DNA of 64,000 bases from NCBI GenBank assembly GCA_008330645.1, contig VLTN01000031.1:310001-374000 (forward strand), written 5' to 3'. The DNA comes from Cafeteria roenbergensis (taxonomy: Eukaryota; Sar; Bigyra; Bicosoecida; Cafeteriaceae). Of the stretch, positions 1 to 64,000 are shown in pieces. The position numbers and the translations under genes are program-made. Numbering within the stretch: the stretch's first letter is position 1; every line of letters starts with the position of its first letter. The notes beneath the pieces were generated by a model. That model had not been told where the DNA came from. It did not search any database and saw only the letters and a list, made by a program, of their open reading frames with translations.

Positions 1-190
1 CGCCACAGGACGCCATTGTGGGGGTTCCAGGGCGGGAGCGTGCGTCGCAGGCTGCTTCGAGTGCGTGCGTTGATTGCAAAAAGGCAAATATTTTCTTGTT
101 TCAAGTTGCGCCTGCGGTGGCCCGGCATGAGCTGCACGCAGCTCACGCTTGGCCACCCCGCCTCACTCAACGACAGCGGCGCGGCAGCGG
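1..190. other. 3' flank of mitoferrin gene, no gene seen
   Basis: This stretch lies downstream of the mitoferrin stop codon on the minus strand. It is less GC-rich than the coding regions and holds an A/T-rich patch near 75-110, as expected for a 3' untranslated or intergenic segment. I see no gene in it. Confidence 0.5.
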
Positions 191-2371
191 TCAACCGGTG
201 ATGGGCCGGAGGGCGTTCTTCAGCGCCTCGTACGTGCCCCAGCTGATGGCGGCCGAAGGGGCGTGCACCGCCATGCGCGCCCCCATGCCCCTGAAGAGGC
301 CTCGCACGCCCTCGGCGCCAACAACCTTGCGCGCCGCATCGACGAGCCCAGTGTACTGGGGAGCGCTGCCGCGCACGAGGTGCAGGTCCGCGATGCCGGG
401 AACTCCTGCCGGCATGCGCAGCGCCACGCGCGGCCGCTGGGCGCGGGCAGTTGCCACATCGCGCTCGGAAGTCGCCGACGCGCGGGACGACAGGTCGTCC
501 GGGGGGGGCGAGGGCGTGTGGAGGGTCCAGTCAGCGCGGAAGGCGGTGGCGATGGACGCGCCAGTGCGGCGCGCCGCCGAGGCGCGAGGGCCCCACACGC
601 GCGCCTTGCTACCGGCAGAGCCGGTCCCCGGGAGCACGGGGTACGCGCCGGCGCCGAGGCGCGCGCAGCCACGGGCCCCGAAGCCCATGGCGAAGCGGCG
701 AGCGACGCCGGAGGACGCGCCGCCTGCGTGCGAGGCGCTGGGCACAGCGGCCAGGCGGGCCAGACGGGAGCCCGCATCTGCACCGGCGGCGCGCTGGAGG
801 GCCCTTCCAGACCAGCTGGTGCCCGCAACGGCGGGCCTGGGGACTGGCGCGGTGGCCGACAACGTGCCGCCGGCGTGCTCCGCGGCAGAGCCCGCTGCAC
901 GGTAGAGCCCGGCATTTCCGGCGCCGTGGCCCTTGTGGCCACGGTGACGGTGCTGGTGCTGGTGACGGCGGTAGCCGGAGCCCAGGGCTTCCGCCGCGGC
1001 TGCGGGCTGCGGGTGAAAGGCGGCAGTCTCAGCTGCCCACGCTGGCGTCGGCAGCGCTCTGGCCCCCCACCGGCCATGCTGGACCCTGCTGCCGCTGGCA
1101 TCCGCCCCCGTGCCGTGGCCTCCCGCCCCTGGTCCGGCAGAGCCGCGTTCCGCTCCCGAGCCGGGAGCACCGCGGTGGCCGCCTGGGCCGTGGGGGGGAG
1201 GGCCGGCACTGCCGCCGCCTCCGCGGCGCGCGCTGGGGCGGGCGTCCACAGTGGGCGCGAGGGGGGCCGCGACCGACAGCCCCTGCGTCTGCAAACGGGT
1301 CTTGAGCACATCCAGGGGGGTGGTGACTGCGGCTGCCACCGCGCCGGCCAGCGCGCCGGACAGGAGGAACTCCGCCCCGGAGAGGGGGTCGTCCTTGCCT
1401 GCCTTGTGGCCCGGGCCGCGGGCTTGGCGCATCGTCTCCTTGATCGTCTCGTTGGTGGCCACGAGCACGCTGGCGTATGGCCAGTTCATCAGAAGCGTGG
1501 TCGGGTACGAGCGGAAGAGAGCGCCCACGCCCTCTTGCTTGATGATGGTGCGAACGCAGTCGGTCACTCCGTCGTAGAAGCCAAGCTGGAGGCGCTGCTT
1601 CACCACGTCAAGCGGGGTCAGAACGGCGTCATGCAGCGTCGTGGCCATTGCGCCGCAGGCGGCGGCGGCCAGCGGGCTGTGGCCTGGCTTGTTGACCCCG
1701 AACGCAATCTTTGCACGCTCGTAGACGGAAAAGTAGGCGGCGTGCGACGGGATGCAGCCTACCATCATCACCGGGGCGCCGCGCCACAGCCGCACCAGAC
1801 CGTGCTTCGCCATGAACCGCCCAAACCCCAGCCGCCGCTCCCCGGTCGCGCGGCGAGCCTGCAGGTGCGTCTGCGACGTGTCAGGAGCACTCGTTGGGGA
1901 GGGAGGGGGGTGGGGGGAGGCCGAGCAAGGGGGGCGTTGGGGGCAGCAGGCGCTGCGACGAGCCAAAGTGGCGAGCGCCACGCAAGCGCGCCCGCCCTGG
2001 CGCCGCGGGCCGGCCCCTCCGCTGCGCCTGGGAGCCCCGGCGCCGCTACCACGCGGAGGGCTTGCGCGGCGCGCGGCGGGGACGCGCCGCACGCCTTCGC
2101 AGGGGCCGCAGCCGGCGCCGGAAGGGACACCCGTGTCGGACGGCCGTCCGGCAGCGCGCGATGACAGCCCCCTTGCAGTTCGTTGCCCGGAAACACGCGG
2201 GCCATGCGCGCGCACAGGGCTCACCTTGTACGTGTCCACCGGGAACATCCCAACGTGCTCCATGACCCCCGCGCATGATCCGGCGATGGTATGGGTCAGG
2301 AACGACGTGGCCTCGGGGTTCCACTCCTCCCAGTCGTCATCGAACGCGGCCTGTTCGGAGTCAGATGCCAT
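191..2371 (-). CDS. MFRN: Mitoferrin-like mitochondrial iron carrier
   Basis: Predicted solute carrier (SLC25) of the inner mitochondrial membrane that imports iron for heme and Fe-S synthesis. Exons: 2225-2371 and 191-1870; the intron 1871-2224 begins GTGAGC and ends CGCAG. The product is about 608 residues. The three carrier signatures are visible: PVDTYKTHLQ (formed across the splice), PLDVVKQRLQ and PLDVLKTRLQ. The stretch GAMATTLHDA before repeat 2 and the MNWP after it match mitoferrins (MNVP in animals) better than other carriers. Odd: about 300 low-complexity residues rich in Gly, Ala, Arg and His sit inside the third repeat, between PLDVLKTRLQTQG and YTGLVDAARKVV (roughly 385-1275). 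No GTGAG/CGCAG pair flanks this, so I treat it as coding. The start is the ATG at 2371. It diverges from the LOG gene. Confidence 0.85.
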   Translation of the reverse strand: MASDSEQAAFDDDWEEWNPEATSFLTHTIAGSCAGVMEHVGMFPVDTYKVSPVRAHGPRVSGQRTARGLSSRAAGRPSDTGVPSGAGCGPCEGVRRVPAARRASPPRGSGAGAPRRSGGAGPRRQGGRACVALATLARRSACCPQRPPCSASPHPPPSPTSAPDTSQTHLQARRATGERRLGFGRFMAKHGLVRLWRGAPVMMVGCIPSHAAYFSVYERAKIAFGVNKPGHSPLAAAACGAMATTLHDAVLTPLDVVKQRLQLGFYDGVTDCVRTIIKQEGVGALFRSYPTTLLMNWPYASVLVATNETIKETMRQARGPGHKAGKDDPLSGAEFLLSGALAGAVAAAVTTPLDVLKTRLQTQGLSVAAPLAPTVDARPSARRGGGGSAGPPPHGPGGHRGAPGSGAERGSAGPGAGGHGTGADASGSRVQHGRWGARALPTPAWAAETAAFHPQPAAAAEALGSGYRRHQHQHRHRGHKGHGAGNAGLYRAAGSAAEHAGGTLSATAPVPRPAVAGTSWSGRALQRAAGADAGSRLARLAAVPSASHAGGASSGVARRFAMGFGARGCARLGAGAYPVLPGTGSAGSKARVWGPRASAARRTGASIATAFRADWTLHTPSPPPDDLSSRASATSERDVATARAQRPRVALRMPAGVPGIADLHLVRGSAPQYTGLVDAARKVVGAEGVRGLFRGMGARMAVHAPSAAISWGTYEALKNALRPITG

Positions 2372-2648
2372 TGCGCCCGGACTTGCTCTGCAAGGGGGCC
2401 GCCGGTGCTGCCGATTGCGGGGCCCGCGGGGGCGTGGCCGCTGCGTGGACCGGGCCTTTGCGGAGGCGCACGCGAGCTGCCTGGGTGGGGCGGGGCCGCT
2501 GCAGGCGCGGGCGGCCGGGGTCGGCGCAAAGTGCAAGGGCTTCGGAAACGAGGACCTGGCCAACTCTGCCGCGCCACTCGATATTTGCCAGAACATGCTT
2601 CGGGATTGCCTCGCGGGGCACAACCTGCTTCGAGAGCGCGGGCTCCCC
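2372..2648. promoter_or_regulatory. Divergent promoter region MFRN/LOG
   Basis: A 277-bp spacer separates the start codons of two divergent genes and presumably carries both promoters. It contains, read on the minus strand, GCGGCAGAGTTG at about 2562-2573, a near match to the motif GGCAGAGCC found in other divergent spacers of this window. The promoter role is inferred from position only. Confidence 0.5.
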
Positions 2649-3858
2649 ATGGCGGACGCGACCTGGACATCTCGCGACACGGCCCTCGTTGCGGGGGCGG
2701 CAGCCGTGGGCTGCGGAATCGGTGAGGCAGGGCAGGCGGAGCGCATCCGCAACCACGACGCGGCGCGCGGCTCGGCACGGCCCCTGGCCCCGGCGCCAGC
2801 CAGGGCGGGTGCGCGCATGCGGGTGCGACGCGTGCCTTGACGCCAGGCGCTGGAGGGCGCGGCACCGGCAGCGAACGAGGGGCGCTGGCACTCGCAAGCC
2901 CTGTGCTGTCGACGTGCGCAGGCGCCGCGCTTGCGTGGGCAGTGGCGAGCAGGCGCCCCAACGAGGGGGAGGAGGCAGCGGCCGCGTCCAAGACCAGCGC
3001 CGCCAGCGGCAGCGAGCGGCGCGTCGCGGTGTTCTGCGGGTCCAGCCTGCCGTCCGGCCCACGCGGCGAGGCAATCAAGAAGGCCGCCGTGGCCCTGGGC
3101 GAGGCAATTCCGGCGGAGGGCATGGAGATGGTGTTTGGCGGGGGCAACATTGGCCTTATGGGCACCATCGCTCGCGCCGTTGACCGCGCCGGCGGTCGCA
3201 TCACCGGGGTCATCCCTCGCACGCTCGCCGCCCGAGAGGTGTCCGGCAAGCCGGTCCAGCAGGAGAACGAGATCATCACAGAGACCATGCACGAGCGAAA
3301 GATGCTCATGGCATCGATGTCCGCCGGTTTCATCGCGATGCCCGGGGGCTTCGGCACCCTGGAGGAGCTGTTCGAGGCGGTTACGTGGACGCAGCTGAAC
3401 ATTCACTCCAAGCCCGTCGGCCTGCTCAACGTGGGCGGGTTCTACGACCCCCTCGTGGCTCAGGTGAGGGCTGCTGCGGAGCGCCTTCGCGCCGAGGCGG
3501 CCTGTGGTCCGGCCGCGCAGCCATTGCACGCGCCTCGTGCTGCGCATAGCCACGCTCGTTGCTTCGATGGTGGCATCGCGTGGGTGCCCCCTCGCTGCAG
3601 CCCTTCGGCGCCCCCGCCCCCCCTTCCTCGCCTCCGCTCCACAGAGGCTTCCCCGTTGCCCGCTGCGTTGTGCTTGCGCAGGTCGACGTCGCCGTGGAGG
3701 AGGGCCTCATCCAGCCGACGATGCGCGACATCATCGTGGTGGACTCCGACCCCGTCGCGCTCCTCCGCAAGCTGAGAAGCCACCGCCTCATGGCTGGCAC
3801 GCAGCTCGCTCTCGACTGGAGCAGCAAGGGTGCCGCAGCAGGGGCTGCCAAGGCGTAG
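2649..3858 (+). CDS. LOG: LOG-family phosphoribohydrolase with N-terminal membrane anchor
   Basis: Member of the lysine decarboxylase-like LOG family (cytokinin riboside 5'-monophosphate phosphoribohydrolase), which releases a free base from a nucleoside monophosphate. Exons: 2649-2721, 2922-3463, 3682-3858; both introns start GTGAGG and end GCGCAG. The product is 263 residues. Family signatures are VAVFCGSS at the start of the Rossmann fold, GGGNIGLMG, and the PGGFGTLEEL nucleotide-binding motif with the neighbouring ETMHERK. The splice of exons 1 and 2 creates a hydrophobic segment, about residues 11-35, ending in ASRR, so the enzyme may be membrane-anchored; classical plant and bacterial LOGs are soluble. 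No in-frame ATG precedes the fold within exon 2, which supports the short exon 1. Whether the substrate is a cytokinin cannot be read from sequence. Confidence 0.85.
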
Positions 3859-4148
3859 ATAGTGCGTATCCCATGCGCTGTGGCTCGGATGTCGTGAGGA
3901 CCCCCCCGAACGCCCCTGGCAGCGCGCAGCGACCCGAACGATGCGCCCTAGCCTTCTGAACAGCACCCCACTCGGCCTGGAACACATTCTATCAGCGAGG
4001 GCCCACACACAACACACAGCTCGTTGCCTCAGCAAGGCTATATCTCAGCTCACTGGCTGCATACGGAGGCGCCAGCTTGCCCCCCCCCCCCCCCCCCCCC
4101 CCCCCGGCGACCTGCCCAGCTCCCGGACGCAAAGCCCGCCGCCCCATG
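3859..4148. other. Convergent spacer LOG / SK channel
   Basis: A 290-bp spacer between the converging ends of the LOG gene and the potassium channel gene. Apart from the 26-nt cytosine run near its right end I see no feature in it. Confidence 0.6.
4080..4105. repeat. C26 homopolymer
   Basis: An uninterrupted run of 26 cytosines lies just downstream (on the minus strand, as G26) of the potassium channel stop codon, in a convergent 3' spacer. Runs this long are prone to length error in sequencing and could form G-quadruplex structure on the opposite strand or in the channel mRNA 3' end. Confidence 0.95.
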
Positions 4149-7100
4149 TCACGCCGGCGTGTGCTGCCTCCCGCTCAGCCGCGCCGCCAGCGCCCGCGCC
4201 TGCTCGGCCGCCGCCCGGAACGCCGCTGCCACCTCGTCCTCCTGTGCCCCGGCTGCGCCGCCCGGACTCGAGGGGGCGGTCCCCGCTGCTCGGATTACCA
4301 CGGGCGGCGGCCTCACGGCTCGCGGCACGGCCGACCAGGGCCGCGCTTTGGGCGACGCCGCGCTGCGCAGTCGCGCCGGCAGCTCACTGCTCCGTGCCCA
4401 GCCCATGCCGAGGCGCCCGCCCGCGATGACAGCATCGGGGCTCGGCGATCGCACCCTGGCAGCCTGCTGCGGGGAGATGCCCGCCGTCACGGTGGCCTCC
4501 GCGTCCGCCGCCAGCTGGAGGGCCTGCCTGGCGGTTTCGCGAGCTTCGTCGACCCGCAGCAGCGTGAAGGCCGCTAGCACGCGCCTGCGCGGCCCCATAT
4601 CCGCGTCGAGAAGCTGGCGGCCCGCGATGGCCCTGAACGCCGCCCACCTGGCCACCGCCCCCGTGGCACGGAGGGTCGCCGACGCCCGCGACGCCACCGA
4701 CCTGTAGATGACGCCGCTGGCCCGGCCCCGGGTCCACAGCAGCGACTGCCTGTGCTCCTGCGACCAGTGCCAGGCAGCCTGAATGGCCCCGGCGGCCAGC
4801 GCCGCCCGCGCGTTCCGCACGCTGGCCTTGCGGATGAGCGCCACCACCTGGTCCTGCGCAGCGTCGAACTGCATGAAGGCCACCAGCTGCGCAACGGCGA
4901 CGGCTGTGGCCAGCAGGGCCGCGAACGAGGCGAGAACGACGATGCCGCCTCCGACGGTGGTGCGCGGGGTGAGCCGCCCGCCGAAGCCGACGGTGGTGAT
5001 TGAGATGGCGGTCATGTACACCGCCTCCGGCAGCGACAGTGGCGCGCAGGCGGGCACGTGCGACGCCGCGCACACGAGCGTCTCAGCGGCGTGCAGCGCG
5101 ACGGACGTGAACGCAATGGCCCCGACGACGATGCCAACCGTGCAGGCGAACGCGTGCTGCCGCAGCGTGGTCTTGACGAAGAACGAGAAGGAAAACGACT
5201 GCCCGGACAGCGCGACAAGCAGGCGCCCGCTGCCGGTGCTCAGCTCGGACAAAAGATACGCGGCCCGCAGAAGGAGGGGCAGCCGCAGGCAGATGGGGGC
5301 GAGCGCAACGACCACGTACGCGGAGGGGCCGACGGCCGCCTCCAGCTCCGGCCAGGTGCCCGCAGGGACGTGGATTGCAAGGGCCAGCGCCTCGGCCGTG
5401 GCGGCGAGCGCAGGGCCCCACAGGCACGCCGACCCGGGCGCTTGCTGCAGCTGGCCCGCCGTGGCCCGGAGTCGCGTCCACGGGTCGGAGAGCGTGCCCC
5501 GGCGCGACTCGCTGCGTGCGGGCTTGCCGAACGCACTGGAGTTGCGTCTCGACTCTGCTGCAGTCGGGCGCAGATAGGAGTCTCGCATGGACCGAGCGGC
5601 CGCCCGGCGCTGCATCCGCCGCTGCCTCCGCTGGCTTGCGGTCTCTGCAACGCAGGGGAGCGGCAGGCACCGCACGCACCACCAGAAAACGGTCCGCGAC
5701 ACGGAGAGGGCCGCCCGTCGCGCGGCGCGCGCCACGTCCCCCAGGGCGGCGACGGGCGCACACGCAGAGGCCTGTGGCGCGGCGCGGCGGCGCAGTGCGC
5801 GGACGTCGCCCGTGGCCCAGTGGAGAGCAGCGGCGAGGCACAGCAGAGCCACCGTGACGGCAGACTGCGCGGCCCGCACGCCCCAGGCCACTGCCGTGAC
5901 CGTCTCCCCCGCCACGGAGGCGGCTCGCGCCTCCAGCGTCTCGTCCTCCGTCAGCGGGAGCACCTCCGCGGCGACGAGTGACGCCGGCGACGTTCCGTGC
6001 CCGCCGTGGCCCAGCCAGGGGGCGGTGCTCCACGGCGCCGACGCCCGGGCCGCGGCCGCCACCGCGGCGGCAGCAACGGCGTCCCGAGAGCTGGCGGCGA
6101 GCCAGCCGACCGCCTCGCCGCCCCCGCCCTCGCGCGCCGCTGACACTAGGAGGCGGGTCGACTCGCCCGCCGATGGCCCGCCCGCCGCCGGGCAGGCAGC
6201 CGCAGGGCCATCGCACGCGAGCCCAAGCAGGGAAAGCCAGCCCCCCGCCACACCCGTGGCCGCCTCTACCGCCAGCAGCGCACGGCGCCGCAGCGCAGCA
6301 GAGGGCTGCGCCGACGCCGCCGTGGCCACCCCGTCGGCCAGCGACGCGCCGGAGGGGAAGCCCCCAGCAGCCAGAGCGTGCGCCCACACCCGCCTGGCCG
6401 TGTCGTTCAGCGCGCTCAGTCTGAGAGACGTGGCAGAGCCGCCGAACTCAGCGGCGATTGACTCTGCCAGGCGTTCAAGCGCCAGTGCCCCCGGGGCGGG
6501 AAGCAGCACCACCGCGCGCTCTGAGGCCTCCAGGGAGCTCGCGGGCCACCCCGTCACTCCCATGCCCGTGGGGCCCACTCCCAGGGCCTCGAGAGTCCCC
6601 GCGGAGCCGCGCGCCGCGGCCGTGTCCCGAGCGGGCGGCAGCAGGAACCCGCCGCCGGGGGACACAGTCCCGGAGCGCAAGCCATCAAAGCAGCCGCGGC
6701 GGGAGCCGAGGAGAAGCGCCCACGCCCTGGGCCCGAGCGAGGACGCGCCCTTGCCCGCAAACCGGTCCGCGATGCCCAGCAGCGCGGCCGCCATGCCGTT
6801 CCCGTCCAGCGAGCAGGGCCGGCCGGCCGTGGCGTTCCCCGAGGCGGCGGGGGGCAGCCGGCTTCCCGCCCCGGGGTCGCAGAACGGGGCTTGGTCATTG
6901 AGCAGCGGGAGCGCCCAGGCGGTTGACGCGTTGCCGCCCACAGCCGCGGGGTCGGCGGCGTTGCCCACCGACAGCACGCCCAGGGGGGAAGCCGGCATGA
7001 CGCGCGGCGCGTACGCAAGCACGCCCTCGAGGCCGGTGTGGGCCAGACCAGAGCGCACGAGGAGCGAGGGCCGGCCGGCGCGGCAGCTGCCCACGAGCGA

Positions 7101-7373
7101 CAGCGCAGCGGTGACAGGCAGCCGCAGGACGGCCAGCTCCACCTCTGCGATGGCCAGCACAATGCTGGCCACAGCGAGGATGGCCATGACCGCGGCGATT
7201 TGCACCGTGCGGTCCTCGAGGTCGCGCAGACGCCGAAACGCGTTGGGAGCGAACGCCGTGCCGCTCAGCTCGTCCTCATCGCTCGCCCCGCTCCCCGCCC
7301 GCGGGGACAGCTTCTCAGTCGCTGCGTCGGCCCCCTCGCCAGCAACTTCCCCGCTTGCCTCTGGGGGCCGCAT
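4149..7373 (-). CDS. SK-type (KCNN) potassium channel with giant S1-S2 loop
   Basis: Single-exon gene encoding about 1,074 residues. From about residue 490 the order matches small-conductance calcium-activated K+ channels: S2; S3 with LAIHVPAGTW (compare CAIHPVPGHY in animal SK channels); S4 with APICLRLPLLLRAAYLL; S5; pore with TAISITTVGFG as selectivity filter; S6; then a basic amphipathic segment (LIRKASVRNARAA...AAWHW) where SK channels bind calmodulin. S1 (IAAVMAILAVASIVLAIAEVELAV) lies near residues 55-80, so the S1-S2 loop, only a few residues in animals, is about 400 residues here and should face outside. The filter is TVGFG rather than SIGYG. The first ATG, at 7373, follows GTG and TTG codons that are not plausible starts. 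The protein should pass K+ when calmodulin binds calcium; this is family knowledge. Confidence 0.85.
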   Translation of the reverse strand: MRPPEASGEVAGEGADAATEKLSPRAGSGASDEDELSGTAFAPNAFRRLRDLEDRTVQIAAVMAILAVASIVLAIAEVELAVLRLPVTAALSLVGSCRAGRPSLLVRSGLAHTGLEGVLAYAPRVMPASPLGVLSVGNAADPAAVGGNASTAWALPLLNDQAPFCDPGAGSRLPPAASGNATAGRPCSLDGNGMAAALLGIADRFAGKGASSLGPRAWALLLGSRRGCFDGLRSGTVSPGGGFLLPPARDTAAARGSAGTLEALGVGPTGMGVTGWPASSLEASERAVVLLPAPGALALERLAESIAAEFGGSATSLRLSALNDTARRVWAHALAAGGFPSGASLADGVATAASAQPSAALRRRALLAVEAATGVAGGWLSLLGLACDGPAAACPAAGGPSAGESTRLLVSAAREGGGGEAVGWLAASSRDAVAAAAVAAAARASAPWSTAPWLGHGGHGTSPASLVAAEVLPLTEDETLEARAASVAGETVTAVAWGVRAAQSAVTVALLCLAAALHWATGDVRALRRRAAPQASACAPVAALGDVARAARRAALSVSRTVFWWCVRCLPLPCVAETASQRRQRRMQRRAAARSMRDSYLRPTAAESRRNSSAFGKPARSESRRGTLSDPWTRLRATAGQLQQAPGSACLWGPALAATAEALALAIHVPAGTWPELEAAVGPSAYVVVALAPICLRLPLLLRAAYLLSELSTGSGRLLVALSGQSFSFSFFVKTTLRQHAFACTVGIVVGAIAFTSVALHAAETLVCAASHVPACAPLSLPEAVYMTAISITTVGFGGRLTPRTTVGGGIVVLASFAALLATAVAVAQLVAFMQFDAAQDQVVALIRKASVRNARAALAAGAIQAAWHWSQEHRQSLLWTRGRASGVIYRSVASRASATLRATGAVARWAAFRAIAGRQLLDADMGPRRRVLAAFTLLRVDEARETARQALQLAADAEATVTAGISPQQAARVRSPSPDAVIAGGRLGMGWARSSELPARLRSAASPKARPWSAVPRAVRPPPVVIRAAGTAPSSPGGAAGAQEDEVAAAFRAAAEQARALAARLSGRQHTPA

Positions 7374-7808
7374 GGCGGCCACGAGTGCGCAGCGATTTTC
7401 TGCGTGCGTGTGTTGCGCTTCTGCCGGCGGCCCACGCGCGATATTGGGCCGTCTTGGCAAACATTGCGTGGCGCACGAATCGCCGCGCCTGCCAAGCGAG
7501 CAGCCGGCGCAGCACGGCTGCGCGCGGGACCTGGCGCGGCGCTCGGTGCGCGACCCGTGAGCATGGGGCTGGGCGAGGAGGGTTGCGAATACTTGGGATT
7601 GCTCGCCGCGCGATGCAGCGACGAGCTCCCCGCCACAGGCGGAGCGGCCGGGCGGGGGGCGGCGCTCACGCAATAGGAAGCATACGCCCAGGAGGACTTT
7701 GGGCTGGGGGAGTGACACGCGGCATAGTGCCGGCGCGCGCGTTCGTATCGCTCGTCACGGAGTCCGAAACGGATACGGCAGCTGCGCGGCGTGTGGCGCC
7801 CGATCTCT
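7374..7808. other. Tandem spacer, channel promoter side
   Basis: About 435 bp between the stop of the kinase-like gene and the start of the channel gene, both on the minus strand. It should contain the channel promoter and the 3' end of the upstream gene. I see no conserved element, small gene or repeat in it. Confidence 0.5.
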
Positions 7809-10800
7809 CTAGGCGCCCAGAGTCTCCCGAACGCTCTCGAGGAGGAGCGAGCGCACAACAGCTAGGAGCTCCATAGAAACCAGGTTTTGCGAGGTGGCGG
7901 CGTCCGATCCAAGCTCCAAAGAGAGCTCACGCGGGACGGCCTTGTCAAGATAGGAGCCGGCCAGGGCAAAGCCGCCGGCGGGGTCGAGCTCCGTTGCGTC
8001 GGAGTGCGGGAGGCCGAGCGGGGGCGGCAGGGACAGGCAAGGCCCGCTGCCCTGGACGTCAGTGTCGTTGAACTGCTCGCTGCAGAGGCGCCACTGGTTG
8101 CTGCGCCACAGCCCGCCAGCCTGCCTCTGGGAGACCCGGTCGAACACGTCGGTGGCGCCAGGTCGGCTCCGCAGCAGCTTGCTCCGGCTTGCGTTGATCT
8201 GGGGCTGGCTTGGCTCGATCCGCCCGTCACCGGAGTCGTCGCGGTCCCCCATGCTCAGGCTGCGGCGGCGAGAGTGGGAGACTCGCTCGGTCTCAACGGC
8301 GCTGGCTGCAGCGTACCTTGCTGCGTTGTTCACGCTGCCAATCCAGCGGAGGGCAGGGTCGTCCACAGCACGGTCCGACCCGGTGGGCCCCAAGCCCTGC
8401 TCCGCGCAGGCTGAGAGCAGTTCGCGAAGCTCTATTGGCCACACGCCCACCGGCAGCTCCGGCACCTGCAGGGGCGCTGGGTCGGGCTTGCCTTCGGCAT
8501 CGGCCTGGCGGCGGATGGCCTCGCCGCACTCGCTGGTGCCGTCCATGCCCCTGGCGCACGCCGAGTACTCTGGCTGGCTGGTCAGCTGGTTGTGCCACGC
8601 GGTGGCAGTGTCTTTCAGGTGGCAAAAGTCCCTCGCCGCCGTGTTCAGGTGCGATCGCACGTCCTGGATCGCCTGGCGCACCTCAAAGCCGCGCGTCCAC
8701 GGGCTGTGGGTCTGCGAGCACAGCGACGAGGCGTCCATGTCCACCACGATCGGGTGAACAGTCACGTTCGGGTACCGGCGGACGGCGTGGACGCTTCCAG
8801 GCGCCGAGTCCGCTTCGCGATCCAGAGCACGCGCTGCCACTGCGCTAGCGTCTGCGTCTGGGGCGTCCCCTACCGCCGCGACCAGGGCGGCGTCCAAGCC
8901 CAGCTGCACGCGGTCGGAACGACCCAGCGCCGAGTCCGGCAGTTTGCCCGCGAAGCCCAGCCGCCACCGCGCAATGCTGTCGGGCCCGTGGCGGTCATGC
9001 GGGGCGGCACCCTCGACCGGCGCCTGCATCCCGGGAAACCGGGCGCCCGGCGGTGCAGCGCTGTGCTGGGCGGCAATCATCCGCGCAAAGTCCGCGTCGC
9101 TCAGCTTGGGCCACAGGCCTCCGCCGCCCCCGACGGGGTCGGCACCAAAGGTGTCGGCGACCCGGCCCTCGGGAGCAGAGTTGCGAGTCAAGCGAGGCTG
9201 CTGCAGTGCCGGGGTTGCGTACATGTGTGACTGGAAGTCGTTGGGCGCAACGCCGTCCGGCCCGTGCTCGCCCCCCTCGGGGGACACGGCCAGAAAGCGG
9301 TTGCCAGAGTGGACGTCTCCGTGGCACACGCCCGTCTCCGCCTGCATCCTCATGAGCATGCCCACCGACGCAGCGGCGAGGCGGCACGTCGCCGCAATGC
9401 AGCCGCGGCAGTCCTCCAGGCCGAGAGCGCCGCCCAGCAGCGAGCCGACAGGCGCGCTCGGGGTCAGGGAGCGCATTGCGTCGCTGCCCACTGCCACGTC
9501 GGAGGCGGTGTAAACGAGCGCAGTGGAGCGCAGCAGCTCGGCGAGCAGTGCGCGGTCGACCGACGCCATGGGGCCCTCGTGGTCGTACATGGCGGCGATC
9601 ACCTGCTCCATCGCGGGGTCCGTGAGGATTTCGCGCGGCCCGCGCGCAAGCAGCACGATGGCGCCTCGAACCTGCGGCGCCATGCCGGCGCTGCCGACAC
9701 GCCAGCCAAGCACGGCGCGGGCCAGGGCGACAGAGGTCGGGTGGAGGGCGGCCTGGTGCTCGAGCTCGCCCAGCGCCTCTCGGGCAGCCTGCGACGGCGC
9801 GAAGTTGCTGGGCAGCGGCGTGTGCTGGTGCTGGTGCCGGTGCTGGTGCTGGAGCTCGAGCGCGAACTGCGCCTCTGCCCGGTTCCTCTTGCGCGCTGGC
9901 TCCGCCTGCCGCTGCAGCGCCCTGGTCAGGAAGGCGCTGGTGCCCAGCCAGAGCGGGTGGACCTCGGAGTCGCGGCGAAGGATGACGACTGTGCCGTCGC
10001 CGCGAGGGGCCTCGTGGTTCCGGAGCGGGCGCTGCGCGCTGGCGCCAGCGCCGTCGGTCTCGTTCGCGAGCCACCGCGCCCAGGGAGGGAGGCGCCGCTG
10101 GATCATGCGGAACATTTGCGACTCGCGCCCGCCAGCGGCGGTCTGGTCCGGGTGCGACTCACCGTGCGCGTCGTGCACACCCACGTGGTGGGCGTGCTGG
10201 TTGTGGTGTCCGGGGTCCCACGGCTGCGACTGGTGGGTGGCGTCCAGGTTCGCCATTGCGGTGTGCAGGGCCAGGTCGATGTCGGGAGCGGGCCCGGGCT
10301 TGCCCTCGTAGTCGCTCACAGCAGCCAGCAAGTCCGTGCAGCAAGCGGGAAACGAGCCGGCCACGCGCCAGCCCCGCAAGCGGCTGCGCGACTGGGCAAG
10401 CGTCTCCCCGGACTCGTGGTGCGGCAGGGCCAGCACGCGCCGCGCGCACTCGTCCGCTGCGGCTCGCGATGGGAGCACCTGCCCGACGGGCGGCGGCGGG
10501 AAAATCTCCACAAGCCGCTGCGCGGCGGCGAGCAGCCCGCGGGCCTCCGCGGCTGGCATGGCGCGATCCCCGGACGACGGACTGCGTTCCACTGCAGGCC
10601 CTACGCTCGCCTCGTCGCCCTGGGCTGACGTCCCCGTGATGGCCTGCGCGGAGGCCAGGAAGGCGGCTCGGCGCAGCGTCGCCGCCACGGCCGCTGCTGG
10701 GTGGCTTGAAATCACCGAGCTGTGCGAGCCAGCCGCGTTCACGTCAACGTACGCAGTGGGGTGGGCGCGGAACGGCCGGCCCTCGACCTCGATGACGAGG

Positions 10801-11624
10801 GTCGAGTTCGCCGGCTCAAGCACGTCGACCTCCAGCCTGGTGCCGGGCGGGATGCTCGCTCGCAGCTGTCTGCCCAAGCCCTCGTCCGGGAGCTCCCATG
10901 CGTGGGAGGAGGTGTGTCTCCACGATGTGTGTCTCTGCTCGAGGCGCCCCGAGAGCGCCGTCACCTGGCGCGCGAGGCGCAACGCCTGAGTAGGGGACAG
11001 CACCGCGGCGGCGGTGCCTGGTTTGCTCTGGACCTGCGCCAGGCACAGGCGGTTGTACCGGCTGTGCTCGGGCAGCTCCTCCGCAGGGGCGAGGTCTATG
11101 ACGATGTTGCCCGAGCACGTGAAAAACCGCACTTTCTGCTGATTCACCGGTGACCGCCTCCCGGCGGTTGCTGCGCCGGTGACGGCGGCCTTGACGATCA
11201 AGTGAAGCCCGAGCGTGCGCCTCGACTGCGGCCCCGCGTCCGACTGGCCGGCCAAATCGACACCCGGGGCCGTGGCCCGGCGAGCGGCGGCGAGGGAGCA
11301 GACGCTGCCGGACAGGTGCGGCGCAAGGAGCACCGAGGGGAGCGGCTCAAGGGCGGCCTCCCAGAGCCAGTGCTCCCGAGGAAAGGACTTGGCGTCCAGT
11401 ACGAGCTGCTCAAGCTCGTACGCGTGCTTCCTGGGCCGGGACGAGTCCATGTGCTCGCCGCGGAGGCCGAGGTCGAGGGGAGGTGCGGCGCAAATCACCT
11501 GCTCCAATTGCCAGTCCTCCTCCGTGAGACGCCAGGGTTCCGCCGCCGCGAGGAGCGCATCCCAGGCCACCGCGCACGCAATAACTGCCGTGGTTACTGC
11601 GAGCCGAGGCGCGCGGACGCGCAT
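7809..11624 (-). CDS. Secretory-pathway protein with atypical kinase (PKL-fold) motifs
   Basis: Single-exon gene, about 1,271 residues, whole-length family not recognised. An N-terminal basic stretch plus hydrophobic core (LAVTTAVIACAVAWDALLAA, about residues 8-27) looks like a signal peptide or anchor. Near residue 768 is GVCHGDVHSGNRFLAV, which fits the HGDxxxxN catalytic loop of protein-kinase-like folds such as aminoglycoside and choline phosphotransferases. About 190 residues later HPIVVDMDASS fits the metal-binding aspartate strand that replaces DFG. Several cysteines and NxS/NxT sites agree with a luminal or secreted location. A His/Gln-rich patch (HQHRHQHQH) lies near residue 595. A secreted or Golgi kinase or small-molecule phosphotransferase is my best inference; a pseudokinase is possible. 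The start is the ATG at 11624; the frame is open further upstream only from a TTG. Confidence 0.6.
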   Translation of the reverse strand: MRVRAPRLAVTTAVIACAVAWDALLAAAEPWRLTEEDWQLEQVICAAPPLDLGLRGEHMDSSRPRKHAYELEQLVLDAKSFPREHWLWEAALEPLPSVLLAPHLSGSVCSLAAARRATAPGVDLAGQSDAGPQSRRTLGLHLIVKAAVTGAATAGRRSPVNQQKVRFFTCSGNIVIDLAPAEELPEHSRYNRLCLAQVQSKPGTAAAVLSPTQALRLARQVTALSGRLEQRHTSWRHTSSHAWELPDEGLGRQLRASIPPGTRLEVDVLEPANSTLVIEVEGRPFRAHPTAYVDVNAAGSHSSVISSHPAAAVAATLRRAAFLASAQAITGTSAQGDEASVGPAVERSPSSGDRAMPAAEARGLLAAAQRLVEIFPPPPVGQVLPSRAAADECARRVLALPHHESGETLAQSRSRLRGWRVAGSFPACCTDLLAAVSDYEGKPGPAPDIDLALHTAMANLDATHQSQPWDPGHHNQHAHHVGVHDAHGESHPDQTAAGGRESQMFRMIQRRLPPWARWLANETDGAGASAQRPLRNHEAPRGDGTVVILRRDSEVHPLWLGTSAFLTRALQRQAEPARKRNRAEAQFALELQHQHRHQHQHTPLPSNFAPSQAAREALGELEHQAALHPTSVALARAVLGWRVGSAGMAPQVRGAIVLLARGPREILTDPAMEQVIAAMYDHEGPMASVDRALLAELLRSTALVYTASDVAVGSDAMRSLTPSAPVGSLLGGALGLEDCRGCIAATCRLAAASVGMLMRMQAETGVCHGDVHSGNRFLAVSPEGGEHGPDGVAPNDFQSHMYATPALQQPRLTRNSAPEGRVADTFGADPVGGGGGLWPKLSDADFARMIAAQHSAAPPGARFPGMQAPVEGAAPHDRHGPDSIARWRLGFAGKLPDSALGRSDRVQLGLDAALVAAVGDAPDADASAVAARALDREADSAPGSVHAVRRYPNVTVHPIVVDMDASSLCSQTHSPWTRGFEVRQAIQDVRSHLNTAARDFCHLKDTATAWHNQLTSQPEYSACARGMDGTSECGEAIRRQADAEGKPDPAPLQVPELPVGVWPIELRELLSACAEQGLGPTGSDRAVDDPALRWIGSVNNAARYAAASAVETERVSHSRRRSLSMGDRDDSGDGRIEPSQPQINASRSKLLRSRPGATDVFDRVSQRQAGGLWRSNQWRLCSEQFNDTDVQGSGPCLSLPPPLGLPHSDATELDPAGGFALAGSYLDKAVPRELSLELGSDAATSQNLVSMELLAVVRSLLLESVRETLGA
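9821..9852. repeat. CAG/CAC repeat coding His-Gln tract
   Basis: Imperfect GGTGCT repeats on the plus strand encode alternating His and Gln in the minus-strand kinase-like gene. A similar His/Gln patch of the same composition occurs in the mitoferrin insertion near 945-970. Confidence 0.7.
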
Positions 11625-12163
11625 CGTGCGCCTCACGCGGCGCGAGGGAGCGCGAGTGTGCAAACCCGCGACACCCTCGCATCTTGAGCTTTCCCGCCTT
11701 CCCGCGCGTCACGACCGGCTCCCGGCAAGGTGCGCACCAGGCCAGCCGGCAGCTGCTGCCGCTCGCGCCAGCCCGAGCGCCCGGCCCGTCACAGCGAGCA
11801 GAACGGGCGCGGGCGGGAGGAGTGATCGCTCGCCGGCGCGGTCCGGCGCTGGCCAGTTGCAGCGCCAGTGCGCGGAGAAGGGCGGGCGGTCGCGCGCTCG
11901 CGCGAAGCTTGGTTGACTCAAGGGCGGACGGGCACGGGTACGAACAAGCACACACAAACACACGCAAATGCATTGCGGAACTGACAGCGGCGGCGCGCGT
12001 CGGGGGCGAGGGCCCAGGGGGGTGCGAGGGGCGGGGCAGAGGTTGGACAAGCACGCCGCTTGCAGGCGTGCCTGTTCCGGCTCCCGCGCTCCCCCCCCGC
12101 CCCCGCCCAACCTCTGCCTCCCCGGCTGCTGCACTCCCGGCTGCGAAGCCGGGGTGTCCGCCC
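11625..12163. other. Tandem spacer upstream of kinase-like gene
   Basis: A 539-bp spacer between two minus-strand genes, expected to carry the promoter of the kinase-like gene. It holds a short imperfect AC repeat at about 11948-11966 and a C-rich stretch near 12090-12115. I see no coding potential that stands out from the background of this GC-rich DNA. Confidence 0.5.
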
Positions 12164-13609
12164 TCAGGCCTCGCCCTTGGCGAGCGCCGACCGCAGCCCG
12201 CAGTTCTGGCCGTAGTAGCCCCTGAAGCACTTGCACAGGCCGCTGGTGCGGTCGCAAATGCCCCTGTTGGAGCAATCGACGTGGCACTTGTTTCCGACCG
12301 CGCCAAAGTCCACCCCCAGCGTGCCTGTCACGCCCGTTCCTGGGTTGGCCCTGTCTGGCGTGCCGTCCGATAGCACCGCGCCGTGCCACGTCTCGCCGTT
12401 GTCCGTGTAGTACGAGCAGTCGGTCTCGTCCCGCAGCTCCGTCGAGGCATCGTCCCCCGACGGGCAACGCCGCTGGGAGCAGTCTGCGCCGAACCACGAC
12501 GTGGCCTGCGTTTGCCCCGCGCCGAACCCCACTGTCCAGATGCTGTCACACACGCACCCGAAGATCTTGTTTTCGTCCCAAGTCACCGTGGACTCGAAGC
12601 CGCCGTACGTGGTTGCTGGCCCCACGGGAAACGCGTTCGCCTCGCCTGCCATTTGCGACATGGACACACACTTGCCGTGGCCAGAGCAGCCGTTGGGACA
12701 CGACGCTGCGCAGCAGGGCCGGGACGGGGCGAGCGAGGGGCGGGCGGGGTGGAGCGTGGCATGGCGCGGGCGGCTGCAACCAAGCGTTGCAAGCGCTCTG
12801 GTCCTCTCGCGGCCTGCAGGCCCCCCGAACGCCGGCCCCGCATCACTGGGCAAGCCGCGGGGCGGAAGGCCCTGGCAATGGGAACTGACTAGCAGCCCCA
12901 GGACGGGGAAGCAGCGCCTGGGGGGGGTGGGGGCAACTCGCAGCGAGGCCGTGCCGACGCAACGCATGGCGCGCGCCTGCCGCCCCTGCAACAGCGCGGC
13001 ACCGCGCGGCGGGCCGGAGATCTCACAGCGCTGGCACGCGTCGCCCTCAAACCCTGCAAAGCATCTGCAGCGGCCCGTCCCCCGGTCGCAAATGCCGGCG
13101 TTGGAGCACTCGGCGTTGTTGTGGGCAGTGGTCGCTCCCGTCGGGATGTCCACCCAGGCCTTGTCAGCGGGGCACACGCCTGCGGGAAGGCCACGGAAGG
13201 CGACAAGAAGCGCCCAGCGACGCCTCGAAGCAAGCAAGCCCGCGCGTGGCGGCCCTGTGCGGCAGTGGGCACGGCCTCTGCGGCTGCGCCCGCGCCCGCT
13301 GGGCCGGCGCGCAGCCGCCCCTGTCCGCGGCCTGGCGCCCCCTCTGCGGGGGCAGATCGTTCCTGGGCCCTCCCCGCCCTGCACTGCGAGACCCTGGGCA
13401 CGCGCTTGCGAGTCCTCACGCTGCGAGCAGTCTGGCGCCTTGTACACGGCGAGGTCAGACTCGGAGCCAAAGCCGTCAAAGCAGCGGCAGACCCGGTTCG
13501 TCTCGTCGCACGTCCCGTGGCTGTTGCAGTTGTTCAGGTGCGCGCAGGCGCTGGCATCGCTCCCGCGAGCCAGCAGCAGCGCGCACAGCGCGGCCGCGAC
13601 CCCGCGCAT
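12164..13609 (-). CDS. Secreted EGF/tenascin-like protein
   Basis: Small secreted adhesion-type protein of about 294 residues. Exons: 13420-13609, 13027-13179, 12164-12705; both introns begin GTGAG and end CGCAG. A clear signal peptide (MRGVAAALCALLLARGSDA) is followed by cysteine-rich EGF-like modules: CNSHGTCDETNRVCRCFDGF, CSNAGICDRGTGRCRCFAGF, CPNGCSGHGKC and, at the end, CSNRGICDRTSGLCKCFRGY. The linkers DCSQRVCP (made by the first splice) and DCSQRRCPSGDD recur between modules. I recall this arrangement from tenascin/teneurin-like proteins of oomycetes and other stramenopiles. No C-terminal membrane anchor is visible, so a free extracellular or surface-matrix protein is likely. It shares a 212-bp divergent promoter with NPRL2. 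Confidence 0.8.
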   Translation of the reverse strand: MRGVAAALCALLLARGSDASACAHLNNCNSHGTCDETNRVCRCFDGFGSESDLAVYKAPDCSQREDSQARAQGLAVQGGEGPGTICPRRGGARPRTGAAARRPSGRGRSRRGRAHCRTGPPRAGLLASRRRWALLVAFRGLPAGVCPADKAWVDIPTGATTAHNNAECSNAGICDRGTGRCRCFAGFEGDACQRCEISGPPRGAALLQGRQARAMRCVGTASLRVAPTPPRRCFPVLGLLVSSHCQGLPPRGLPSDAGPAFGGPAGRERTRALATLGCSRPRHATLHPARPSLAPSRPCCAASCPNGCSGHGKCVSMSQMAGEANAFPVGPATTYGGFESTVTWDENKIFGCVCDSIWTVGFGAGQTQATSWFGADCSQRRCPSGDDASTELRDETDCSYYTDNGETWHGAVLSDGTPDRANPGTGVTGTLGVDFGAVGNKCHVDCSNRGICDRTSGLCKCFRGYYGQNCGLRSALAKGEA

Positions 13610-13821
13610 CCCAGGGGCTCGTCAAGCCGTGTGGGGCTCGCCTCACCGCGCTGCCAAACGCCTGGCAGAGCCGGCCGGACCCGCTCGCGCAGACGCCCGC
13701 GGCGCGGCCCCGCAAGCCCGGGTCACACCGCTACCTCGGCCTTGGCGCGCCGCAGCCCGCATTCGCTGAACGGGGCACGGGCGGCCCCGCGTTTCGGTGC
13801 CTCCCAGCGCAGCTGCCAGCC
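13610..13821. promoter_or_regulatory. Divergent promoter region EGF protein/NPRL2
   Basis: A 212-bp spacer between two divergent start codons. It contains one exact GGCAGAGCC at 13664-13672. Promoter function is inferred from position. Confidence 0.5.
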
Positions 13822-16800
13822 ATGGAGCATGTGCTGCTGGGCGCGGCCGTCGTTGTGTTCGACAACACCCTCGGCCCGGTGGTGCTGGCGGAGTACCCGG
13901 CAGGGTGAGACTGCACTCGGCATCGGGCGGCGGCGGCGTGGAGCGGGGCCCTTGTGTTGAGAGGTCGAGGCCTGCGCATGCTCGAGTTGCTGCTGCAGCT
14001 CGCCCCGCCGCCGCTCGCGCCCCCCACCACCGAAGCCTGCCGGACCAGCGCATGCCTGTTTCTGGCACCAGGCCCCGGCCCGTCCTGCCCTCAGGCCCAC
14101 TGCTGTGCGGCCTTGCCCCCCCCCCCCCCATTTTCCGGGGGCCGTCGTTGCTGCTTCGGGTGCGACCCCGCGATGCACGCCAACAAAACCTGCGTCGAAT
14201 CCACGCCGAGCTCCGGGCACGCCTACTGTGGTTCTTGCTTTCCCGACGGGGCCCGCGTGCCACGCCGCCGCAGGACGCTGCTGCAGAGTCACGTGGACGC
14301 GGCGTCGGACCTTCTCGTAGCGCGCAACTCGCTCTGTGGCCGTGTGCTGAGCTTCCCGCTCCCCTCGGCAGCGCCGGACGGCACGCCAAGGACCGGTGCC
14401 GCCGCCCCTGCCGGAGGCAGTGCTGGCGGAAACGGCGGAGCGAGTGGGGGCAGAGCCGCTGTCGCTGGGCGCGCCTCGGCACCAGCGGCTCACGCAGCCA
14501 CACCAGCACACTCCGCCGACCCACCCCCGACCCTGGCAGCGGCTGCGCCGTCGCCATCGTCATCAGCAGCATCCGCAGCTGCCAGCGCAGCCGCTGCTGC
14601 AGCAAAGACAGCACCGGCCCCAGCCGCAGCCGCCGCTGCGCCGCCTTGCGTCTCCCAAAGCCGCGCCGTTCTCTCCGCGCGCGACCCCGTCATCGTCGTC
14701 CAGCCAGCCTCCATTGAGGACTCTCGATACCCCCGAAACGCGCTGCGCCTCGGTGTAGCCGTCGTCGTCGACGGCGTTGTGCGCACCACCACGGCCGCCA
14801 GGGGGCTCGCCCTGCACCACCTGCAGAGCGGCTGGCTGAGGGAGCGAGTGGCCGTCAGGTGGGGGCCGGTGGTCAGACAGCTCTGCCGGAACATCTGCGC
14901 GGCAGAGGCGCGCCTAACCTTTGCCGTGCACAGGCCCGTCCTCGCGCGGCGCTACCTGGGGCACGTGCTGAGGGCAGCGGTCACGCAGCTCGCTGCCACC
15001 GGGGCGTGCACCGTGGCGACAGCGCCGGGGCTGGTGCTGGATTTGGCGGTGTCGCCGTGCCGGCCCCCGCCCCCACGGCCGTCTGAGGTGGCCGCGTCCC
15101 TCGCAGGCGTCAACGCCGCCGCTGTTGCCGCGGCCACCAGGGCAGCAGCGATGCTTGGACCCGATGCCATGGCGCGCCTTCAGAGGCCGCCCGAGTGGCG
15201 GGGCGCACGGGCTCTGCCTGCCACGCTTGAGCCGTCCGCGTCGCTCGTTCTGGTCGAGCAAGCGGCCACCGCACCCAGCGGCGGGACCAAGCCGCACGCT
15301 AGCGGCGCGGGGGGCGGAGGTGCGGCTCCGGCCGTGTCGCCTGTCTCGGCATCCGCAGCGAGGGCATCCTCTGCTGCAACTGCAGCTTCAACTGCAACTG
15401 CCAATGCCCTTGCGCCCGTAGGCGCAGCCTCTGCGGGCGAGGACTCTAGCGCAGCCGCCGGGCCAGCCCACCGAGTTATCTTGCACCCATCTCTCGTGTG
15501 GTCGGACCTGGCCAAGGCCAGGGGGACTTCGGGCAGGCCCATGTCCGCCACGCTGGCTGGGCCCGGGGTGGCCGTCGCTGTCAAGTGCGAGCACCGCGAT
15601 GACGTGCCAGGGAGCGCGACCCACGGAAGGTCGTCGTCGTATCCGACGGCTCTGCCTTCGTCACTGGCGTCGGCCGCTGCCATGGCGGCTGCTGGCTCGC
15701 ACGGTGTCCCCGCAACTGCCCTGGGCCAGCAGCCATCCCAGCAGCAGCAGCAGCCATCCCAGCAGCAGCAGACATCTCAGCCGGGGAGTCACTGGCCCGC
15801 CGCGTCAGCGTCATCCACGCGCCACGGGGCGTCGGGCACCACCCCTACGGCCGCTGCACCTGGCCCCGCCTCTCTCACCGTGCACGCGCCCCCCACAGCC
15901 CTGCACGGAAGGTCAACGTGGATTCCCGAGGCCGTGCTGCCGGCCGCCCGGCGTGCCTGCCCTCCCCGCGGCAGCGTCGCCCGCCCCGAGAGCGTCCCCG
16001 TCCGCCTGCGCGACTTGGACGCGCTCGTCGGCCGCGAGTGGGATCTCGCCACGCGGCGCACCCTTCCATTCATAGACGGCATCGCCCACGTGCGCGCCAT
16101 CGCCACGGCAGCCGACGTTGCGTTGCCCGTGGCGCTGGCGGTGGTGGACCACCTCCACGCCCACGGCCTCGTGGCCCTGGCCGATGCCTTCGCCCCGTAC
16201 GCTGTGTACAGGCTCGGTTCCGAGGAAGAGGCCGTGGCGGAGGAGCCCTGGGCTGGGGGCGATCCCGCCGGTGTGGCGGGGTCGGTTGGCACGGCGGACG
16301 GCACCGCCGCACCGGCTGTCGGCTCCCGCCGCCACGGTGTGCGCCTTGTTCGGAAGCGGGGCCCCTCCGGCCCGCGGCTGGGGCGGCTGCTTCACGAGCC
16401 GCGCCTCCAGAGCGCGCTGCTGAGAGTGGTTGCCGCCGACGTGCTCGCGCAAGAGTCGCTGGGGTGGGCTGCCGAGACTGCCGCCGGCCTGCGAGCGGAC
16501 GGCACCTGCCTTGCCCAAGCTGGCGCTCGGGGGCTCAGCGGGCCCACGGCCGCGCCGCCAGTGCCCTCTGCGCCGGCGAGCGACGGTGGGGGGGTGACCC
16601 CACGCTCCACCACCCACACTGCCACTCTGGCGGAGGAGGCGGCTGCCGCTGTGGCCAGCGGCGGCGCAACGGCCGCAGCGGCAGCAGCCGCTGCAGCAGC
16701 AGCCGGGACCGACGGCACAGACGCCGCAGCCGGCAACCTCATGGCCGGCGAGGGCACCGGAAACCAGCTCTGGCCGGCTGCGCCCAAGGGTCGTCGCAGC

Positions 16801-17259
16801 CGCGCAATGGTGGTGAGAGACGCTGTGCGGCTCCTGGGGATGTTCGGGAGAGGCCGCAGCGTCCAGGCGGTGTTCGGGGGCAGGCACGGCCGATCCCTGC
16901 TGCAGCGGCTGGGAGTCCCTGCAAGGGCCATCGTCGTGTTCGCCCTGGTCCACGGGCTCCTGCGGCGCTGTCACGAGTACCCCACCCCGTGCGAGGACGA
17001 CGATGCCTCGCCCCGCCAGACCGAAGCGCCCGTTGCCGCAGCAGCAGCGGCCGCTGCTGCGGCGGCGGCGGCGGGAGCCACCCCCGCTAAGCGGGCCTCC
17101 ACCTCCCGCAGGTTCATCAGCCAGTGGAGGCCTCTTCTCGACGGGTCGACGTCAATGGATGGGCTCTGCTGCGCGGCCCGCCAGGGCAGGTCCGCAGTGC
17201 TTGCAGAGCTGCGCAACGCGCCCGCGCCGCTCCCTTCATTCGCTGTGATTCGGTGCTGA
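13822..17259 (+). CDS. NPRL2: NPRL2, GATOR1 subunit
   Basis: Homolog of nitrogen permease regulator 2, a catalytic-core subunit of GATOR1, the GAP complex that turns off Rag GTPases and so TORC1 on lysosomes or vacuoles when amino acids are scarce. Exons: 13822-13904 and 14274-17259; the intron starts GTGAGA and ends CGCAG. The product is about 1,022 residues, far longer than human NPRL2 (about 380). Conserved blocks appear in order: the N-terminal longin strand ending TLGPVVLAEYP; DSRYPRNALRLGV (compare KKYSRNALLFNLGF); WDLATRRTLPFIDGIAHV (compare WDLTTQQILPYIDGFRHI); and the C-terminal helices ending near SMDGLCCAARQGRS. Between blocks are long Ala/Pro/Gln-rich insertions, with a poly-Gln tract coded at 15728-15771. 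It shares a divergent promoter with the EGF gene and converges on RPA2. Confidence 0.85.
15728..15771. repeat. CAG repeat coding poly-Gln in NPRL2
   Basis: Interrupted CAG repeats code for Gln runs broken by Pro-Ser within a disordered insertion of NPRL2. Similar GCN/GCA runs give poly-Ala tracts near 16660-16710 and 17030-17075. Confidence 0.85.
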
Positions 17260-17589
17260 CGATCGAGTGATGGCGAGATGGCTGACGCCTCCAAGCCTGC
17301 CTGGAGCACTCACGCCGTGAATCGTTTTGCGCAGCGGAGGCAGACGCAGCAGCCTCTGTACCCAATCACCACGTGCACCCTCCCACCCAGCCGCCGGCTC
17401 GTTCACCGGCCCATACGCAAATTGTTTTTTGGTTGTTGGATGGACTCTGTGCTCAAAGAGCTCTCCAACCGCGATGCAGGCCTGCGCCGACGGGCGGCTT
17501 GGCCGATCTGACTCGGAACGGCGAGCATGCAGCCAGGGGGGCGCTCCCCAGCGCGTCGCTCACCGGAGCGTTGCTCACCGGAGCGTCGT
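17260..17589. other. Convergent spacer NPRL2/RPA2
   Basis: A 330-bp spacer between converging stops. It is less GC-rich than the flanks near 17310-17450 and contains three tandem-like copies of a GCTCACCGGAGCGT-type unit near 17555-17590, directly next to the RPA2 stop. No gene is visible. Confidence 0.5.
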
Positions 17590-18961
17590 TCACTCGGCTT
17601 CGGTGCTCTTGACATGCTCGTCGTCCGTGGTGGAATACACGGCCCCGGTCATGCTGAGGTCTTCGATCGCCTTGCGAACCGTCTCCTCGGTGACCCCGCG
17701 GGACTGCACCTGCCTGGCGAGGTCGCCGATTGCCATGCCCTGGTCGTCAGTGCACTTGGCCAAGATGGTCTTGAGATGCTCGTGCAGGTCGAACTCGCTC
17801 ATGCCGCCGCCTCCGCCGACGCCGCTGCCGCTGCTGCTGCCCGCAGCACCGCCGCCACCAAGCACCGGCTTGACGTCCAATCCCGCCCCGAAGGAGCTGG
17901 CGCCGGACCCCATGCCGAAGCCGGACGAGGAGGCTTGCATCGAGCCCATCCCAAACCCGGTGACGGCAGCGGCCCCAGCACCGGCCCCAGCGCCGGCGCC
18001 GGCGCCCTCGGGGTTGGACCCCCCCTTGGAGTACGGGATCCGGCGGGTGCGGTCGACGTGGACATGGATAGCCTCGACGAAGTGAAGCGTGATCTCGTTG
18101 GGGTCAGCGAGCGGCTTGATTGTAGAGCCGTTGAGGATCATTCGGCCGTTGCTGGTCTTGACAGCCGCAGACACGGAGACGAAGGTGCCCTCCCTGCGGG
18201 GGCGGGGCGCGGCGGGGCGGGGCGGGGGGGCGTTGCGCGGGGGGGCTGCGCGAGGCAGCGGTCTGGAGCCGTCAGGGGAGCGCTGGCCGGGGGGAGGGGG
18301 GGGGGCAGCACCAGCTCGAGAGAGCGGCTCACGTGACAGCGGCGTCCATATCGGCCTTGCGGGCTCCGTCGGTGGTGCCGTCCGCGGCTTGGGGGTACCA
18401 GTACTTGATCCTGACGCGGCCGGTGCCGTCCTCGATCTGCAGACTCAGCGCCGAGTCGGACGGGTCAGCCTCCACGACGCGGCCTACCAGCTTGATGTCC
18501 TTGAGCTCGGTGCCGTCGAGCAGCACGCGGCCCTCCACGTCGGAGATGGTCGCGGTCTGGTACTGGCGAATGGTGGCGGGCGTGAGGGTGAGCTCGTCGT
18601 ACCCCTGCGTCAAGCGAGAGCGAAGCCAGGCAGATCCGGGCAGCATCGCGAGCGTGGCGGGATCAACACGGCGCAGCCGCTTCAGCAGGCAATGCCGGGC
18701 GGGGCCTGGTCGGGCACCGCGCGGCCGCAAGCGCCACTCGCCACATCCCTGGGCGGTCGCTGCGCCGGCCCGACGGGTCCCGCGCGCCTGGCCCGTGCGG
18801 GAACGAGAGGGCGCGCTTTGCGTCCACATCTGACGGACCAGCGCGGGCGCGCACCGGCGGGATCTCACTCCCTGCTTGGTGGGCGTGGCGCCCATGCCCT
18901 GGGACATGCCCATGCCGCCCTCGCTGCCGAAGCCGCCCATCGTCGCGCTACCGCCCATCAT
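17590..18961 (-). CDS. RPA2: Replication protein A 32 kDa subunit
   Basis: Second subunit of the single-stranded-DNA-binding RPA trimer used in replication, repair and checkpoint signalling. Coding exons: 18869-18961, 18333-18604, 17590-18193; both introns start GTGAG and end CGCAG. The product is 322 residues. The Gly/Ser/Met-rich N-terminus (MMGGSATMGGFGSEGG) corresponds to the phosphorylated N-tail of RPA2. The OB fold runs from LTPATIRQYQTATI through VRIKYWYP and TFVSVSAAVKTSNG to the helix ending VEAIHVHVD. After a Gly-rich linker the winged helix starts near FDLHEHLKTIL and ends SMTGAVYSTTDDEHVKSTEAE, closely matching the human HIYSTVDDDHFKSTDAE end. The tandem ATG start immediately follows a CGCAG acceptor, so there is probably an intron in the 5' UTR. 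Confidence 0.93.
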
Positions 18962-19160
18962 CTGCGGGGCGCACAAACGCGGGAGGACGCGAACCAGACA
19001 CGCTTCGCGGGCGGCCACTCGCGGGGGAGCTCCGCGCTCTGAGAGTTGGGCGCCCTTGCGTGCGCGCGAGCACATTTCAAACCGGCAGCGCCCTCAAGGC
19101 GCGGGCCTGCCAGGCGGCACCGCCCGCGGCCCCCGCCCCCGGGTCCCTGGCGAGGCTCAC
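18962..19160 (-). other. Probable 5' UTR intron of RPA2
   Basis: On the minus strand a donor GTGAGC at 19160 is preceded by CCAAG, and a CGCAG acceptor ends exactly at the ATGATG of RPA2. The 199-nt length fits other introns here. The upstream frame has no ATG that could be joined in frame, so the first exon is best read as untranslated. Confidence 0.6.
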
Positions 19161-19543
19161 CTTGGAAGGTCCTGAGGCTGGCTCGGGCCAGTCGGAGGGG
19201 AGGAAGTGGCGCCCTGGCCGGCGCCGCGCAAGGCACACTGCATCGCTGCCGCAAACTCCCAAGCCGGGCGGCAGAGCCGCATAGTTGGGGGGCAGAGTCA
19301 CGCAGCCACGGGCAAGAAAACTACCGGCGCAAGAGCGCCCCCTGCCGGCCGTGACGGGAGCTGACGGGCCGCCCCCCGCCCGGCACACCCGGGAGAGCGA
19401 CGCCCGAAGGCCTGCGCCCGGCGAGGGCTGCTGGGAAGCCGCGGCCTCCAGCTGCCTGCGGTCTGGGGCAAGGGGCTCGGGCGTGTTCTCGGTCGCTTGT
19501 GACCCAAGGCTTGGCGGACGCTGCTGGGCTGCGCGCGGGGACC
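18962..19543. promoter_or_regulatory. Divergent promoter region RPA2/SNF1
   Basis: A 582-bp spacer between divergent start codons. Part of it is the probable RPA2 leader intron (18962-19160). The remainder holds an exact GGCAGAGCC at 19270-19278 and a variant GGCAGAGTC at 19291-19299. Promoter function is inferred from position. Confidence 0.5.
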
Positions 19544-22874
<3,331 letters not shown>

Positions 22875-23659
22875 GATGCACCCCCCCCCCTCCCCGTGCG
22901 GCGGGGCGGCGGAGCGAGATATGTCATGTGTATGACCAAACGGATACCCGCGCTTCCATGCTGGCAGCGGAGCCGAGAGGGTGGCCCGGGCTCCGGTTGC
23001 TGGAGCGGGCGCAGCGCATCCGCCCCAAGGGCGCGGGTGAGTCCACGACGCGGAGGGGATGCGCCCTAGTCTGCTCGCCGAAACGCACGTGGTGTTGCGG
23101 GGGGTGCATGCGGCGTGGCGCCTCCCAGTCGCGGGGCTCGGCCTGGAGACACGGGGCGGTGGCGCCCCAGGCGAGCAAGCCAAGGCCCCGCGGGTGGGGA
23201 GGGCGAGGGGGGGCCTGTGCAACTCTTACTTGTGCCGACGCAGGGCTCTCCCGAAGCAGCGCCTCCAGCTATTCACCGACAGGTCCTTGTGGCTGTGTGC
23301 GTGCGCCGTCGTGCCGTGGCGGAGCCGACAGCCCGCCAGCCTGACGAGCCCAAGCACTCGGCCAGCCTGTCCGTGGCGGGCAGGCCCGATTGCGCGGCGG
23401 CTTCTCGCGGCGGCTGTGTGTTTGTGTGTGAGTGTGTGTGTGTGAGCGCTCCGCGGCGATTGTTTGTCCGGACAGTAAGAACTCTCGGGCTGGGGACTGC
23501 GCGAGTGTGGCTCACGGGGAGTTTGCTTGGCCTGGCAAACGTGAAGTGCATGCAACGGAGCTTCGCCGAAACACGAGCGGACCAGCACTATAGAAAGCGA
23601 CGGCGGGCATTCGCGCTCACAGGCATGCTCGATACTGGCCGCGTGACGCTGCGCGCTGA
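22875..23659. other. Convergent spacer SNF1/BIG
   Basis: A 785-bp spacer between converging stop codons. It begins with a cytosine-rich stretch, is GC-rich to about 23250 and then less so, and holds the TG repeat at 23415-23444. I find no gene or RNA signature in it. Confidence 0.5.
23415..23444. repeat. TG microsatellite
   Basis: An imperfect (TG)n tract of about 30 nt lies in the convergent spacer between SNF1 and the BIG ARF-GEF gene. Confidence 0.85.
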
Positions 23660-26600
23660 TCAGGCTGAGTCCTCCGCCTCGGCCGGCTGCAGGCACGCAG
23701 CGTGCTGGGGCACGGTTTCGCGCAAAATGTGAGCTACGGCCTCGCGCGCGTCGCGCGACCCGTGGGCCACGAGGTCGCACAGGAGCGGCCACAGCCAGCT
23801 GAGCTGGGGCCGGAGCACGTCCGGCTTGAGGCTGCCAGCGAGACCCAGCACTGCCACGACGATGGGAGCAAAGGCCTCGCCTTCGCGCTCGAGTTTGCGG
23901 TCAGTGGCCTCTGACGCCGAGGAGCGGTGCGTGGCCCCCACGATGCTGCCGTGCTTGGCCGTGGCAGCGGCGTGCTCACGCGCCATGCGGGCGGAGCGCC
24001 ACACCACGCCCTGCGCCAGGGCACGAAGGCGGGCGAGGCCCTCCTTGCGCGCGATGGCCGGCTCGATTCCCAGCAGGGGCGCGCGTGGCTCGGCCGCGTC
24101 GGCCCCTCCGTCCGCCTTCGACTCGGGCTTGGCCGCTGCCGCGGGCTCGACGCAGTCCGCCACCTCGAGAAGCGTGCGGACCAGGCCCACCAGGCAGTTC
24201 GAGGCCGTGGTCTCCTGGCGGAGCAGCGACGGAAGCTTGTTCTGGCGGGCGAAGCGCATGAAACCGCTGCGCCACAGGGCCCTGCGGAGGGGCCTGTCGG
24301 CGTTGAAGTTGCGCGCAAACGCCGCCGCTGCCTCCAGCTCGTCGAGAAGCTCGGAGACGAGGTGAGCACCGAGCGGGCGCAGGGTGCCGCGGGCGGCCAT
24401 GGCGGACACGGTCTGGATGAGCTCCACCTGGACGACGCACTGCGTGACGACGCGGACGCTGTTGAAGGGGAGGGGGCGAGGGGCGCCGTCGTCGACGGGG
24501 GCTGCTTGGGCAGCCGCGGTCAAGGCGCTGTCGTCCCGGAGGGGCCGGAGCTGCTCCCCCACCGGCGACGCGACGATCTCGCCGATGACGCAGACGCCGT
24601 CAGGAGCGTAGAGCGTCCCGCCGCCGAAGCTGAGAAGCCATGTGCCGTCGGCACGCACGGAGCGGAAGGCCGCGCGGCCGTATCGGGTGAGGACGCTGGC
24701 GCCCACGGGGGGGGGCACCTTTGCAGGCAGCGTGGGCTGCTGGGGCGCTGCGGCGCCGCCGCCTGCGCCTGCGCCAGTGGCGGAGGCGGCCTCGTGGTCG
24801 TCGGCCTCGTCGTCAGAAAAGGCGGCCGGCCCGCCGAGGAGGAACTCCCGGCAGTCGACGAGCGAGCGGGGCCGGGACGCCTCGAAGAGCCGGCGGAGGC
24901 TTGCGACGACGAGGGCCCAGGGGGCGGGGCCGAAGCGCGGAGCCGCCTCCTCGAGGAGAACGCGGAAGCAGGCCACGCCGATGCGGGCCAGGCCCTCGAT
25001 CTCCTGGTCGGCGCAAGCCTCGAGAAGCGAGAGAAGGTTTGGAAGGAGCGGCTCCAGGCGGCGGAAGGCGTGCGCGTGCAGGCGCACGAGCGCGGTGAGG
25101 GCGGGCATGCAGGTGGTCTTGAGCCAGCTGTGGTCGAGGGAGGCTCCGGCCTGCTGCTGGACGGCTGAAAAGGCCGCCGAATCGGGGTTTGCCGCCGCTG
25201 CGGCGTAGGCTGCAGCGGCGCCGGCGCCCACGCCCAGGGCGTCGGCGCCCCCGGAGCCGTCGCCCATAACCGCAACGCCCACCTTGGGGCCTCTGGCGCC
25301 CCCGCCGGCCGCGCTGGCCGCCGCCTGGGCCACGCTCTGCGGGCGGGCGCGCGAGCCGGAGGCGGCTGAGCGATGGGCCGGCGACCCAGCTCCGGCGGCG
25401 TCGGCGCCCGCAGCCGTGCCGCCCGCCCGCGACGACGCGTGCCTGACGTCGTCGAAGATGGGGAGGAGAACGCCGGAGTGAACAAGGTCCCAGAAGGCGC
25501 CGTCGAAGGCCGGGCCGAAGCGGCGCAGGAGGGCAAAGAGGGCGTCCAGAGCGCGCGTGCGGACGTGAAGGCGGGGGTCGGCCACGGTGCGCATGAGGCC
25601 GGTGAGGAGGGGCCACCAGGCGGAGGTGTGTGCGGGGCTGTCCGTGAACCGGCGGGCGACTCCCGTGGCTGCGGTGGACGGGGCGGCCGCCGCGTCCTCG
25701 GAGCCCTCTGACCCGGTGCCGGGAGCCGCTGGCGGCGTGGCGGCCTTGGAGGGCGCCGCGGCAGCCGAGGCCGCGGCGTCCGCCGCGGCTGCGGCCGCCA
25801 GGCTGGCGGCGGCCTTGCGATCGAGCTCCGCCTCGCGCGAGATATCAACCAGCAGCTTCGAGTCGAGAATCGCCCCGGGGAGGACGGGGACACCGACCCA
25901 GGCGCGCTGCATGAGGGCCCGGGCGGCCTCCTCCTCCCGCTCCTCCTCCTCCTCGTCCTGCGCCGTGGGGGGGGCGCCGTCGGACGGCGCGCTCGCCAAC
26001 GCGGCGGTTTCGCCGGTGGCAGTGGCCACAGCCTCCGCCACCGCGGCGTCCAACCCGTCCCCCGTGGGGATGAGACCGCGGGCCAACATGGCGCCGACGT
26101 GGACGAGGTGGTCTACGGCGCGGACGCTGATCTCCTGTGAGGCTTCGGTGTTGGCGGCAAAGGCGACGAGGCAGTGGACGAGCTCGCCCAGGGCGCCGGC
26201 GCGCGCCACGTCCTGGCAGTGAAGGCGGACGACCCAGTCGACCGTCGCGAAGGCCAGCTTGACGAGGGAGAGGGATGCGCCTTGGCGGTGCGGGGTCGTG
26301 TCCCTGGCGGCGGAGGCGTGCACGGAGAAGATGGTGGCCCAGCCGGAGCGGAGGCGGCGGTGCTTGGAGCGAACGAGGAGCAGGAACACGCGCAGAATGA
26401 GCTCCCTGATCTCCGGCGCGACGCGGGGCTGGGCGTCCATGATGGCGGCGAAGGGGGCGAGGAACATGCGCTGGAAGTGGAAGGCGCCGAGCTCTCGCTT
26501 GGTGAGGAACTTGAGAGACAGCTGCTTGAGGGAGTCGATCGCAAACATGGCCAGCGCCGTGTTGGAGTGGCACCCGACCAGGGTGAAGAACTGTGACAGG

Positions 26601-29600
26601 GTCGACCACACCGCCGACCACGTCACCCGCGACCTGACCTCCAGGTTGAAGTCCGCGCACTCGACCACCTTTTGCAGTGAAAAGACGCGGGGGGAGCTGG
26701 GCCCCACGCCCACGCGGCCCGCTGCCGCCGTCGCGGGGCCGGACCCGCCGCCGAGCCCCGACGCCATGCCGGACCCCGTCGCTGCCAGGCGCAGCTCCGC
26801 GATGGACACGGCGCAGAGTCCGTTGACAAAGTCTACGATGGCGTCGGAGGAAAGCTGCGCCGACATGGCGTACACGCGCTCGATCCTTCCTTCGGCGATG
26901 GAGCTCTGCACCATGGCGGCATTGCGGCGCTCCGCGGTGGCCAGCTCTGCCGCCTGGCTGGCAGTCATGCGGGGATGCGGTTGGCCGTAGCCGTCGCCGA
27001 TGCCGTGGGAGGCGCCGCGCCGCCCGCCGGGCGCTGGCCGTGAGGAGTGGTCCGGGAAGAACGCCGCGTCCTCTCTGGCTCCCTTGGCCTCCACGTGCAG
27101 GCGCGCGAGCACGGAGAGGCAGTGGAGGACGGTGGGCCACGCGGTGCCGAGCGTCTCGCCATCCTCCACTGCCATGTCAACGACGGCTCTGCAGGCCAGG
27201 ACGTTCTTGGGGCTCATGGCCCCCTGGACGCCCAGGGCCGTGAACTTGGCAAGGGCGCTGACCACGGCGTCCCGCTCTGTGGCGAGGCCGAGGCGGCCGG
27301 CAGCAGACACGAAGTGGCGGATTCCGTGGAGACACGCGCCCACCACTCGCCCGTCGTCGGACCGCTCGAGCAGCACCGACACGGCGGCCGTGAAGGGCCC
27401 CCAGAGGGTGGAGAGCATGGGGCCAAGGATCTCCCCCAGCCCGTGGGACCACTGGCGAAACTCGTTCACCGACGCGTCGCCGAGCACGGCAACGGCCGCC
27501 TCCTCGGCTTCCTTGTTGCCCCCCGGGGTGGACCCGGCGCCCGAGGCGGCCCCGCCGGACCCAGCCGGCGACGCCGCCGTCGCCGCCGCCGCCGCCGCGG
27601 CCGCCGCGCCGTCAGACGAGTCACCGGCAGCCGCAGCCGCCGCCGCCGCGCCCCCCATCCGCATGCGGCGCCGCTGGAGGCTGAGGGCGGTGCGCTGCAG
27701 GATGTCCCGGCGCTCCTTCTGCTGGGCGGCCTCCCACGCCTTGGCAGAGCCGGCAGCGGCCTTGGCGGAGAGTTTGGCCTTGGCGTCCTCGATCTCCTTG
27801 AGCGAGATGGGGTTCGCCTTGATCTTGTCGTAGATGCGCTCGAGGAACTCTCTGGGAAAGTCCTTGCCGTCGAGGACGCCGCGGTTGTTGCGGATGAATC
27901 CCTCCTTGGTCATGCGGCGCTCGGGGGCGATGTTCGGGTTGTGGAGGTCCGTGGTGAGCATGATAACGGAGTAGGCGAGGATGAAGGCCGAGTCTGCGTT
28001 GGGGAAGGCCGAGTTGACGTTCTGCTTGCAGTACTGCTCGGCGAACTTCTCCATCATCCGGTCGATCTTCTGCGCCTCTCCGGGGAGCCTGAAGCCGGCC
28101 AGGAAGGCCCGGATGCCCTCGTCGAAGGGCAGTCCCGAGAAGTCGATCTGGTCGACATAGGCGTGCATGACTGCGATGTTCAGGTCCTTCTCGCCGCCCA
28201 TGAACTCCCCCATCGCGGTCTTGTCCAGGACGTCGCCCAGCTGGTGGAAGCACCGAGCGATGCTCTCCGGGGAGCCGTCGGTCCGGCCCATCTCCTGCAA
28301 GAAGGCGATGCCTAGCTTCGGCTTCATTCGGAACTTGATGGCAGCCCGCTGGAGGAGGGCTCGCTCCTTGCGAGACTCCTCGAACCGGCCGGCCAGCGAG
28401 GCTCTGCCGGCCCGCGAAGTGGCAGCGTCGCTCTCCGCGTCGGAGTCGCCGTCTGCAAAGGACTCCGGGTCAGCGGCGGCGGCGGCAGCCGCGGCGGCGG
28501 CAGCGTCCTCTGCCTCGTCGTCCTCCACCACCGCGGTGCTAGTCACGCCTGACTTCCCAGCCGCCGCCTCGACGGCCGCCGCGGCCGCCTCGGCCTCCGC
28601 CGCGGCACTGGAGGGCATGCCCAGCGTCTCGTCCACCGCCCCGCGCACCGTGTGCACCATGGCCAGGAGGGCGGTGAGCGCCTGGTGCTGCACGGCCGCG
28701 GCCTCCTCGGCGGTGCGCTGCGTGGCGTTGAACGAGGCCGACGCGCGGCCCTGCGCGATGGCCGCGAGGGTGTTGGCCACCTTCTCGACCAGGTCCTGCC
28801 GCCCATCGACGCAGTCGAAGTTTGCAAAGAGCTCAATGAAGGCCGTGCCGTCGCGGGCCAGCGCCTCGATCACCTGCAGCAGCATCAGCCGCAGGTCAAA
28901 GGAGGACGTCGGGGAGTCCAGCAGAGCCAGGAACACCTCCTCCACGAACACCTCAATCTCCTCTGAGAGGTGGGGCCGGAACGACGCCGAGCGCACCAGC
29001 TGGAGGAAGATTCGCAGCCCCATCTGCACCACCTGCGGCTGCGGCGCCAGCAGGTTGCGCAAAAGGGCGTCGCTCAGCTGGGACTTGATCCCGCCCAGGA
29101 AGGCGCGCGAGGAGCGGAAGGCCTCCCCCGCGTTCTCGATGATGTCGGAGAGCAGCTGCAGGGACAGGATCTTTGATTCCACAAGGATGGCGGCGGCGGC
29201 GGGGCCGGAAGCGGCCTGCGCGTCGCCGGACTTGTAGCCCTGGTCGCTGATCGTGCAGAGTGCGCGGAACACGGCGAAGGCATCCCGGTGGTACTGTGAA
29301 GGGAACACGCTGCTCTCCGGAGCCGCGGCGGGTGCGGCGGCGGCGGCGGCGGCGGGTGCAGCGGCGGCGGGGGCGGCCGCGGCAGAGCCGGCATCCCCCT
29401 CCCCCTCCCCGTCACCGGCTGCTGCGGCAGAGGTGGCGTCCCCGTCGGCCGTGGCCCCGCTGCCGTCGGCGGGGTCGGCGCCTTCCGCTGACTCGGACTC
29501 GGCCTCGGCGCTGGCTGCGGCTCTGGCGGCCTCCGCCTCGGCGGCCGCCACCGCCTCCTCGTGGGTGCGCTTGGTGGCGGCGGCCGAGTCTTCTGGCGGG

Positions 29601-31062
29601 GGCAGAAGCGCGGCGTGTGGCGGGGGCGGGAGACCGGCCGTCTTGCGCTGTTCCCACACCTCCATCCGCTGGAAAACGATGCCGATGAGCTGGTGGAGGG
29701 TGCCGGAGGCGGTGCGTTTGTTGTCCGCAGCCTTGGACTGCGGGCAGGGGGCGGTGGGGCGCGGGCGGGTGAATGCAGGCGGGTGAATGCAGGCGGGCGC
29801 GGGAGCGGGAAGCGTTTGGGGGGGAGGGCGCAACGGGCCAGAAGGCATGGCAAGAGGGGAGGAGGCCGCGGTCGAGCCAGCGAGGGCGAGAGGGGGGGCT
29901 ACGGGCGGCGCTGGCTACGAGGCCCTGGGTTGGAGGCGTCGCTTGGCGCAGCCTCACCTCGAGGAAAATCTGAAAGATGGAGCCCACGGCGGTCAGCAGC
30001 GTGTCCCCCCGCACGTGGCAGGTGTTGGACGACACCGCGGTGAGCAGCGCCTTGATGACCTGCAGCTGCACGCCGGCGTACGGGAAGGATCTGCTGGCGG
30101 CGATGACGTCGATCACTTCGTCGATGAGCAGGCGCCTGCCGCCCGCCCCGTCCAGGTGAGACGAGCCCTTGAGGTATCCCCATGCTGCGGGTCGGAGCGT
30201 CGCGGCGCGGCTCGGCATGGATGTGGCTCGCAGGGAGGCGGCGGGCGCGATAGCAATCGCTTTGGCGCGGAGACCGCACCACGGTGCCGGACCGGCGCCC
30301 GCCTCGCCACCCAAGAACGGGCCTATCCTCACCGATGAGCTTCTGCATTGCGTCGAGCGCCATGGTTCGTATCTTGGCGCTTGAGTGCTGCGCCGCCAGC
30401 TGGAACGGCCGGAAATAGCGGTCGGCATCGTCGTCGTCGCTGCGAGGGGCAGGGCGATCATTGCAAAGCGCGGGGCCGTGCGGCGGTTGAGCCGGATAGC
30501 CGCAACACCTGCACTTGCTGTCGGCTCTTGGGCTCCGGGCACGCCTCTTGCGGGCCTTGCAAGCCGGCTGGAGCAGCTCGCAAGCAGCCGCTGTCGCTGG
30601 CTCACCGAATGCCCTCGGCCCGCCGCTCGTTGAGCGTCTCTGCGAGGAACAGCACCACGTGAAAACAGACGGCACGACAACAACTCTGAGGTGCGGCGCT
30701 GCGCAGGCGCGCCGCTCGTGGCGCTCCGGAGGGGGCGACCAGGAAGCCTGCCGAGAGTGCCAGCGGCCGCGAGCCCGCTCGTTCCTGCTCGCCCCTCTCG
30801 GGCGCGACGCCCGCTCGCAGGCCGCGGACACCGCTGCGCCAGCAGGCGTGCTCGAGTGCATCACGCAAGGGCGCCGCCCCGGGAGCCCAGCAGCGCCCCC
30901 GGAACGGCGCGTCAGGCCAGCGCCTTGGTTGAAGCGCCACCGCATGCTTTCGCGCGAGGCAGCCTCACTGAGCGCCTCTTCGCAGGCCGTGCGCAGCTCC
31001 GCGTCGCGGCGAGGCGCCTCGCGCAACACGCGCGAGAGGCTGTCCTCGATCAGGGGCTCCAT
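23660..31062 (-). CDS. BIG: BIG-family Sec7 ARF guanine nucleotide exchange factor
   Basis: Large ARF-GEF (about 2,177 residues) of the BIG/Sec7 type, which loads GTP on ARF at the trans-Golgi network and starts coat assembly. Exons: 30941-31062, 30333-30439, 29958-30184, 23660-29737. The DCB domain is rebuilt by splicing: [27 protein letters not shown] (compare QKLIAYGHLTG), [16 protein letters not shown], then [20 protein letters not shown]. The Sec7 domain runs about 615-805, from [15 protein letters not shown]; the catalytic glutamate lies in FRLPGEAQ near 704, followed by [17 protein letters not shown] repeats fill the remainder. Three introns end CGCAG, but the first donor must be GTGGCG, since a better GTGAGG at 30968 breaks the frame. 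It shares a 240-bp divergent promoter with TAPT1. Confidence 0.9.
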
Positions 31063-31302
31063 CCCCCAGTCCCGCCCAGGTGGCCGAATCGGGCAGGTGG
31101 CGACTGCGGATCTGCTCAGGCAACTCGCTCGGACTCGGGCGCCAATGCCGCGCCCCCCAAATAGGCGTGCAGAGTCAGCGAATTCCGCACGGGATGCACT
31201 CCCCGAATTGCGTGGCAGCGCGCAAACATTGCCAGCGCCCTGCGGCCGCAGCGGAGGAACGCCACAGGGGCGCCTGAGGCATTGCGCCGCGCCGCAGGTG
31301 GC
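31063..31302. promoter_or_regulatory. Divergent promoter region BIG/TAPT1
   Basis: A 240-bp spacer between divergent start codons. It contains only a weak relative (GTGCAGAGTC near 31168) of the motif present in other divergent spacers. Promoter function is inferred from position. Confidence 0.45.
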
Positions 31303-34300
31303 ATGCCCGGTCCAGACCCTGGGGCGGGAGGCGGGCCGGCGCGCTCACGACAGCCCGCCCCGGCCGGGACGGAGCGCGTTGGCCCGCTTCCGAAGACGAA
31401 ACAGCTGCACCCAGCCGACCCCAAGGGCGCCTTTGCGGGGACGGAGCACAGCGGCGGGGCTTTCGCGGACGGGCTGGCTCAGGGCGCGGCGCGGGGCGCT
31501 GGCCTCCCGCGCCACAGGCCTTCGGCGACTGCGCCTGCCGGCAACGTGGCCTCGCCCTCGCACACTCCGGAAGCGCCAGCCCGTGACGACAGCCGGCTTA
31601 GCGCCCTCCAATTTCTGCTCGGGTCCCTGGACTGGGGCTCGGTGCAGCCGGACGAGGCCTTCTCCGATGTGCCGACGCCGGTGTCGCTGGTGTTTCAAGT
31701 GCCGTGGCACCTGGAACAGTGCCTGTGGCTCGGCGTGGTCATCGCCCTGGACAACCTGCTCCACGTGGTGACGCTGCTGCCGATCCGTGTGGCGTCGACG
31801 GTGGTCAGCGGCGTCGTGCAGCTGCTTCGCGGAACGGGTCTGGACTCCCGGTTGCACCGCGCGCACCTCTTCGACGCCCTGCGCTTTGCCACGGCGCTCC
31901 TGGGGGTCTATACGCTCTCCCAGTTCGAGGTGGGGTGGATGTACCACACCATCAGGGGCGAGAGCGCCCCGGTGAAGCTTTACGTGCTGTTCAACATCCT
32001 CGAAGTGGCCGACAAGCTGATGGCCTCGCTGGGCCTCGAGATGGTGAACCACATGCACAGGGCTGCAGTGATGCTGCCCAACATCAGGCTGCACAAACAC
32101 GGGCAGTGGTCCTCGGCGGGCTGGGCGGCGTGGCAAACAGTGGGGCTGGTCGTGCAGGTCGCGGGCGCCGCGGCAGTGACAGCCGTGCACAGCGCGATCA
32201 TGTTCGTGCAGCTCGTCTGCCTCAGCGTCGCGCTCAACTCCCACAGCAACGCCCTCGCTGCCCTGCTGATATCCAACAACTTCGTGGAGCTCAAGGCGTC
32301 CGTGTTCAAGCGCGTTCGCTACGAGATGCTGTTCCAAACGGTCTGCGCGGACTCGGTGGAGCGCCTCAACCTCCTCCTCTTCCTCGGCCTCACCGTCGTG
32401 CAGGACGCCGGGGCGGCCGACGGCATGGGTGCCAGGCTCCGCGGGGCATGCGTGGTCATCGTCGCGGAGCTCATTCTGGACTGGGTGAAGCACTATTTCA
32501 TCTGCAAGTACAACGGATTCAAGCCCGCCGTGTACGACGATGGCGCAACCATCCTCTCCCACGACGTGGTCATGGCGCGCGACTTCCGGGCCACGACCCT
32601 GGACCCCACTCTCTCGCCGTCCAAGCGCCTCGGCCTCGCCACCCTGCCACTTGCATGCGTAATCGTGCGGTTTCTGTGGCTGCGCTTCGGCGAGCAAGCC
32701 GCCCCTCGGCTCTTCACCCCGTCCGGCATCGCGTTCGGGCTCTCCTGCTTCTGCTTGCTGCTCAGCCTCAAGCTCTTCCTCAACACGGCAATCCTCGCCT
32801 ACGCGCGCAGGTTCAGGGCGCTGCACGCCCTCATCGAGCGAGAGGCCGCCCGGGCGACGGAAGCGCCGGACGCGGCCGCCGAGCACGTGCATGGCGACGC
32901 GGCGCCCGAGCCATACGCGGTGGGCCCGGACACGGCGGCGCCCGTCTCGGCAGAGCAGGCCCACCGGGCCGGCACCCCCGTGCCCACGCCATGCGCCTCA
33001 CTGGGCAGCGCAGTGGCCCGGCGCATGGCGGGCCAGCCCCCGACAGCAGACGCCCTCGCCACCGCCCCAGCGGTGCCCCTGCTGGACACGCCGCCATTTG
33101 CTCCGGACGCCACCGCAGCAGCAGCGGCAGCGGCGGCGGCAGCGGCGGCGGCGGCGGCGACGGCTGGCGCCTCTGGCGCGGATTCCGGCCGGACGCCATT
33201 GCTCCGCGCGGCGCGCCCCCCGTCGCCGCAATTCGTGGTTCCGCCGGCACCCGTCCTGCGCCCGCCCGCCACGCATGCAGCCCATGGCGGCGTCGCCGCA
33301 GCGGCGGCTCCCTCAGCCGGCCTCGCCGCCACCGCCGCCGCCGCAACCGCGGGTGGCGTCGCTAGTTCGCCCTCCCCCTGCCTGCCCGCCGCGCCTCCGG
33401 CCCAGCAAAACCCCTTCCCCAGCCCCGGCGGCAGCGTCCTCCTCCCCACCCCGCCGACCTCGGTGTGGAACAGGGCTTCGCCGATGCGGTCGCTGGACCT
33501 GCCGCCCGCCGCGCAGTTCCTGCCCGCCGTCAGAGGCTCGGCCCCTCCGACGCTCTCGCCTGGCCTGGGCCCGCCCCAGGCCGCGTTCTCGCTGCCGCGG
33601 CGTTCGGCGCCCTCGTCGGCGTCGTCGGCCGCCGCCGCGGCCTCGTCCACCGCGCGCGGGGCCATCTTGCCCACCGGCAGGGCCGGCACCCCGGCACGCG
33701 GGCAGGGCAAGGTCCCAGCGACACCCGCCACCGCGCAGCGCCCTCGCGCGGTTGACATCAGCTGGGGCGTGGGCGACGGCCGTGGCGACGGGTCGGGCAT
33801 GGAGGCCAAGGGCGCAGCCGCGTATTTGGGGTTCCTGGTGTCGGAGGGGCCCCCAGCCAGCTCTGGCAGGTCCTCGGCCGGAAGGCACCCCGGGGAGGCC
33901 GCGCCCGCAAGCCGCGGGCGTGCCGGGGCGACTGGCACGGTGGGCGCGCCGCGAATTCCTCAGCTGCAACGAAACGCGCCGCGCCGCTCACAGTCGGTGG
34001 GCGGCCGCCCGGTGACCAGATGGTCGGGGACCGGACCGGCCGGACCGCCAGCCTTGCTCGGCCCGCTCCCACCGCAGCTGCGCGAGCGCCGGCTAGTTGT
34101 CCAGGAGCCGCTGCCAGCCGCTGGAGCCTCCCCCGCAAGCAGAGCCGGCGAAGGCCTCGCGCCGACGGCCATGGCCGCAGACCCGGCACTGCATTCCAAA
34201 GACGAGTCCGGAACATCTGGGGCGCGCCCACTTGGCCGCCCGCCAGCGCATCCCGACAGGCAGACTGCACAGCAGCGGCAACCCACTCCCCCACAATCGT

Positions 34301-34536
34301 CCGTCAAGGTCGACGGCTCACTGGTCCAGGCCCTTCGCGTGGCGCAGTCCCCACTGACTCGCAGTCAGTCCTTTGTTGTCCCGCCAACGACATATTCGCG
34401 CGTCGAGGCAAGGCCGCCTGCCCAAGAGGAGCGGCATCCAGAGCCCGCCGTGTCGGCCGAGCAAATCGCCGACCTCAGCAAGCTGCTCTCTGTGAACCGC
34501 TTTGACCTGCAGCCGGGGGCCAAGCGAATCCCATGA
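31303..34536 (+). CDS. TAPT1: TAPT1/EMP65-family multi-pass membrane protein
   Basis: Single-exon gene for a protein of about 1,077 residues. The first half (about 110-510) matches the TAPT1 family (human TAPT1, yeast Emp65), multi-pass ER proteins linked to ciliogenesis in animals and to ER quality control in yeast. Diagnostic stretches are FEVGWMYHTIRGESAPVKLY (compare MMYHLIRGQSVIKLY), LEVADKLMASLG, VALNSHSNALAALLISNNFV, ELKASVFKR, and VIVAELILDWVKHYFICKYN. About ten hydrophobic segments are visible. The second half (about 515-1,077) is Ala/Pro/Ser/Gly-rich, with poly-Ala near 33115-33165, and looks disordered; it has no counterpart I know in family members. The first in-frame ATG is at 31303. 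Confidence 0.88.
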   Translation: MPGPDPGAGGGPARSRQPAPAGTERVGPLPKTKQLHPADPKGAFAGTEHSGGAFADGLAQGAARGAGLPRHRPSATAPAGNVASPSHTPEAPARDDSRLSALQFLLGSLDWGSVQPDEAFSDVPTPVSLVFQVPWHLEQCLWLGVVIALDNLLHVVTLLPIRVASTVVSGVVQLLRGTGLDSRLHRAHLFDALRFATALLGVYTLSQFEVGWMYHTIRGESAPVKLYVLFNILEVADKLMASLGLEMVNHMHRAAVMLPNIRLHKHGQWSSAGWAAWQTVGLVVQVAGAAAVTAVHSAIMFVQLVCLSVALNSHSNALAALLISNNFVELKASVFKRVRYEMLFQTVCADSVERLNLLLFLGLTVVQDAGAADGMGARLRGACVVIVAELILDWVKHYFICKYNGFKPAVYDDGATILSHDVVMARDFRATTLDPTLSPSKRLGLATLPLACVIVRFLWLRFGEQAAPRLFTPSGIAFGLSCFCLLLSLKLFLNTAILAYARRFRALHALIEREAARATEAPDAAAEHVHGDAAPEPYAVGPDTAAPVSAEQAHRAGTPVPTPCASLGSAVARRMAGQPPTADALATAPAVPLLDTPPFAPDATAAAAAAAAAAAAAAATAGASGADSGRTPLLRAARPPSPQFVVPPAPVLRPPATHAAHGGVAAAAAPSAGLAATAAAATAGGVASSPSPCLPAAPPAQQNPFPSPGGSVLLPTPPTSVWNRASPMRSLDLPPAAQFLPAVRGSAPPTLSPGLGPPQAAFSLPRRSAPSSASSAAAAASSTARGAILPTGRAGTPARGQGKVPATPATAQRPRAVDISWGVGDGRGDGSGMEAKGAAAYLGFLVSEGPPASSGRSSAGRHPGEAAPASRGRAGATGTVGAPRIPQLQRNAPRRSQSVGGRPVTRWSGTGPAGPPALLGPLPPQLRERRLVVQEPLPAAGASPASRAGEGLAPTAMAADPALHSKDESGTSGARPLGRPPAHPDRQTAQQRQPTPPQSSVKVDGSLVQALRVAQSPLTRSQSFVVPPTTYSRVEARPPAQEERHPEPAVSAEQIADLSKLLSVNRFDLQPGAKRIP

Positions 34537-35236
34537 GTGTGGCTGAAGGCTTGCTGCGAAGCGGCATCGAACGGCATTGCGGGTAGCGACGCGCGCTTTG
34601 CCACACAGACTGGGCTTCCCCAATTTGCTGGTCGATTGGGATGCAGATGCCAGAGCAGGCACAGGTTACCTATGGCTTGCGTAGCGGGCCAAACGAAGAT
34701 ATCCCTCCGCCTTTTGTGCTGCCGAATCACCACTGCGTCGCCACGCGCACGCATGCGCCCGCTCCACCCCCGCTGTGGACCGTCGTTGCGACATGGGAGC
34801 CAAGTCCGTGTCGCTGGGGCACCCACTGCTGCATCCCGAGCTGCGCGGGATCCCTTACAAGATTCTCAAACCAGTCCGCCCCGACTCAAATTCGCAACGC
34901 CAAATTTCCGCTTGGCAAGGCCTCCACCCACGCTGCCAAACGGAAACATTTGAGTCAAGCGAACACAACTGCATTCCCAAGACTGGCAATCCACGGCGAA
35001 AGTCGCACTGTTTTCCTATCCATAACATCAACAGTTGATGAACCTCTGGATTTGTAATGCGAGATGACTGGGCACGCCAGCCGAGGTTCGCGTGTGTGTG
35101 ACAATCGCGACGCACTGGGCTGTGTGCACAATGAGCGCGCAAGGCAGCAGCCGACAGCACATGCGCACTTTGAACACATCGGGAGCAACAGTTCACGCAG
35201 CCTGTGCAGCGGCCAGCATCCGCTCCGCCGGGCCGA
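34537..35236. other. Convergent spacer TAPT1/ATG1, lower GC
   Basis: A 700-bp spacer between converging stops. From about 34540 to 35200 it is visibly richer in A and T than its surroundings. It contains a near-perfect palindrome, CATCAAC-A-GTTGATG, at about 35026-35040. No ORF here resembles a known protein and no RNA gene signature is evident. Confidence 0.5.
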
Positions 35237-38200
35237 CTATGCTGCGCTTGCCATTGCGGCGCAAGCTTGCCGCAGGTTCGCGGGCAAGGCGAGACTTGGC
35301 CTGTCCCCGCGGTGGTCATCGAGCCACAGCGCCGCAGCTGACAACAGCGCTCCGAGACGGGTCATCGGCTGCACGCCTGCAACCTTCAACACGGTGCTCA
35401 TCGCCCCTGCTTGTCTGAGGGCGGCAGCGGCCATGTGCGCGCACACGCCTGCTGCGCCACACTCGGCAGTCCCGGAGGGGGACGCAGAGCCCTTGAGCCG
35501 CTGCTGCCGCCCCTGCCGCGCCGCCGCGATGCGCCGACACGCGACCTCGTGCCCGGCCGCGGCCCGCTCAAGCCGCTGGGCCGCCGACCTTGGCGATGTT
35601 GCATCAAGCTCGTCGCCATCGCTGGAGCCGTCGTCAGCTTCGGAGTCCGTCTCGTCCAGCGGCGAGTCTGCCGCGCCCGCCGCCGCGGCCAGGCGCACGC
35701 AACCTGCGAAGGCGTCCGCTGCAGCAAGAGCGGCCCTGTCCGACGCCTCTGCAGCCAGCTCGTCATACAGCTTCAGAACGCTAGGCCGAATCCGCGGCAG
35801 AGCCGGGACAACGGGCGTGGGCACGGGGAGCACGCGCGCGGCCAGCGCCTCTGCCGCGGCTGCCAGCCGATCGCGGCCGCTGGTCGCATCGCGCGAGGAG
35901 GCACCGTCGTCGGCGGCGGCGCCGTCCGGAGCCGCAGCCCCGGCAGCGCGCGGCGGCGTCGGAGCCGGCACGCTGCAGGCGTCTGCAATGGGCCTGGGGA
36001 CGTGGAGCGCCCGCGCCCAGAGCATGTCGGCCACAACGGACACCGCCTCCGCCATCGCCAGCAGCGCCGAGCGGGGCGGGCCAAGCCGGGCGCTGGGCGG
36101 GAGGGCGGCAAGCAGCGGCGGCTCCTCGCTCGCGCTCCGAGAGTGGCTGCGGAGGCGAGAGGGGGACCTGCCGGTGCTGAGAGGGGTGTGCGCCGCGGAC
36201 GAGGGCGGCGTGCCCGGCGACCGAACGGGCGCGGCGGCGGCGGCAGCCGAGCTCACGCGGCCCGCGTGCGTCCTCGCCGCCCGGCCGACGCCGCCCTCGG
36301 CCGGTGCGGGGCGGCTCTGCCGACCGGTCGCTGGCGCCGCCACCTCGCGCGCCGTCGAAAAGCAGCCGAATCGCGTTTGGCCGCCGTCCGAGCCGGAGCC
36401 AGTCGAGCCGGAGTCAACGGGCCCCAGCCCGGCAGAGCCGGCTCTGTCGTCGCACTCAGTGGTAACGAGGAGGCAGCCGCCCTCCTCAGCGGCCGCCCGG
36501 CGGCTCGCCGAGTCCGCGTCGCCCCACGCCGCTGCCGTCTGCGCCTCCCGACCGGGCGCCCCGTACTGGAACGAGCACAGGCTCACTGCGCCCAGCGGGG
36601 GCGACGGAGGATCCCCGCCGCCCCCACCCGCAGAGCCCCGCGGCCCGAACACGCCCATCGTGCGTCGCTCTGCCGGCAGAGCCAGGAGGGACTGCATGGC
36701 CTCGGCCGGCCCCAGCGACGCGTCCACGCGAAAGGGCGAAGCTGTGCCGGCGGCCACGCCTGACAGCGCAGGCAGCGGGGCCGAGGTGGTCCGTCGCTGC
36801 GACGCGCCCGCCGGCTGGCCCGCGGCGGCAGAGGCAGAGGAGGGCGGCGCCTCGCCCGGCGCGGCAGGGGACCCTCCGGGAGTGTCAGAGGCCAGAGGGG
36901 CCGTGTCAGCGTGGGCGTGGGAGCGGGGCCCCCGGGCGCCGCGGGCTGCTGGGGTGGTGGGGGTCGCACCCCCGGCCGCGGCTTGCAGTGTGTCGGGGCT
37001 GGCGGCGCCGGCCGCTGCTTGTCGTGGTGGCGACGTCGCAGCCGGCGCCGCAGCCGGCGCCTCAGCAGCAGCCGCAGTCGCCGCCGAGCGCGTGGATCTG
37101 CGCCGCCTCGCGCCAGCAGCAGCGGGCGCAGCAGCAGAGTCGGCGGCCGCGTCATCAGCCGCAGCCGCGGCCGTGACCGGCGCGCGAATGGCCCGCTTGG
37201 GGGAGGAGTGACCCGTCACAAACGGATGCAGCAGCAGCTGCGGCACGGTGATGCGCCTGTCGGGGTCGCGCTGGAGGAGCCCGTCTATGAGGGAGAGGGC
37301 CGCGGCAGACGGCTCAACGCCCCTCGGAAAGGGGGGGGCGCCGGCGACGGGCGCCGTGTCGATGGCTCGAAGCAGCTCCATTGGGTTGGCCCCGCGGAAC
37401 GCCGGTCGTCCCGCCAGCATCTGGAACAGCACCGCGCCCGCCGACCACAGGTCGCAGCGCGCATCGTACCGCTGGAATCGCAAGAGCTCCGGCGCCATGT
37501 ACAGCGGCGAGCCACAGAGCGTCTCTGCCATGTCAGCCACAGCAAGGTGCCGCGCGAAGCCAAAGTCGCCCAGCTTCACCAGGGTCGTGGGCAGCGGGGT
37601 CGGCGGTCCGCCGTCGGGGTCGAGCACGGTGCCGTCTGGCCGCAGCGTGCCAGCCGCGGGCCACGGCGCGGACAGCAGGATGTTTTGCGGCTTGATGTCG
37701 CGGTGAATCAGCCGGCGCGACCAGAGCGTCTGGAGGCCGGCCGCCAGTTGGCGGAAGAGCATGCGCGCCTCGAACTCGGGCATGCGCCCGTCGGGGCGCG
37801 TGGCCAGCACATCGCTCAGGTCGCCTCCAGCGGCAAACTCAAGAATCAGGTACACCCATCGAGTTGACCGCCGAACGTCCACAAGCTCGACTGCGACGCG
37901 GTGCCCGGGGAGGAGACAGCAACACGCGCGATGCACTGGCCCGCGCGAGGCCACGAGGGGAGCCGGGCCCGGGGCGGTCTCCGCGGCCGGAGGCAGCGGG
38001 GGGTGGGGGCGCGCTGCGTGGGCTCACTGATGTTGGGATGCCGGACCTCGCGCAGAATGGTGATCTCGGCCTCGAGGCCCTTGAGGAGCTTGGGGGACAG
38101 CCTTTCCAGCTGGATGGCCTTGACCGCGCGCACGGTGCCCTTGGTCCTGTGCACCGCGCGGAACACCTGCGCGAATGACCCGGCGCCGAGCTTGGCCACC

Positions 38201-38244
38201 ATGTCGTACTCGCCGAGGGGCATCGGGCCCCGCGGCAACGCCAT
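35237..38244 (-). CDS. ATG1: ATG1/ULK-type autophagy kinase
   Basis: Ser/Thr kinase that starts autophagosome formation downstream of TORC1 and AMPK. Exons: 38028-38244 and 35237-37890; the intron 37891-38027 starts GTGAGC and ends TCGCAG. The product is about 956 residues. The kinase domain begins YDMVAKLGAGSFAQVFRAVH, has VRAVKAIQL, HPNIIELVDV (made by the splice), HRDIKPQNILL, LGDFGFAR and ETLCGSPLYMAPELL, which is the ATG1/ULK type of activation segment. A long Ala/Ser/Pro-rich middle follows. The C-terminal 200 residues (near LPRIRPSVLKLYDELAAEAS and AAQRLERAAAGHEVACRRI) are helical and could be the tandem MIT region that binds ATG13. Other ULK-related kinases (ULK3, Fused/ULK4) are alternatives. 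The start is the ATG at 38244, 264 bp from the divergent ARFRP1. Confidence 0.82.
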
Positions 38245-38508
38245 TGCAGCCGGCAGGGGCCGACCAGGCAGCTGGCCGTCGCCTGGCGTCCGCGGATGTC
38301 CTGCCAGGCCCAGGCCGGAGTGCGCGTGGGCGTGGGGTTCCGCGGCAGAGTTGCTGAGTGGCGCAGCCCGCCAAATTGCTTCGACTCGGCAACCGCGGCC
38401 TGGCCGCAGCACCCAGCCCTCGCCGCCGGCCCCCCTGCGCGTGGTTGGCCGCACATCGGTGCCCGTCCAGTGCGGCTGCATCGCCGGGGTCCGTCGCCGG
38501 CACGTGCC
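38245..38508. promoter_or_regulatory. Divergent promoter region ATG1/ARFRP1
   Basis: A 264-bp spacer between divergent start codons. It contains GCGGCAGAGTTG at about 38343-38354, identical over 12 nt to the motif in the mitoferrin/LOG spacer (there on the other strand). Promoter function is inferred from position. Confidence 0.5.
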
Positions 38509-39331
38509 ATGGTGAGCCCGGAAGGCGCGCGGCTGCGCCCGGCAAGCGCGCGCGCTGTGCTGCTGCTGTCCCGATCCCTCGAGCCCTTGCACGCGCGACC
38601 CCGCGCAGTTTTCGTTGGCGGCCGCTCTTTACGAGGAGTGCACTCGCAAGCAGGAGGTGCGGGTGCCCATCCTCGGCCTGGCCAACGCCGGCAAGACCAC
38701 GCTGCTCGAGCAAGCCAAGTCCTTGTTCCCCAGCGACCTGCCGCCCATGCCCCTGCGGTCCATCCGGCCCACCATTGGCATGAACATCGGCCGCCTCACG
38801 GTTGACGGGGCGGTGCTGCTCGCCTGGGACGTCGGGGGCCAGATGGAGAGCCTTTGGCCGTCATACTACGACGGCGCGCACGCGCTCGTGTTTGTGGTGG
38901 ACGCCAGCGACAACGCGACGTTCCCACGGGTCGCAGAGGCGCTTGCACGCGTGCTGGCCCACCGCGCGGTGTCCGACCGCCGTGTGCTGCTGGTGGCGAA
39001 CAAGCAGGACCTTCCCGGCGCCCTGTCCGCCAGCGCCGTGCGGGAGGGGGTGGTCGCCCCCGCGGCAGCCATGGCCGCCAGAGGCCCGCCCCCGGTGCGG
39101 GGCGGGGGGCGCAGCCCGTCGGAGGAGTCCTCAGCAGGGCCCTCGCCGACGGCCGCCCCGGCGCGCGCCGTGGCCGCCGCCGTGCCCGGAGCAGCAGAGG
39201 TGGCCTTTGCGGAGCGGGTGAGGACTGTTGAGGCCTCGGCCCTGGCCGGGGAGGGGGTGAAGGAGGCCGTGCGGTGGCTGGTGGGCGAGGCTGTCAAGGC
39301 CGCAGAGGAGGCTTCGGCCGCTGCGGCCTGA
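38509..39331 (+). CDS. ARFRP1: ARFRP1/ARL3p-like small GTPase
   Basis: ARF-related GTPase that acts at the trans-Golgi upstream of ARL1 and golgin recruitment. Exons: 38509-38511 and 38609-39331; the 97-nt intron begins GTGAGC and ends GCGCAG, so the first coding exon is only the ATG. The spliced start MFSLAAALYEECTRKQEVRV aligns with human ARFRP1 (MYTLLSGLYKYMFQKDEYC). The P-loop is GLANAGKTT, switch I has RPTIGMNIG, the DxGGQ motif is WDVGGQMESLW, and the base-binding motif is ANKQD. No glycine follows the initiator, so N-myristoylation is not expected; ARFRP1/Arl3p is N-acetylated instead. Odd: an Ala/Pro/Ser-rich insert of about 45 residues lies between the NKQD region and the final helix. 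About 241 residues. Confidence 0.9.
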
Positions 39332-39569
39332 CGCCCTGCAGGCTTTACGTTTCGGTGTCTTTGTTTGAATGTGGGAATATTTGTGTTCAAGCCCCGCTGG
39401 TTCGAGCTGTGATGTGTGTCTGCGTGGCTTCTTGAGACTAGAGAAACGCATTGACAGAGCCGGCTTCATCCACACCGCACGCAGCTCACGTTCAAAGCAC
39501 CGCCGCCACGCGCGACCACACACACAATTTCAAAACCTGCCACAACGGAGCGGCGGCCGGCGGGCCGCC
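39332..39569. other. Convergent spacer ARFRP1/LTV1
   Basis: A 238-bp spacer between converging stops with an A/T-richer centre near 39350-39450. No further feature is visible. Confidence 0.5.
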
Positions 39570-42121
39570 TCAAAGAGGAAGGATCGAGCCGGAACCGACC
39601 TTCACGCCCCGGGCCCCGCCCACGCGCCCGCCCGTGGCCGCGGCCGTCTGGCGCACGCGCTCGTCCTTGAACGTGTCCTTGGCCTCGCGCTTCTCCTCCC
39701 GCCGCACGCGGCGCAGCGTCTTGGCGGCCATCTTGCGGGCCTTGCGCTCTTCCTTGGTCTCGCCTCTGGGGCGCTTCGACGTGGCCAGCGCCTCCAGCGC
39801 AGCGATGTCCACAACCTCCGCCGCATACTTGGCCCTGTAGCCATCGTCCGAGCCCGACTCCGACTCACCAGCACCAGCTCCAGCACCGGCGCCAGCTCCA
39901 GCACCGGCGCCAGTGGCCTCCTCGTCATCCTCGTCATCCTCGTCCTCGTCCGCCTCTGCCACGGTCTCGTCCACGATACCGCGCGACGCGGGCATGGGGA
40001 TGCCCAGCCGGCTGGATAGCTCGATGCGGCCCACGGGCATGACGGCCCCGCTCTCGTCCTCGGCAGGCAGCGCGGAGGCCGCCAGCAGCTGGCTGCGCTG
40101 GCGGCGGCGAGAGCGCTTGCCCTGGCCCGCCCCGTCGATGACGGTGGGGTGGTTGCTGGAGGTGGACAGCCCGGTGAGCACAGTGGCGCAGTCCTCATCC
40201 ACGCGCCTCCGACCCAGCAGCGGGGCCATGTGGCGCTGCATGATACGATCCCCGGCGGTTGGAACGTGGTCGACGGGGGTGGCGCCGTTCAGCGCGGAGC
40301 CCGGAACCCCCACCGCGAACGCCATAGGCGCCGCTGCAGCCTTGGCCGTCGCGGCCTCACGGCGCCTCGCCGCGCGCTCCCTGGCCGCCTCCGCCGCCGC
40401 CTCGTCCTTGGCGTCCTGCAGAGCCACCTGCTCTGCCATGCGCAGCGTCGCCTCGCGGATGCGCCGGGAGCCCTCGGCGCCCGATACGGTGTGACCCTCC
40501 GCCAGGAGCCTGTGCCGGCGCGGCATGATGTCCACCACCGGCGCCAGCACCACCGTGCCGTCCGCCGCCACGCCGTCGCGAAGCGCTGGAATGTCGTCCA
40601 CAGTCAGCATCGCCTCGTGCTCCTCCTCGTCCTCCTCGTCGAACTCGTCCTCGCCCCCGTGCGCCCGCCCGGCCGTGGCCTCGAGCGACGCGAACACGCT
40701 GTCAGCCGCCGCCGCACGAGTCTCGCCGTCCGGCCCCCCGCTCCCCACTGCGGCGCCCTCCTCCTCCTCCTCCTCCTGGTCACCGTCCTCGTCACCGTCA
40801 CTGTCCTCCTCTGGTTGCTTGGCCTCCTCCTCCTCCTCGCCAATGGCCTCTCCGGGGGCACCGCTGACCCGCGCGACCCGGGGCGGGGGGGGCACTTCAC
40901 CCCGCGCCACAGGGGCCACGCCGGCCCTGGCCGGACCGCGGCGCTCCCTGCCGCGCCGTGCTTTTGCCACCCGGCTCAGGCACTCCAGCGACGGGTCCCT
41001 GGCCAGCTCGGCGGCCTCGACTGACGCGTTGAGGGCGGGCATGCGCACCATGGGCCTTGAAGCCTCGATGCGCTCGGCAATGCGCTCCGCAGCCTGAAGC
41101 GCCACCGCAGACATTGACTCAGCGATGGACATGCCGCCGCCAGCGCTGCCCCGGCCCACCGACCGGCCCGCCCGCGAGCCCCCCGCGACTGAGCGACGTC
41201 CCACACCGCCGGGTCCGCGCAACGACGCCACGTCGTCCCCGCCGTCGGCCTCGTCCTCGTCCTCGTCCTCCTCGTCGCCCTCCTCGTCCTCGTCCTCATC
41301 CTCGTCCACGTCCGCTCCGGCCGCCAGCGCGTCCAGCCTGCCACGCAGCCGCTCGTCGTTGGCCGCCGCTGCCTGGAGAATGCGCATCTCCTCCTCCGCC
41401 TCCAGGTCCTCTCCCGGGTCGCCCAGGAACTCGTCGTCGAACTGCGCCAGCAGCGCGTCGAGACCGTCGCGAATCTCGCGCCGGGCGGGGGGCACGGCGG
41501 AGCCATCGGGCGCGAACTGAACTCGGCTGCCGGTGCCAGCGACGTCGTCGCCCTCCTCGTCGCCCTCCTCGTCATCCTCCTCGTCGTCGTCGAACTCGTC
41601 ACCAGCCTGGGCCATCAGTCGCTTCATGTGGGCGTCGAAATCAAAGGCCCCGGCCTCCTCGGCGGCCACCTCGGCCAGCCGACCGTCCGCCGTCACCTCC
41701 ACCTGCGTCTCCCAGCCGGCCCCAACAGGAGCCAGTCCTGCGGCCATCACCACGAAGTCGTCGTTTAGCTCCTCGAAACCGCTCACCATGTCGCCGTCGT
41801 CGTCGACGTCGCCACTGCGCGCAGCGCGCCGCTGGCGCCCACGCCGCTCGCCGCCCGCGGCCGCGGCCGCGCCCGCTCCAGAAGCAGCAGCGGCCCCAGC
41901 AGCACCCGCGGCGGCGCCGCCGAAGAATCCCTCGTCGTCGTCGCCGTCGCCGTCCGCGCCATCGCCCTCCTCGTCCGTCTCCGCCTCGGCCTCTGCCGCC
42001 TCGAGCGCGGCCAGCATGTCCTCCGGGAGCTTGTCCACTCGCAGCGTCACCCCCTCCAGCATGCGGTGGGCGCGCATGCCCTCCCCCCGCAGCACGACGT
42101 TGCCTGAAGCGCCTCCCTGGC

Positions 42122-42156
<35 letters not shown>

Positions 42157-42936
42157 TCAGCGCGGTCGGCGGGGCGCGTGGGCTCCGCCGTGGCGTCCAC
42201 CACCGTGCCGTCGGGCCGGATAAACCGGCCGCCAGCGCCGCCAGCCGTGGCGAGGTGCCGGCTGTAGTCGTAGCCGTCGATCGGGAACCCCATCTCGTCC
42301 ACCTCGCGCAGGTCCGGCTTGCCGCCGGTCGCCGAGGCGGCAGCCTTGGCAGCGCGCTTCTCGGCAGCGCCAGCGTGACTCGGGCGGTCCAGGATGCCCG
42401 AAAGGACAGCCTGCGGGCGGAGGGACGCGGAAATGCGACGGAAAGCGGCCTCGGCAGCGATGGGCCCGGCTCGCAGCAGCGCCATGCAGGCCGGCCATGG
42501 TTGCACTCCCCGCAAGCGCCTCTGCCCCACCAACTGTGGCCCGCCTTGCTCCCCCTCCGAGGGAGGAACAGAGGGCCACCACTCTCCCAGCACACATCGA
42601 CATCATGCAGACCGCGGGCCGTCCGCGCTGCGCTCACGCTCTCTGCTGCCGGGTTGTTGGGCACGAGAACAAACTCGGTTCCGCCCTTCTTGGAGCGCTC
42701 GGGGTCGTGGGCCGCGCGCGGCACCACAGAGAACGCGAGGTCCTCATCCTCCCGGACCTTTCCTTGCTTGCGCCCACGGCGAGGCTGCGAGGGCGGCGAG
42801 GTTGGGCGCAAATGGAGCGAGGCGGCAAACCTGGGTCATCGGCAGAGTCGCCGGCGAAGACTGCGGCAGAATCGCGGGCCTCCCCAGCCCGCGCTTGCCA
42901 GGGCAGCGCGGCGTAGCCAGGTGCAAAGCGCACCAT
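39570..42936 (-). CDS. LTV1: LTV1, 40S ribosome assembly factor
   Basis: Non-ribosomal factor needed for assembly and nuclear export of the small ribosomal subunit. Exons: 42934-42936 (ATG only), 42638-42784, 39570-42410; introns start GTGCGC and GTGAGC and both end CGCAG. The product is about 996 residues, roughly twice the human length. The start MPRRGRKQGK followed by DLAFSVVPRAAHDPERS matches MPHRKKKPF...VSFHLVHRSQRDP of human LTV1; FPIDGYDYSRHL matches the FDDDYDYLQHL block. A very acidic, Asp/Glu-repeat middle follows and the C-terminus is basic (RRVRREEKREAKDTFKDERVR), again as in LTV1. Trinucleotide repeats near 41245-41320 and 42120-42160 code for the acidic runs. No in-frame ATG exists in exon 2, which supports the one-codon first exon. 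Confidence 0.85.
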
Positions 42937-43153
42937 TTCGAAGTGGCCTGAGGCTGCTTGCGCGCGTGCGCGAGGCCCACGGGTGCTTGAAAGTGCGGGA
43001 CGAGAGCGCGGCAGAGCCGCACGCGCGGGAATGTGCGTGGAGCGGCAACCGCGAGTAATGCGCAATTGCGGGAGCACCCCCGCAGGCGAGCGCGCCCGTC
43101 GAGTGCGCCCCGCGCAGGGAGGGGATTGCGCCCTCAGCGTAGGCTGCGCGGCC
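42937..43153. promoter_or_regulatory. Divergent promoter region LTV1/REX1BD-like
   Basis: A 217-bp spacer between divergent start codons. It contains an exact GGCAGAGCC at 43010-43018, set in GCGCGGCAGAGCCGCACGCG. Promoter function is inferred from position. Confidence 0.5.
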
Positions 43154-44047
43154 ATGTCTGGCGACGCCAGTGGCGCAAGCTGCGGCGGCTCGGGTGCCGC
43201 GGCTGCTGCTTCCGCGGAATCAGGCGTCAAGCCGTTCTTGGACATCCTGTCGCGCCGGGGCGCCGGCGGGTGCGGCGGGGAGCACGCACACGCCCACGCC
43301 CACGCCCCCCCCGGTGGCGAGGGTGTGGCAGCGCGGTCCTCGAGGGGACCAGTGCGGGTCGTCGTCGAGGGCGAGCTCACGCCCGAAATGGTGCGGCGCG
43401 CGCTGGCCGAGGGCGACGAGGAGCCCGGCAGCCGGCCGGCCCCAGTTGTGACGTCGCACTCGGTGGAGCGAGTCGAGCCGCCCGCCGCTGCGTCCGGCGG
43501 CGCGCTGGCCGCAAGCCTCGCTGCCAGGCTGTTTGCGCTGCACGAGCGGCGGGTCGCGGCGTTTCGCAGCCTCGAGGACGCCGGGAACGCCCTCGTGGCC
43601 ACCACCCGCTCGGTTGCTGTGGCGGAGGCGGCGTTGGACGGCTGTGACGGCGCAGACGCTGACGCAACGGCGGCGGAGGCCGGGCTGGCCACGGCTGCCG
43701 CTGTGCGCGCCTTCCAGACCAGCATGGCCGACGTCACTGCCAGGATGGCCAACGTGTCCGAGGGCTTCCGTTCGGTGGGGCAGGAGGCCTCGTCCGCGGT
43801 GGATGCGGGGTCGGATTGCGCGGAGCTTGCCGCCATCGCGGCAGCCGTCACCGCAGTGCAGGCGGTGGAGAAGGAGCGCTTGCAGCTGGCTGCCAAGAGG
43901 CAGGTGCTGCTGCTCACAGGCGCGCGCAACTCAGCGGAGGGCGAGGACCTGGCCGATACCGAGGCGCGCCTCTCCGCGCTGGGCCTGCGGGCGCAAGCGG
44001 CCGTTGACGCCCTGCGGGACGAGGTGGCGGACCTGATGCTGGGGTGA
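43154..44047 (+). CDS. REX1BD-like alpha-helical protein
   Basis: Single-exon gene, 297 residues. The first 110 residues are low complexity with a His-Ala repeat (HAHAHAHA). From about 118 the protein is helical: LAARLFALHERRVAAFRSLE, a Gly/Ala break, AFQTSMADVTARMANVSEGF, then AVEKERLQLAAKRQVLL. This spacing resembles the Rex1 domain of REX1BD (human C19orf60: RLYALQEERAHVYRQFDEG and KEQEKLQLTAVLQLA), named after a Chlamydomonas DNA-repair locus. The similarity is from memory and weak in places, so a generic coiled-coil protein is the alternative. The start ATG at 43154 is the first in frame. It diverges from LTV1. Confidence 0.55.
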   Translation: MSGDASGASCGGSGAAAAASAESGVKPFLDILSRRGAGGCGGEHAHAHAHAPPGGEGVAARSSRGPVRVVVEGELTPEMVRRALAEGDEEPGSRPAPVVTSHSVERVEPPAAASGGALAASLAARLFALHERRVAAFRSLEDAGNALVATTRSVAVAEAALDGCDGADADATAAEAGLATAAAVRAFQTSMADVTARMANVSEGFRSVGQEASSAVDAGSDCAELAAIAAAVTAVQAVEKERLQLAAKRQVLLLTGARNSAEGEDLADTEARLSALGLRAQAAVDALRDEVADLMLG

Positions 44048-44272
44048 TGGCGGCATGATCCGTCACTGGCTAGGGCCCGTCGCGAGCGGGAGTCTCGGTC
44101 TCGCGCTCGGTATGTGTGCGCGGGTGCGCGTGGTGGGGCTTGTCAGTGCGCTCGAACGCACAGGACGGAGCCAATTGATTCATTCGTTCGTTCGTTCGTC
44201 TAAGCATCACGCACAGGCCGCAGAGCGCACCCCTCCCCCCCGTCCGAGTAAAGCTCCTCCCGCTGCACGCGG
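44048..44272. other. Convergent spacer REX1BD-like/CFAP119-like
   Basis: A 225-bp spacer between converging stops. It contains a short ATTC/GTTC repeat (about 44174-44200) and nothing else that I recognise. Confidence 0.5.
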
Positions 44273-45033
44273 TCAGCTGACCTGGTGTGCCTGGCAGAGG
44301 GGCGGCGCCTTGCGTGGGGGGGGCACGTCGCCCGCGGTGCGCTGGCGAAACACGAGGGTGGGCCGGGCTGCAAGCGCGTGCTTGTAGAGGTGGAAGGATC
44401 TGAGGTAGGTGGTCGTGAACCAGTCCAGAACGGTGGACGCGTCGGCAACGGAAAGGATGCCCACTGACTGGGGGGGCCGCTGAACGCTGTGTCGCCGCAG
44501 CTGGGCCTGAAAGGCTGCGGCGCTGCCGCTGGCTGTCGTGGAGAATGCCCCGGCGTCCGCCCTCACCCGGTCCAGGACGATGGCGAGCACCACAGATGCC
44601 TTCCTCGCGTCCATGTCAGCCTCGCGGCACGTCCTGCGGGCGGGCGCAGGCAGTGGGCGGGCGGCAATTGGCGGCAGGCGGCTGCTCGCCATTCAGGCGC
44701 CAGCGGTACCACCAAGGCCGCCGCAGGGGGCGCAGAGCCGCGCCAGGCTCACGCAAGGGCATAGAAGAGCAGCTCCACGACCACGGACGCGCGGCTCGCG
44801 GGCTCCCAAGCAGCGGTTGCAAGCAGCGTCCTGCGCGGCTCAGGGGCAACCAAACGGAATCAACTCGGGAAATTGCGGCTCGGCAAGTGCGCCCGGCCGG
44901 ATGGCGCACGCCCTGCTCGCGGCAAGCCTCACTCCTTGATCTCTGCCTCGTCCACGGCGCGCAGCAGCGCCGTGGTGGTTTCCTCGTCAAACAGGGTAAA
45001 TGTTGCGAACTCGCCTGGCGCCATGCTCGCCAT
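44273..45033 (-). CDS. CFAP119/CCDC189-like flagellar protein, short form
   Basis: Two exons, 44933-45033 and 44273-44633, joined across a 299-nt intron (GTGAGG to CGCAG), give 153 residues. The C-terminal half carries LRRHSVQRPPQSVGIL and DWFTTTYLRSFHLYKHAL, which fit the block LLCHSVRRPPFSI...NTYFRHFKLYKYVF of CFAP119 (CCDC189, C16orf93), a protein of motile cilia and sperm flagella. The N-terminal half (MASMAPGEFATFTLFDEETT) is unfamiliar and the protein is about half the animal length. The frame stays open upstream of the chosen ATG at 45033 (GAAPFTGALFL), so a longer first exon cannot be excluded; a second in-frame ATG lies at 45024. Its presence suggests the cell bears a flagellum. Confidence 0.6.
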
Positions 45034-45255
45034 GAGGAAAAGCGCCCCGGTGAACGGAGCCGCGCCGACTCCTAGTTCGGGGTCCTCGCCCTGGACGCTC
45101 CTCCCGGGACCCTCAGCCGCGGTAGCGCGCTGGGTGCGAGCGTGGGCGCGGAGCGCTCGCCGGCAGAGCCGCGCCTTGGAACGGCTTGCTGGAGGCTGGA
45201 GACCAACCCCTCACGATCCGGCAGTCACTCACGCGGCCAAAGCGCTCCTTGCGAC
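45034..45255. promoter_or_regulatory. Divergent promoter region CFAP119-like/calcineurin B-like
   Basis: A 222-bp spacer between divergent start codons. It contains an exact GGCAGAGCC at 45162-45170. The left half may still be coding for the CFAP119-like gene if its start lies further upstream. Confidence 0.45.
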
Positions 45256-46391
45256 ATGGGCGGAACCGCCAGCCTCCCCGCCGTCCCGGCCAAGCAGCTC
45301 AAGACTCTGCTGAGCGTCACCCACTGTGAGCGAGGCCGCGCGGGGCTCCTGCGGCCGAGCGAGGCGCCCCTCTGAGGCGCCGTGTTTTGCTGGGACCGAG
45401 CGCCTGCAGCCTTGGGGCGCCGGCCGGGGGGGGGGGCGAGCCCTCCCCGGTGCGGCAGGGGACGTGCTGAGGCGCGGGGCTGCTTCCATTTCCCTCGTGG
45501 AGCGCCGCCGCCCTGGGCCCTCGCCCCTGCGGCCGTGGCGCAGCGGTCTCGCCGCGGGAGCGCAAAGCAGTTGCTCGACCGTCGCTTCGGGCAGCGCTCG
45601 GCCGCCAGCCCCACGCCTGCCCCCCCGCGTGCGCGCCCCGGCTTGCCTCGCCCGCCCCTATCGATGCGCAGTCAGTGAGCTCCACCTCAAGGCCCTGCAC
45701 GCGCACTTCCAGTCGCTTGCCGACTCCCGCCACGGCGGCGGCGGCGCCACTGACGAGGCCAGCGCGCAGCCGCACATCTCCAAGAAGGGCTTCCTGCGCG
45801 CCCTCGGCGCCGAGGAGGGCTCCTCGCTCTTCATCGAGCGGGTGTTCACGTGCATGGACGGCAACCGCGACGGGTACCTCAACTTCCTCGGTGAGAGCGC
45901 GCATCTCGCGCGCCCGCAACGACATCTGACGCGCTGGACAGGCGACTGTCTGCCACGGCCTCGCCGCCCCGCCACCCCGATCCGCGCCACCTTGCCCGCG
46001 CTCGCCTGACGCAGAGTTTGTGATGGGCCTGGACCTGCTCAGCCCAGAGGCCACCGCGGGAGAGCGCCTGCGGCTGCTCTTCGACGTGTACGACATCGAC
46101 GGCGACGGCCTCGTGTCCAAGACCGAGTGCCGCGCCCTGCTCGCGGCGGCCTTCGTCGAGGCCGGCGTGACTGTGCCGCCCACGGACCTGCAGAAGGTCG
46201 TGGACAAGACGTTCGAGGCGCACGATCTCGACCACGACGGCAACCTCAGCTTCGCCGAGTTTCAGACCATGGCTGACAAGCGCCCCGGCTTCCTCCGCCC
46301 CGTCACGCTGCACACGAAGCAGATCATCGACCAGCACCTGGCCAAGGCGGACGGTACGGCCGCTGGCGGCGCTGCCGCGGCCTCCTCTTGA
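45256..46391 (+). CDS. CNB: Calcineurin B-like EF-hand protein
   Basis: Calcium sensor of 221 residues from the calcineurin B / CBL / CIB superfamily. Exons: 45256-45325, 45672-45890, 46015-46391; introns begin GTGAG and end GCGCAG and ACGCAG. The N-terminus MGGTAS fits the N-myristoylation pattern MGxxxS seen in calcineurin B (MGNEAS). Three canonical EF loops are present: DGNRDGYLNFLE (completed by splice 2), DIDGDGLVSKTE and DLDHDGNLSFAE; the first EF hand, around ISKKGFLRALG, lacks a good loop. The tail TKQIIDQHLAKADGT ends in Ala/Gly. It could be the regulatory subunit of calcineurin or a CBL-type kinase partner; the N-terminal insert (HGGGGATDEASAQPH) argues against an orthodox calcineurin B. 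Confidence 0.78.
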
Positions 46392-46591
46392 GTGTGTTGA
46401 CACGCGCGCGCGCTTGTGCCGGCGTGCGACCGCGCCGCAGCAGCGGCTGCGGGCGGCGCATCTCCGATTCTGCATTGGTTTGGTGGCCACGGGGCGCGAC
46501 CCACGCACAACGCGACCACGCTCGCACACAAACGCGCAGCGCGCTTGCAGCGCCGCCTTGACACAGGCAGGACGCGCGCACGCGGGGCCGC
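46392..46591. other. Convergent spacer CNB/UPF2
   Basis: A 200-bp spacer between converging stops, GC-rich, with no visible feature. Confidence 0.5.
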
Positions 46592-47416
46592 TCATCGCCG
46601 GCCGCGCGCCGGGCCGCCGTGAGAGCCCCGGCCACGCCCGCCGCGCCCGCTGCTGCCTCCACGGCCGCGCCCCCTGCCGCCGCCGCCGCCGCCGCCGCGA
46701 CCCCCGCCGCTCCGCGCCCCCCCGCGGCCTCCGAAACCGTGCCCTGGTCCGACGGGGTCGGCTTCCCCACCAGCAGCCCTCTGCCCGAACAGCGACGCTG
46801 CCAGATCCGCCTCCACCGCGTCCACCCCAGCCCGCGCCTCGGCCTGCTCCTCCGCCTGCAGTCTCTGCTCCATGCGGAGGGTGGCTCGCTTCATGCTGCT
46901 GTGCTCCGCCGCCGCCGCCTCGGCGGCTGCTGCGCTGCTGACCACGAGAGCGCTGTCTGGGGCCAGGCGCACTCTCACGGGCTTCGCGAGGCCGGCTCTG
47001 CCACCCACCAGGCGCACGGCCACACCGCCCCCGCCGTCGGCGTCGCCACCGTCGTCCGAAGCACCGGCGGCACGCGGGCGCCACGTCGTGCCGGCGATGT
47101 CACCCACCGCCGTCCGGGCGTGGACCATTCCAGCCTGTCCGCCCGACGCGTCGGCCTGGGCCACGGCCTCTTCGTGGCCCGCGTCAGCCAGCATCGCAAG
47201 CTCCTCGTCCAGCGCAGCGTCCTCTGCGCAGCGGTCGGCGGCCCCGCTCACCATGTCCGCCCGTCGGTCAAGCGTGGCCAAGGTGGCCGCCGCCTCCTCG
47301 TCAGAAAAGTCCAGTTCATCGTCATCGTCATCGCCCTCCTCGTCGTCGTCATCGCCCTCCTCGTCATCGTCGCCCTCACCATCATCATCGTCGTCGTCGT
47401 CGTCGTCGTCGTCGCC

Positions 47417-47450
<34 letters not shown>

Positions 47451-50400
47451 TCGTCGGCTGAGGTGCCGCCATCGCCCTCGTCGCTGCCGCCACCGTCGGC
47501 CTCGTCGCCGCCCGCCGCGCCCACTACCGCCTCAGCTCGCACCCTCGCCGCGCCCACGTCCCTTGCAGACAGGACCGACACAAACACCTGCCTGCCCGGC
47601 ACCGCGAGCGCGCCCGTCCGCGCCAGCTGGCGCCAGGCGCTCTCAGCGGCGGAGAGCGCCTCTGCGGCCTCGAACCGAAGGCAGGCGTCCTCAGCGGCGC
47701 CGAGGTAGCGCACTCTGGGGGGCTCCGCGCCCGATCCAGAGGCCGCTGCCCAGCCGTCCAGGGCGCTGGCGAGCGCGTGCTGCGCGGAGAGTGGGACTGG
47801 CGTCTTGCAGAGGGCGTACCGCTGAAGGGAGGCCATTAGCGGCATCAGCTGGCGGCGCATCGCGCCCTCGCGCGCCAGGCGGGCGCGCTTGCGTGCATCG
47901 GCCACCGAATGGCGGTTGCACAGCGCCGCGATTCGCAAGTTCCGCGGAACTGGGGCGGGCTTGGGTTCCCTCCCGGCAGAGCCGGGGCACAGGAGCGCCT
48001 CCCAGCCGCGCGCGCCTTCGATGAGCTCGCAGCAGAGCCGAAGGCGGGTCATGCTGCCGCGGGGGTCGGCCGCGCAGGGCACGAGGGGGTGGAAGCCCCA
48101 CAGCCCCGCGCAGGGGTCGGCGGAGGGCCCCACCCACACCTCCAGGCCCGAGCCTTGGCCGGGTGCCTGCTGCCGGCCGCGGGACGCGGGCTGGACGGCG
48201 ACGAACCGGGGGTTGCGGCGGACGTGGTGGCGGGAGGGAATGGCCGGAGTGGGGCGCGGCTGGGGGAGCGGGGGCGTGGCGGCCGCGCCTGTGGCGGCTG
48301 CTGCAGTGGCAACGGGAAGCGCGGCCGACGGCTGCTGCGGCGGCGGCGGGGGGGGCAGCAGCAGCGTGCCTCCGAGGTAGCTCTGCATGCGCGCCACCGC
48401 CTGAGCCGGGGTGCCGGCGTGCCCCGCCCCGAGGAGCATGTGGCCGCAGCGGAAGAAGAGCCTCCAGCAGCATGCGCCGCTCGCGGCGAGAGCGGCGACG
48501 AGCCGAGCGTCGCTCACGGCGGACTGCATGTGAGGCGACATTGGGGACCCGCATGCCCGCACCAGCGACGCCGACGCCATGTCAGCGACGCGCTGCGCCA
48601 GCGCCACCATGCTGGGCTTGCCGCCCGACCTGACCTGGAGGCATGCAAGGAGGGCGCCCACGGCTGCGGGGGCGGCGAAGCTGCTGCGAGCGTGGTTCAC
48701 CAGCGCCCGGCACACCTGTGCCGCCACGTCGACGGAGCTGTCGGGCGCCGCGAAGCGAACCGACTCCACCCCGGGGAGGAGCGTCTGATCAGTCTGCGAG
48801 GGCTCGTCCGCTGCAGCCGGGCCGGGGGCGGCCACTGCTGGAGGCGCGGCCGCGGCGGCTGCAGGTGGAACAGAGGCGCGAGCGGGCGCCTCCCTCTCCC
48901 GCCCCGACGCCCCGACACGGCGGCCGGGCGCCCCACCCGCTGTGGCCCGCGCCTCGTCGACGTGCTCGCCCGCCCACGGAAGGCAGAGAATCAGGTCGGC
49001 TGTGGACGTGAGGGCGGCGACGACGTCGGCGCAGGCCACGGCCACCGCGCGAGACCCGCAGCGCCCCATGAGGAGGGCGAACTCGCCGCTGAACAGTGCG
49101 AAGAGCAGCGTCTGCGCAGTCACGTCGCCGGCTGAGCCAGAGCCGGGGCCAGCCACCGGCCTCGCAGGGCGTGACGCCGTCGCCTTCCTATGTGCGGGCT
49201 TCCCTGCAAGGGCCTCCGCGGCCGCGACGGCGACTCGCTCCACCGCATCCAGGCCCGAAAACACCACGGCCTGGGTGAACTGGGCCAGGGGGGGCTGCGG
49301 CAGCTCGCGCTCGCGGGGGGGCGCCGGGATCGCGGACTCGCATGCAGCCCGGATGACGTCAGCAGCGTGCCCCGACACCGCCCCGCGCTTCACCATGGCG
49401 AGGAGGCCGTCAATGGCGGCCACAGCGGCGGCCGACGACGGCGTGTTGGTCACGAGGAAGCGCCCGCAGCCGTCGAGCAGGGCGGCGATGCAGTCCACGT
49501 TGCCCGCTGACAGGCCGGCTTGGACACACGTCTGCGGGCCACGGCGGCAGCGAGAAACAGCAACAGCGCAGAGAGTGACAAACAGTCAGCCGGGCCACAA
49601 GGGCGCGAAGCGCGCGGGCGGAACAGTGGCTTGGCCGCGCCGAGCAATGAGCAGTGCAACTGCAACGTTCGAGCTGCCGCACACGCCACGCCACGCCACG
49701 CCCTGCGCCGGCTCGGGCAGACGCAATAGCTCACCTGCAGCCACCGGCGGAGCAGCGGGCCGTGCGGAAGGAGGCCGAACTTGCAGAGCTCGCAGGCAAG
49801 CTTGACGTTGTTGCGCTTTTCGAGGGCGTGCGAGCGGGGGCGGCGCCGGACCAGGTACTTGAACTCCCGGGCGAGCAGGTCGACAGCGGGCTCGGCGAGC
49901 CCCGTGAGGGCGGCGTCGGCCGCGTCCGTCGCCTGCGCGGGGGGCCGGGTGGCCTCGTCCACCTGCACCACCGCGCGCAGGATGAACGGCAGCGCCGCCG
50001 AGTCGGCGCGCCGCGCGGCCAGCAGCGACTCCGCCAGCCTGCGCTTTCCGCGCGGCGTGTGGAGCCCGCGCTGAAGGAAGGACCTGGCCCAGAAGTCTGC
50101 CGCCGTGATGGAGCGCACGGTCTGAAAGAGAGCCTCAAGGGCCTCCGTGGTCGCGGCGGAGCGGTCCCTCGCGGCGATGACCAGCCCCGCGTCGGTGCCC
50201 TCCTCGCCCTCGGCCCCGCCGGCAGCCGCGGCCCCAGCCACCTTGCCCTCTTGCGCGGCGTCCGCTCGATCCTCCTCCTCGTCGCTCGCGTCCTCCAGAA
50301 GTGCCTCCACCGCCGCCTGCAGTGCCCGCTCCTCCTCGTCCGCCGCCGCCGCCTCCTCCTCCTCCTCGGAGGGGGCCGCCGCCGCCGCCAGCACCGCCTC

Positions 50401-52660
50401 CGCCAGCACCGCCACCGCCACCGCCAGCCGCTCCCTCGCCGCGTCCCCGGGCGGCCTTGCCGCCGTCGCCGCCGCCGTCGTTCCCGCCGCCGCCGCCGCC
50501 GCTGCCGGCCTGAGCGCCCCCCGTGCCGTCGCCGTCGCCGTCCTCGCCCGCCTCAGACTTGATCCCGATGCGCGCCAGCGCCGCCATCGCCCCAGTGACC
50601 CCGCTACCGTACCCCACGGCGCCCGTGCCAGTCTTGGCGGTGGGGTCGTACAGCCCTGCCGCTGAGGACGCCGCTGTGGCCGCCCGCTTCGCGGCGTCGA
50701 GCCCTGCGCGCGAGCGATCCTCCCTGGCCCGCGCGTCGTCGAGCACCGCTGAGCGACGCGGGTCCCTCAGGAACGCCTCTGTGAAACGCAGTCGCTGCGA
50801 CGTCCACCCCCTGTACAGGTCGCGTTCCGCCTCCGACTCGTACGGAGCGCCGGGGCTGTGAAAGCCACCGGCCTGCGACAGCACTGCAAGACGGCCGCCG
50901 GCGCCCGACGACGCGCCTGCCAGCACGAGGGGCTTGGGCGGGAGTCGCTCCCTGCCGCAGACGTCGACCAGAGCGGCAGCTCGCGCCTCCGCTGCGCGGG
51001 CCTCGTGTTTGGCCGTCTGTAGCTTTGCCGACTGGTTTGCCGTGAGGGCTCCGTTCTCCGCCTCCGCCTCCGCACTCCGCAGCCGCTGCTTGGCAAAGGA
51101 CTTTCGCAGGCACTGCAACTGAGAGACACATGCGTCGCTCCACCGGTCGAGGAGCGTCAGGGCCGCGCCCAGGTGAGGCTCCGGCAGAGACGCGACGAGC
51201 CGTCCAGCCCACGACGCTCGCACAGCCGGCGCGGACTGCGCCGCCCTTCGTGGCGCCACCCCCAGCAGCGTAGGCGCGGTCAGCTGCAGCGCCGGCACCA
51301 CCAGGGCCACTCGCCTCAGCGCCTCCGCGGCGACGTCGCGCGCGGGCATGGGCAGGCTGCCCGGCTCAGGTCGCGCCGACGGGCCGCCCTGCGCCCCGCA
51401 CTCCGCGGCCCCGGGCCAGAAGGACGGGCGCCGTGGCGGCAGAGCCGCGTACTCCTCGGCCTCACTTCGAAGTGCGTCCTCGTCCACCTCCTCCAGGTCC
51501 GTGATCGGCTTCACGCGCTTCGCAGTGGCCGGCAGCGTGCCCGCCGCCTCCTCCACGTCCCACGCAGCCTTGCCGATCACACTTCGAAGCAGAGCCACAA
51601 CGGTGCCGCCGTTTCGAAACACGCCGGCGTCGAACATGGCCAGCACCAGCGCAAGCGTGGCGGTGAACTGGCTGGCTGCCGCGTCCGAGTCAGCCGAGGC
51701 GGCGGCGGCTGCGGTTGCAGCGGCGGCGGCTGTGGCGGCGCTCGGCTGTGACTGAGTGGAGGACCCTCCTCCGCCTGCCGCCGCCGCCGCCCCTCCAGCC
51801 GCCGCCGCCGCCGCCGCAGACGGCGCCGTTGCGGACAGCGCGGAAGAGCCCGCGCCCTGCCCCGCTGACTGGCCCGCTGACTGCGACGCTGAGCCCCCGG
51901 CAGAGCCCCCGGCAGAGCCGCCCTTGCGCGCAGAGGCCTTGGCAGCGCGCCGGCGGGCTTTGCCCGCCCTCCGCTCCGCGGCAGCATCAGCCGCCGCGTC
52001 TGCGGCCGCTTCGGCAGTGCCGCCCCCCATGAGCGCCATCATCGCGTCGTCCATGCCTGCCTCGTCGTCGTCCGCGTCTGCGGCCGACTGGCGCCCGCCT
52101 CCCCCTCCGGCGCCGCCTGCTCGGCCGCCGCCGCTGCCGCCCCCGGAGCCGGATGCCGCTGCGTCGCCCCACCGCCCCGAGGGGTCTGCGGCAGCCTGCT
52201 TGCCAAGCGCAGCCAGCTCCCGCGCGATGGATCCCCCTGGCGTCGCGCATGCGAGGCCCACAAGCTCCGCCTCGGCGCCAAGGCGCTTGAACAAGCGCTT
52301 CGCGAGCTTGGCCGCGAAAGCAGGGTACGCGCCCGTCATGGCGCAGGCGACTCTGACCACTGCGCACACGTCCGACAGCCGGAACTTGGGGCTGTCAGCG
52401 ATGGCCTGCGCGAGCTCGGACACGTGCCGCTCCAGGTCCAGGTGCTGAATGTCTGAAATCGACTTTTCGACCGCAGCCTCGGACATCCCCATGCCCAGGA
52501 CGCGGTTGATCAGGGCGGCAGACTTGCGAAAGTCGCCAATCTTGCCTCGGGGCGCGGGCGTGTCGGGGCACGCGCTGGCCCGCAGCTTGTCGCGCAGGGC
52601 CAGCGCAGCAAGCGGGTCATCGGCCTGCGACGCCCACGGCGGACGGGGCCCGAAAGCCAT
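46592..52660 (-). CDS. UPF2: UPF2, nonsense-mediated decay factor
   Basis: Scaffold that links UPF3 on exon junctions to the UPF1 helicase. About 1,950 residues. A clear intron, 49532-49734 (GTGAGC to CCGCAG), joins RRWLQ to TCVQAGLSAG and rebuilds the second MIF4G (compare the human block around MACTLLETCGRFL; here VDCIAALLDGCGRFL). The first MIF4G starts near INRVLGMGMSEAAVEKSI and LSDVCAVVRVACAMTG. The second has FLQRGLHTPRGKRRL, FKYLVRRRPRSHALEKRNNVK and ELCKFGLLPHG. The C-terminal part has a long Asp/Glu tract, EERM-like helices (MKRATLRMEQRLQAEEQAE) and an RGG-type Gly/Arg tail. Odd: the frame of the first part (to about 50,500) and that of 49735-50421 differ by one base, with no GTGAG/CGCAG pair between them, so the GGC-repeat junction near 50390-50600 is unresolved. 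Confidence 0.85.
47316..47457. repeat. GAC/GAT trinucleotide repeat in UPF2
   Basis: A long, imperfect repeat of TCG/TCA/TCC triplets (plus strand) codes for nearly pure Asp and Glu runs in the acidic C-terminal part of UPF2 on the minus strand. It is one of the longest trinucleotide repeats in the window. Confidence 0.9.
50296..50512. repeat. GGC/GGT-rich repeat at UPF2 frame junction
   Basis: A dense run of GCC/ACC triplets (plus strand), read as Gly or Ala runs depending on frame, covers the place where the UPF2 reading frame changes. Such repeats are error-prone in sequencing. Confidence 0.7.
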
Positions 52661-52957
52661 GCCGCCCTACCTCCGTGGTCGGTGCCGCACACAGGGGCGG
52701 AGCCTCGCGGGGGCAGAGACGCGCGCTGAGTGCCATCGCGCGCCGCGGGAGCGAGGCCTTGCCGGCCGTCGGAGCAGGGCTCGCCCCCGCTTTCGACAGA
52801 GCCTCCCGGCGAGCGGCAGCGTAGCCGACGTTGTGGGGGCAACCGAGCAGCCAGCGGCCCGCGAGCGCCCGGCCCTCCGCACTCGACGCGGTCGAGGCCC
52901 AGCCTCTCGCGAGCCAGCCAGCCAGCTGCCCCGAGCCGGCTGCCGGAGCGCTTGAGG
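52661..52957. promoter_or_regulatory. Divergent promoter region UPF2/TRAPPC11
   Basis: A 297-bp spacer between divergent start codons. It contains the variant GGCAGAGAC at about 52712-52720 and GACAGAGCC near 52796. Promoter function is inferred from position. Confidence 0.45.
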
Positions 52958-55900
52958 ATGCAGTCCGTGCCGCCGGAGGTGCTGCGGCCGCCCGAGCCCT
53001 ATGTTGCCGTGCTCGCCGACAGCTCCACGGGGTCCATGCTCGCGCGAGCCCTCACTGCCGCCAACACAACCGCCACTGGCGGCTTTCTGGTGGGCGGCAG
53101 GCAGCCCGGGCAGGTCGCGGCCTCGTCGGACCGGTCTTCGCGCCTGGCGCTGTCCTACCGCGCAGTGGACCTCGCTGCCTTCCCCAGGCCGGACGCCATC
53201 CGGCACGTGCTGGGGCACCCTGGGCCTGCCCCCTCCGCTGCCGATGCCATCCTGCGCGAGGATTGGCACGTGGCACGGGCGTCTCTCCCGTGCGCGGCGG
53301 TGGCCGTGGCCATTCTGGATCCGTCGACGCCCCCCGAGGCGTGGGCTGCCGCGCGCGAATCGGCCGTGGGCCGGTGGCGCGCAGCCAAGGCGTGTCTGGC
53401 CGCCAGCGACGCCCCCGTGCACTGCGTGGCCATCTGGCCAGGCGGGCCCGAGCCTTCGCAGCGTTCTGCTCGCGAAGCCGCGTCGAAGCGACTTGCAGAG
53501 TGAGTTGCGACTGCCGCGCTGCCCGCCCGCGGGCGCTGATGTCCGGGGACGGGGAAAGGGGGGTTGGCAAGGGGTTGCATGCGGCCTTTGCGATTGCTCT
53601 GTGCCTGCCCGCTGCTGCCGGGCGGGCGCAGACCGCCCTGTCCGCGCTGCGCGCCTGTGCTGCGAGCGGGCTTGTCGTTGTTTGTTGTTCCGAGTGCCTC
53701 GGCACGGCCTGCCGTGCGCAAGCTCGCGCCATCCCTGCCAGCCAGGCCCTGCACCAGCGACCCTCCCCCCCCCCCGACGCCTTGCCCCGCCTGCGCTGAT
53801 TCGCGCGCAGACTGCGCTCTGCCCTGGGCCCGGACTGCCCCTCCGCTCTGCTGCTGACAGCCGAGGACCTCGCCGCCGCCGCATCGGACGGGGACTCGCC
53901 ACCCACGTCGCCGGGACCCATCTCTTCGCGCGCCACGCGTCTGGAGGCGGCTCTGCGTTCCGCCGCCGCCGCCCACCTGCAGGGAGCGATCCACCGCGTG
54001 TCATCGGCCACAATTGCAGGGTGGGCGCCCACGGACCGCTGCCGCGCTGCCTTCGCCCGGGCAGAGGCTTGCGAGGCCCTTGGGTTTGCCGAAACCGCGG
54101 TGAACGCCTACGCGGAGGCCGTGTCGGCTGCAGGGGCGGTCATCGCCTCGGCCCCCGAGCTCGGCGCCGCAGGCTGCGCCGGCAACGCCATCCTCTGGGC
54201 AGCAGCGCGCGCGCTGCAAGCCACGCTGGCAGCCGGATCGGCCAGCGCAGCGGGCTTCGCCGCCGCCTTCCACAGAGAGGCCTTGGTGGCCATGGGCAGG
54301 GTCCCCAGCGCCGCGGCCGGCAGCAGCCTTCGCGCGCTGTGCGTGCGCGCCCGCCACTGGGCGCGTGTGGCGGCGTTGCAGCTTCTGCACGCAGAGCTGC
54401 TCCAGCTGGCCATGGTGTCCGTTGCGCTGGCGCCAGAGGGCGTCGCGCCGTCGCAGACTGACGCCCCTGCTCAGGCTCTGCCGCACATCAGCCCGGCGGT
54501 GTTTTATTCCGCCGCTGCCCGCTCCGCGGCGAATCAGCGCCTGGCAGTGGAGGCAGTGCTAGAGGCAGCCGCTGCCGCGGGAATCGCCCCCCCCGACCCT
54601 GCGGCCGCAGCAGCGGCAGCGGCAGTGGCAGGCGATGGCTCGGACGTCGCCCCTGACTCTGTGTCCGGATCTGCATCCGCAGCTGGAGCCGGAGCCGGTG
54701 CCTCAACGGATACGGCGCCGCCAACCTTTGCCGGGGCTCCCCCGACGAGCGACATCGACTGGATCAAGGCAGCCGGGTCGCTCAGCGAAGCCCACGAATC
54801 CGTCCTTTCAGCCTCCGCTCAGGCGCAGGCCACCAACGAAACGGCCCTCGACATGGCCGAGGAGGCCGCAGGCGGCAGGCGCGGCCGGCTCCCGGGCGCC
54901 TTCGGCCGCCGCGCCGGTGTGGCTCTGCCGCCCTTTCTGCCTGCGTCGGCATCGCCCTGCCTGGCCGCTGCTGTGGCGGGGCCCTCGGTAAAGAAGGGCC
55001 TCCCCTTCGCCGCGAAACCGCCCCGCAGAGCCACCAGGGCAGAGCTGGCGCGCCGAGTGCTGGTCGGGCGGGAGCTGCTGCTGCGGGCAGCGGGCGCGGC
55101 CCGTGCGGCCGCCGGCAGCGCGACTGGCGCCGAGCCAGCCGACTGGTCCACTGAGTGGTTTGACAAGACCGGCGTGCGCGGCGGAGCGGCGCTGGCGCCC
55201 CGTCTGGCGCCCGTGCCGAGCGAGGGCGGCGCTCCCTGGGAGGAGGACGCTGCAGCCGCCCTGGTGCTGCTTCGCCCGGCTCTGCACGGTGTCCTGTCGG
55301 ACGGGACGGCGCCGGCGTCCCTGGTGGCACCTCTGCTGGTGATGACGGCTCGCGCAGCGGCGGCGGTGAGAGACGCGCTGTCGCTCGCCCACGCTCTCTG
55401 GTGCCTGGCAGGCATCGCAGCCAGCCAAGCGGCTCTGCCGTCCTCCCCGGCGGGAACCCCAGCACCCTCCGACACCGGGTGCGGCTGGCAGGTCCCAGCC
55501 CCCCGGGCCGCCGTGTCCGGTGCTGCCGCCGCTCTCGGATCCGCCTTGTCATCCCTCGGCGACGTCCTGAGCGAGGACGCCGCTGCCCCGGCAGGCGGCG
55601 CGGGCGGCGCTCTGGCCCTGCTGCGCAACGGCCTTCGGCCGGTTCTCTCGCACGGATCCTTCCTACCGCCAGTGCTGCCCGCCGTGCCGGAGTCGGCGGG
55701 CGCGCTGGGCGCAGTGCTGTCCGCCAGACCCGTGCCCAAGGCGGTGCACAGGCCCGCCGCAGCGCCGGTTCCCGTGCCGATCCTGGCATCGCTGACCTTT
55801 GAGCGCCGGGCGGTGCCCGTGGGGGGCCAGCTCACCGCCACGCTGCGCCTCCGTTTCGATGTGCCGGGCCCCGCCCCGGGCGCGGACGAGGCCCCAGCCA

Positions 55901-58900
55901 TCGAGCTGCGATCCGTGACGCTGCTTCTGACCCGTCCAGAGTACTCCGTCAGGCTTCGCCACGACGCCTCCGCCCCTGCCCCGCCGGCAGGGCCCGGCGC
56001 CGAACCCGTCCCGGTCGACCTCGCGCCGCCGGCAGAGCCGTCCCGCACCGGCGTGCGCTGGGAGGGCGCGGCAAACCTCCGCCTCGCCGCAGGTCGCACG
56101 CTCAGCTGGCGCCTCCGCCTCCGCGCCCACGCCCCGTACCCTGCGCAAGCCGTGGTCGCCACCAGCGCGGTCGCGGCGGCCTCCGCCCCGCCGCAGCCCC
56201 CCACGGACCTGCCCTGGGCCCCGCTGCGACCGGCCTCCCTCCGCCGCGCCGCCAGACGCCTGGCCGACCCTGTCAAGCTCGGGGCAGCGTTCGGTGCCGG
56301 GGGCAGCGGCTCCTTCGACGTGGCCGGCGCGGGAGGCTCCGCCTTCTGCACCGACCCCGCTGTCATGGATCACAAGCCGGCTCTGCCGACAGCAGCATCG
56401 GAAGTGGATGGACCCTTCAGCTCTGCCACATCGGTGCCGCGCGTCCGTGCCCTGTGCGACGCCGCCGAGCAGCAGGCCCGGTCCTCTGAGCACGCGGCCA
56501 CGGCCTGGGGCATGCTCGCCAGAGGCGGCGCGGGCAGCGCGGCGGCCGCCCCTGCAGTCGCCGCCGCGCTCTCTTCCGCGGCAGCGGCAGCGGCAGCGGC
56601 TGGCTTGGCCGGCCACGCCGCCTCTGCCGGCTCCGGGAGGCTGCGGCTTTGCTCTGCCGTGGCTGAGTGGGCGGGAACCACCGACTCCTTCGAGGGCCAC
56701 ACCGGGTCGCAAGTGGCTCTGCTCCCGCTGCAGATCGTGACCGGCCTCGCGAAGGGCGCACCCGTGGCGGCGCGTGCCGGGAGCCGGGGCGCGGCTTCGC
56801 CTGCGCTGGCCGACGACGCCGCCGCCACCATGGCGGAGCGCGGGGGCGTCGCTCACACGCTGGGGGATCGCGCCGCTCCTGCTGGCAGAGCCGCTGTTCG
56901 AGCAGCTGCGCTGCGCATCGGAGACGTCGGACCGGCCGCCTCGGCCGGCCTCGCCAGCGGACCGTTCGGCATCGTGCAGCGGGCTGCAGAGGCTGCCGGG
57001 GCAACGCACCGCTCCAGCAGCGTGAGAGAGCTCTGCAGGTGGGCGGCCGCGGCGGCAGCGGCCGTTGCAGCCGCGTCCGGCGCTGGAACGCTCCCGTCCA
57101 GCGTAGACTCGTTGGAGGCCGCCGCGGATGACGTGGCAGCCCTGCTGGCCACGGGAGGCGCTCTTCTTCCGAGCGACGCGGAGGCGCGGCGGGGGCTGGA
57201 CGGCGCGGCGGCGGTTTCGGCTGCGGCGGGCTCTGCGGTGGCAGGTGCGACGCCGTCTGGCGGCGGCTTTGATGACGTGTCCGTCGTGGCGCGGCCGCCA
57301 GCGGTGGACGTTGCGGTGCTGGGCGACGGGCTGCCGGCCTGGGAGGGCTCCGCGCACTGGCTCGTAGCCACCGCCACGGCAGCACAGGCAGAGGCAGGGT
57401 GCGGCTGTGTCGGGCCGGGCGTGGTCGTGTCCGGCCTTCGGCTCGCTGCCTCCGTCGTGGCCCCGCTGACGGAGCGGCGTGGCGCCGACGGCTCTGCCGG
57501 TGCCTCGGCCGGTGCCGTGGGCCGCAGACTGGCCGAGTGCGTGGTGCTTGTGCCCGCGGGGGCGTGGGTGAGGCTTGATGCCACCGACGGCGACGAGGGC
57601 GCCGCTGGTGGCGAAGCCGCTGCCGGCCCTGTGGCAGCCGGCGAGCAAGCCAGCGCCGCGGCTCTGTGCTCGGCTGTCCAGGGGAAGATCGGACGGGCGG
57701 CAGAGCTGCTGGCGGCTCCCAAGGGCTCGGCAAGACAGGGGCTCGGCGATGCCGCGGACAAGCTGCGGGTGCTGCCGGCGACGGCGAGTGTGGCCCTCCC
57801 CCTCCTCGAGTGCGGCGTAACCGCGGCAATTCGTTTCGCCGTGGTGGTTCCCACAGTGGGGTCGAGCGCGGGGCCCGTGGCCGCGGCAGCGCGTGAGCCC
57901 GAGGCGGCGGCGGCCGCCCCCACGCTGTGCGTGCGAGCCGCTGTCGCCGCCGTGGGCCCGCTCTCCCGCGCCGCCGCCCTCAGAGCCGCAGCCCCAGCCG
58001 GAGCCGTGTCCAATGCCGCCACGGGCGCCCACACGGCGGCATCTGCAGGCGCGGCAGCGGCACCGAAGGCCGGAGCGGCAGCGGCAGCGGCATCGGCAGC
58101 GGCAGCGGCCGGTGACAGCGATGCAGCTGCCGCCGGAGCCAGTGTCGCCCGAGGCATCCAGCGCCCCACCGCGCTGCTGGCCGCCGGCGGGCGCCTTCCG
58201 GCTGAGGCCGGGCCCTGGTCGGAGGCGCCCCCCTCCGTGGCGGCCGCGGCGGCAGCTCACCCTGCGCTGGCGGCCACGCGCGCTGCGGATGCGTCGTGGG
58301 CGGTTTCGCCGCCGCTGTCGCGGGCAGCCGACCTGTTCACATCGGGGCAGCGGCCACTGGTCGCCGCGTCGGCAGTGTTCCCGAGCGAAGGCAGCCATGA
58401 CGGGGCCAGCCGAGGCGGCGCTGGCCGCACTCCGCCAGGCTGCATCGGTCCCCACATCGCTCCGGGCGACACCGCGTCGCTCATCCTGGGCCTGAGTTGC
58501 CCGGCGTGCCTGCCCGCCGGTGCCCTCGACCCGGCCTCTGCCCCGAAGCCCCGCTCCACGGCGCAGCAGGTTGCGCTGGCCAAGTGCTGGGCGGACGCGG
58601 AGGCGCTGGACCCCGTCGCGAGGCAGAGCGTCCAGCTGGCTCTGCTCCGTGTGATGTGCCCGCCGGCGCTGCCGAGAGCGTCACTGGTCTGCAGCAGCGT
58701 GGCCGTCACGCCGCCGCCCGCAACCGCCTCTGGGGCGGACGGGGGCGCCGCCCCGGGTGCCTCTGCGCATGGTGAGGCCGGGCGTGTGGCCTCGGCGCAT
58801 GCCCCGCAGCTGAGGGCGGCGCTGTGGCTGCCAGGCGCAGACGAGCTCGAAGGCGCAGACAGCAGCGACAGCGGCAGCGACCGCCGCAGCGACGCGAGAA

Positions 58901-59727
58901 TCAGCTTGGCGTCGGCCGAGGCGCCTGCGCTGGTGGGCGAGCCCTCCCCGGCCGGGGCGGCGGCGGCGGCCAAGGCCGAGGCGGCAGGGGCCTTCCCTGG
59001 CACGCTGGGCTGCGGGTGGTCCGCCGCGCTGCGGCTGCGAGCGCCGCAGCCGGCGGATCTATTCGCCGCTGCTTCCCGATCGCCTTCGGGCCGAATCGTG
59101 GGCAGCGCTGAGATGCGGCTGGCAGCCGCAGCCGGGCGGGGGTCGGGCATCGAGAGGGTTGCTCTGGGGACCGTGCGAGCCCAGTGGGAGGAGCGCACTG
59201 TGGGCGAGGGCTCCGCTCTGTGGCGGCCGGTGCGGACTGGCCGCTGGTCGGCTGCGGTTCCCAGCCTGGCGCTGGTCGCGCGGCCAGTGCAGCTGCGAAT
59301 CACGGGACCGACGGCGGTGCCTGCAGGGGGCGAGGCATCGGCTGTGGTGGAGCTTCTGTCGGCTCTGCCGCGGCCGCTGCTGGTTGACGCAGCCTGGGGA
59401 GACCACCCTGTGGCGGTGCCGTCTGGCCCACAGGCGCGCCTGCCCGGGGATGCGGCTGGCGACAGGGGCGAGAGTGTTGGTCTCGTGTCCAGCGGCGCGG
59501 CGTCTCGTCGTGTCCTCCTCCGGCCTGGCGTGCTCTGCCGGATCGCGCTGCCCTTGATGGGCCTCAACTGCGGGGTCTTCCTCCCGCCCCGCGTGCGTCT
59601 TAGGGCTCTCGCCGATGGCTCGCCAGCTGGAGCGGAGGAGGGCCGCTCGCTGGTCGCAGCTGCATCGGACATGGGCTCCGTTGTGGGAGCGCGAGGCGTG
59701 CGACTGCCGCCCGTTGCTGTGATGTGA
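52958..59727 (+). CDS. TRAPPC11: TRAPPC11-like TRAPP complex subunit
   Basis: Predicted subunit of the TRAPP III-type tethering complex that activates Rab1 in ER-Golgi traffic and autophagy. Exons: 52958-53499 and 53811-59727; the intron starts GTGAGT and ends GCGCAG. About 2,152 residues against about 1,130 in human. The N-terminus follows the TRAPPC11 plan: a strand-rich start (YVAVLADSSTGSMLARAL), VAVAILDPSTPPEAW...AARESAV, PVHCVAIWPGGPEPSQRSAR, then the foie-gras region with RCRAAFARAEACEALGFAET and AVNAYAEAV (compare [20 protein letters not shown]). Ig-like beta domains follow, for example FERRAVPVGGQLTATLRLRF and VQLRITGPTAVPAGGEASAV, and the end LPLMGLNCGVFLPPRVRLRA resembles the gryzun C-terminus. 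Long Ala-rich insertions explain the size. TRAPPC10 or TRAPPC9 are less likely alternatives. Confidence 0.7.
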
Positions 59728-60655
59728 GGGGAGGCTGTCCGAGTCGCGCTGTGTGTGGCACTGCAGCGTCGCCAGCTCAAGCCACTCTCTTCGTGGACAC
59801 GCACCGTCCGAGCGCCCAGCGCAAGCACGAACTGCTGCAGCCTGCGCGCCGCTGCTGAAGCAGGCTGTGCTGCTTTTCGCTGCAAACTGACAGGTGCTTG
59901 CAAGCTCGGCCTCAGCAGGCCTGGAGCGAGCTCCACAGACGGGAACGCACAGCATGGGTCTGCAAAACCGCCTGCGATCGTGGCATGACACACACAAGTT
60001 CACCTGGTGGCCGCCACATGACTGACGCTGCCATACACGGCTGTGTTTGCGTTTCATTCGTCCAGCAAGGCGAGACCTCTGCTCATCAAATTGGCGCCAC
60101 CGTCGCTCCTGATTCAAGAGCTGTCTGGCCGAGAACAGAGGCTTGCGCTTTCGGCCACATTGGGGAGGCCTTGTTGGAAGCATATTTTGTGCACACATTG
60201 TGCCGAAAAGGGAGCTGCTTCCAGACTCAAACGTTTGCTGCCCTGCGGATGCCAGGACACGTCCAGATTTCATCATACACCTCCCTTCGCAATGGTCGGG
60301 AAAGTGCAAAAACTTCTGCTCCCCGCCTGCTGTGCTCGTGGGTGGCCTTGCAACTCAAGTTCTATGTCAACGGAATCTAGGGTATCAGTCGCAAGGATTT
60401 CGAGTGCCCAACAATGGATCAAGCCTGGCTTGAAACGCACACGTTCACAAATTGTGATGGATAGGCCAATAACAAGGCATGACAAGCTGGCGCCTGAGAC
60501 ACAGTTTGAGCAGATGCGATGCAATTCGCTGATGCGTTTGTCAAGCCGTTCGTGTGGCCGATGCCTGAAGCCAACATTGCAGCCCGACGCAAAACCAACT
60601 TGCGGTCCGACCATCTCGGAAGCAGTTCGGCCGTCTCACGAGCTTGCGCACGCAG
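59728..60655. other. Convergent spacer TRAPPC11/KNL2, lower GC
   Basis: The longest spacer of the window, 928 bp between converging stops. From about 59760 to 60640 it is clearly poorer in GC than the genes and lacks the codon-like three-base periodicity seen around it. I find no ORF with a recognisable domain, no tRNA boxes and no snoRNA-like box pair that I would defend. Confidence 0.5.
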
Positions 60656-63600
60656 TCACTCGGCACTCGTGGCTGCATCAACTGCGCTTGCAGCGAGGCG
60701 GGCCTCGTCCGCATCGGCCTGGGCAAGGTCAAGCTCCTCCTCCTCGTCGGAGTCGTCCTCTGCGTCCTCGCCGTCGCTGTCCACGACGCGAACGTGGGCC
60801 GTGCCGCCCGGCGACATCACTGCCCTCACGCGCCGCCGAGGTCCGCGCGCCAGCCCGGGGGCAGCCTCTCGCTCAGCGTCCTCTTCCGCGTGGAGCCTCC
60901 CAGTGCGCTTCCGTCGCTCTGGAGTCGCGCCGTCGTCGTCCGGACCTCGGCTGGCAGCCATGGCCCAGCCCGACCGACCACCCTTTCGCAGCAGCTCCAC
61001 GTACGGGTCCAGGGCCTCCCGATCAACGGGCTCTCGAATCAGCCCAGGGGTGTCAGGGCTCAAGCCTGCGAACCGCGCAGAGCGCCTGCGGCCGCCTTGG
61101 GCTGGAGGAGCGTTCGCCGCCCTCGCGGCCACCGGCCCGACGCTGACGTCACTGATGTCAAGTGCCCCCAGGCTGAGCCGGCTGTCTGGCGCCACGCGCG
61201 CGTCCGTCTTGCCGGCAGGCGTCTTTGGCGGCGGCGCTGGGGTCTCGCTGCCCGCATCCGCCTGTGCGCAGCCAGAAGCGCGTTGGACCCCGCGGGTCTC
61301 GTCAGCGCTGGCACCGTCGGCGTCGCCATCGTCGTGGGCTTGCGGCCCCCCGCTGGCGATGTCGGGCACTTTCTCCTGCGTTCCACGGGGCTCACCACGC
61401 GCTCCAGCCTCGCTGCCATCCTGGCCAGGCGGCGGGGAAGGCGGGTGCCCTCCCGCTGTCGCTGGCTCTGCATCAGAGACTGCTTCCGCTGGAGTCGATG
61501 CGGCAGCGTCGCCCCCCGCGGCTGGCTCTGTTGCAGCGACTGCGCTACTGGCTCTGCCTGACGCCCCGTCCCCAAAGGACCCGGCGAGCAGATCCTGCGG
61601 GGCGTTAGCAACAGCCTCCGCCTCCATCAGCGCGCGCAGCTGCCGGCGCCGCCGCTGCGTGCCCTTGCCCGCAAGCCTTCCCACCCGCCCTGCAGCCGCT
61701 GCAGCGCTCTCCGCTTTCCCACCGTGCTCCGGCGAGTCCTGCGCGGGGGCTCCTCCGTGGAGCTCAGTCCACCGCCTGCGGCACTGCGCCGCGTCGCGGG
61801 GGGCGGGGCCCACAGCGTGGCCGGCGGCCGCAGCCCGCTGGCGACTCGGCGACACGGCGGCCAGGCTCATGGCCACCTTGGGCCAAAAGCGCGACGTGGT
61901 CGGGGGCAGCGCCGCGTGCGCCTGCCGCAGGGCAGCGTCCTCGTCCGACGCCCAGCCGTCAGCTCCCCGCAGCCGCCTGTGCCCGCCTCCCGCCGATGGC
62001 GAGCCAGCGTGCAGATCGGCGTCACTCTCTGCATCGCTCTCTCCGCCGCCGGGAGGGGCAAAGCTGTCGTCGCCCTCGTCGGGCTCAAATGCCTCGTCCT
62101 CAGAGCCCGGCGTTGCAGCAGCAGCAGCAGCAGCAGCAGCAGCGCGCTGCCCAGGGCTGATCGGTGCAGGGCTCGCGGCACCCGACGCCAAGCCCCCGCC
62201 GCCACCGCCTATAGAGGCGTCGGATGCGCGCGCCCGGGGCCGGGCCGCCCCAGGGGTCGTCACTGCGGAGGCGGCATCGGCCATTCGAATCGCTGCGACA
62301 GCGGCAGCCGTCCGTCGCGGCCTGCGGGTGGCAGGGGACTCAGCCGTCCGCTCTGACACGTCTCCCTCGGCAGAGCCGGCAGAGCTGGCAGAGCTGGCAG
62401 ATCCAGAGCGGCGGCGGCGGGGTTTGGAGGCGGCGGCCGACGCTCGGCCGCTGTTGCGCGGCCGTTTTGCGTCCGGTGGAGGCGCCGCAGAAGCTCGCTT
62501 CGAGCGGCCCCGTTTCGCAGCGGGGCGGGCCGTTGCGCCGCCAGGAGCCGCGGCCGGCGAAGAACTCCCTGCCGTCGGTTTCGCGCTCCGAGATGGCTTC
62601 GAGTCATCCGCCCGTGGCTTGGCCCGGGCCGCGCTGGCCCGCTTCTTGCTCTTGAGAGGGCTAGCTGCGCGGCGCCGCTGCGGGGCTGCACGTCTGGCGG
62701 CCTTGCTCGTGGCGGAGCTGGATCCACCAGCTCGATGCTTGGAACCAGCGGCAGAGCTGCGGCTGGCTCTGCCTCCGCGGACGCCTCGGGAGGCACTGCC
62801 CCTGCCGCTTGAGTCGCTGTCACTGCTGCTGTCACTGCTGCTGTCACTGCTGCTGTCGCTACCGCTGCCACTACTGTTGTCGCTACCACTGCTGCTGTCG
62901 CTGCTGCCGCTCATCTCCCGGCTAGTGTCCCCGGCTCCGTTGGGCCGCGTTTGCGCTCCGTCCGCTCGCTTTGATCTCTTCGCTGCAGGAGCAGCTGCCG
63001 CGTCCCGCTTGGATCCGCCACCGCGCGGTTTCGCCACAGCATCGCGCTCCCCCGTCGGCACCTCCAGCACCGGCTGCGAGAAGCGGTACGACAGCCGCTC
63101 TCCGCGCCAGAACTCCATCCTCGGCAGCGACACCCGACCGCTCCGCGTCGCCCTTGCGGCCAGGCCGGTGCTGTCGGGGCACTGGGCGGGAGACGGCGAG
63201 AGGCTGGGGCTAGCGCCCCGGCCTCGCCCGTCGTCGCCGTCGCCCGCGGCTGGCAGCCCGCTTCTCGCCGCCTTGCCCGATTGGCCGCCGGTGGGAGGGG
63301 ACGCGACTCTGGTCCGGGAGTCCTTCCCCGACGTCCTCTGTCGGGAGGCGGCGCTGGACGCGCCACTTCGGCCCGACGTGGCGCTTCGTTGTGTTGGGGG
63401 GGAGGCCACGTCGGCGAGGCGGACGACAGCGGTGCCCAGGATGGTGCTTGGCGCTGACAGGCCAAGGAGAGACGACCCGACGGCGGAGGAGGAGGAGGAG
63501 GAGGAGGAGGCACCGCTGCGAGGAGCGGACTTGCCCGAGCCAGAGCCCGAGCCAGGGGCCTCAGGATGGGCTCGGGGCGGATGCTTGCTGCCTGGCGCTA

Positions 63601-64000
63601 CTGCTGCAGACTGTGCTGTTCGTGCGGCAGAAGCGGCCGCTGGCAACGACGCTGACGACGACGACGCTGACGACGCTGACGACGACGACGACGATGCTGG
63701 CGCCGCATCCGCCGCTCCCCGCCGATGCGCCTGCCCGCGTCGCTGCCCTGTCGTCGCGGCGAGGGCGGGGGAGGGGCGTGTCTGGGGTCGCTTGCGATCG
63801 CCGCCGGCGTCGGCAGGGACCATGGGCCGAGCAGCCGCTGCGGCGGACAGGGCTCCCAGTGACCCCAGCCCTCCCAGCAGTCCCAGGAGCGCCGACGAAG
63901 GTGCGGCCGCGGGGGGCAAGCGCGAGCCAGAGCTCTTCGCCGGCGGGGCCCGCCTGCGCCTCAGTGCCCCGCCTGCCGACTTGGAGCGGGGCGCCTTCGC
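60656..64000 (-). CDS. KNL2: KNL2/MIS18BP1-like centromere protein, 5' end outside window
   Basis: The frame is open from the stop at 60656 to the window edge (at least 1,114 residues); the start lies beyond it. Two motifs identify it. Near 63090-63155 is RSGRVSLPRMEFWRGERL, which fits the CENP-C motif (RxSxR....P...[FW]W) that binds CENP-A nucleosomes. Near 61757-61965 is a SANT/Myb-like domain, GWASDEDAALRQAHAALPP then RFWPKVAMSLAA and QCRRRWTELHG, resembling the LPKKEPKFWLEVAEAVG form of the MIS18BP1 SANT. A CENP-C motif followed by SANT is the order in KNL2 of non-mammalian vertebrates; the SANTA domain would lie upstream. The rest is disordered, Ser- and basic-rich, with a serine repeat coded at 62813-62910. 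The C-terminus has VMSPGGTAHVRVVDSDGE and an acidic tail. Confidence 0.7.
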   Translation of the reverse strand, partial: AKAPRSKSAGGALRRRRAPPAKSSGSRLPPAAAPSSALLGLLGGLGSLGALSAAAAARPMVPADAGGDRKRPQTRPSPALAATTGQRRGQAHRRGAADAAPASSSSSSASSASSSSASLPAAASAARTAQSAAVAPGSKHPPRAHPEAPGSGSGSGKSAPRSGASSSSSSSSAVGSSLLGLSAPSTILGTAVVRLADVASPPTQRSATSGRSGASSAASRQRTSGKDSRTRVASPPTGGQSGKAARSGLPAAGDGDDGRGRGASPSLSPSPAQCPDSTGLAARATRSGRVSLPRMEFWRGERLSYRFSQPVLEVPTGERDAVAKPRGGGSKRDAAAAPAAKRSKRADGAQTRPNGAGDTSREMSGSSDSSSGSDNSSGSGSDSSSDSSSDSSSDSDSSGRGSASRGVRGGRASRSSAAGSKHRAGGSSSATSKAARRAAPQRRRAASPLKSKKRASAARAKPRADDSKPSRSAKPTAGSSSPAAAPGGATARPAAKRGRSKRASAAPPPDAKRPRNSGRASAAASKPRRRRSGSASSASSAGSAEGDVSERTAESPATRRPRRTAAAVAAIRMADAASAVTTPGAARPRARASDASIGGGGGGLASGAASPAPISPGQRAAAAAAAAAATPGSEDEAFEPDEGDDSFAPPGGGESDAESDADLHAGSPSAGGGHRRLRGADGWASDEDAALRQAHAALPPTTSRFWPKVAMSLAAVSPSRQRAAAAGHAVGPAPRDAAQCRRRWTELHGGAPAQDSPEHGGKAESAAAAAGRVGRLAGKGTQRRRRQLRALMEAEAVANAPQDLLAGSFGDGASGRASSAVAATEPAAGGDAAASTPAEAVSDAEPATAGGHPPSPPPGQDGSEAGARGEPRGTQEKVPDIASGGPQAHDDGDADGASADETRGVQRASGCAQADAGSETPAPPPKTPAGKTDARVAPDSRLSLGALDISDVSVGPVAARAANAPPAQGGRRRSARFAGLSPDTPGLIREPVDREALDPYVELLRKGGRSGWAMAASRGPDDDGATPERRKRTGRLHAEEDAEREAAPGLARGPRRRVRAVMSPGGTAHVRVVDSDGEDAEDDSDEEEELDLAQADADEARLAASAVDAATSAE
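62813..62910. repeat. Serine-codon repeat in KNL2-like gene
   Basis: Repeats of the unit CTGCTGTCA/CTGCTGTCG (plus strand) encode a Ser/Asp-rich tract (SDSSSDSSSD type) on the minus strand. A second serine-coding GAC/GCTGAC repeat lies near 63635-63700 of the same gene. Confidence 0.85.

Follow-up and report, generated by a model that had tools for sequence, protein, structure and literature searches.

Strand alternation and short, motif-enriched divergent spacers in a 15-gene run of Cafeteria roenbergensis

Genes and strands of the run

The genome of the marine bicosoecid flagellate Cafeteria roenbergensis/burkhardae strain BVI comprises 36,327,047 bp in 170 contigs, with ~70% GC and 8,483 proteins (PMC6972860). 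Gene orientation does not seem to be a topic of the genome paper, whose main text has no "strand-" word (PMC6972860). A search of the genome for the light-harvesting family PF00504 gave no match, and the same search matched only Synechococcus among 14 control genomes. This agrees with a non-photosynthetic organism and speaks against a pavlovalean alga such as Diacronema lutheri (73% GC; PMC8379373). The window analysed here is a stretch of 64,000 nt from one contig (C31), in which 15 consecutive genes alternate in strand from an EGF-repeat protein gene to a gene named KNL2 (Table 1). The alternation probably extends one gene further, to a weak plus ORF at 63441, giving 15 switches.

Table 1. 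Genes of the alternating run, divergent spacers and neighbouring features in the window. Strand-test scores are in log units; names in quotation marks are those of the sequence-only reading.
Feature	Position	Strand or length	Evidence and remarks
EGF-repeat protein gene	12164..13609	-	Pfam EGF_2 3.2e-14; strand test 14 vs 0; first of the run
EGF gene start	13609	-	signal-peptide-like start, judged by eye
EGF/NPRL2 divergent spacer	13610..13821	212 bp	single GGCAGAG at 13664
NPRL2	13822..17259	+	Pfam NPR2 2.8e-11; strand test 53 vs 8
RPA2	17590..18961	-	Pfam RPA_C 3.2e-08; strand test 93 vs 0; exons from gene finder
RPA2/SNF1 divergent spacer	18962..19543	582 bp	GGCAGAG at 19270 and 19291
SNF1/AMPK-type kinase	19544..22874	+	Pfam Pkinase, KA1; strand test 124 vs 26
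BIG-type Sec7 ARF-GEF	23660..31062	-	Pfam Sec7 7.1e-67, HUS, HDS, BIG2_C; N-terminal exon by eye
BIG/TAPT1 divergent spacer	31063..31302	240 bp	GCAGAG only (6/7 bases of the motif)
TAPT1 (DUF747)	31303..34536	+	Pfam 1.5e-76; 3' end uncertain, 34015 or 34536
ATG1/ULK kinase	35237..38223	-	Pfam kinase; top PDB matches ULK2, ULK1
ATG1/ARFRP1 divergent spacer	38224..38508	285 bp	GGCAGAG at 38344
ARFRP1-like GTPase	38509..39331	+	Pfam Arf 5.5e-31
"LTV1"	39570..42754	-	strand test 286 vs 19; 5' end uncertain; no Pfam or PDB support
LTV1/REX1BD divergent spacer	42755..43153	<=399 bp	GGCAGAG at 42841 and 43010
REX1-B domain gene	43154..44047	+	Pfam 2.9e-07
"CFAP119-like" short gene	44273..45033	-	strand test 17 vs 0; no Pfam match
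CFAP119/CNB divergent spacer	45034..45255	222 bp	GGCAGAG at 45162
CNB, calcineurin B-like EF-hand gene	45256..46391	+	Pfam EF-hands; exons from gene finder
"UPF2"	46592..52660	-	strand test 352 vs 67; no Pfam or PDB support
UPF2/TRAPPC11 divergent spacer	52661..52957	297 bp	GGCAGAG at 52712
"TRAPPC11"	52958..59727	+	strand test 287 vs 56; no Pfam or PDB support
"KNL2"	60656..62284	-	strand test 41 vs 5; no Pfam match
Probable next gene	63441..64000, runs beyond the window	+	LOD 30; also called by the strand-test model
MFRN/LOG divergent spacer, outside the run	2372..2648	277 bp	CTCTGCC at 2564

The strands, which had been assigned in a sequence-only reading, were confirmed with a coding model trained on C31:110001-310100 and C5:400001-450000, both outside the window. 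Each strand was forbidden in turn and the scores were compared. The model chose the strand of the earlier assignment for 19 of the 19 genes of the window, all 15 run genes included; the smallest margins are those of the EGF, CFAP119 and KNL2 genes (Table 1). The test is not fully blind, because a gene finder that had been exposed to the window supplied the training labels as well as the settings for splicing and length. Pfam supports the same strand for 10 of the 15 genes through matches to EGF, NPR2, RPA_C, the SNF1 kinase and KA1 domains, the Sec7, HUS and HDS domains of BIG, TAPT1/DUF747, the ATG1 kinase, Arf, REX1-B and EF-hands; of the 28 window ORFs submitted, 12 matched. Pfam gave no support for the names LTV1, CFAP119, UPF2, TRAPPC11 and KNL2 of the sequence-only reading. 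The PDB comparison gave no meaningful match for LTV1, UPF2 and TRAPPC11 either. For these five genes the strand is supported, and the names are the reading's own.

An alternation of this kind could arise falsely if tandem genes had been fused or small genes missed. Two versions of the gene finder do differ in splitting or fusing some same-strand genes, and a 3,594-codon Kelch ORF of low GC3 was overlooked. The unconstrained model also called two short minus pieces within NPRL2 (14289-14714 and 14952-15170, with 345 and 219 bp coding), which are taken as probable noise, and small genes (< ~150 codons) may sit in the spacers of 700-1200 bp. Nevertheless, such an artefact is very improbable, given that the ten Pfam-matched genes carry domains of their own on the stated strand, that most spacers of the run are too short for large additional genes, and that the overlooked Kelch ORF adds two switches.

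The early self-trained gene finder drifted to odd donor sites and lost first exons. A hand-set GTRAGY-like donor regained the first exons of MFRN, RPA2, SNF1 and CNB, which are also readable by eye. The early motif rankings and shuffles use the older gene starts, while the junction counts, the median gaps, the comparison of motif-bearing divergent and convergent spacers and the copy numbers use the newer ones. A second coding class for low-GC3 genes in the gaps yielded nothing above a reversed-sequence control, and the Kelch gene itself was not recovered by it. Among ten gap ORFs compared with Pfam the Kelch ORF alone matched (2,609 of its 3,594 residues were submitted). Outside the window, 49 of the 58 predicted proteins were submitted and 33 matched Pfam at E <=0.01, on the predicted strand only and in some cases below Pfam's own cut-off.

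Strand switching beyond the window

The sample outside the window covers 260 kb, of which 210 kb lie on the same contig and 50 kb on a second one (C5). Genes with LOD <15 were dropped and junctions >3.3 kb were left out of the main count; within the window, three starts (EGF, BIG and LTV1) were set by hand for the junction counts and the weak EGF call (LOD 14) was retained. Strands switch at 30 of the 48 junctions outside the window (62%, one-sided p 0.056). Restricting the gaps to <1.5 kb gives 28/41 (68%, p 0.014), and admitting gaps up to 20 kb gives 32/55 (58%, p 0.14). Against a level of about 50%, which the sequence-only reading had named as the one that would speak against its proposal, switching in the 260 kb is moderately raised at most, and it is not a rule. 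Strict alternation, with switching far above 50%, is not seen in the 274 kb of C31 and the 50 kb of C5 covered here, and tandem blocks occur on C31. Four minus genes follow one another at C31:251309-259656, and C31:270729-293985 holds six plus genes in tandem, interrupted once by an unannotated gap of 4.6 kb.

The run had been given a probability of about 1 in 2^14 under random orientation. This leaves out the baseline switch rate and the choice of window. The expected number of runs of at least 14 switches among 8,483 genes is 0.26 at a switch probability of 0.5, 2.7 at 0.60 and 5.9 at 0.64; some 3-6 such runs per genome are therefore expected at 60-64% switching, and the figure overstates the rarity. 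These expectations, together with the 32/55 obtained with gaps up to 20 kb, also favour the view that orientation is near random and that a long run was reported from many scanned windows. We consider this unlikely. When orientations were shuffled 200,000 times over C31:110001-384000 (274 kb), a region that includes the chosen window, a run of at least 14 appeared in 0.18% of the shuffles and the observed total of 45/66 switches was reached in 0.28%. Moreover, short gaps alternate outside the window as well, and the contrast in motif content between divergent and convergent spacers, described below, is independent of the run. In simulations of the same 274 kb at switch rates of 58-70%, a run of at least 14 arose in 1.1-11%. 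For the most part, the perfect 15-gene run represents the high end of what a ~60-65% switch rate yields, combined with the choice of window, and looks like the extreme of a tendency rather than a rule.

Switching varies with the distance between genes. In the window and outside taken together, strands switch at 19 of 21 junctions with gaps <300 bp, 14 of 21 at 300-500 bp, 8 of 11 at 500-1000 bp and 6 of 14 at >1000 bp. The same bins outside the window alone give 9/11, 12/18, 5/7 and 4/12.

Spacers and the GGCAGAG motif

All eight head-to-head pairs of the window are spaced by <1 kb, including the MFRN/LOG pair, the minus gene of which has a mitochondrial carrier match in Pfam. Seven of the eight had been put at 212-297 bp. 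Six are verified at that spacing; the RPA2/SNF1 spacer is longer, and that of LTV1/REX1BD is given as an upper bound because the LTV1 start is uncertain (Table 1). The gene finder's own starts change some spacers slightly (ATG1 264, CFAP119 231 and RPA2 585 bp). Among divergent junctions <3.3 kb, 18/23 are <=600 bp, 17 of them at 193-461 bp, and convergent junctions are <=600 bp in 17/24. The median gaps are 335 bp for divergent, 370 bp for convergent and 650 bp for tandem junctions, where the gap also includes a 3' end. Both divergent and convergent gaps are shorter than tandem ones (Mann-Whitney, p 0.004 and p 0.018).

The word GGCAGAG was first spotted by eye in the printed spacers, and k-mer rankings were run afterwards. 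With the older starts, GGCAGAG and its complement CTCTGCC are the two top-ranked 7-mers upstream of 72 predicted starts, each with 23 occurrences vs 5.8 and 5.6 expected; the equality of these counts is partly built in, because a divergent spacer is read once per gene. The tandem promoters offer a free test of orientation bias, and their last 200 bp hold 4 forward and 5 reverse copies. Among 8-mers upstream of starts, GGGGCGGG outranks GGCAGAG, and when k-mers are compared against coding sequence, other, non-coding-like words rank first. The density of the motif is 1.22 per kb in coding sequence, close to the 1.48 in all divergent spacers (older starts), and it is higher in the divergent spacers <=600 bp. 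A genome-wide count of CGGCAGAGYYGC (2,046 vs 137 for the reversed pattern) was set aside, because the word also occurs in coding sequence, which makes the control unfair.

Dinucleotide shuffles with the older starts show enrichment in divergent and tandem spacers. The divergent spacers contain 29 copies vs 7.7 in the shuffles and the tandem spacers 23 vs 8.0, with 0 of 300 shuffles reaching the observed number in either case; in convergent spacers no enrichment was found (5 vs 5.5, 193/300). With the improved starts and spacers <=600 bp, GGCAGAG is present in 14/18 divergent vs 1/17 convergent spacers (Fisher 1.6e-5), and the 6-mer GCAGAG in 17/18 vs 5/17. Outside the window alone, the motif is the fourth-ranked 7-mer in divergent spacers (12 vs 3.5, p 3e-4, in 10/14 spacers). 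Eleven long tandem spacers show no excess of it before the start, with 4 copies in the 250 bp preceding the start and 4 in the 200 bp following the stop. Separately, three of the motif copies in the KNL2-side spacer form a local 9-bp repeat, and the short repeated matches inspected at seven other loci are GCN-type codon repeats.

The short, motif-enriched divergent spacers lend indirect support to the earlier suggestion that the genome is organised around bidirectional promoters. Switching in the sampled stretches falls short of strict alternation, and the number of motif copies per spacer is equally compatible with a single shared promoter and with two promoters standing back to back. The 18 divergent spacers <=600 bp (5,601 bp in total) carry 17 copies, about twice the number near 20 tandem starts (9, 10 and 12 within 200, 300 and 400 bp). 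A frequency of about one copy per divergent spacer was considered as a mark of promoter sharing; it fails, as tandem promoters hold about half as many. Alternatively, each gene could have a promoter of its own, placed back to back with that of its neighbour, and the alternation would reflect packing, the sharing of 3' ends and the avoidance of read-through. This is a serious possibility that we place somewhat short of an even chance. It agrees with the doubled copy number, with convergent spacers being about as short as divergent ones, and with the absence of a preferred motif orientation in tandem promoters, a behaviour expected of a general activator site. Against it, of the 14 divergent spacers with the motif, 11 have it once and 3 twice, numbers too small to decide.

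Proposed role of tight packing and comparison with other protists

Strands, spacings and the enrichment of the motif are direct observations. We regard it as evenly balanced whether they reflect the close packing of genes about short promoter regions and 3' ends, both probably shared, an arrangement that would favour alternation in a compact, gene-dense genome. In such a protist genome the ends of neighbouring genes would lie crowded against one another. Divergent pairs, mostly 190-460 bp from start to start, would flank a short promoter region, often with GGCAGAG, which probably fires both ways; convergent pairs would lie mostly 200-600 bp from stop to stop. A divergent spacer would need to hold a promoter only and a convergent spacer 3' sequence only, while a tandem spacer would need both. 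Selection for compactness, a single promoter shared by each pair and its bidirectional firing are inferred. Rearrangements separating a pair would break the shared promoter, which may be an alternative cause of switching. Through compactness pressure or the loss of broken shared promoters, switching would be favoured and alternating runs would arise. A stronger version, in which most genes use short, intrinsically bidirectional promoters around a single GGCAGAG-binding factor, and shared promoters and 3' ends push the genome to 60-70% switching with long runs as a regular feature, is rather doubtful and is offered tentatively. A genome-wide tendency to switch would make Cafeteria an example of a free-living eukaryote in which the crowding of gene ends has shaped the order of genes.

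Nannochloropsis oceanica is a stramenopile alga. Divergent pairs with bidirectional promoters have been described in it, such as the 'Ribi' ribosomal-protein pair and VCP2 (PMC5785352). In both organisms head-to-head genes have a common intergenic region (PMC5785352). The Nannochloropsis pairs, with gaps <1,500 bp, were chosen by co-expression, and transgenic work made use of one of them (PMC5785352). Those of Cafeteria are known from sequence alone and, in addition, follow one another in a long alternating series. If the tendency to switch is genome-wide, Cafeteria would also supply candidate two-way promoters of 200-300 bp, in an organism that giant viruses and virophages infect.

The arrangement itself is of a known kind, and GGCAGAG is a candidate promoter motif; no earlier report of it, or of Cafeteria gene orientation or host promoter motifs, was found among the matches listed in the open-licence literature. 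The core promoter elements described in the oomycete Phytophthora infestans are INR (YCAYTYY), FPR (MWTTTNC) and DPEP (SAASMMS), and GGCAGAG fits none of these three patterns when compared by eye (PMC3599244). The two cases are alike in having short promoter-side motifs in a stramenopile; a TATA box is unreported in the Phytophthora account of these elements (PMC3599244). They differ in that the Phytophthora elements are forward-biased (1.8-5.9) (PMC3599244), while GGCAGAG is unbiased in the Cafeteria tandem promoters. The motif offers a concrete starting point for studying host transcription in the group to which Cafeteria belongs, a subject for which no paper appeared among the matches listed.

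A departure from random orientation is also known in dinoflagellates, where 0.64-2.32 orientation changes occur per 10-gene window (PMC5177918). By this same measure the departure is in the opposite direction to that of Cafeteria (PMC5177918). If the Cafeteria tendency is genome-wide, its gene order would be the reverse of the one-way arrays in which dinoflagellate genes stand. The 58-68% switching of Cafeteria corresponds to ~5.2-6.1 changes per 9 junctions, compared with the dinoflagellate 0.64-2.32 (PMC5177918).

Strand alternation and its expectation by chance

The assembly comprises 167 contigs and 36,303,456 bp; searching it for the light-harvesting protein family gave no match, which makes an algal source improbable. 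The available text of the genome report on C. roenbergensis strain BVI (C. burkhardae in later papers), a bacterivorous flagellate, gives 36,327,047 bp in 170 contigs, 70.1% GC and 8,483 proteins (PMC6972860); the GC content of the window is about 72%. A hidden Markov gene finder, self-trained on the same sequence, was applied to positions 110001–384000 of the contig carrying the window (C31; window at 310001–374000), window included, and to 400001–450000 of another contig (C5).

Fifteen consecutive genes of the window, from EGF to KNL2, alternate in strand. This strict alternation, claimed by the sequence-only reading, is borne out: a coding model retrained outside the window favoured the assigned strand for all 19 window genes, including the 15 of the run, with training labels and splice settings derived from a finder that had been exposed to the window. 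A free run of the retrained model placed two short minus-strand calls within NPRL2. Pfam domains were found on the stated strand for 10 of the 15. LTV1, CFAP119, UPF2, TRAPPC11 and KNL2 carry coding signal, and their names gained no support from Pfam, nor, for three of them, from a PDB search. A weak plus-strand ORF downstream of KNL2, followed by tandem plus-strand genes for a desaturase and a laminin-G protein, probably brings the run to 16 genes.

In the sequence beyond the window, the strand changes at 30 of the 48 junctions whose gap is below 3.3 kb (CI 0.47–0.76, one-sided p 0.056). The counts are 28/41 (p 0.014) for gaps below 1.5 kb, 32/55 (p 0.14) for gaps up to 20 kb, and 6/9 on C5 alone. 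The strict claim that the genome is organised by alternation fails on the 260 kb tested, while a milder tendency towards alternation is plausible. The window switches more often than its surroundings (17/19 vs 30/48, Fisher 0.026), a test weakened because the window was picked for its alternation. C31 switches at 43 of 65 junctions, or 45 of 66 once a missed low-GC3 Kelch gene is added, and its longest run is 15 switches. Orientation shuffles gave a run of at least 14 in 0.18% of trials and at least 45 switches in 0.28%, the chosen window being included in both. The earlier estimate of one in 2^14 used the wrong yardstick, since about 2.7–5.9 runs of at least 14 are expected per 8,483-gene genome at switch rates of 60–64%. 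At rates of 58–70%, such runs arose in 1.1–11% of comparable simulated stretches.

Gene spacing

Switching varies with gap size: 19/21 junctions below 300 bp, 14/21 at 300–500 bp, 8/11 at 500–1000 bp and 6/14 above 1 kb, or 9/11, 12/18, 5/7 and 4/12 outside the window. Median gaps are 335 bp for divergent, 370 bp for convergent and 650 bp for tandem pairs. This pattern fits a simple economy of spacer content, in which a divergent spacer would need promoter sequence only, a convergent one 3′ ends only, and a tandem one both. Most likely, tight packing favours crowded gene ends and, through them, alternation. The divergent start-to-start spacers of the window measure, in order, 277, 212, 582, 240, 285, at most 399, 222 and 297 bp; the range of 212–297 bp proposed for seven of the eight holds for six, with LTV1/REX1BD bounded at 399 bp and one at 582 bp.

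The GGCAGAG motif and divergent promoters

In the regions upstream of 72 predicted start codons, GGCAGAG and its complement CTCTGCC were over-represented more strongly than any other 7-mer (23 each vs 5.8 and 5.6 expected; second-order background, each divergent spacer counted from both its genes). Against 300 dinucleotide shuffles, GGCAGAG was enriched in divergent (29 vs 7.7) and tandem (23 vs 8.0) spacers and not in convergent ones (5 vs 5.5). With improved gene starts, it is present in 14 of 18 divergent vs 1 of 17 convergent spacers of up to 600 bp (Fisher 1.6e-5). Among 7-mers of divergent spacers it ranks 1st of 1,986 in the window and 4th of 3,516 outside, where the evidence taken alone is modest; it ranks 1st of 4,832 in tandem and 3,111th of 4,614 in convergent spacers. 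The bases 3′ of the motif tend to C/T, C/T, G (38 instances). Its frequency in coding sequence (1.22 per kb) counts against a promoter role, and 11 longer tandem spacers showed no concentration on the promoter side. On the sequence comparisons together, GGCAGAG is a putative mark of promoters. It matches none of the oomycete core elements INR, FPR and DPEP, as described in the accessible part of PMC3599244.

The spacers most likely represent short promoter regions that carry a common activator site and in many cases act bidirectionally. Strands, spacings and the motif contrast are direct observations; from them we infer shared initiation, a GGCAGAG factor and selection. Bidirectional promoters of close head-to-head pairs are already well known, and the available text of PMC5785352 describes them in the alga Nannochloropsis. 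Alternatively, each divergent spacer may hold two promoters back to back. Eleven of the 14 positive divergent spacers contain one copy and three contain two; taken together, the 18 divergent spacers hold 17 copies, a mean roughly double the one for tandem promoters (9–12 in 20). Such doubling is expected of two separate promoters, and the motif is therefore no proof of one shared promoter. Use of a single shared promoter by both genes of a pair appears evenly balanced against its negation.

Other features of the two contigs

Features of C31 and C5 and of the retrieved stretches L009, L015, L016 and L024
Feature	Position	Strand	Description
63-bp tandem repeat	L024:6586-9312 (C31:266586-269312)		43 copies, 95% matches
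78-bp-period repeat	directly before the 63-bp repeat of L024		
Kelch ORF	C31:172172-182953 (L015-L016)	minus	single open frame, 3,594 codons; Kelch and TIG matches
Low-GC stretches	C31:191104-200661; C5:400001-411925		about 10–12 kb each; GC 65–67%; scant coding signal (bulk model)
Direct duplication	L009:1-700 and L009:5274-5973		700 bp, 97% identity; overlaps two predicted minus-strand genes

Five ORFs from the two low-GC stretches gave no Pfam match; these stretches are possibly repeats, mobile elements or further low-GC3 genes. The Kelch ORF, overlooked by the gene finder, has a third-position GC of 0.72 vs 0.61–0.91 (mostly above 0.8) in window predictions, which suggests a second codon-usage class. 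One frame of the first 378 bp of the 63-bp array translates into a 21-residue unit rich in Lys, Gly, Pro, Ser and Ala, and the array perhaps encodes a long repetitive protein. The 24 convergent spacers of C31 and C5 abound in C/G homopolymers and CT and CA repeats (for example, CCCCCCC 78 vs 7.5 expected) and have 67% GC vs 73% in divergent spacers; these repeat-rich tracts may mark 3′ ends.
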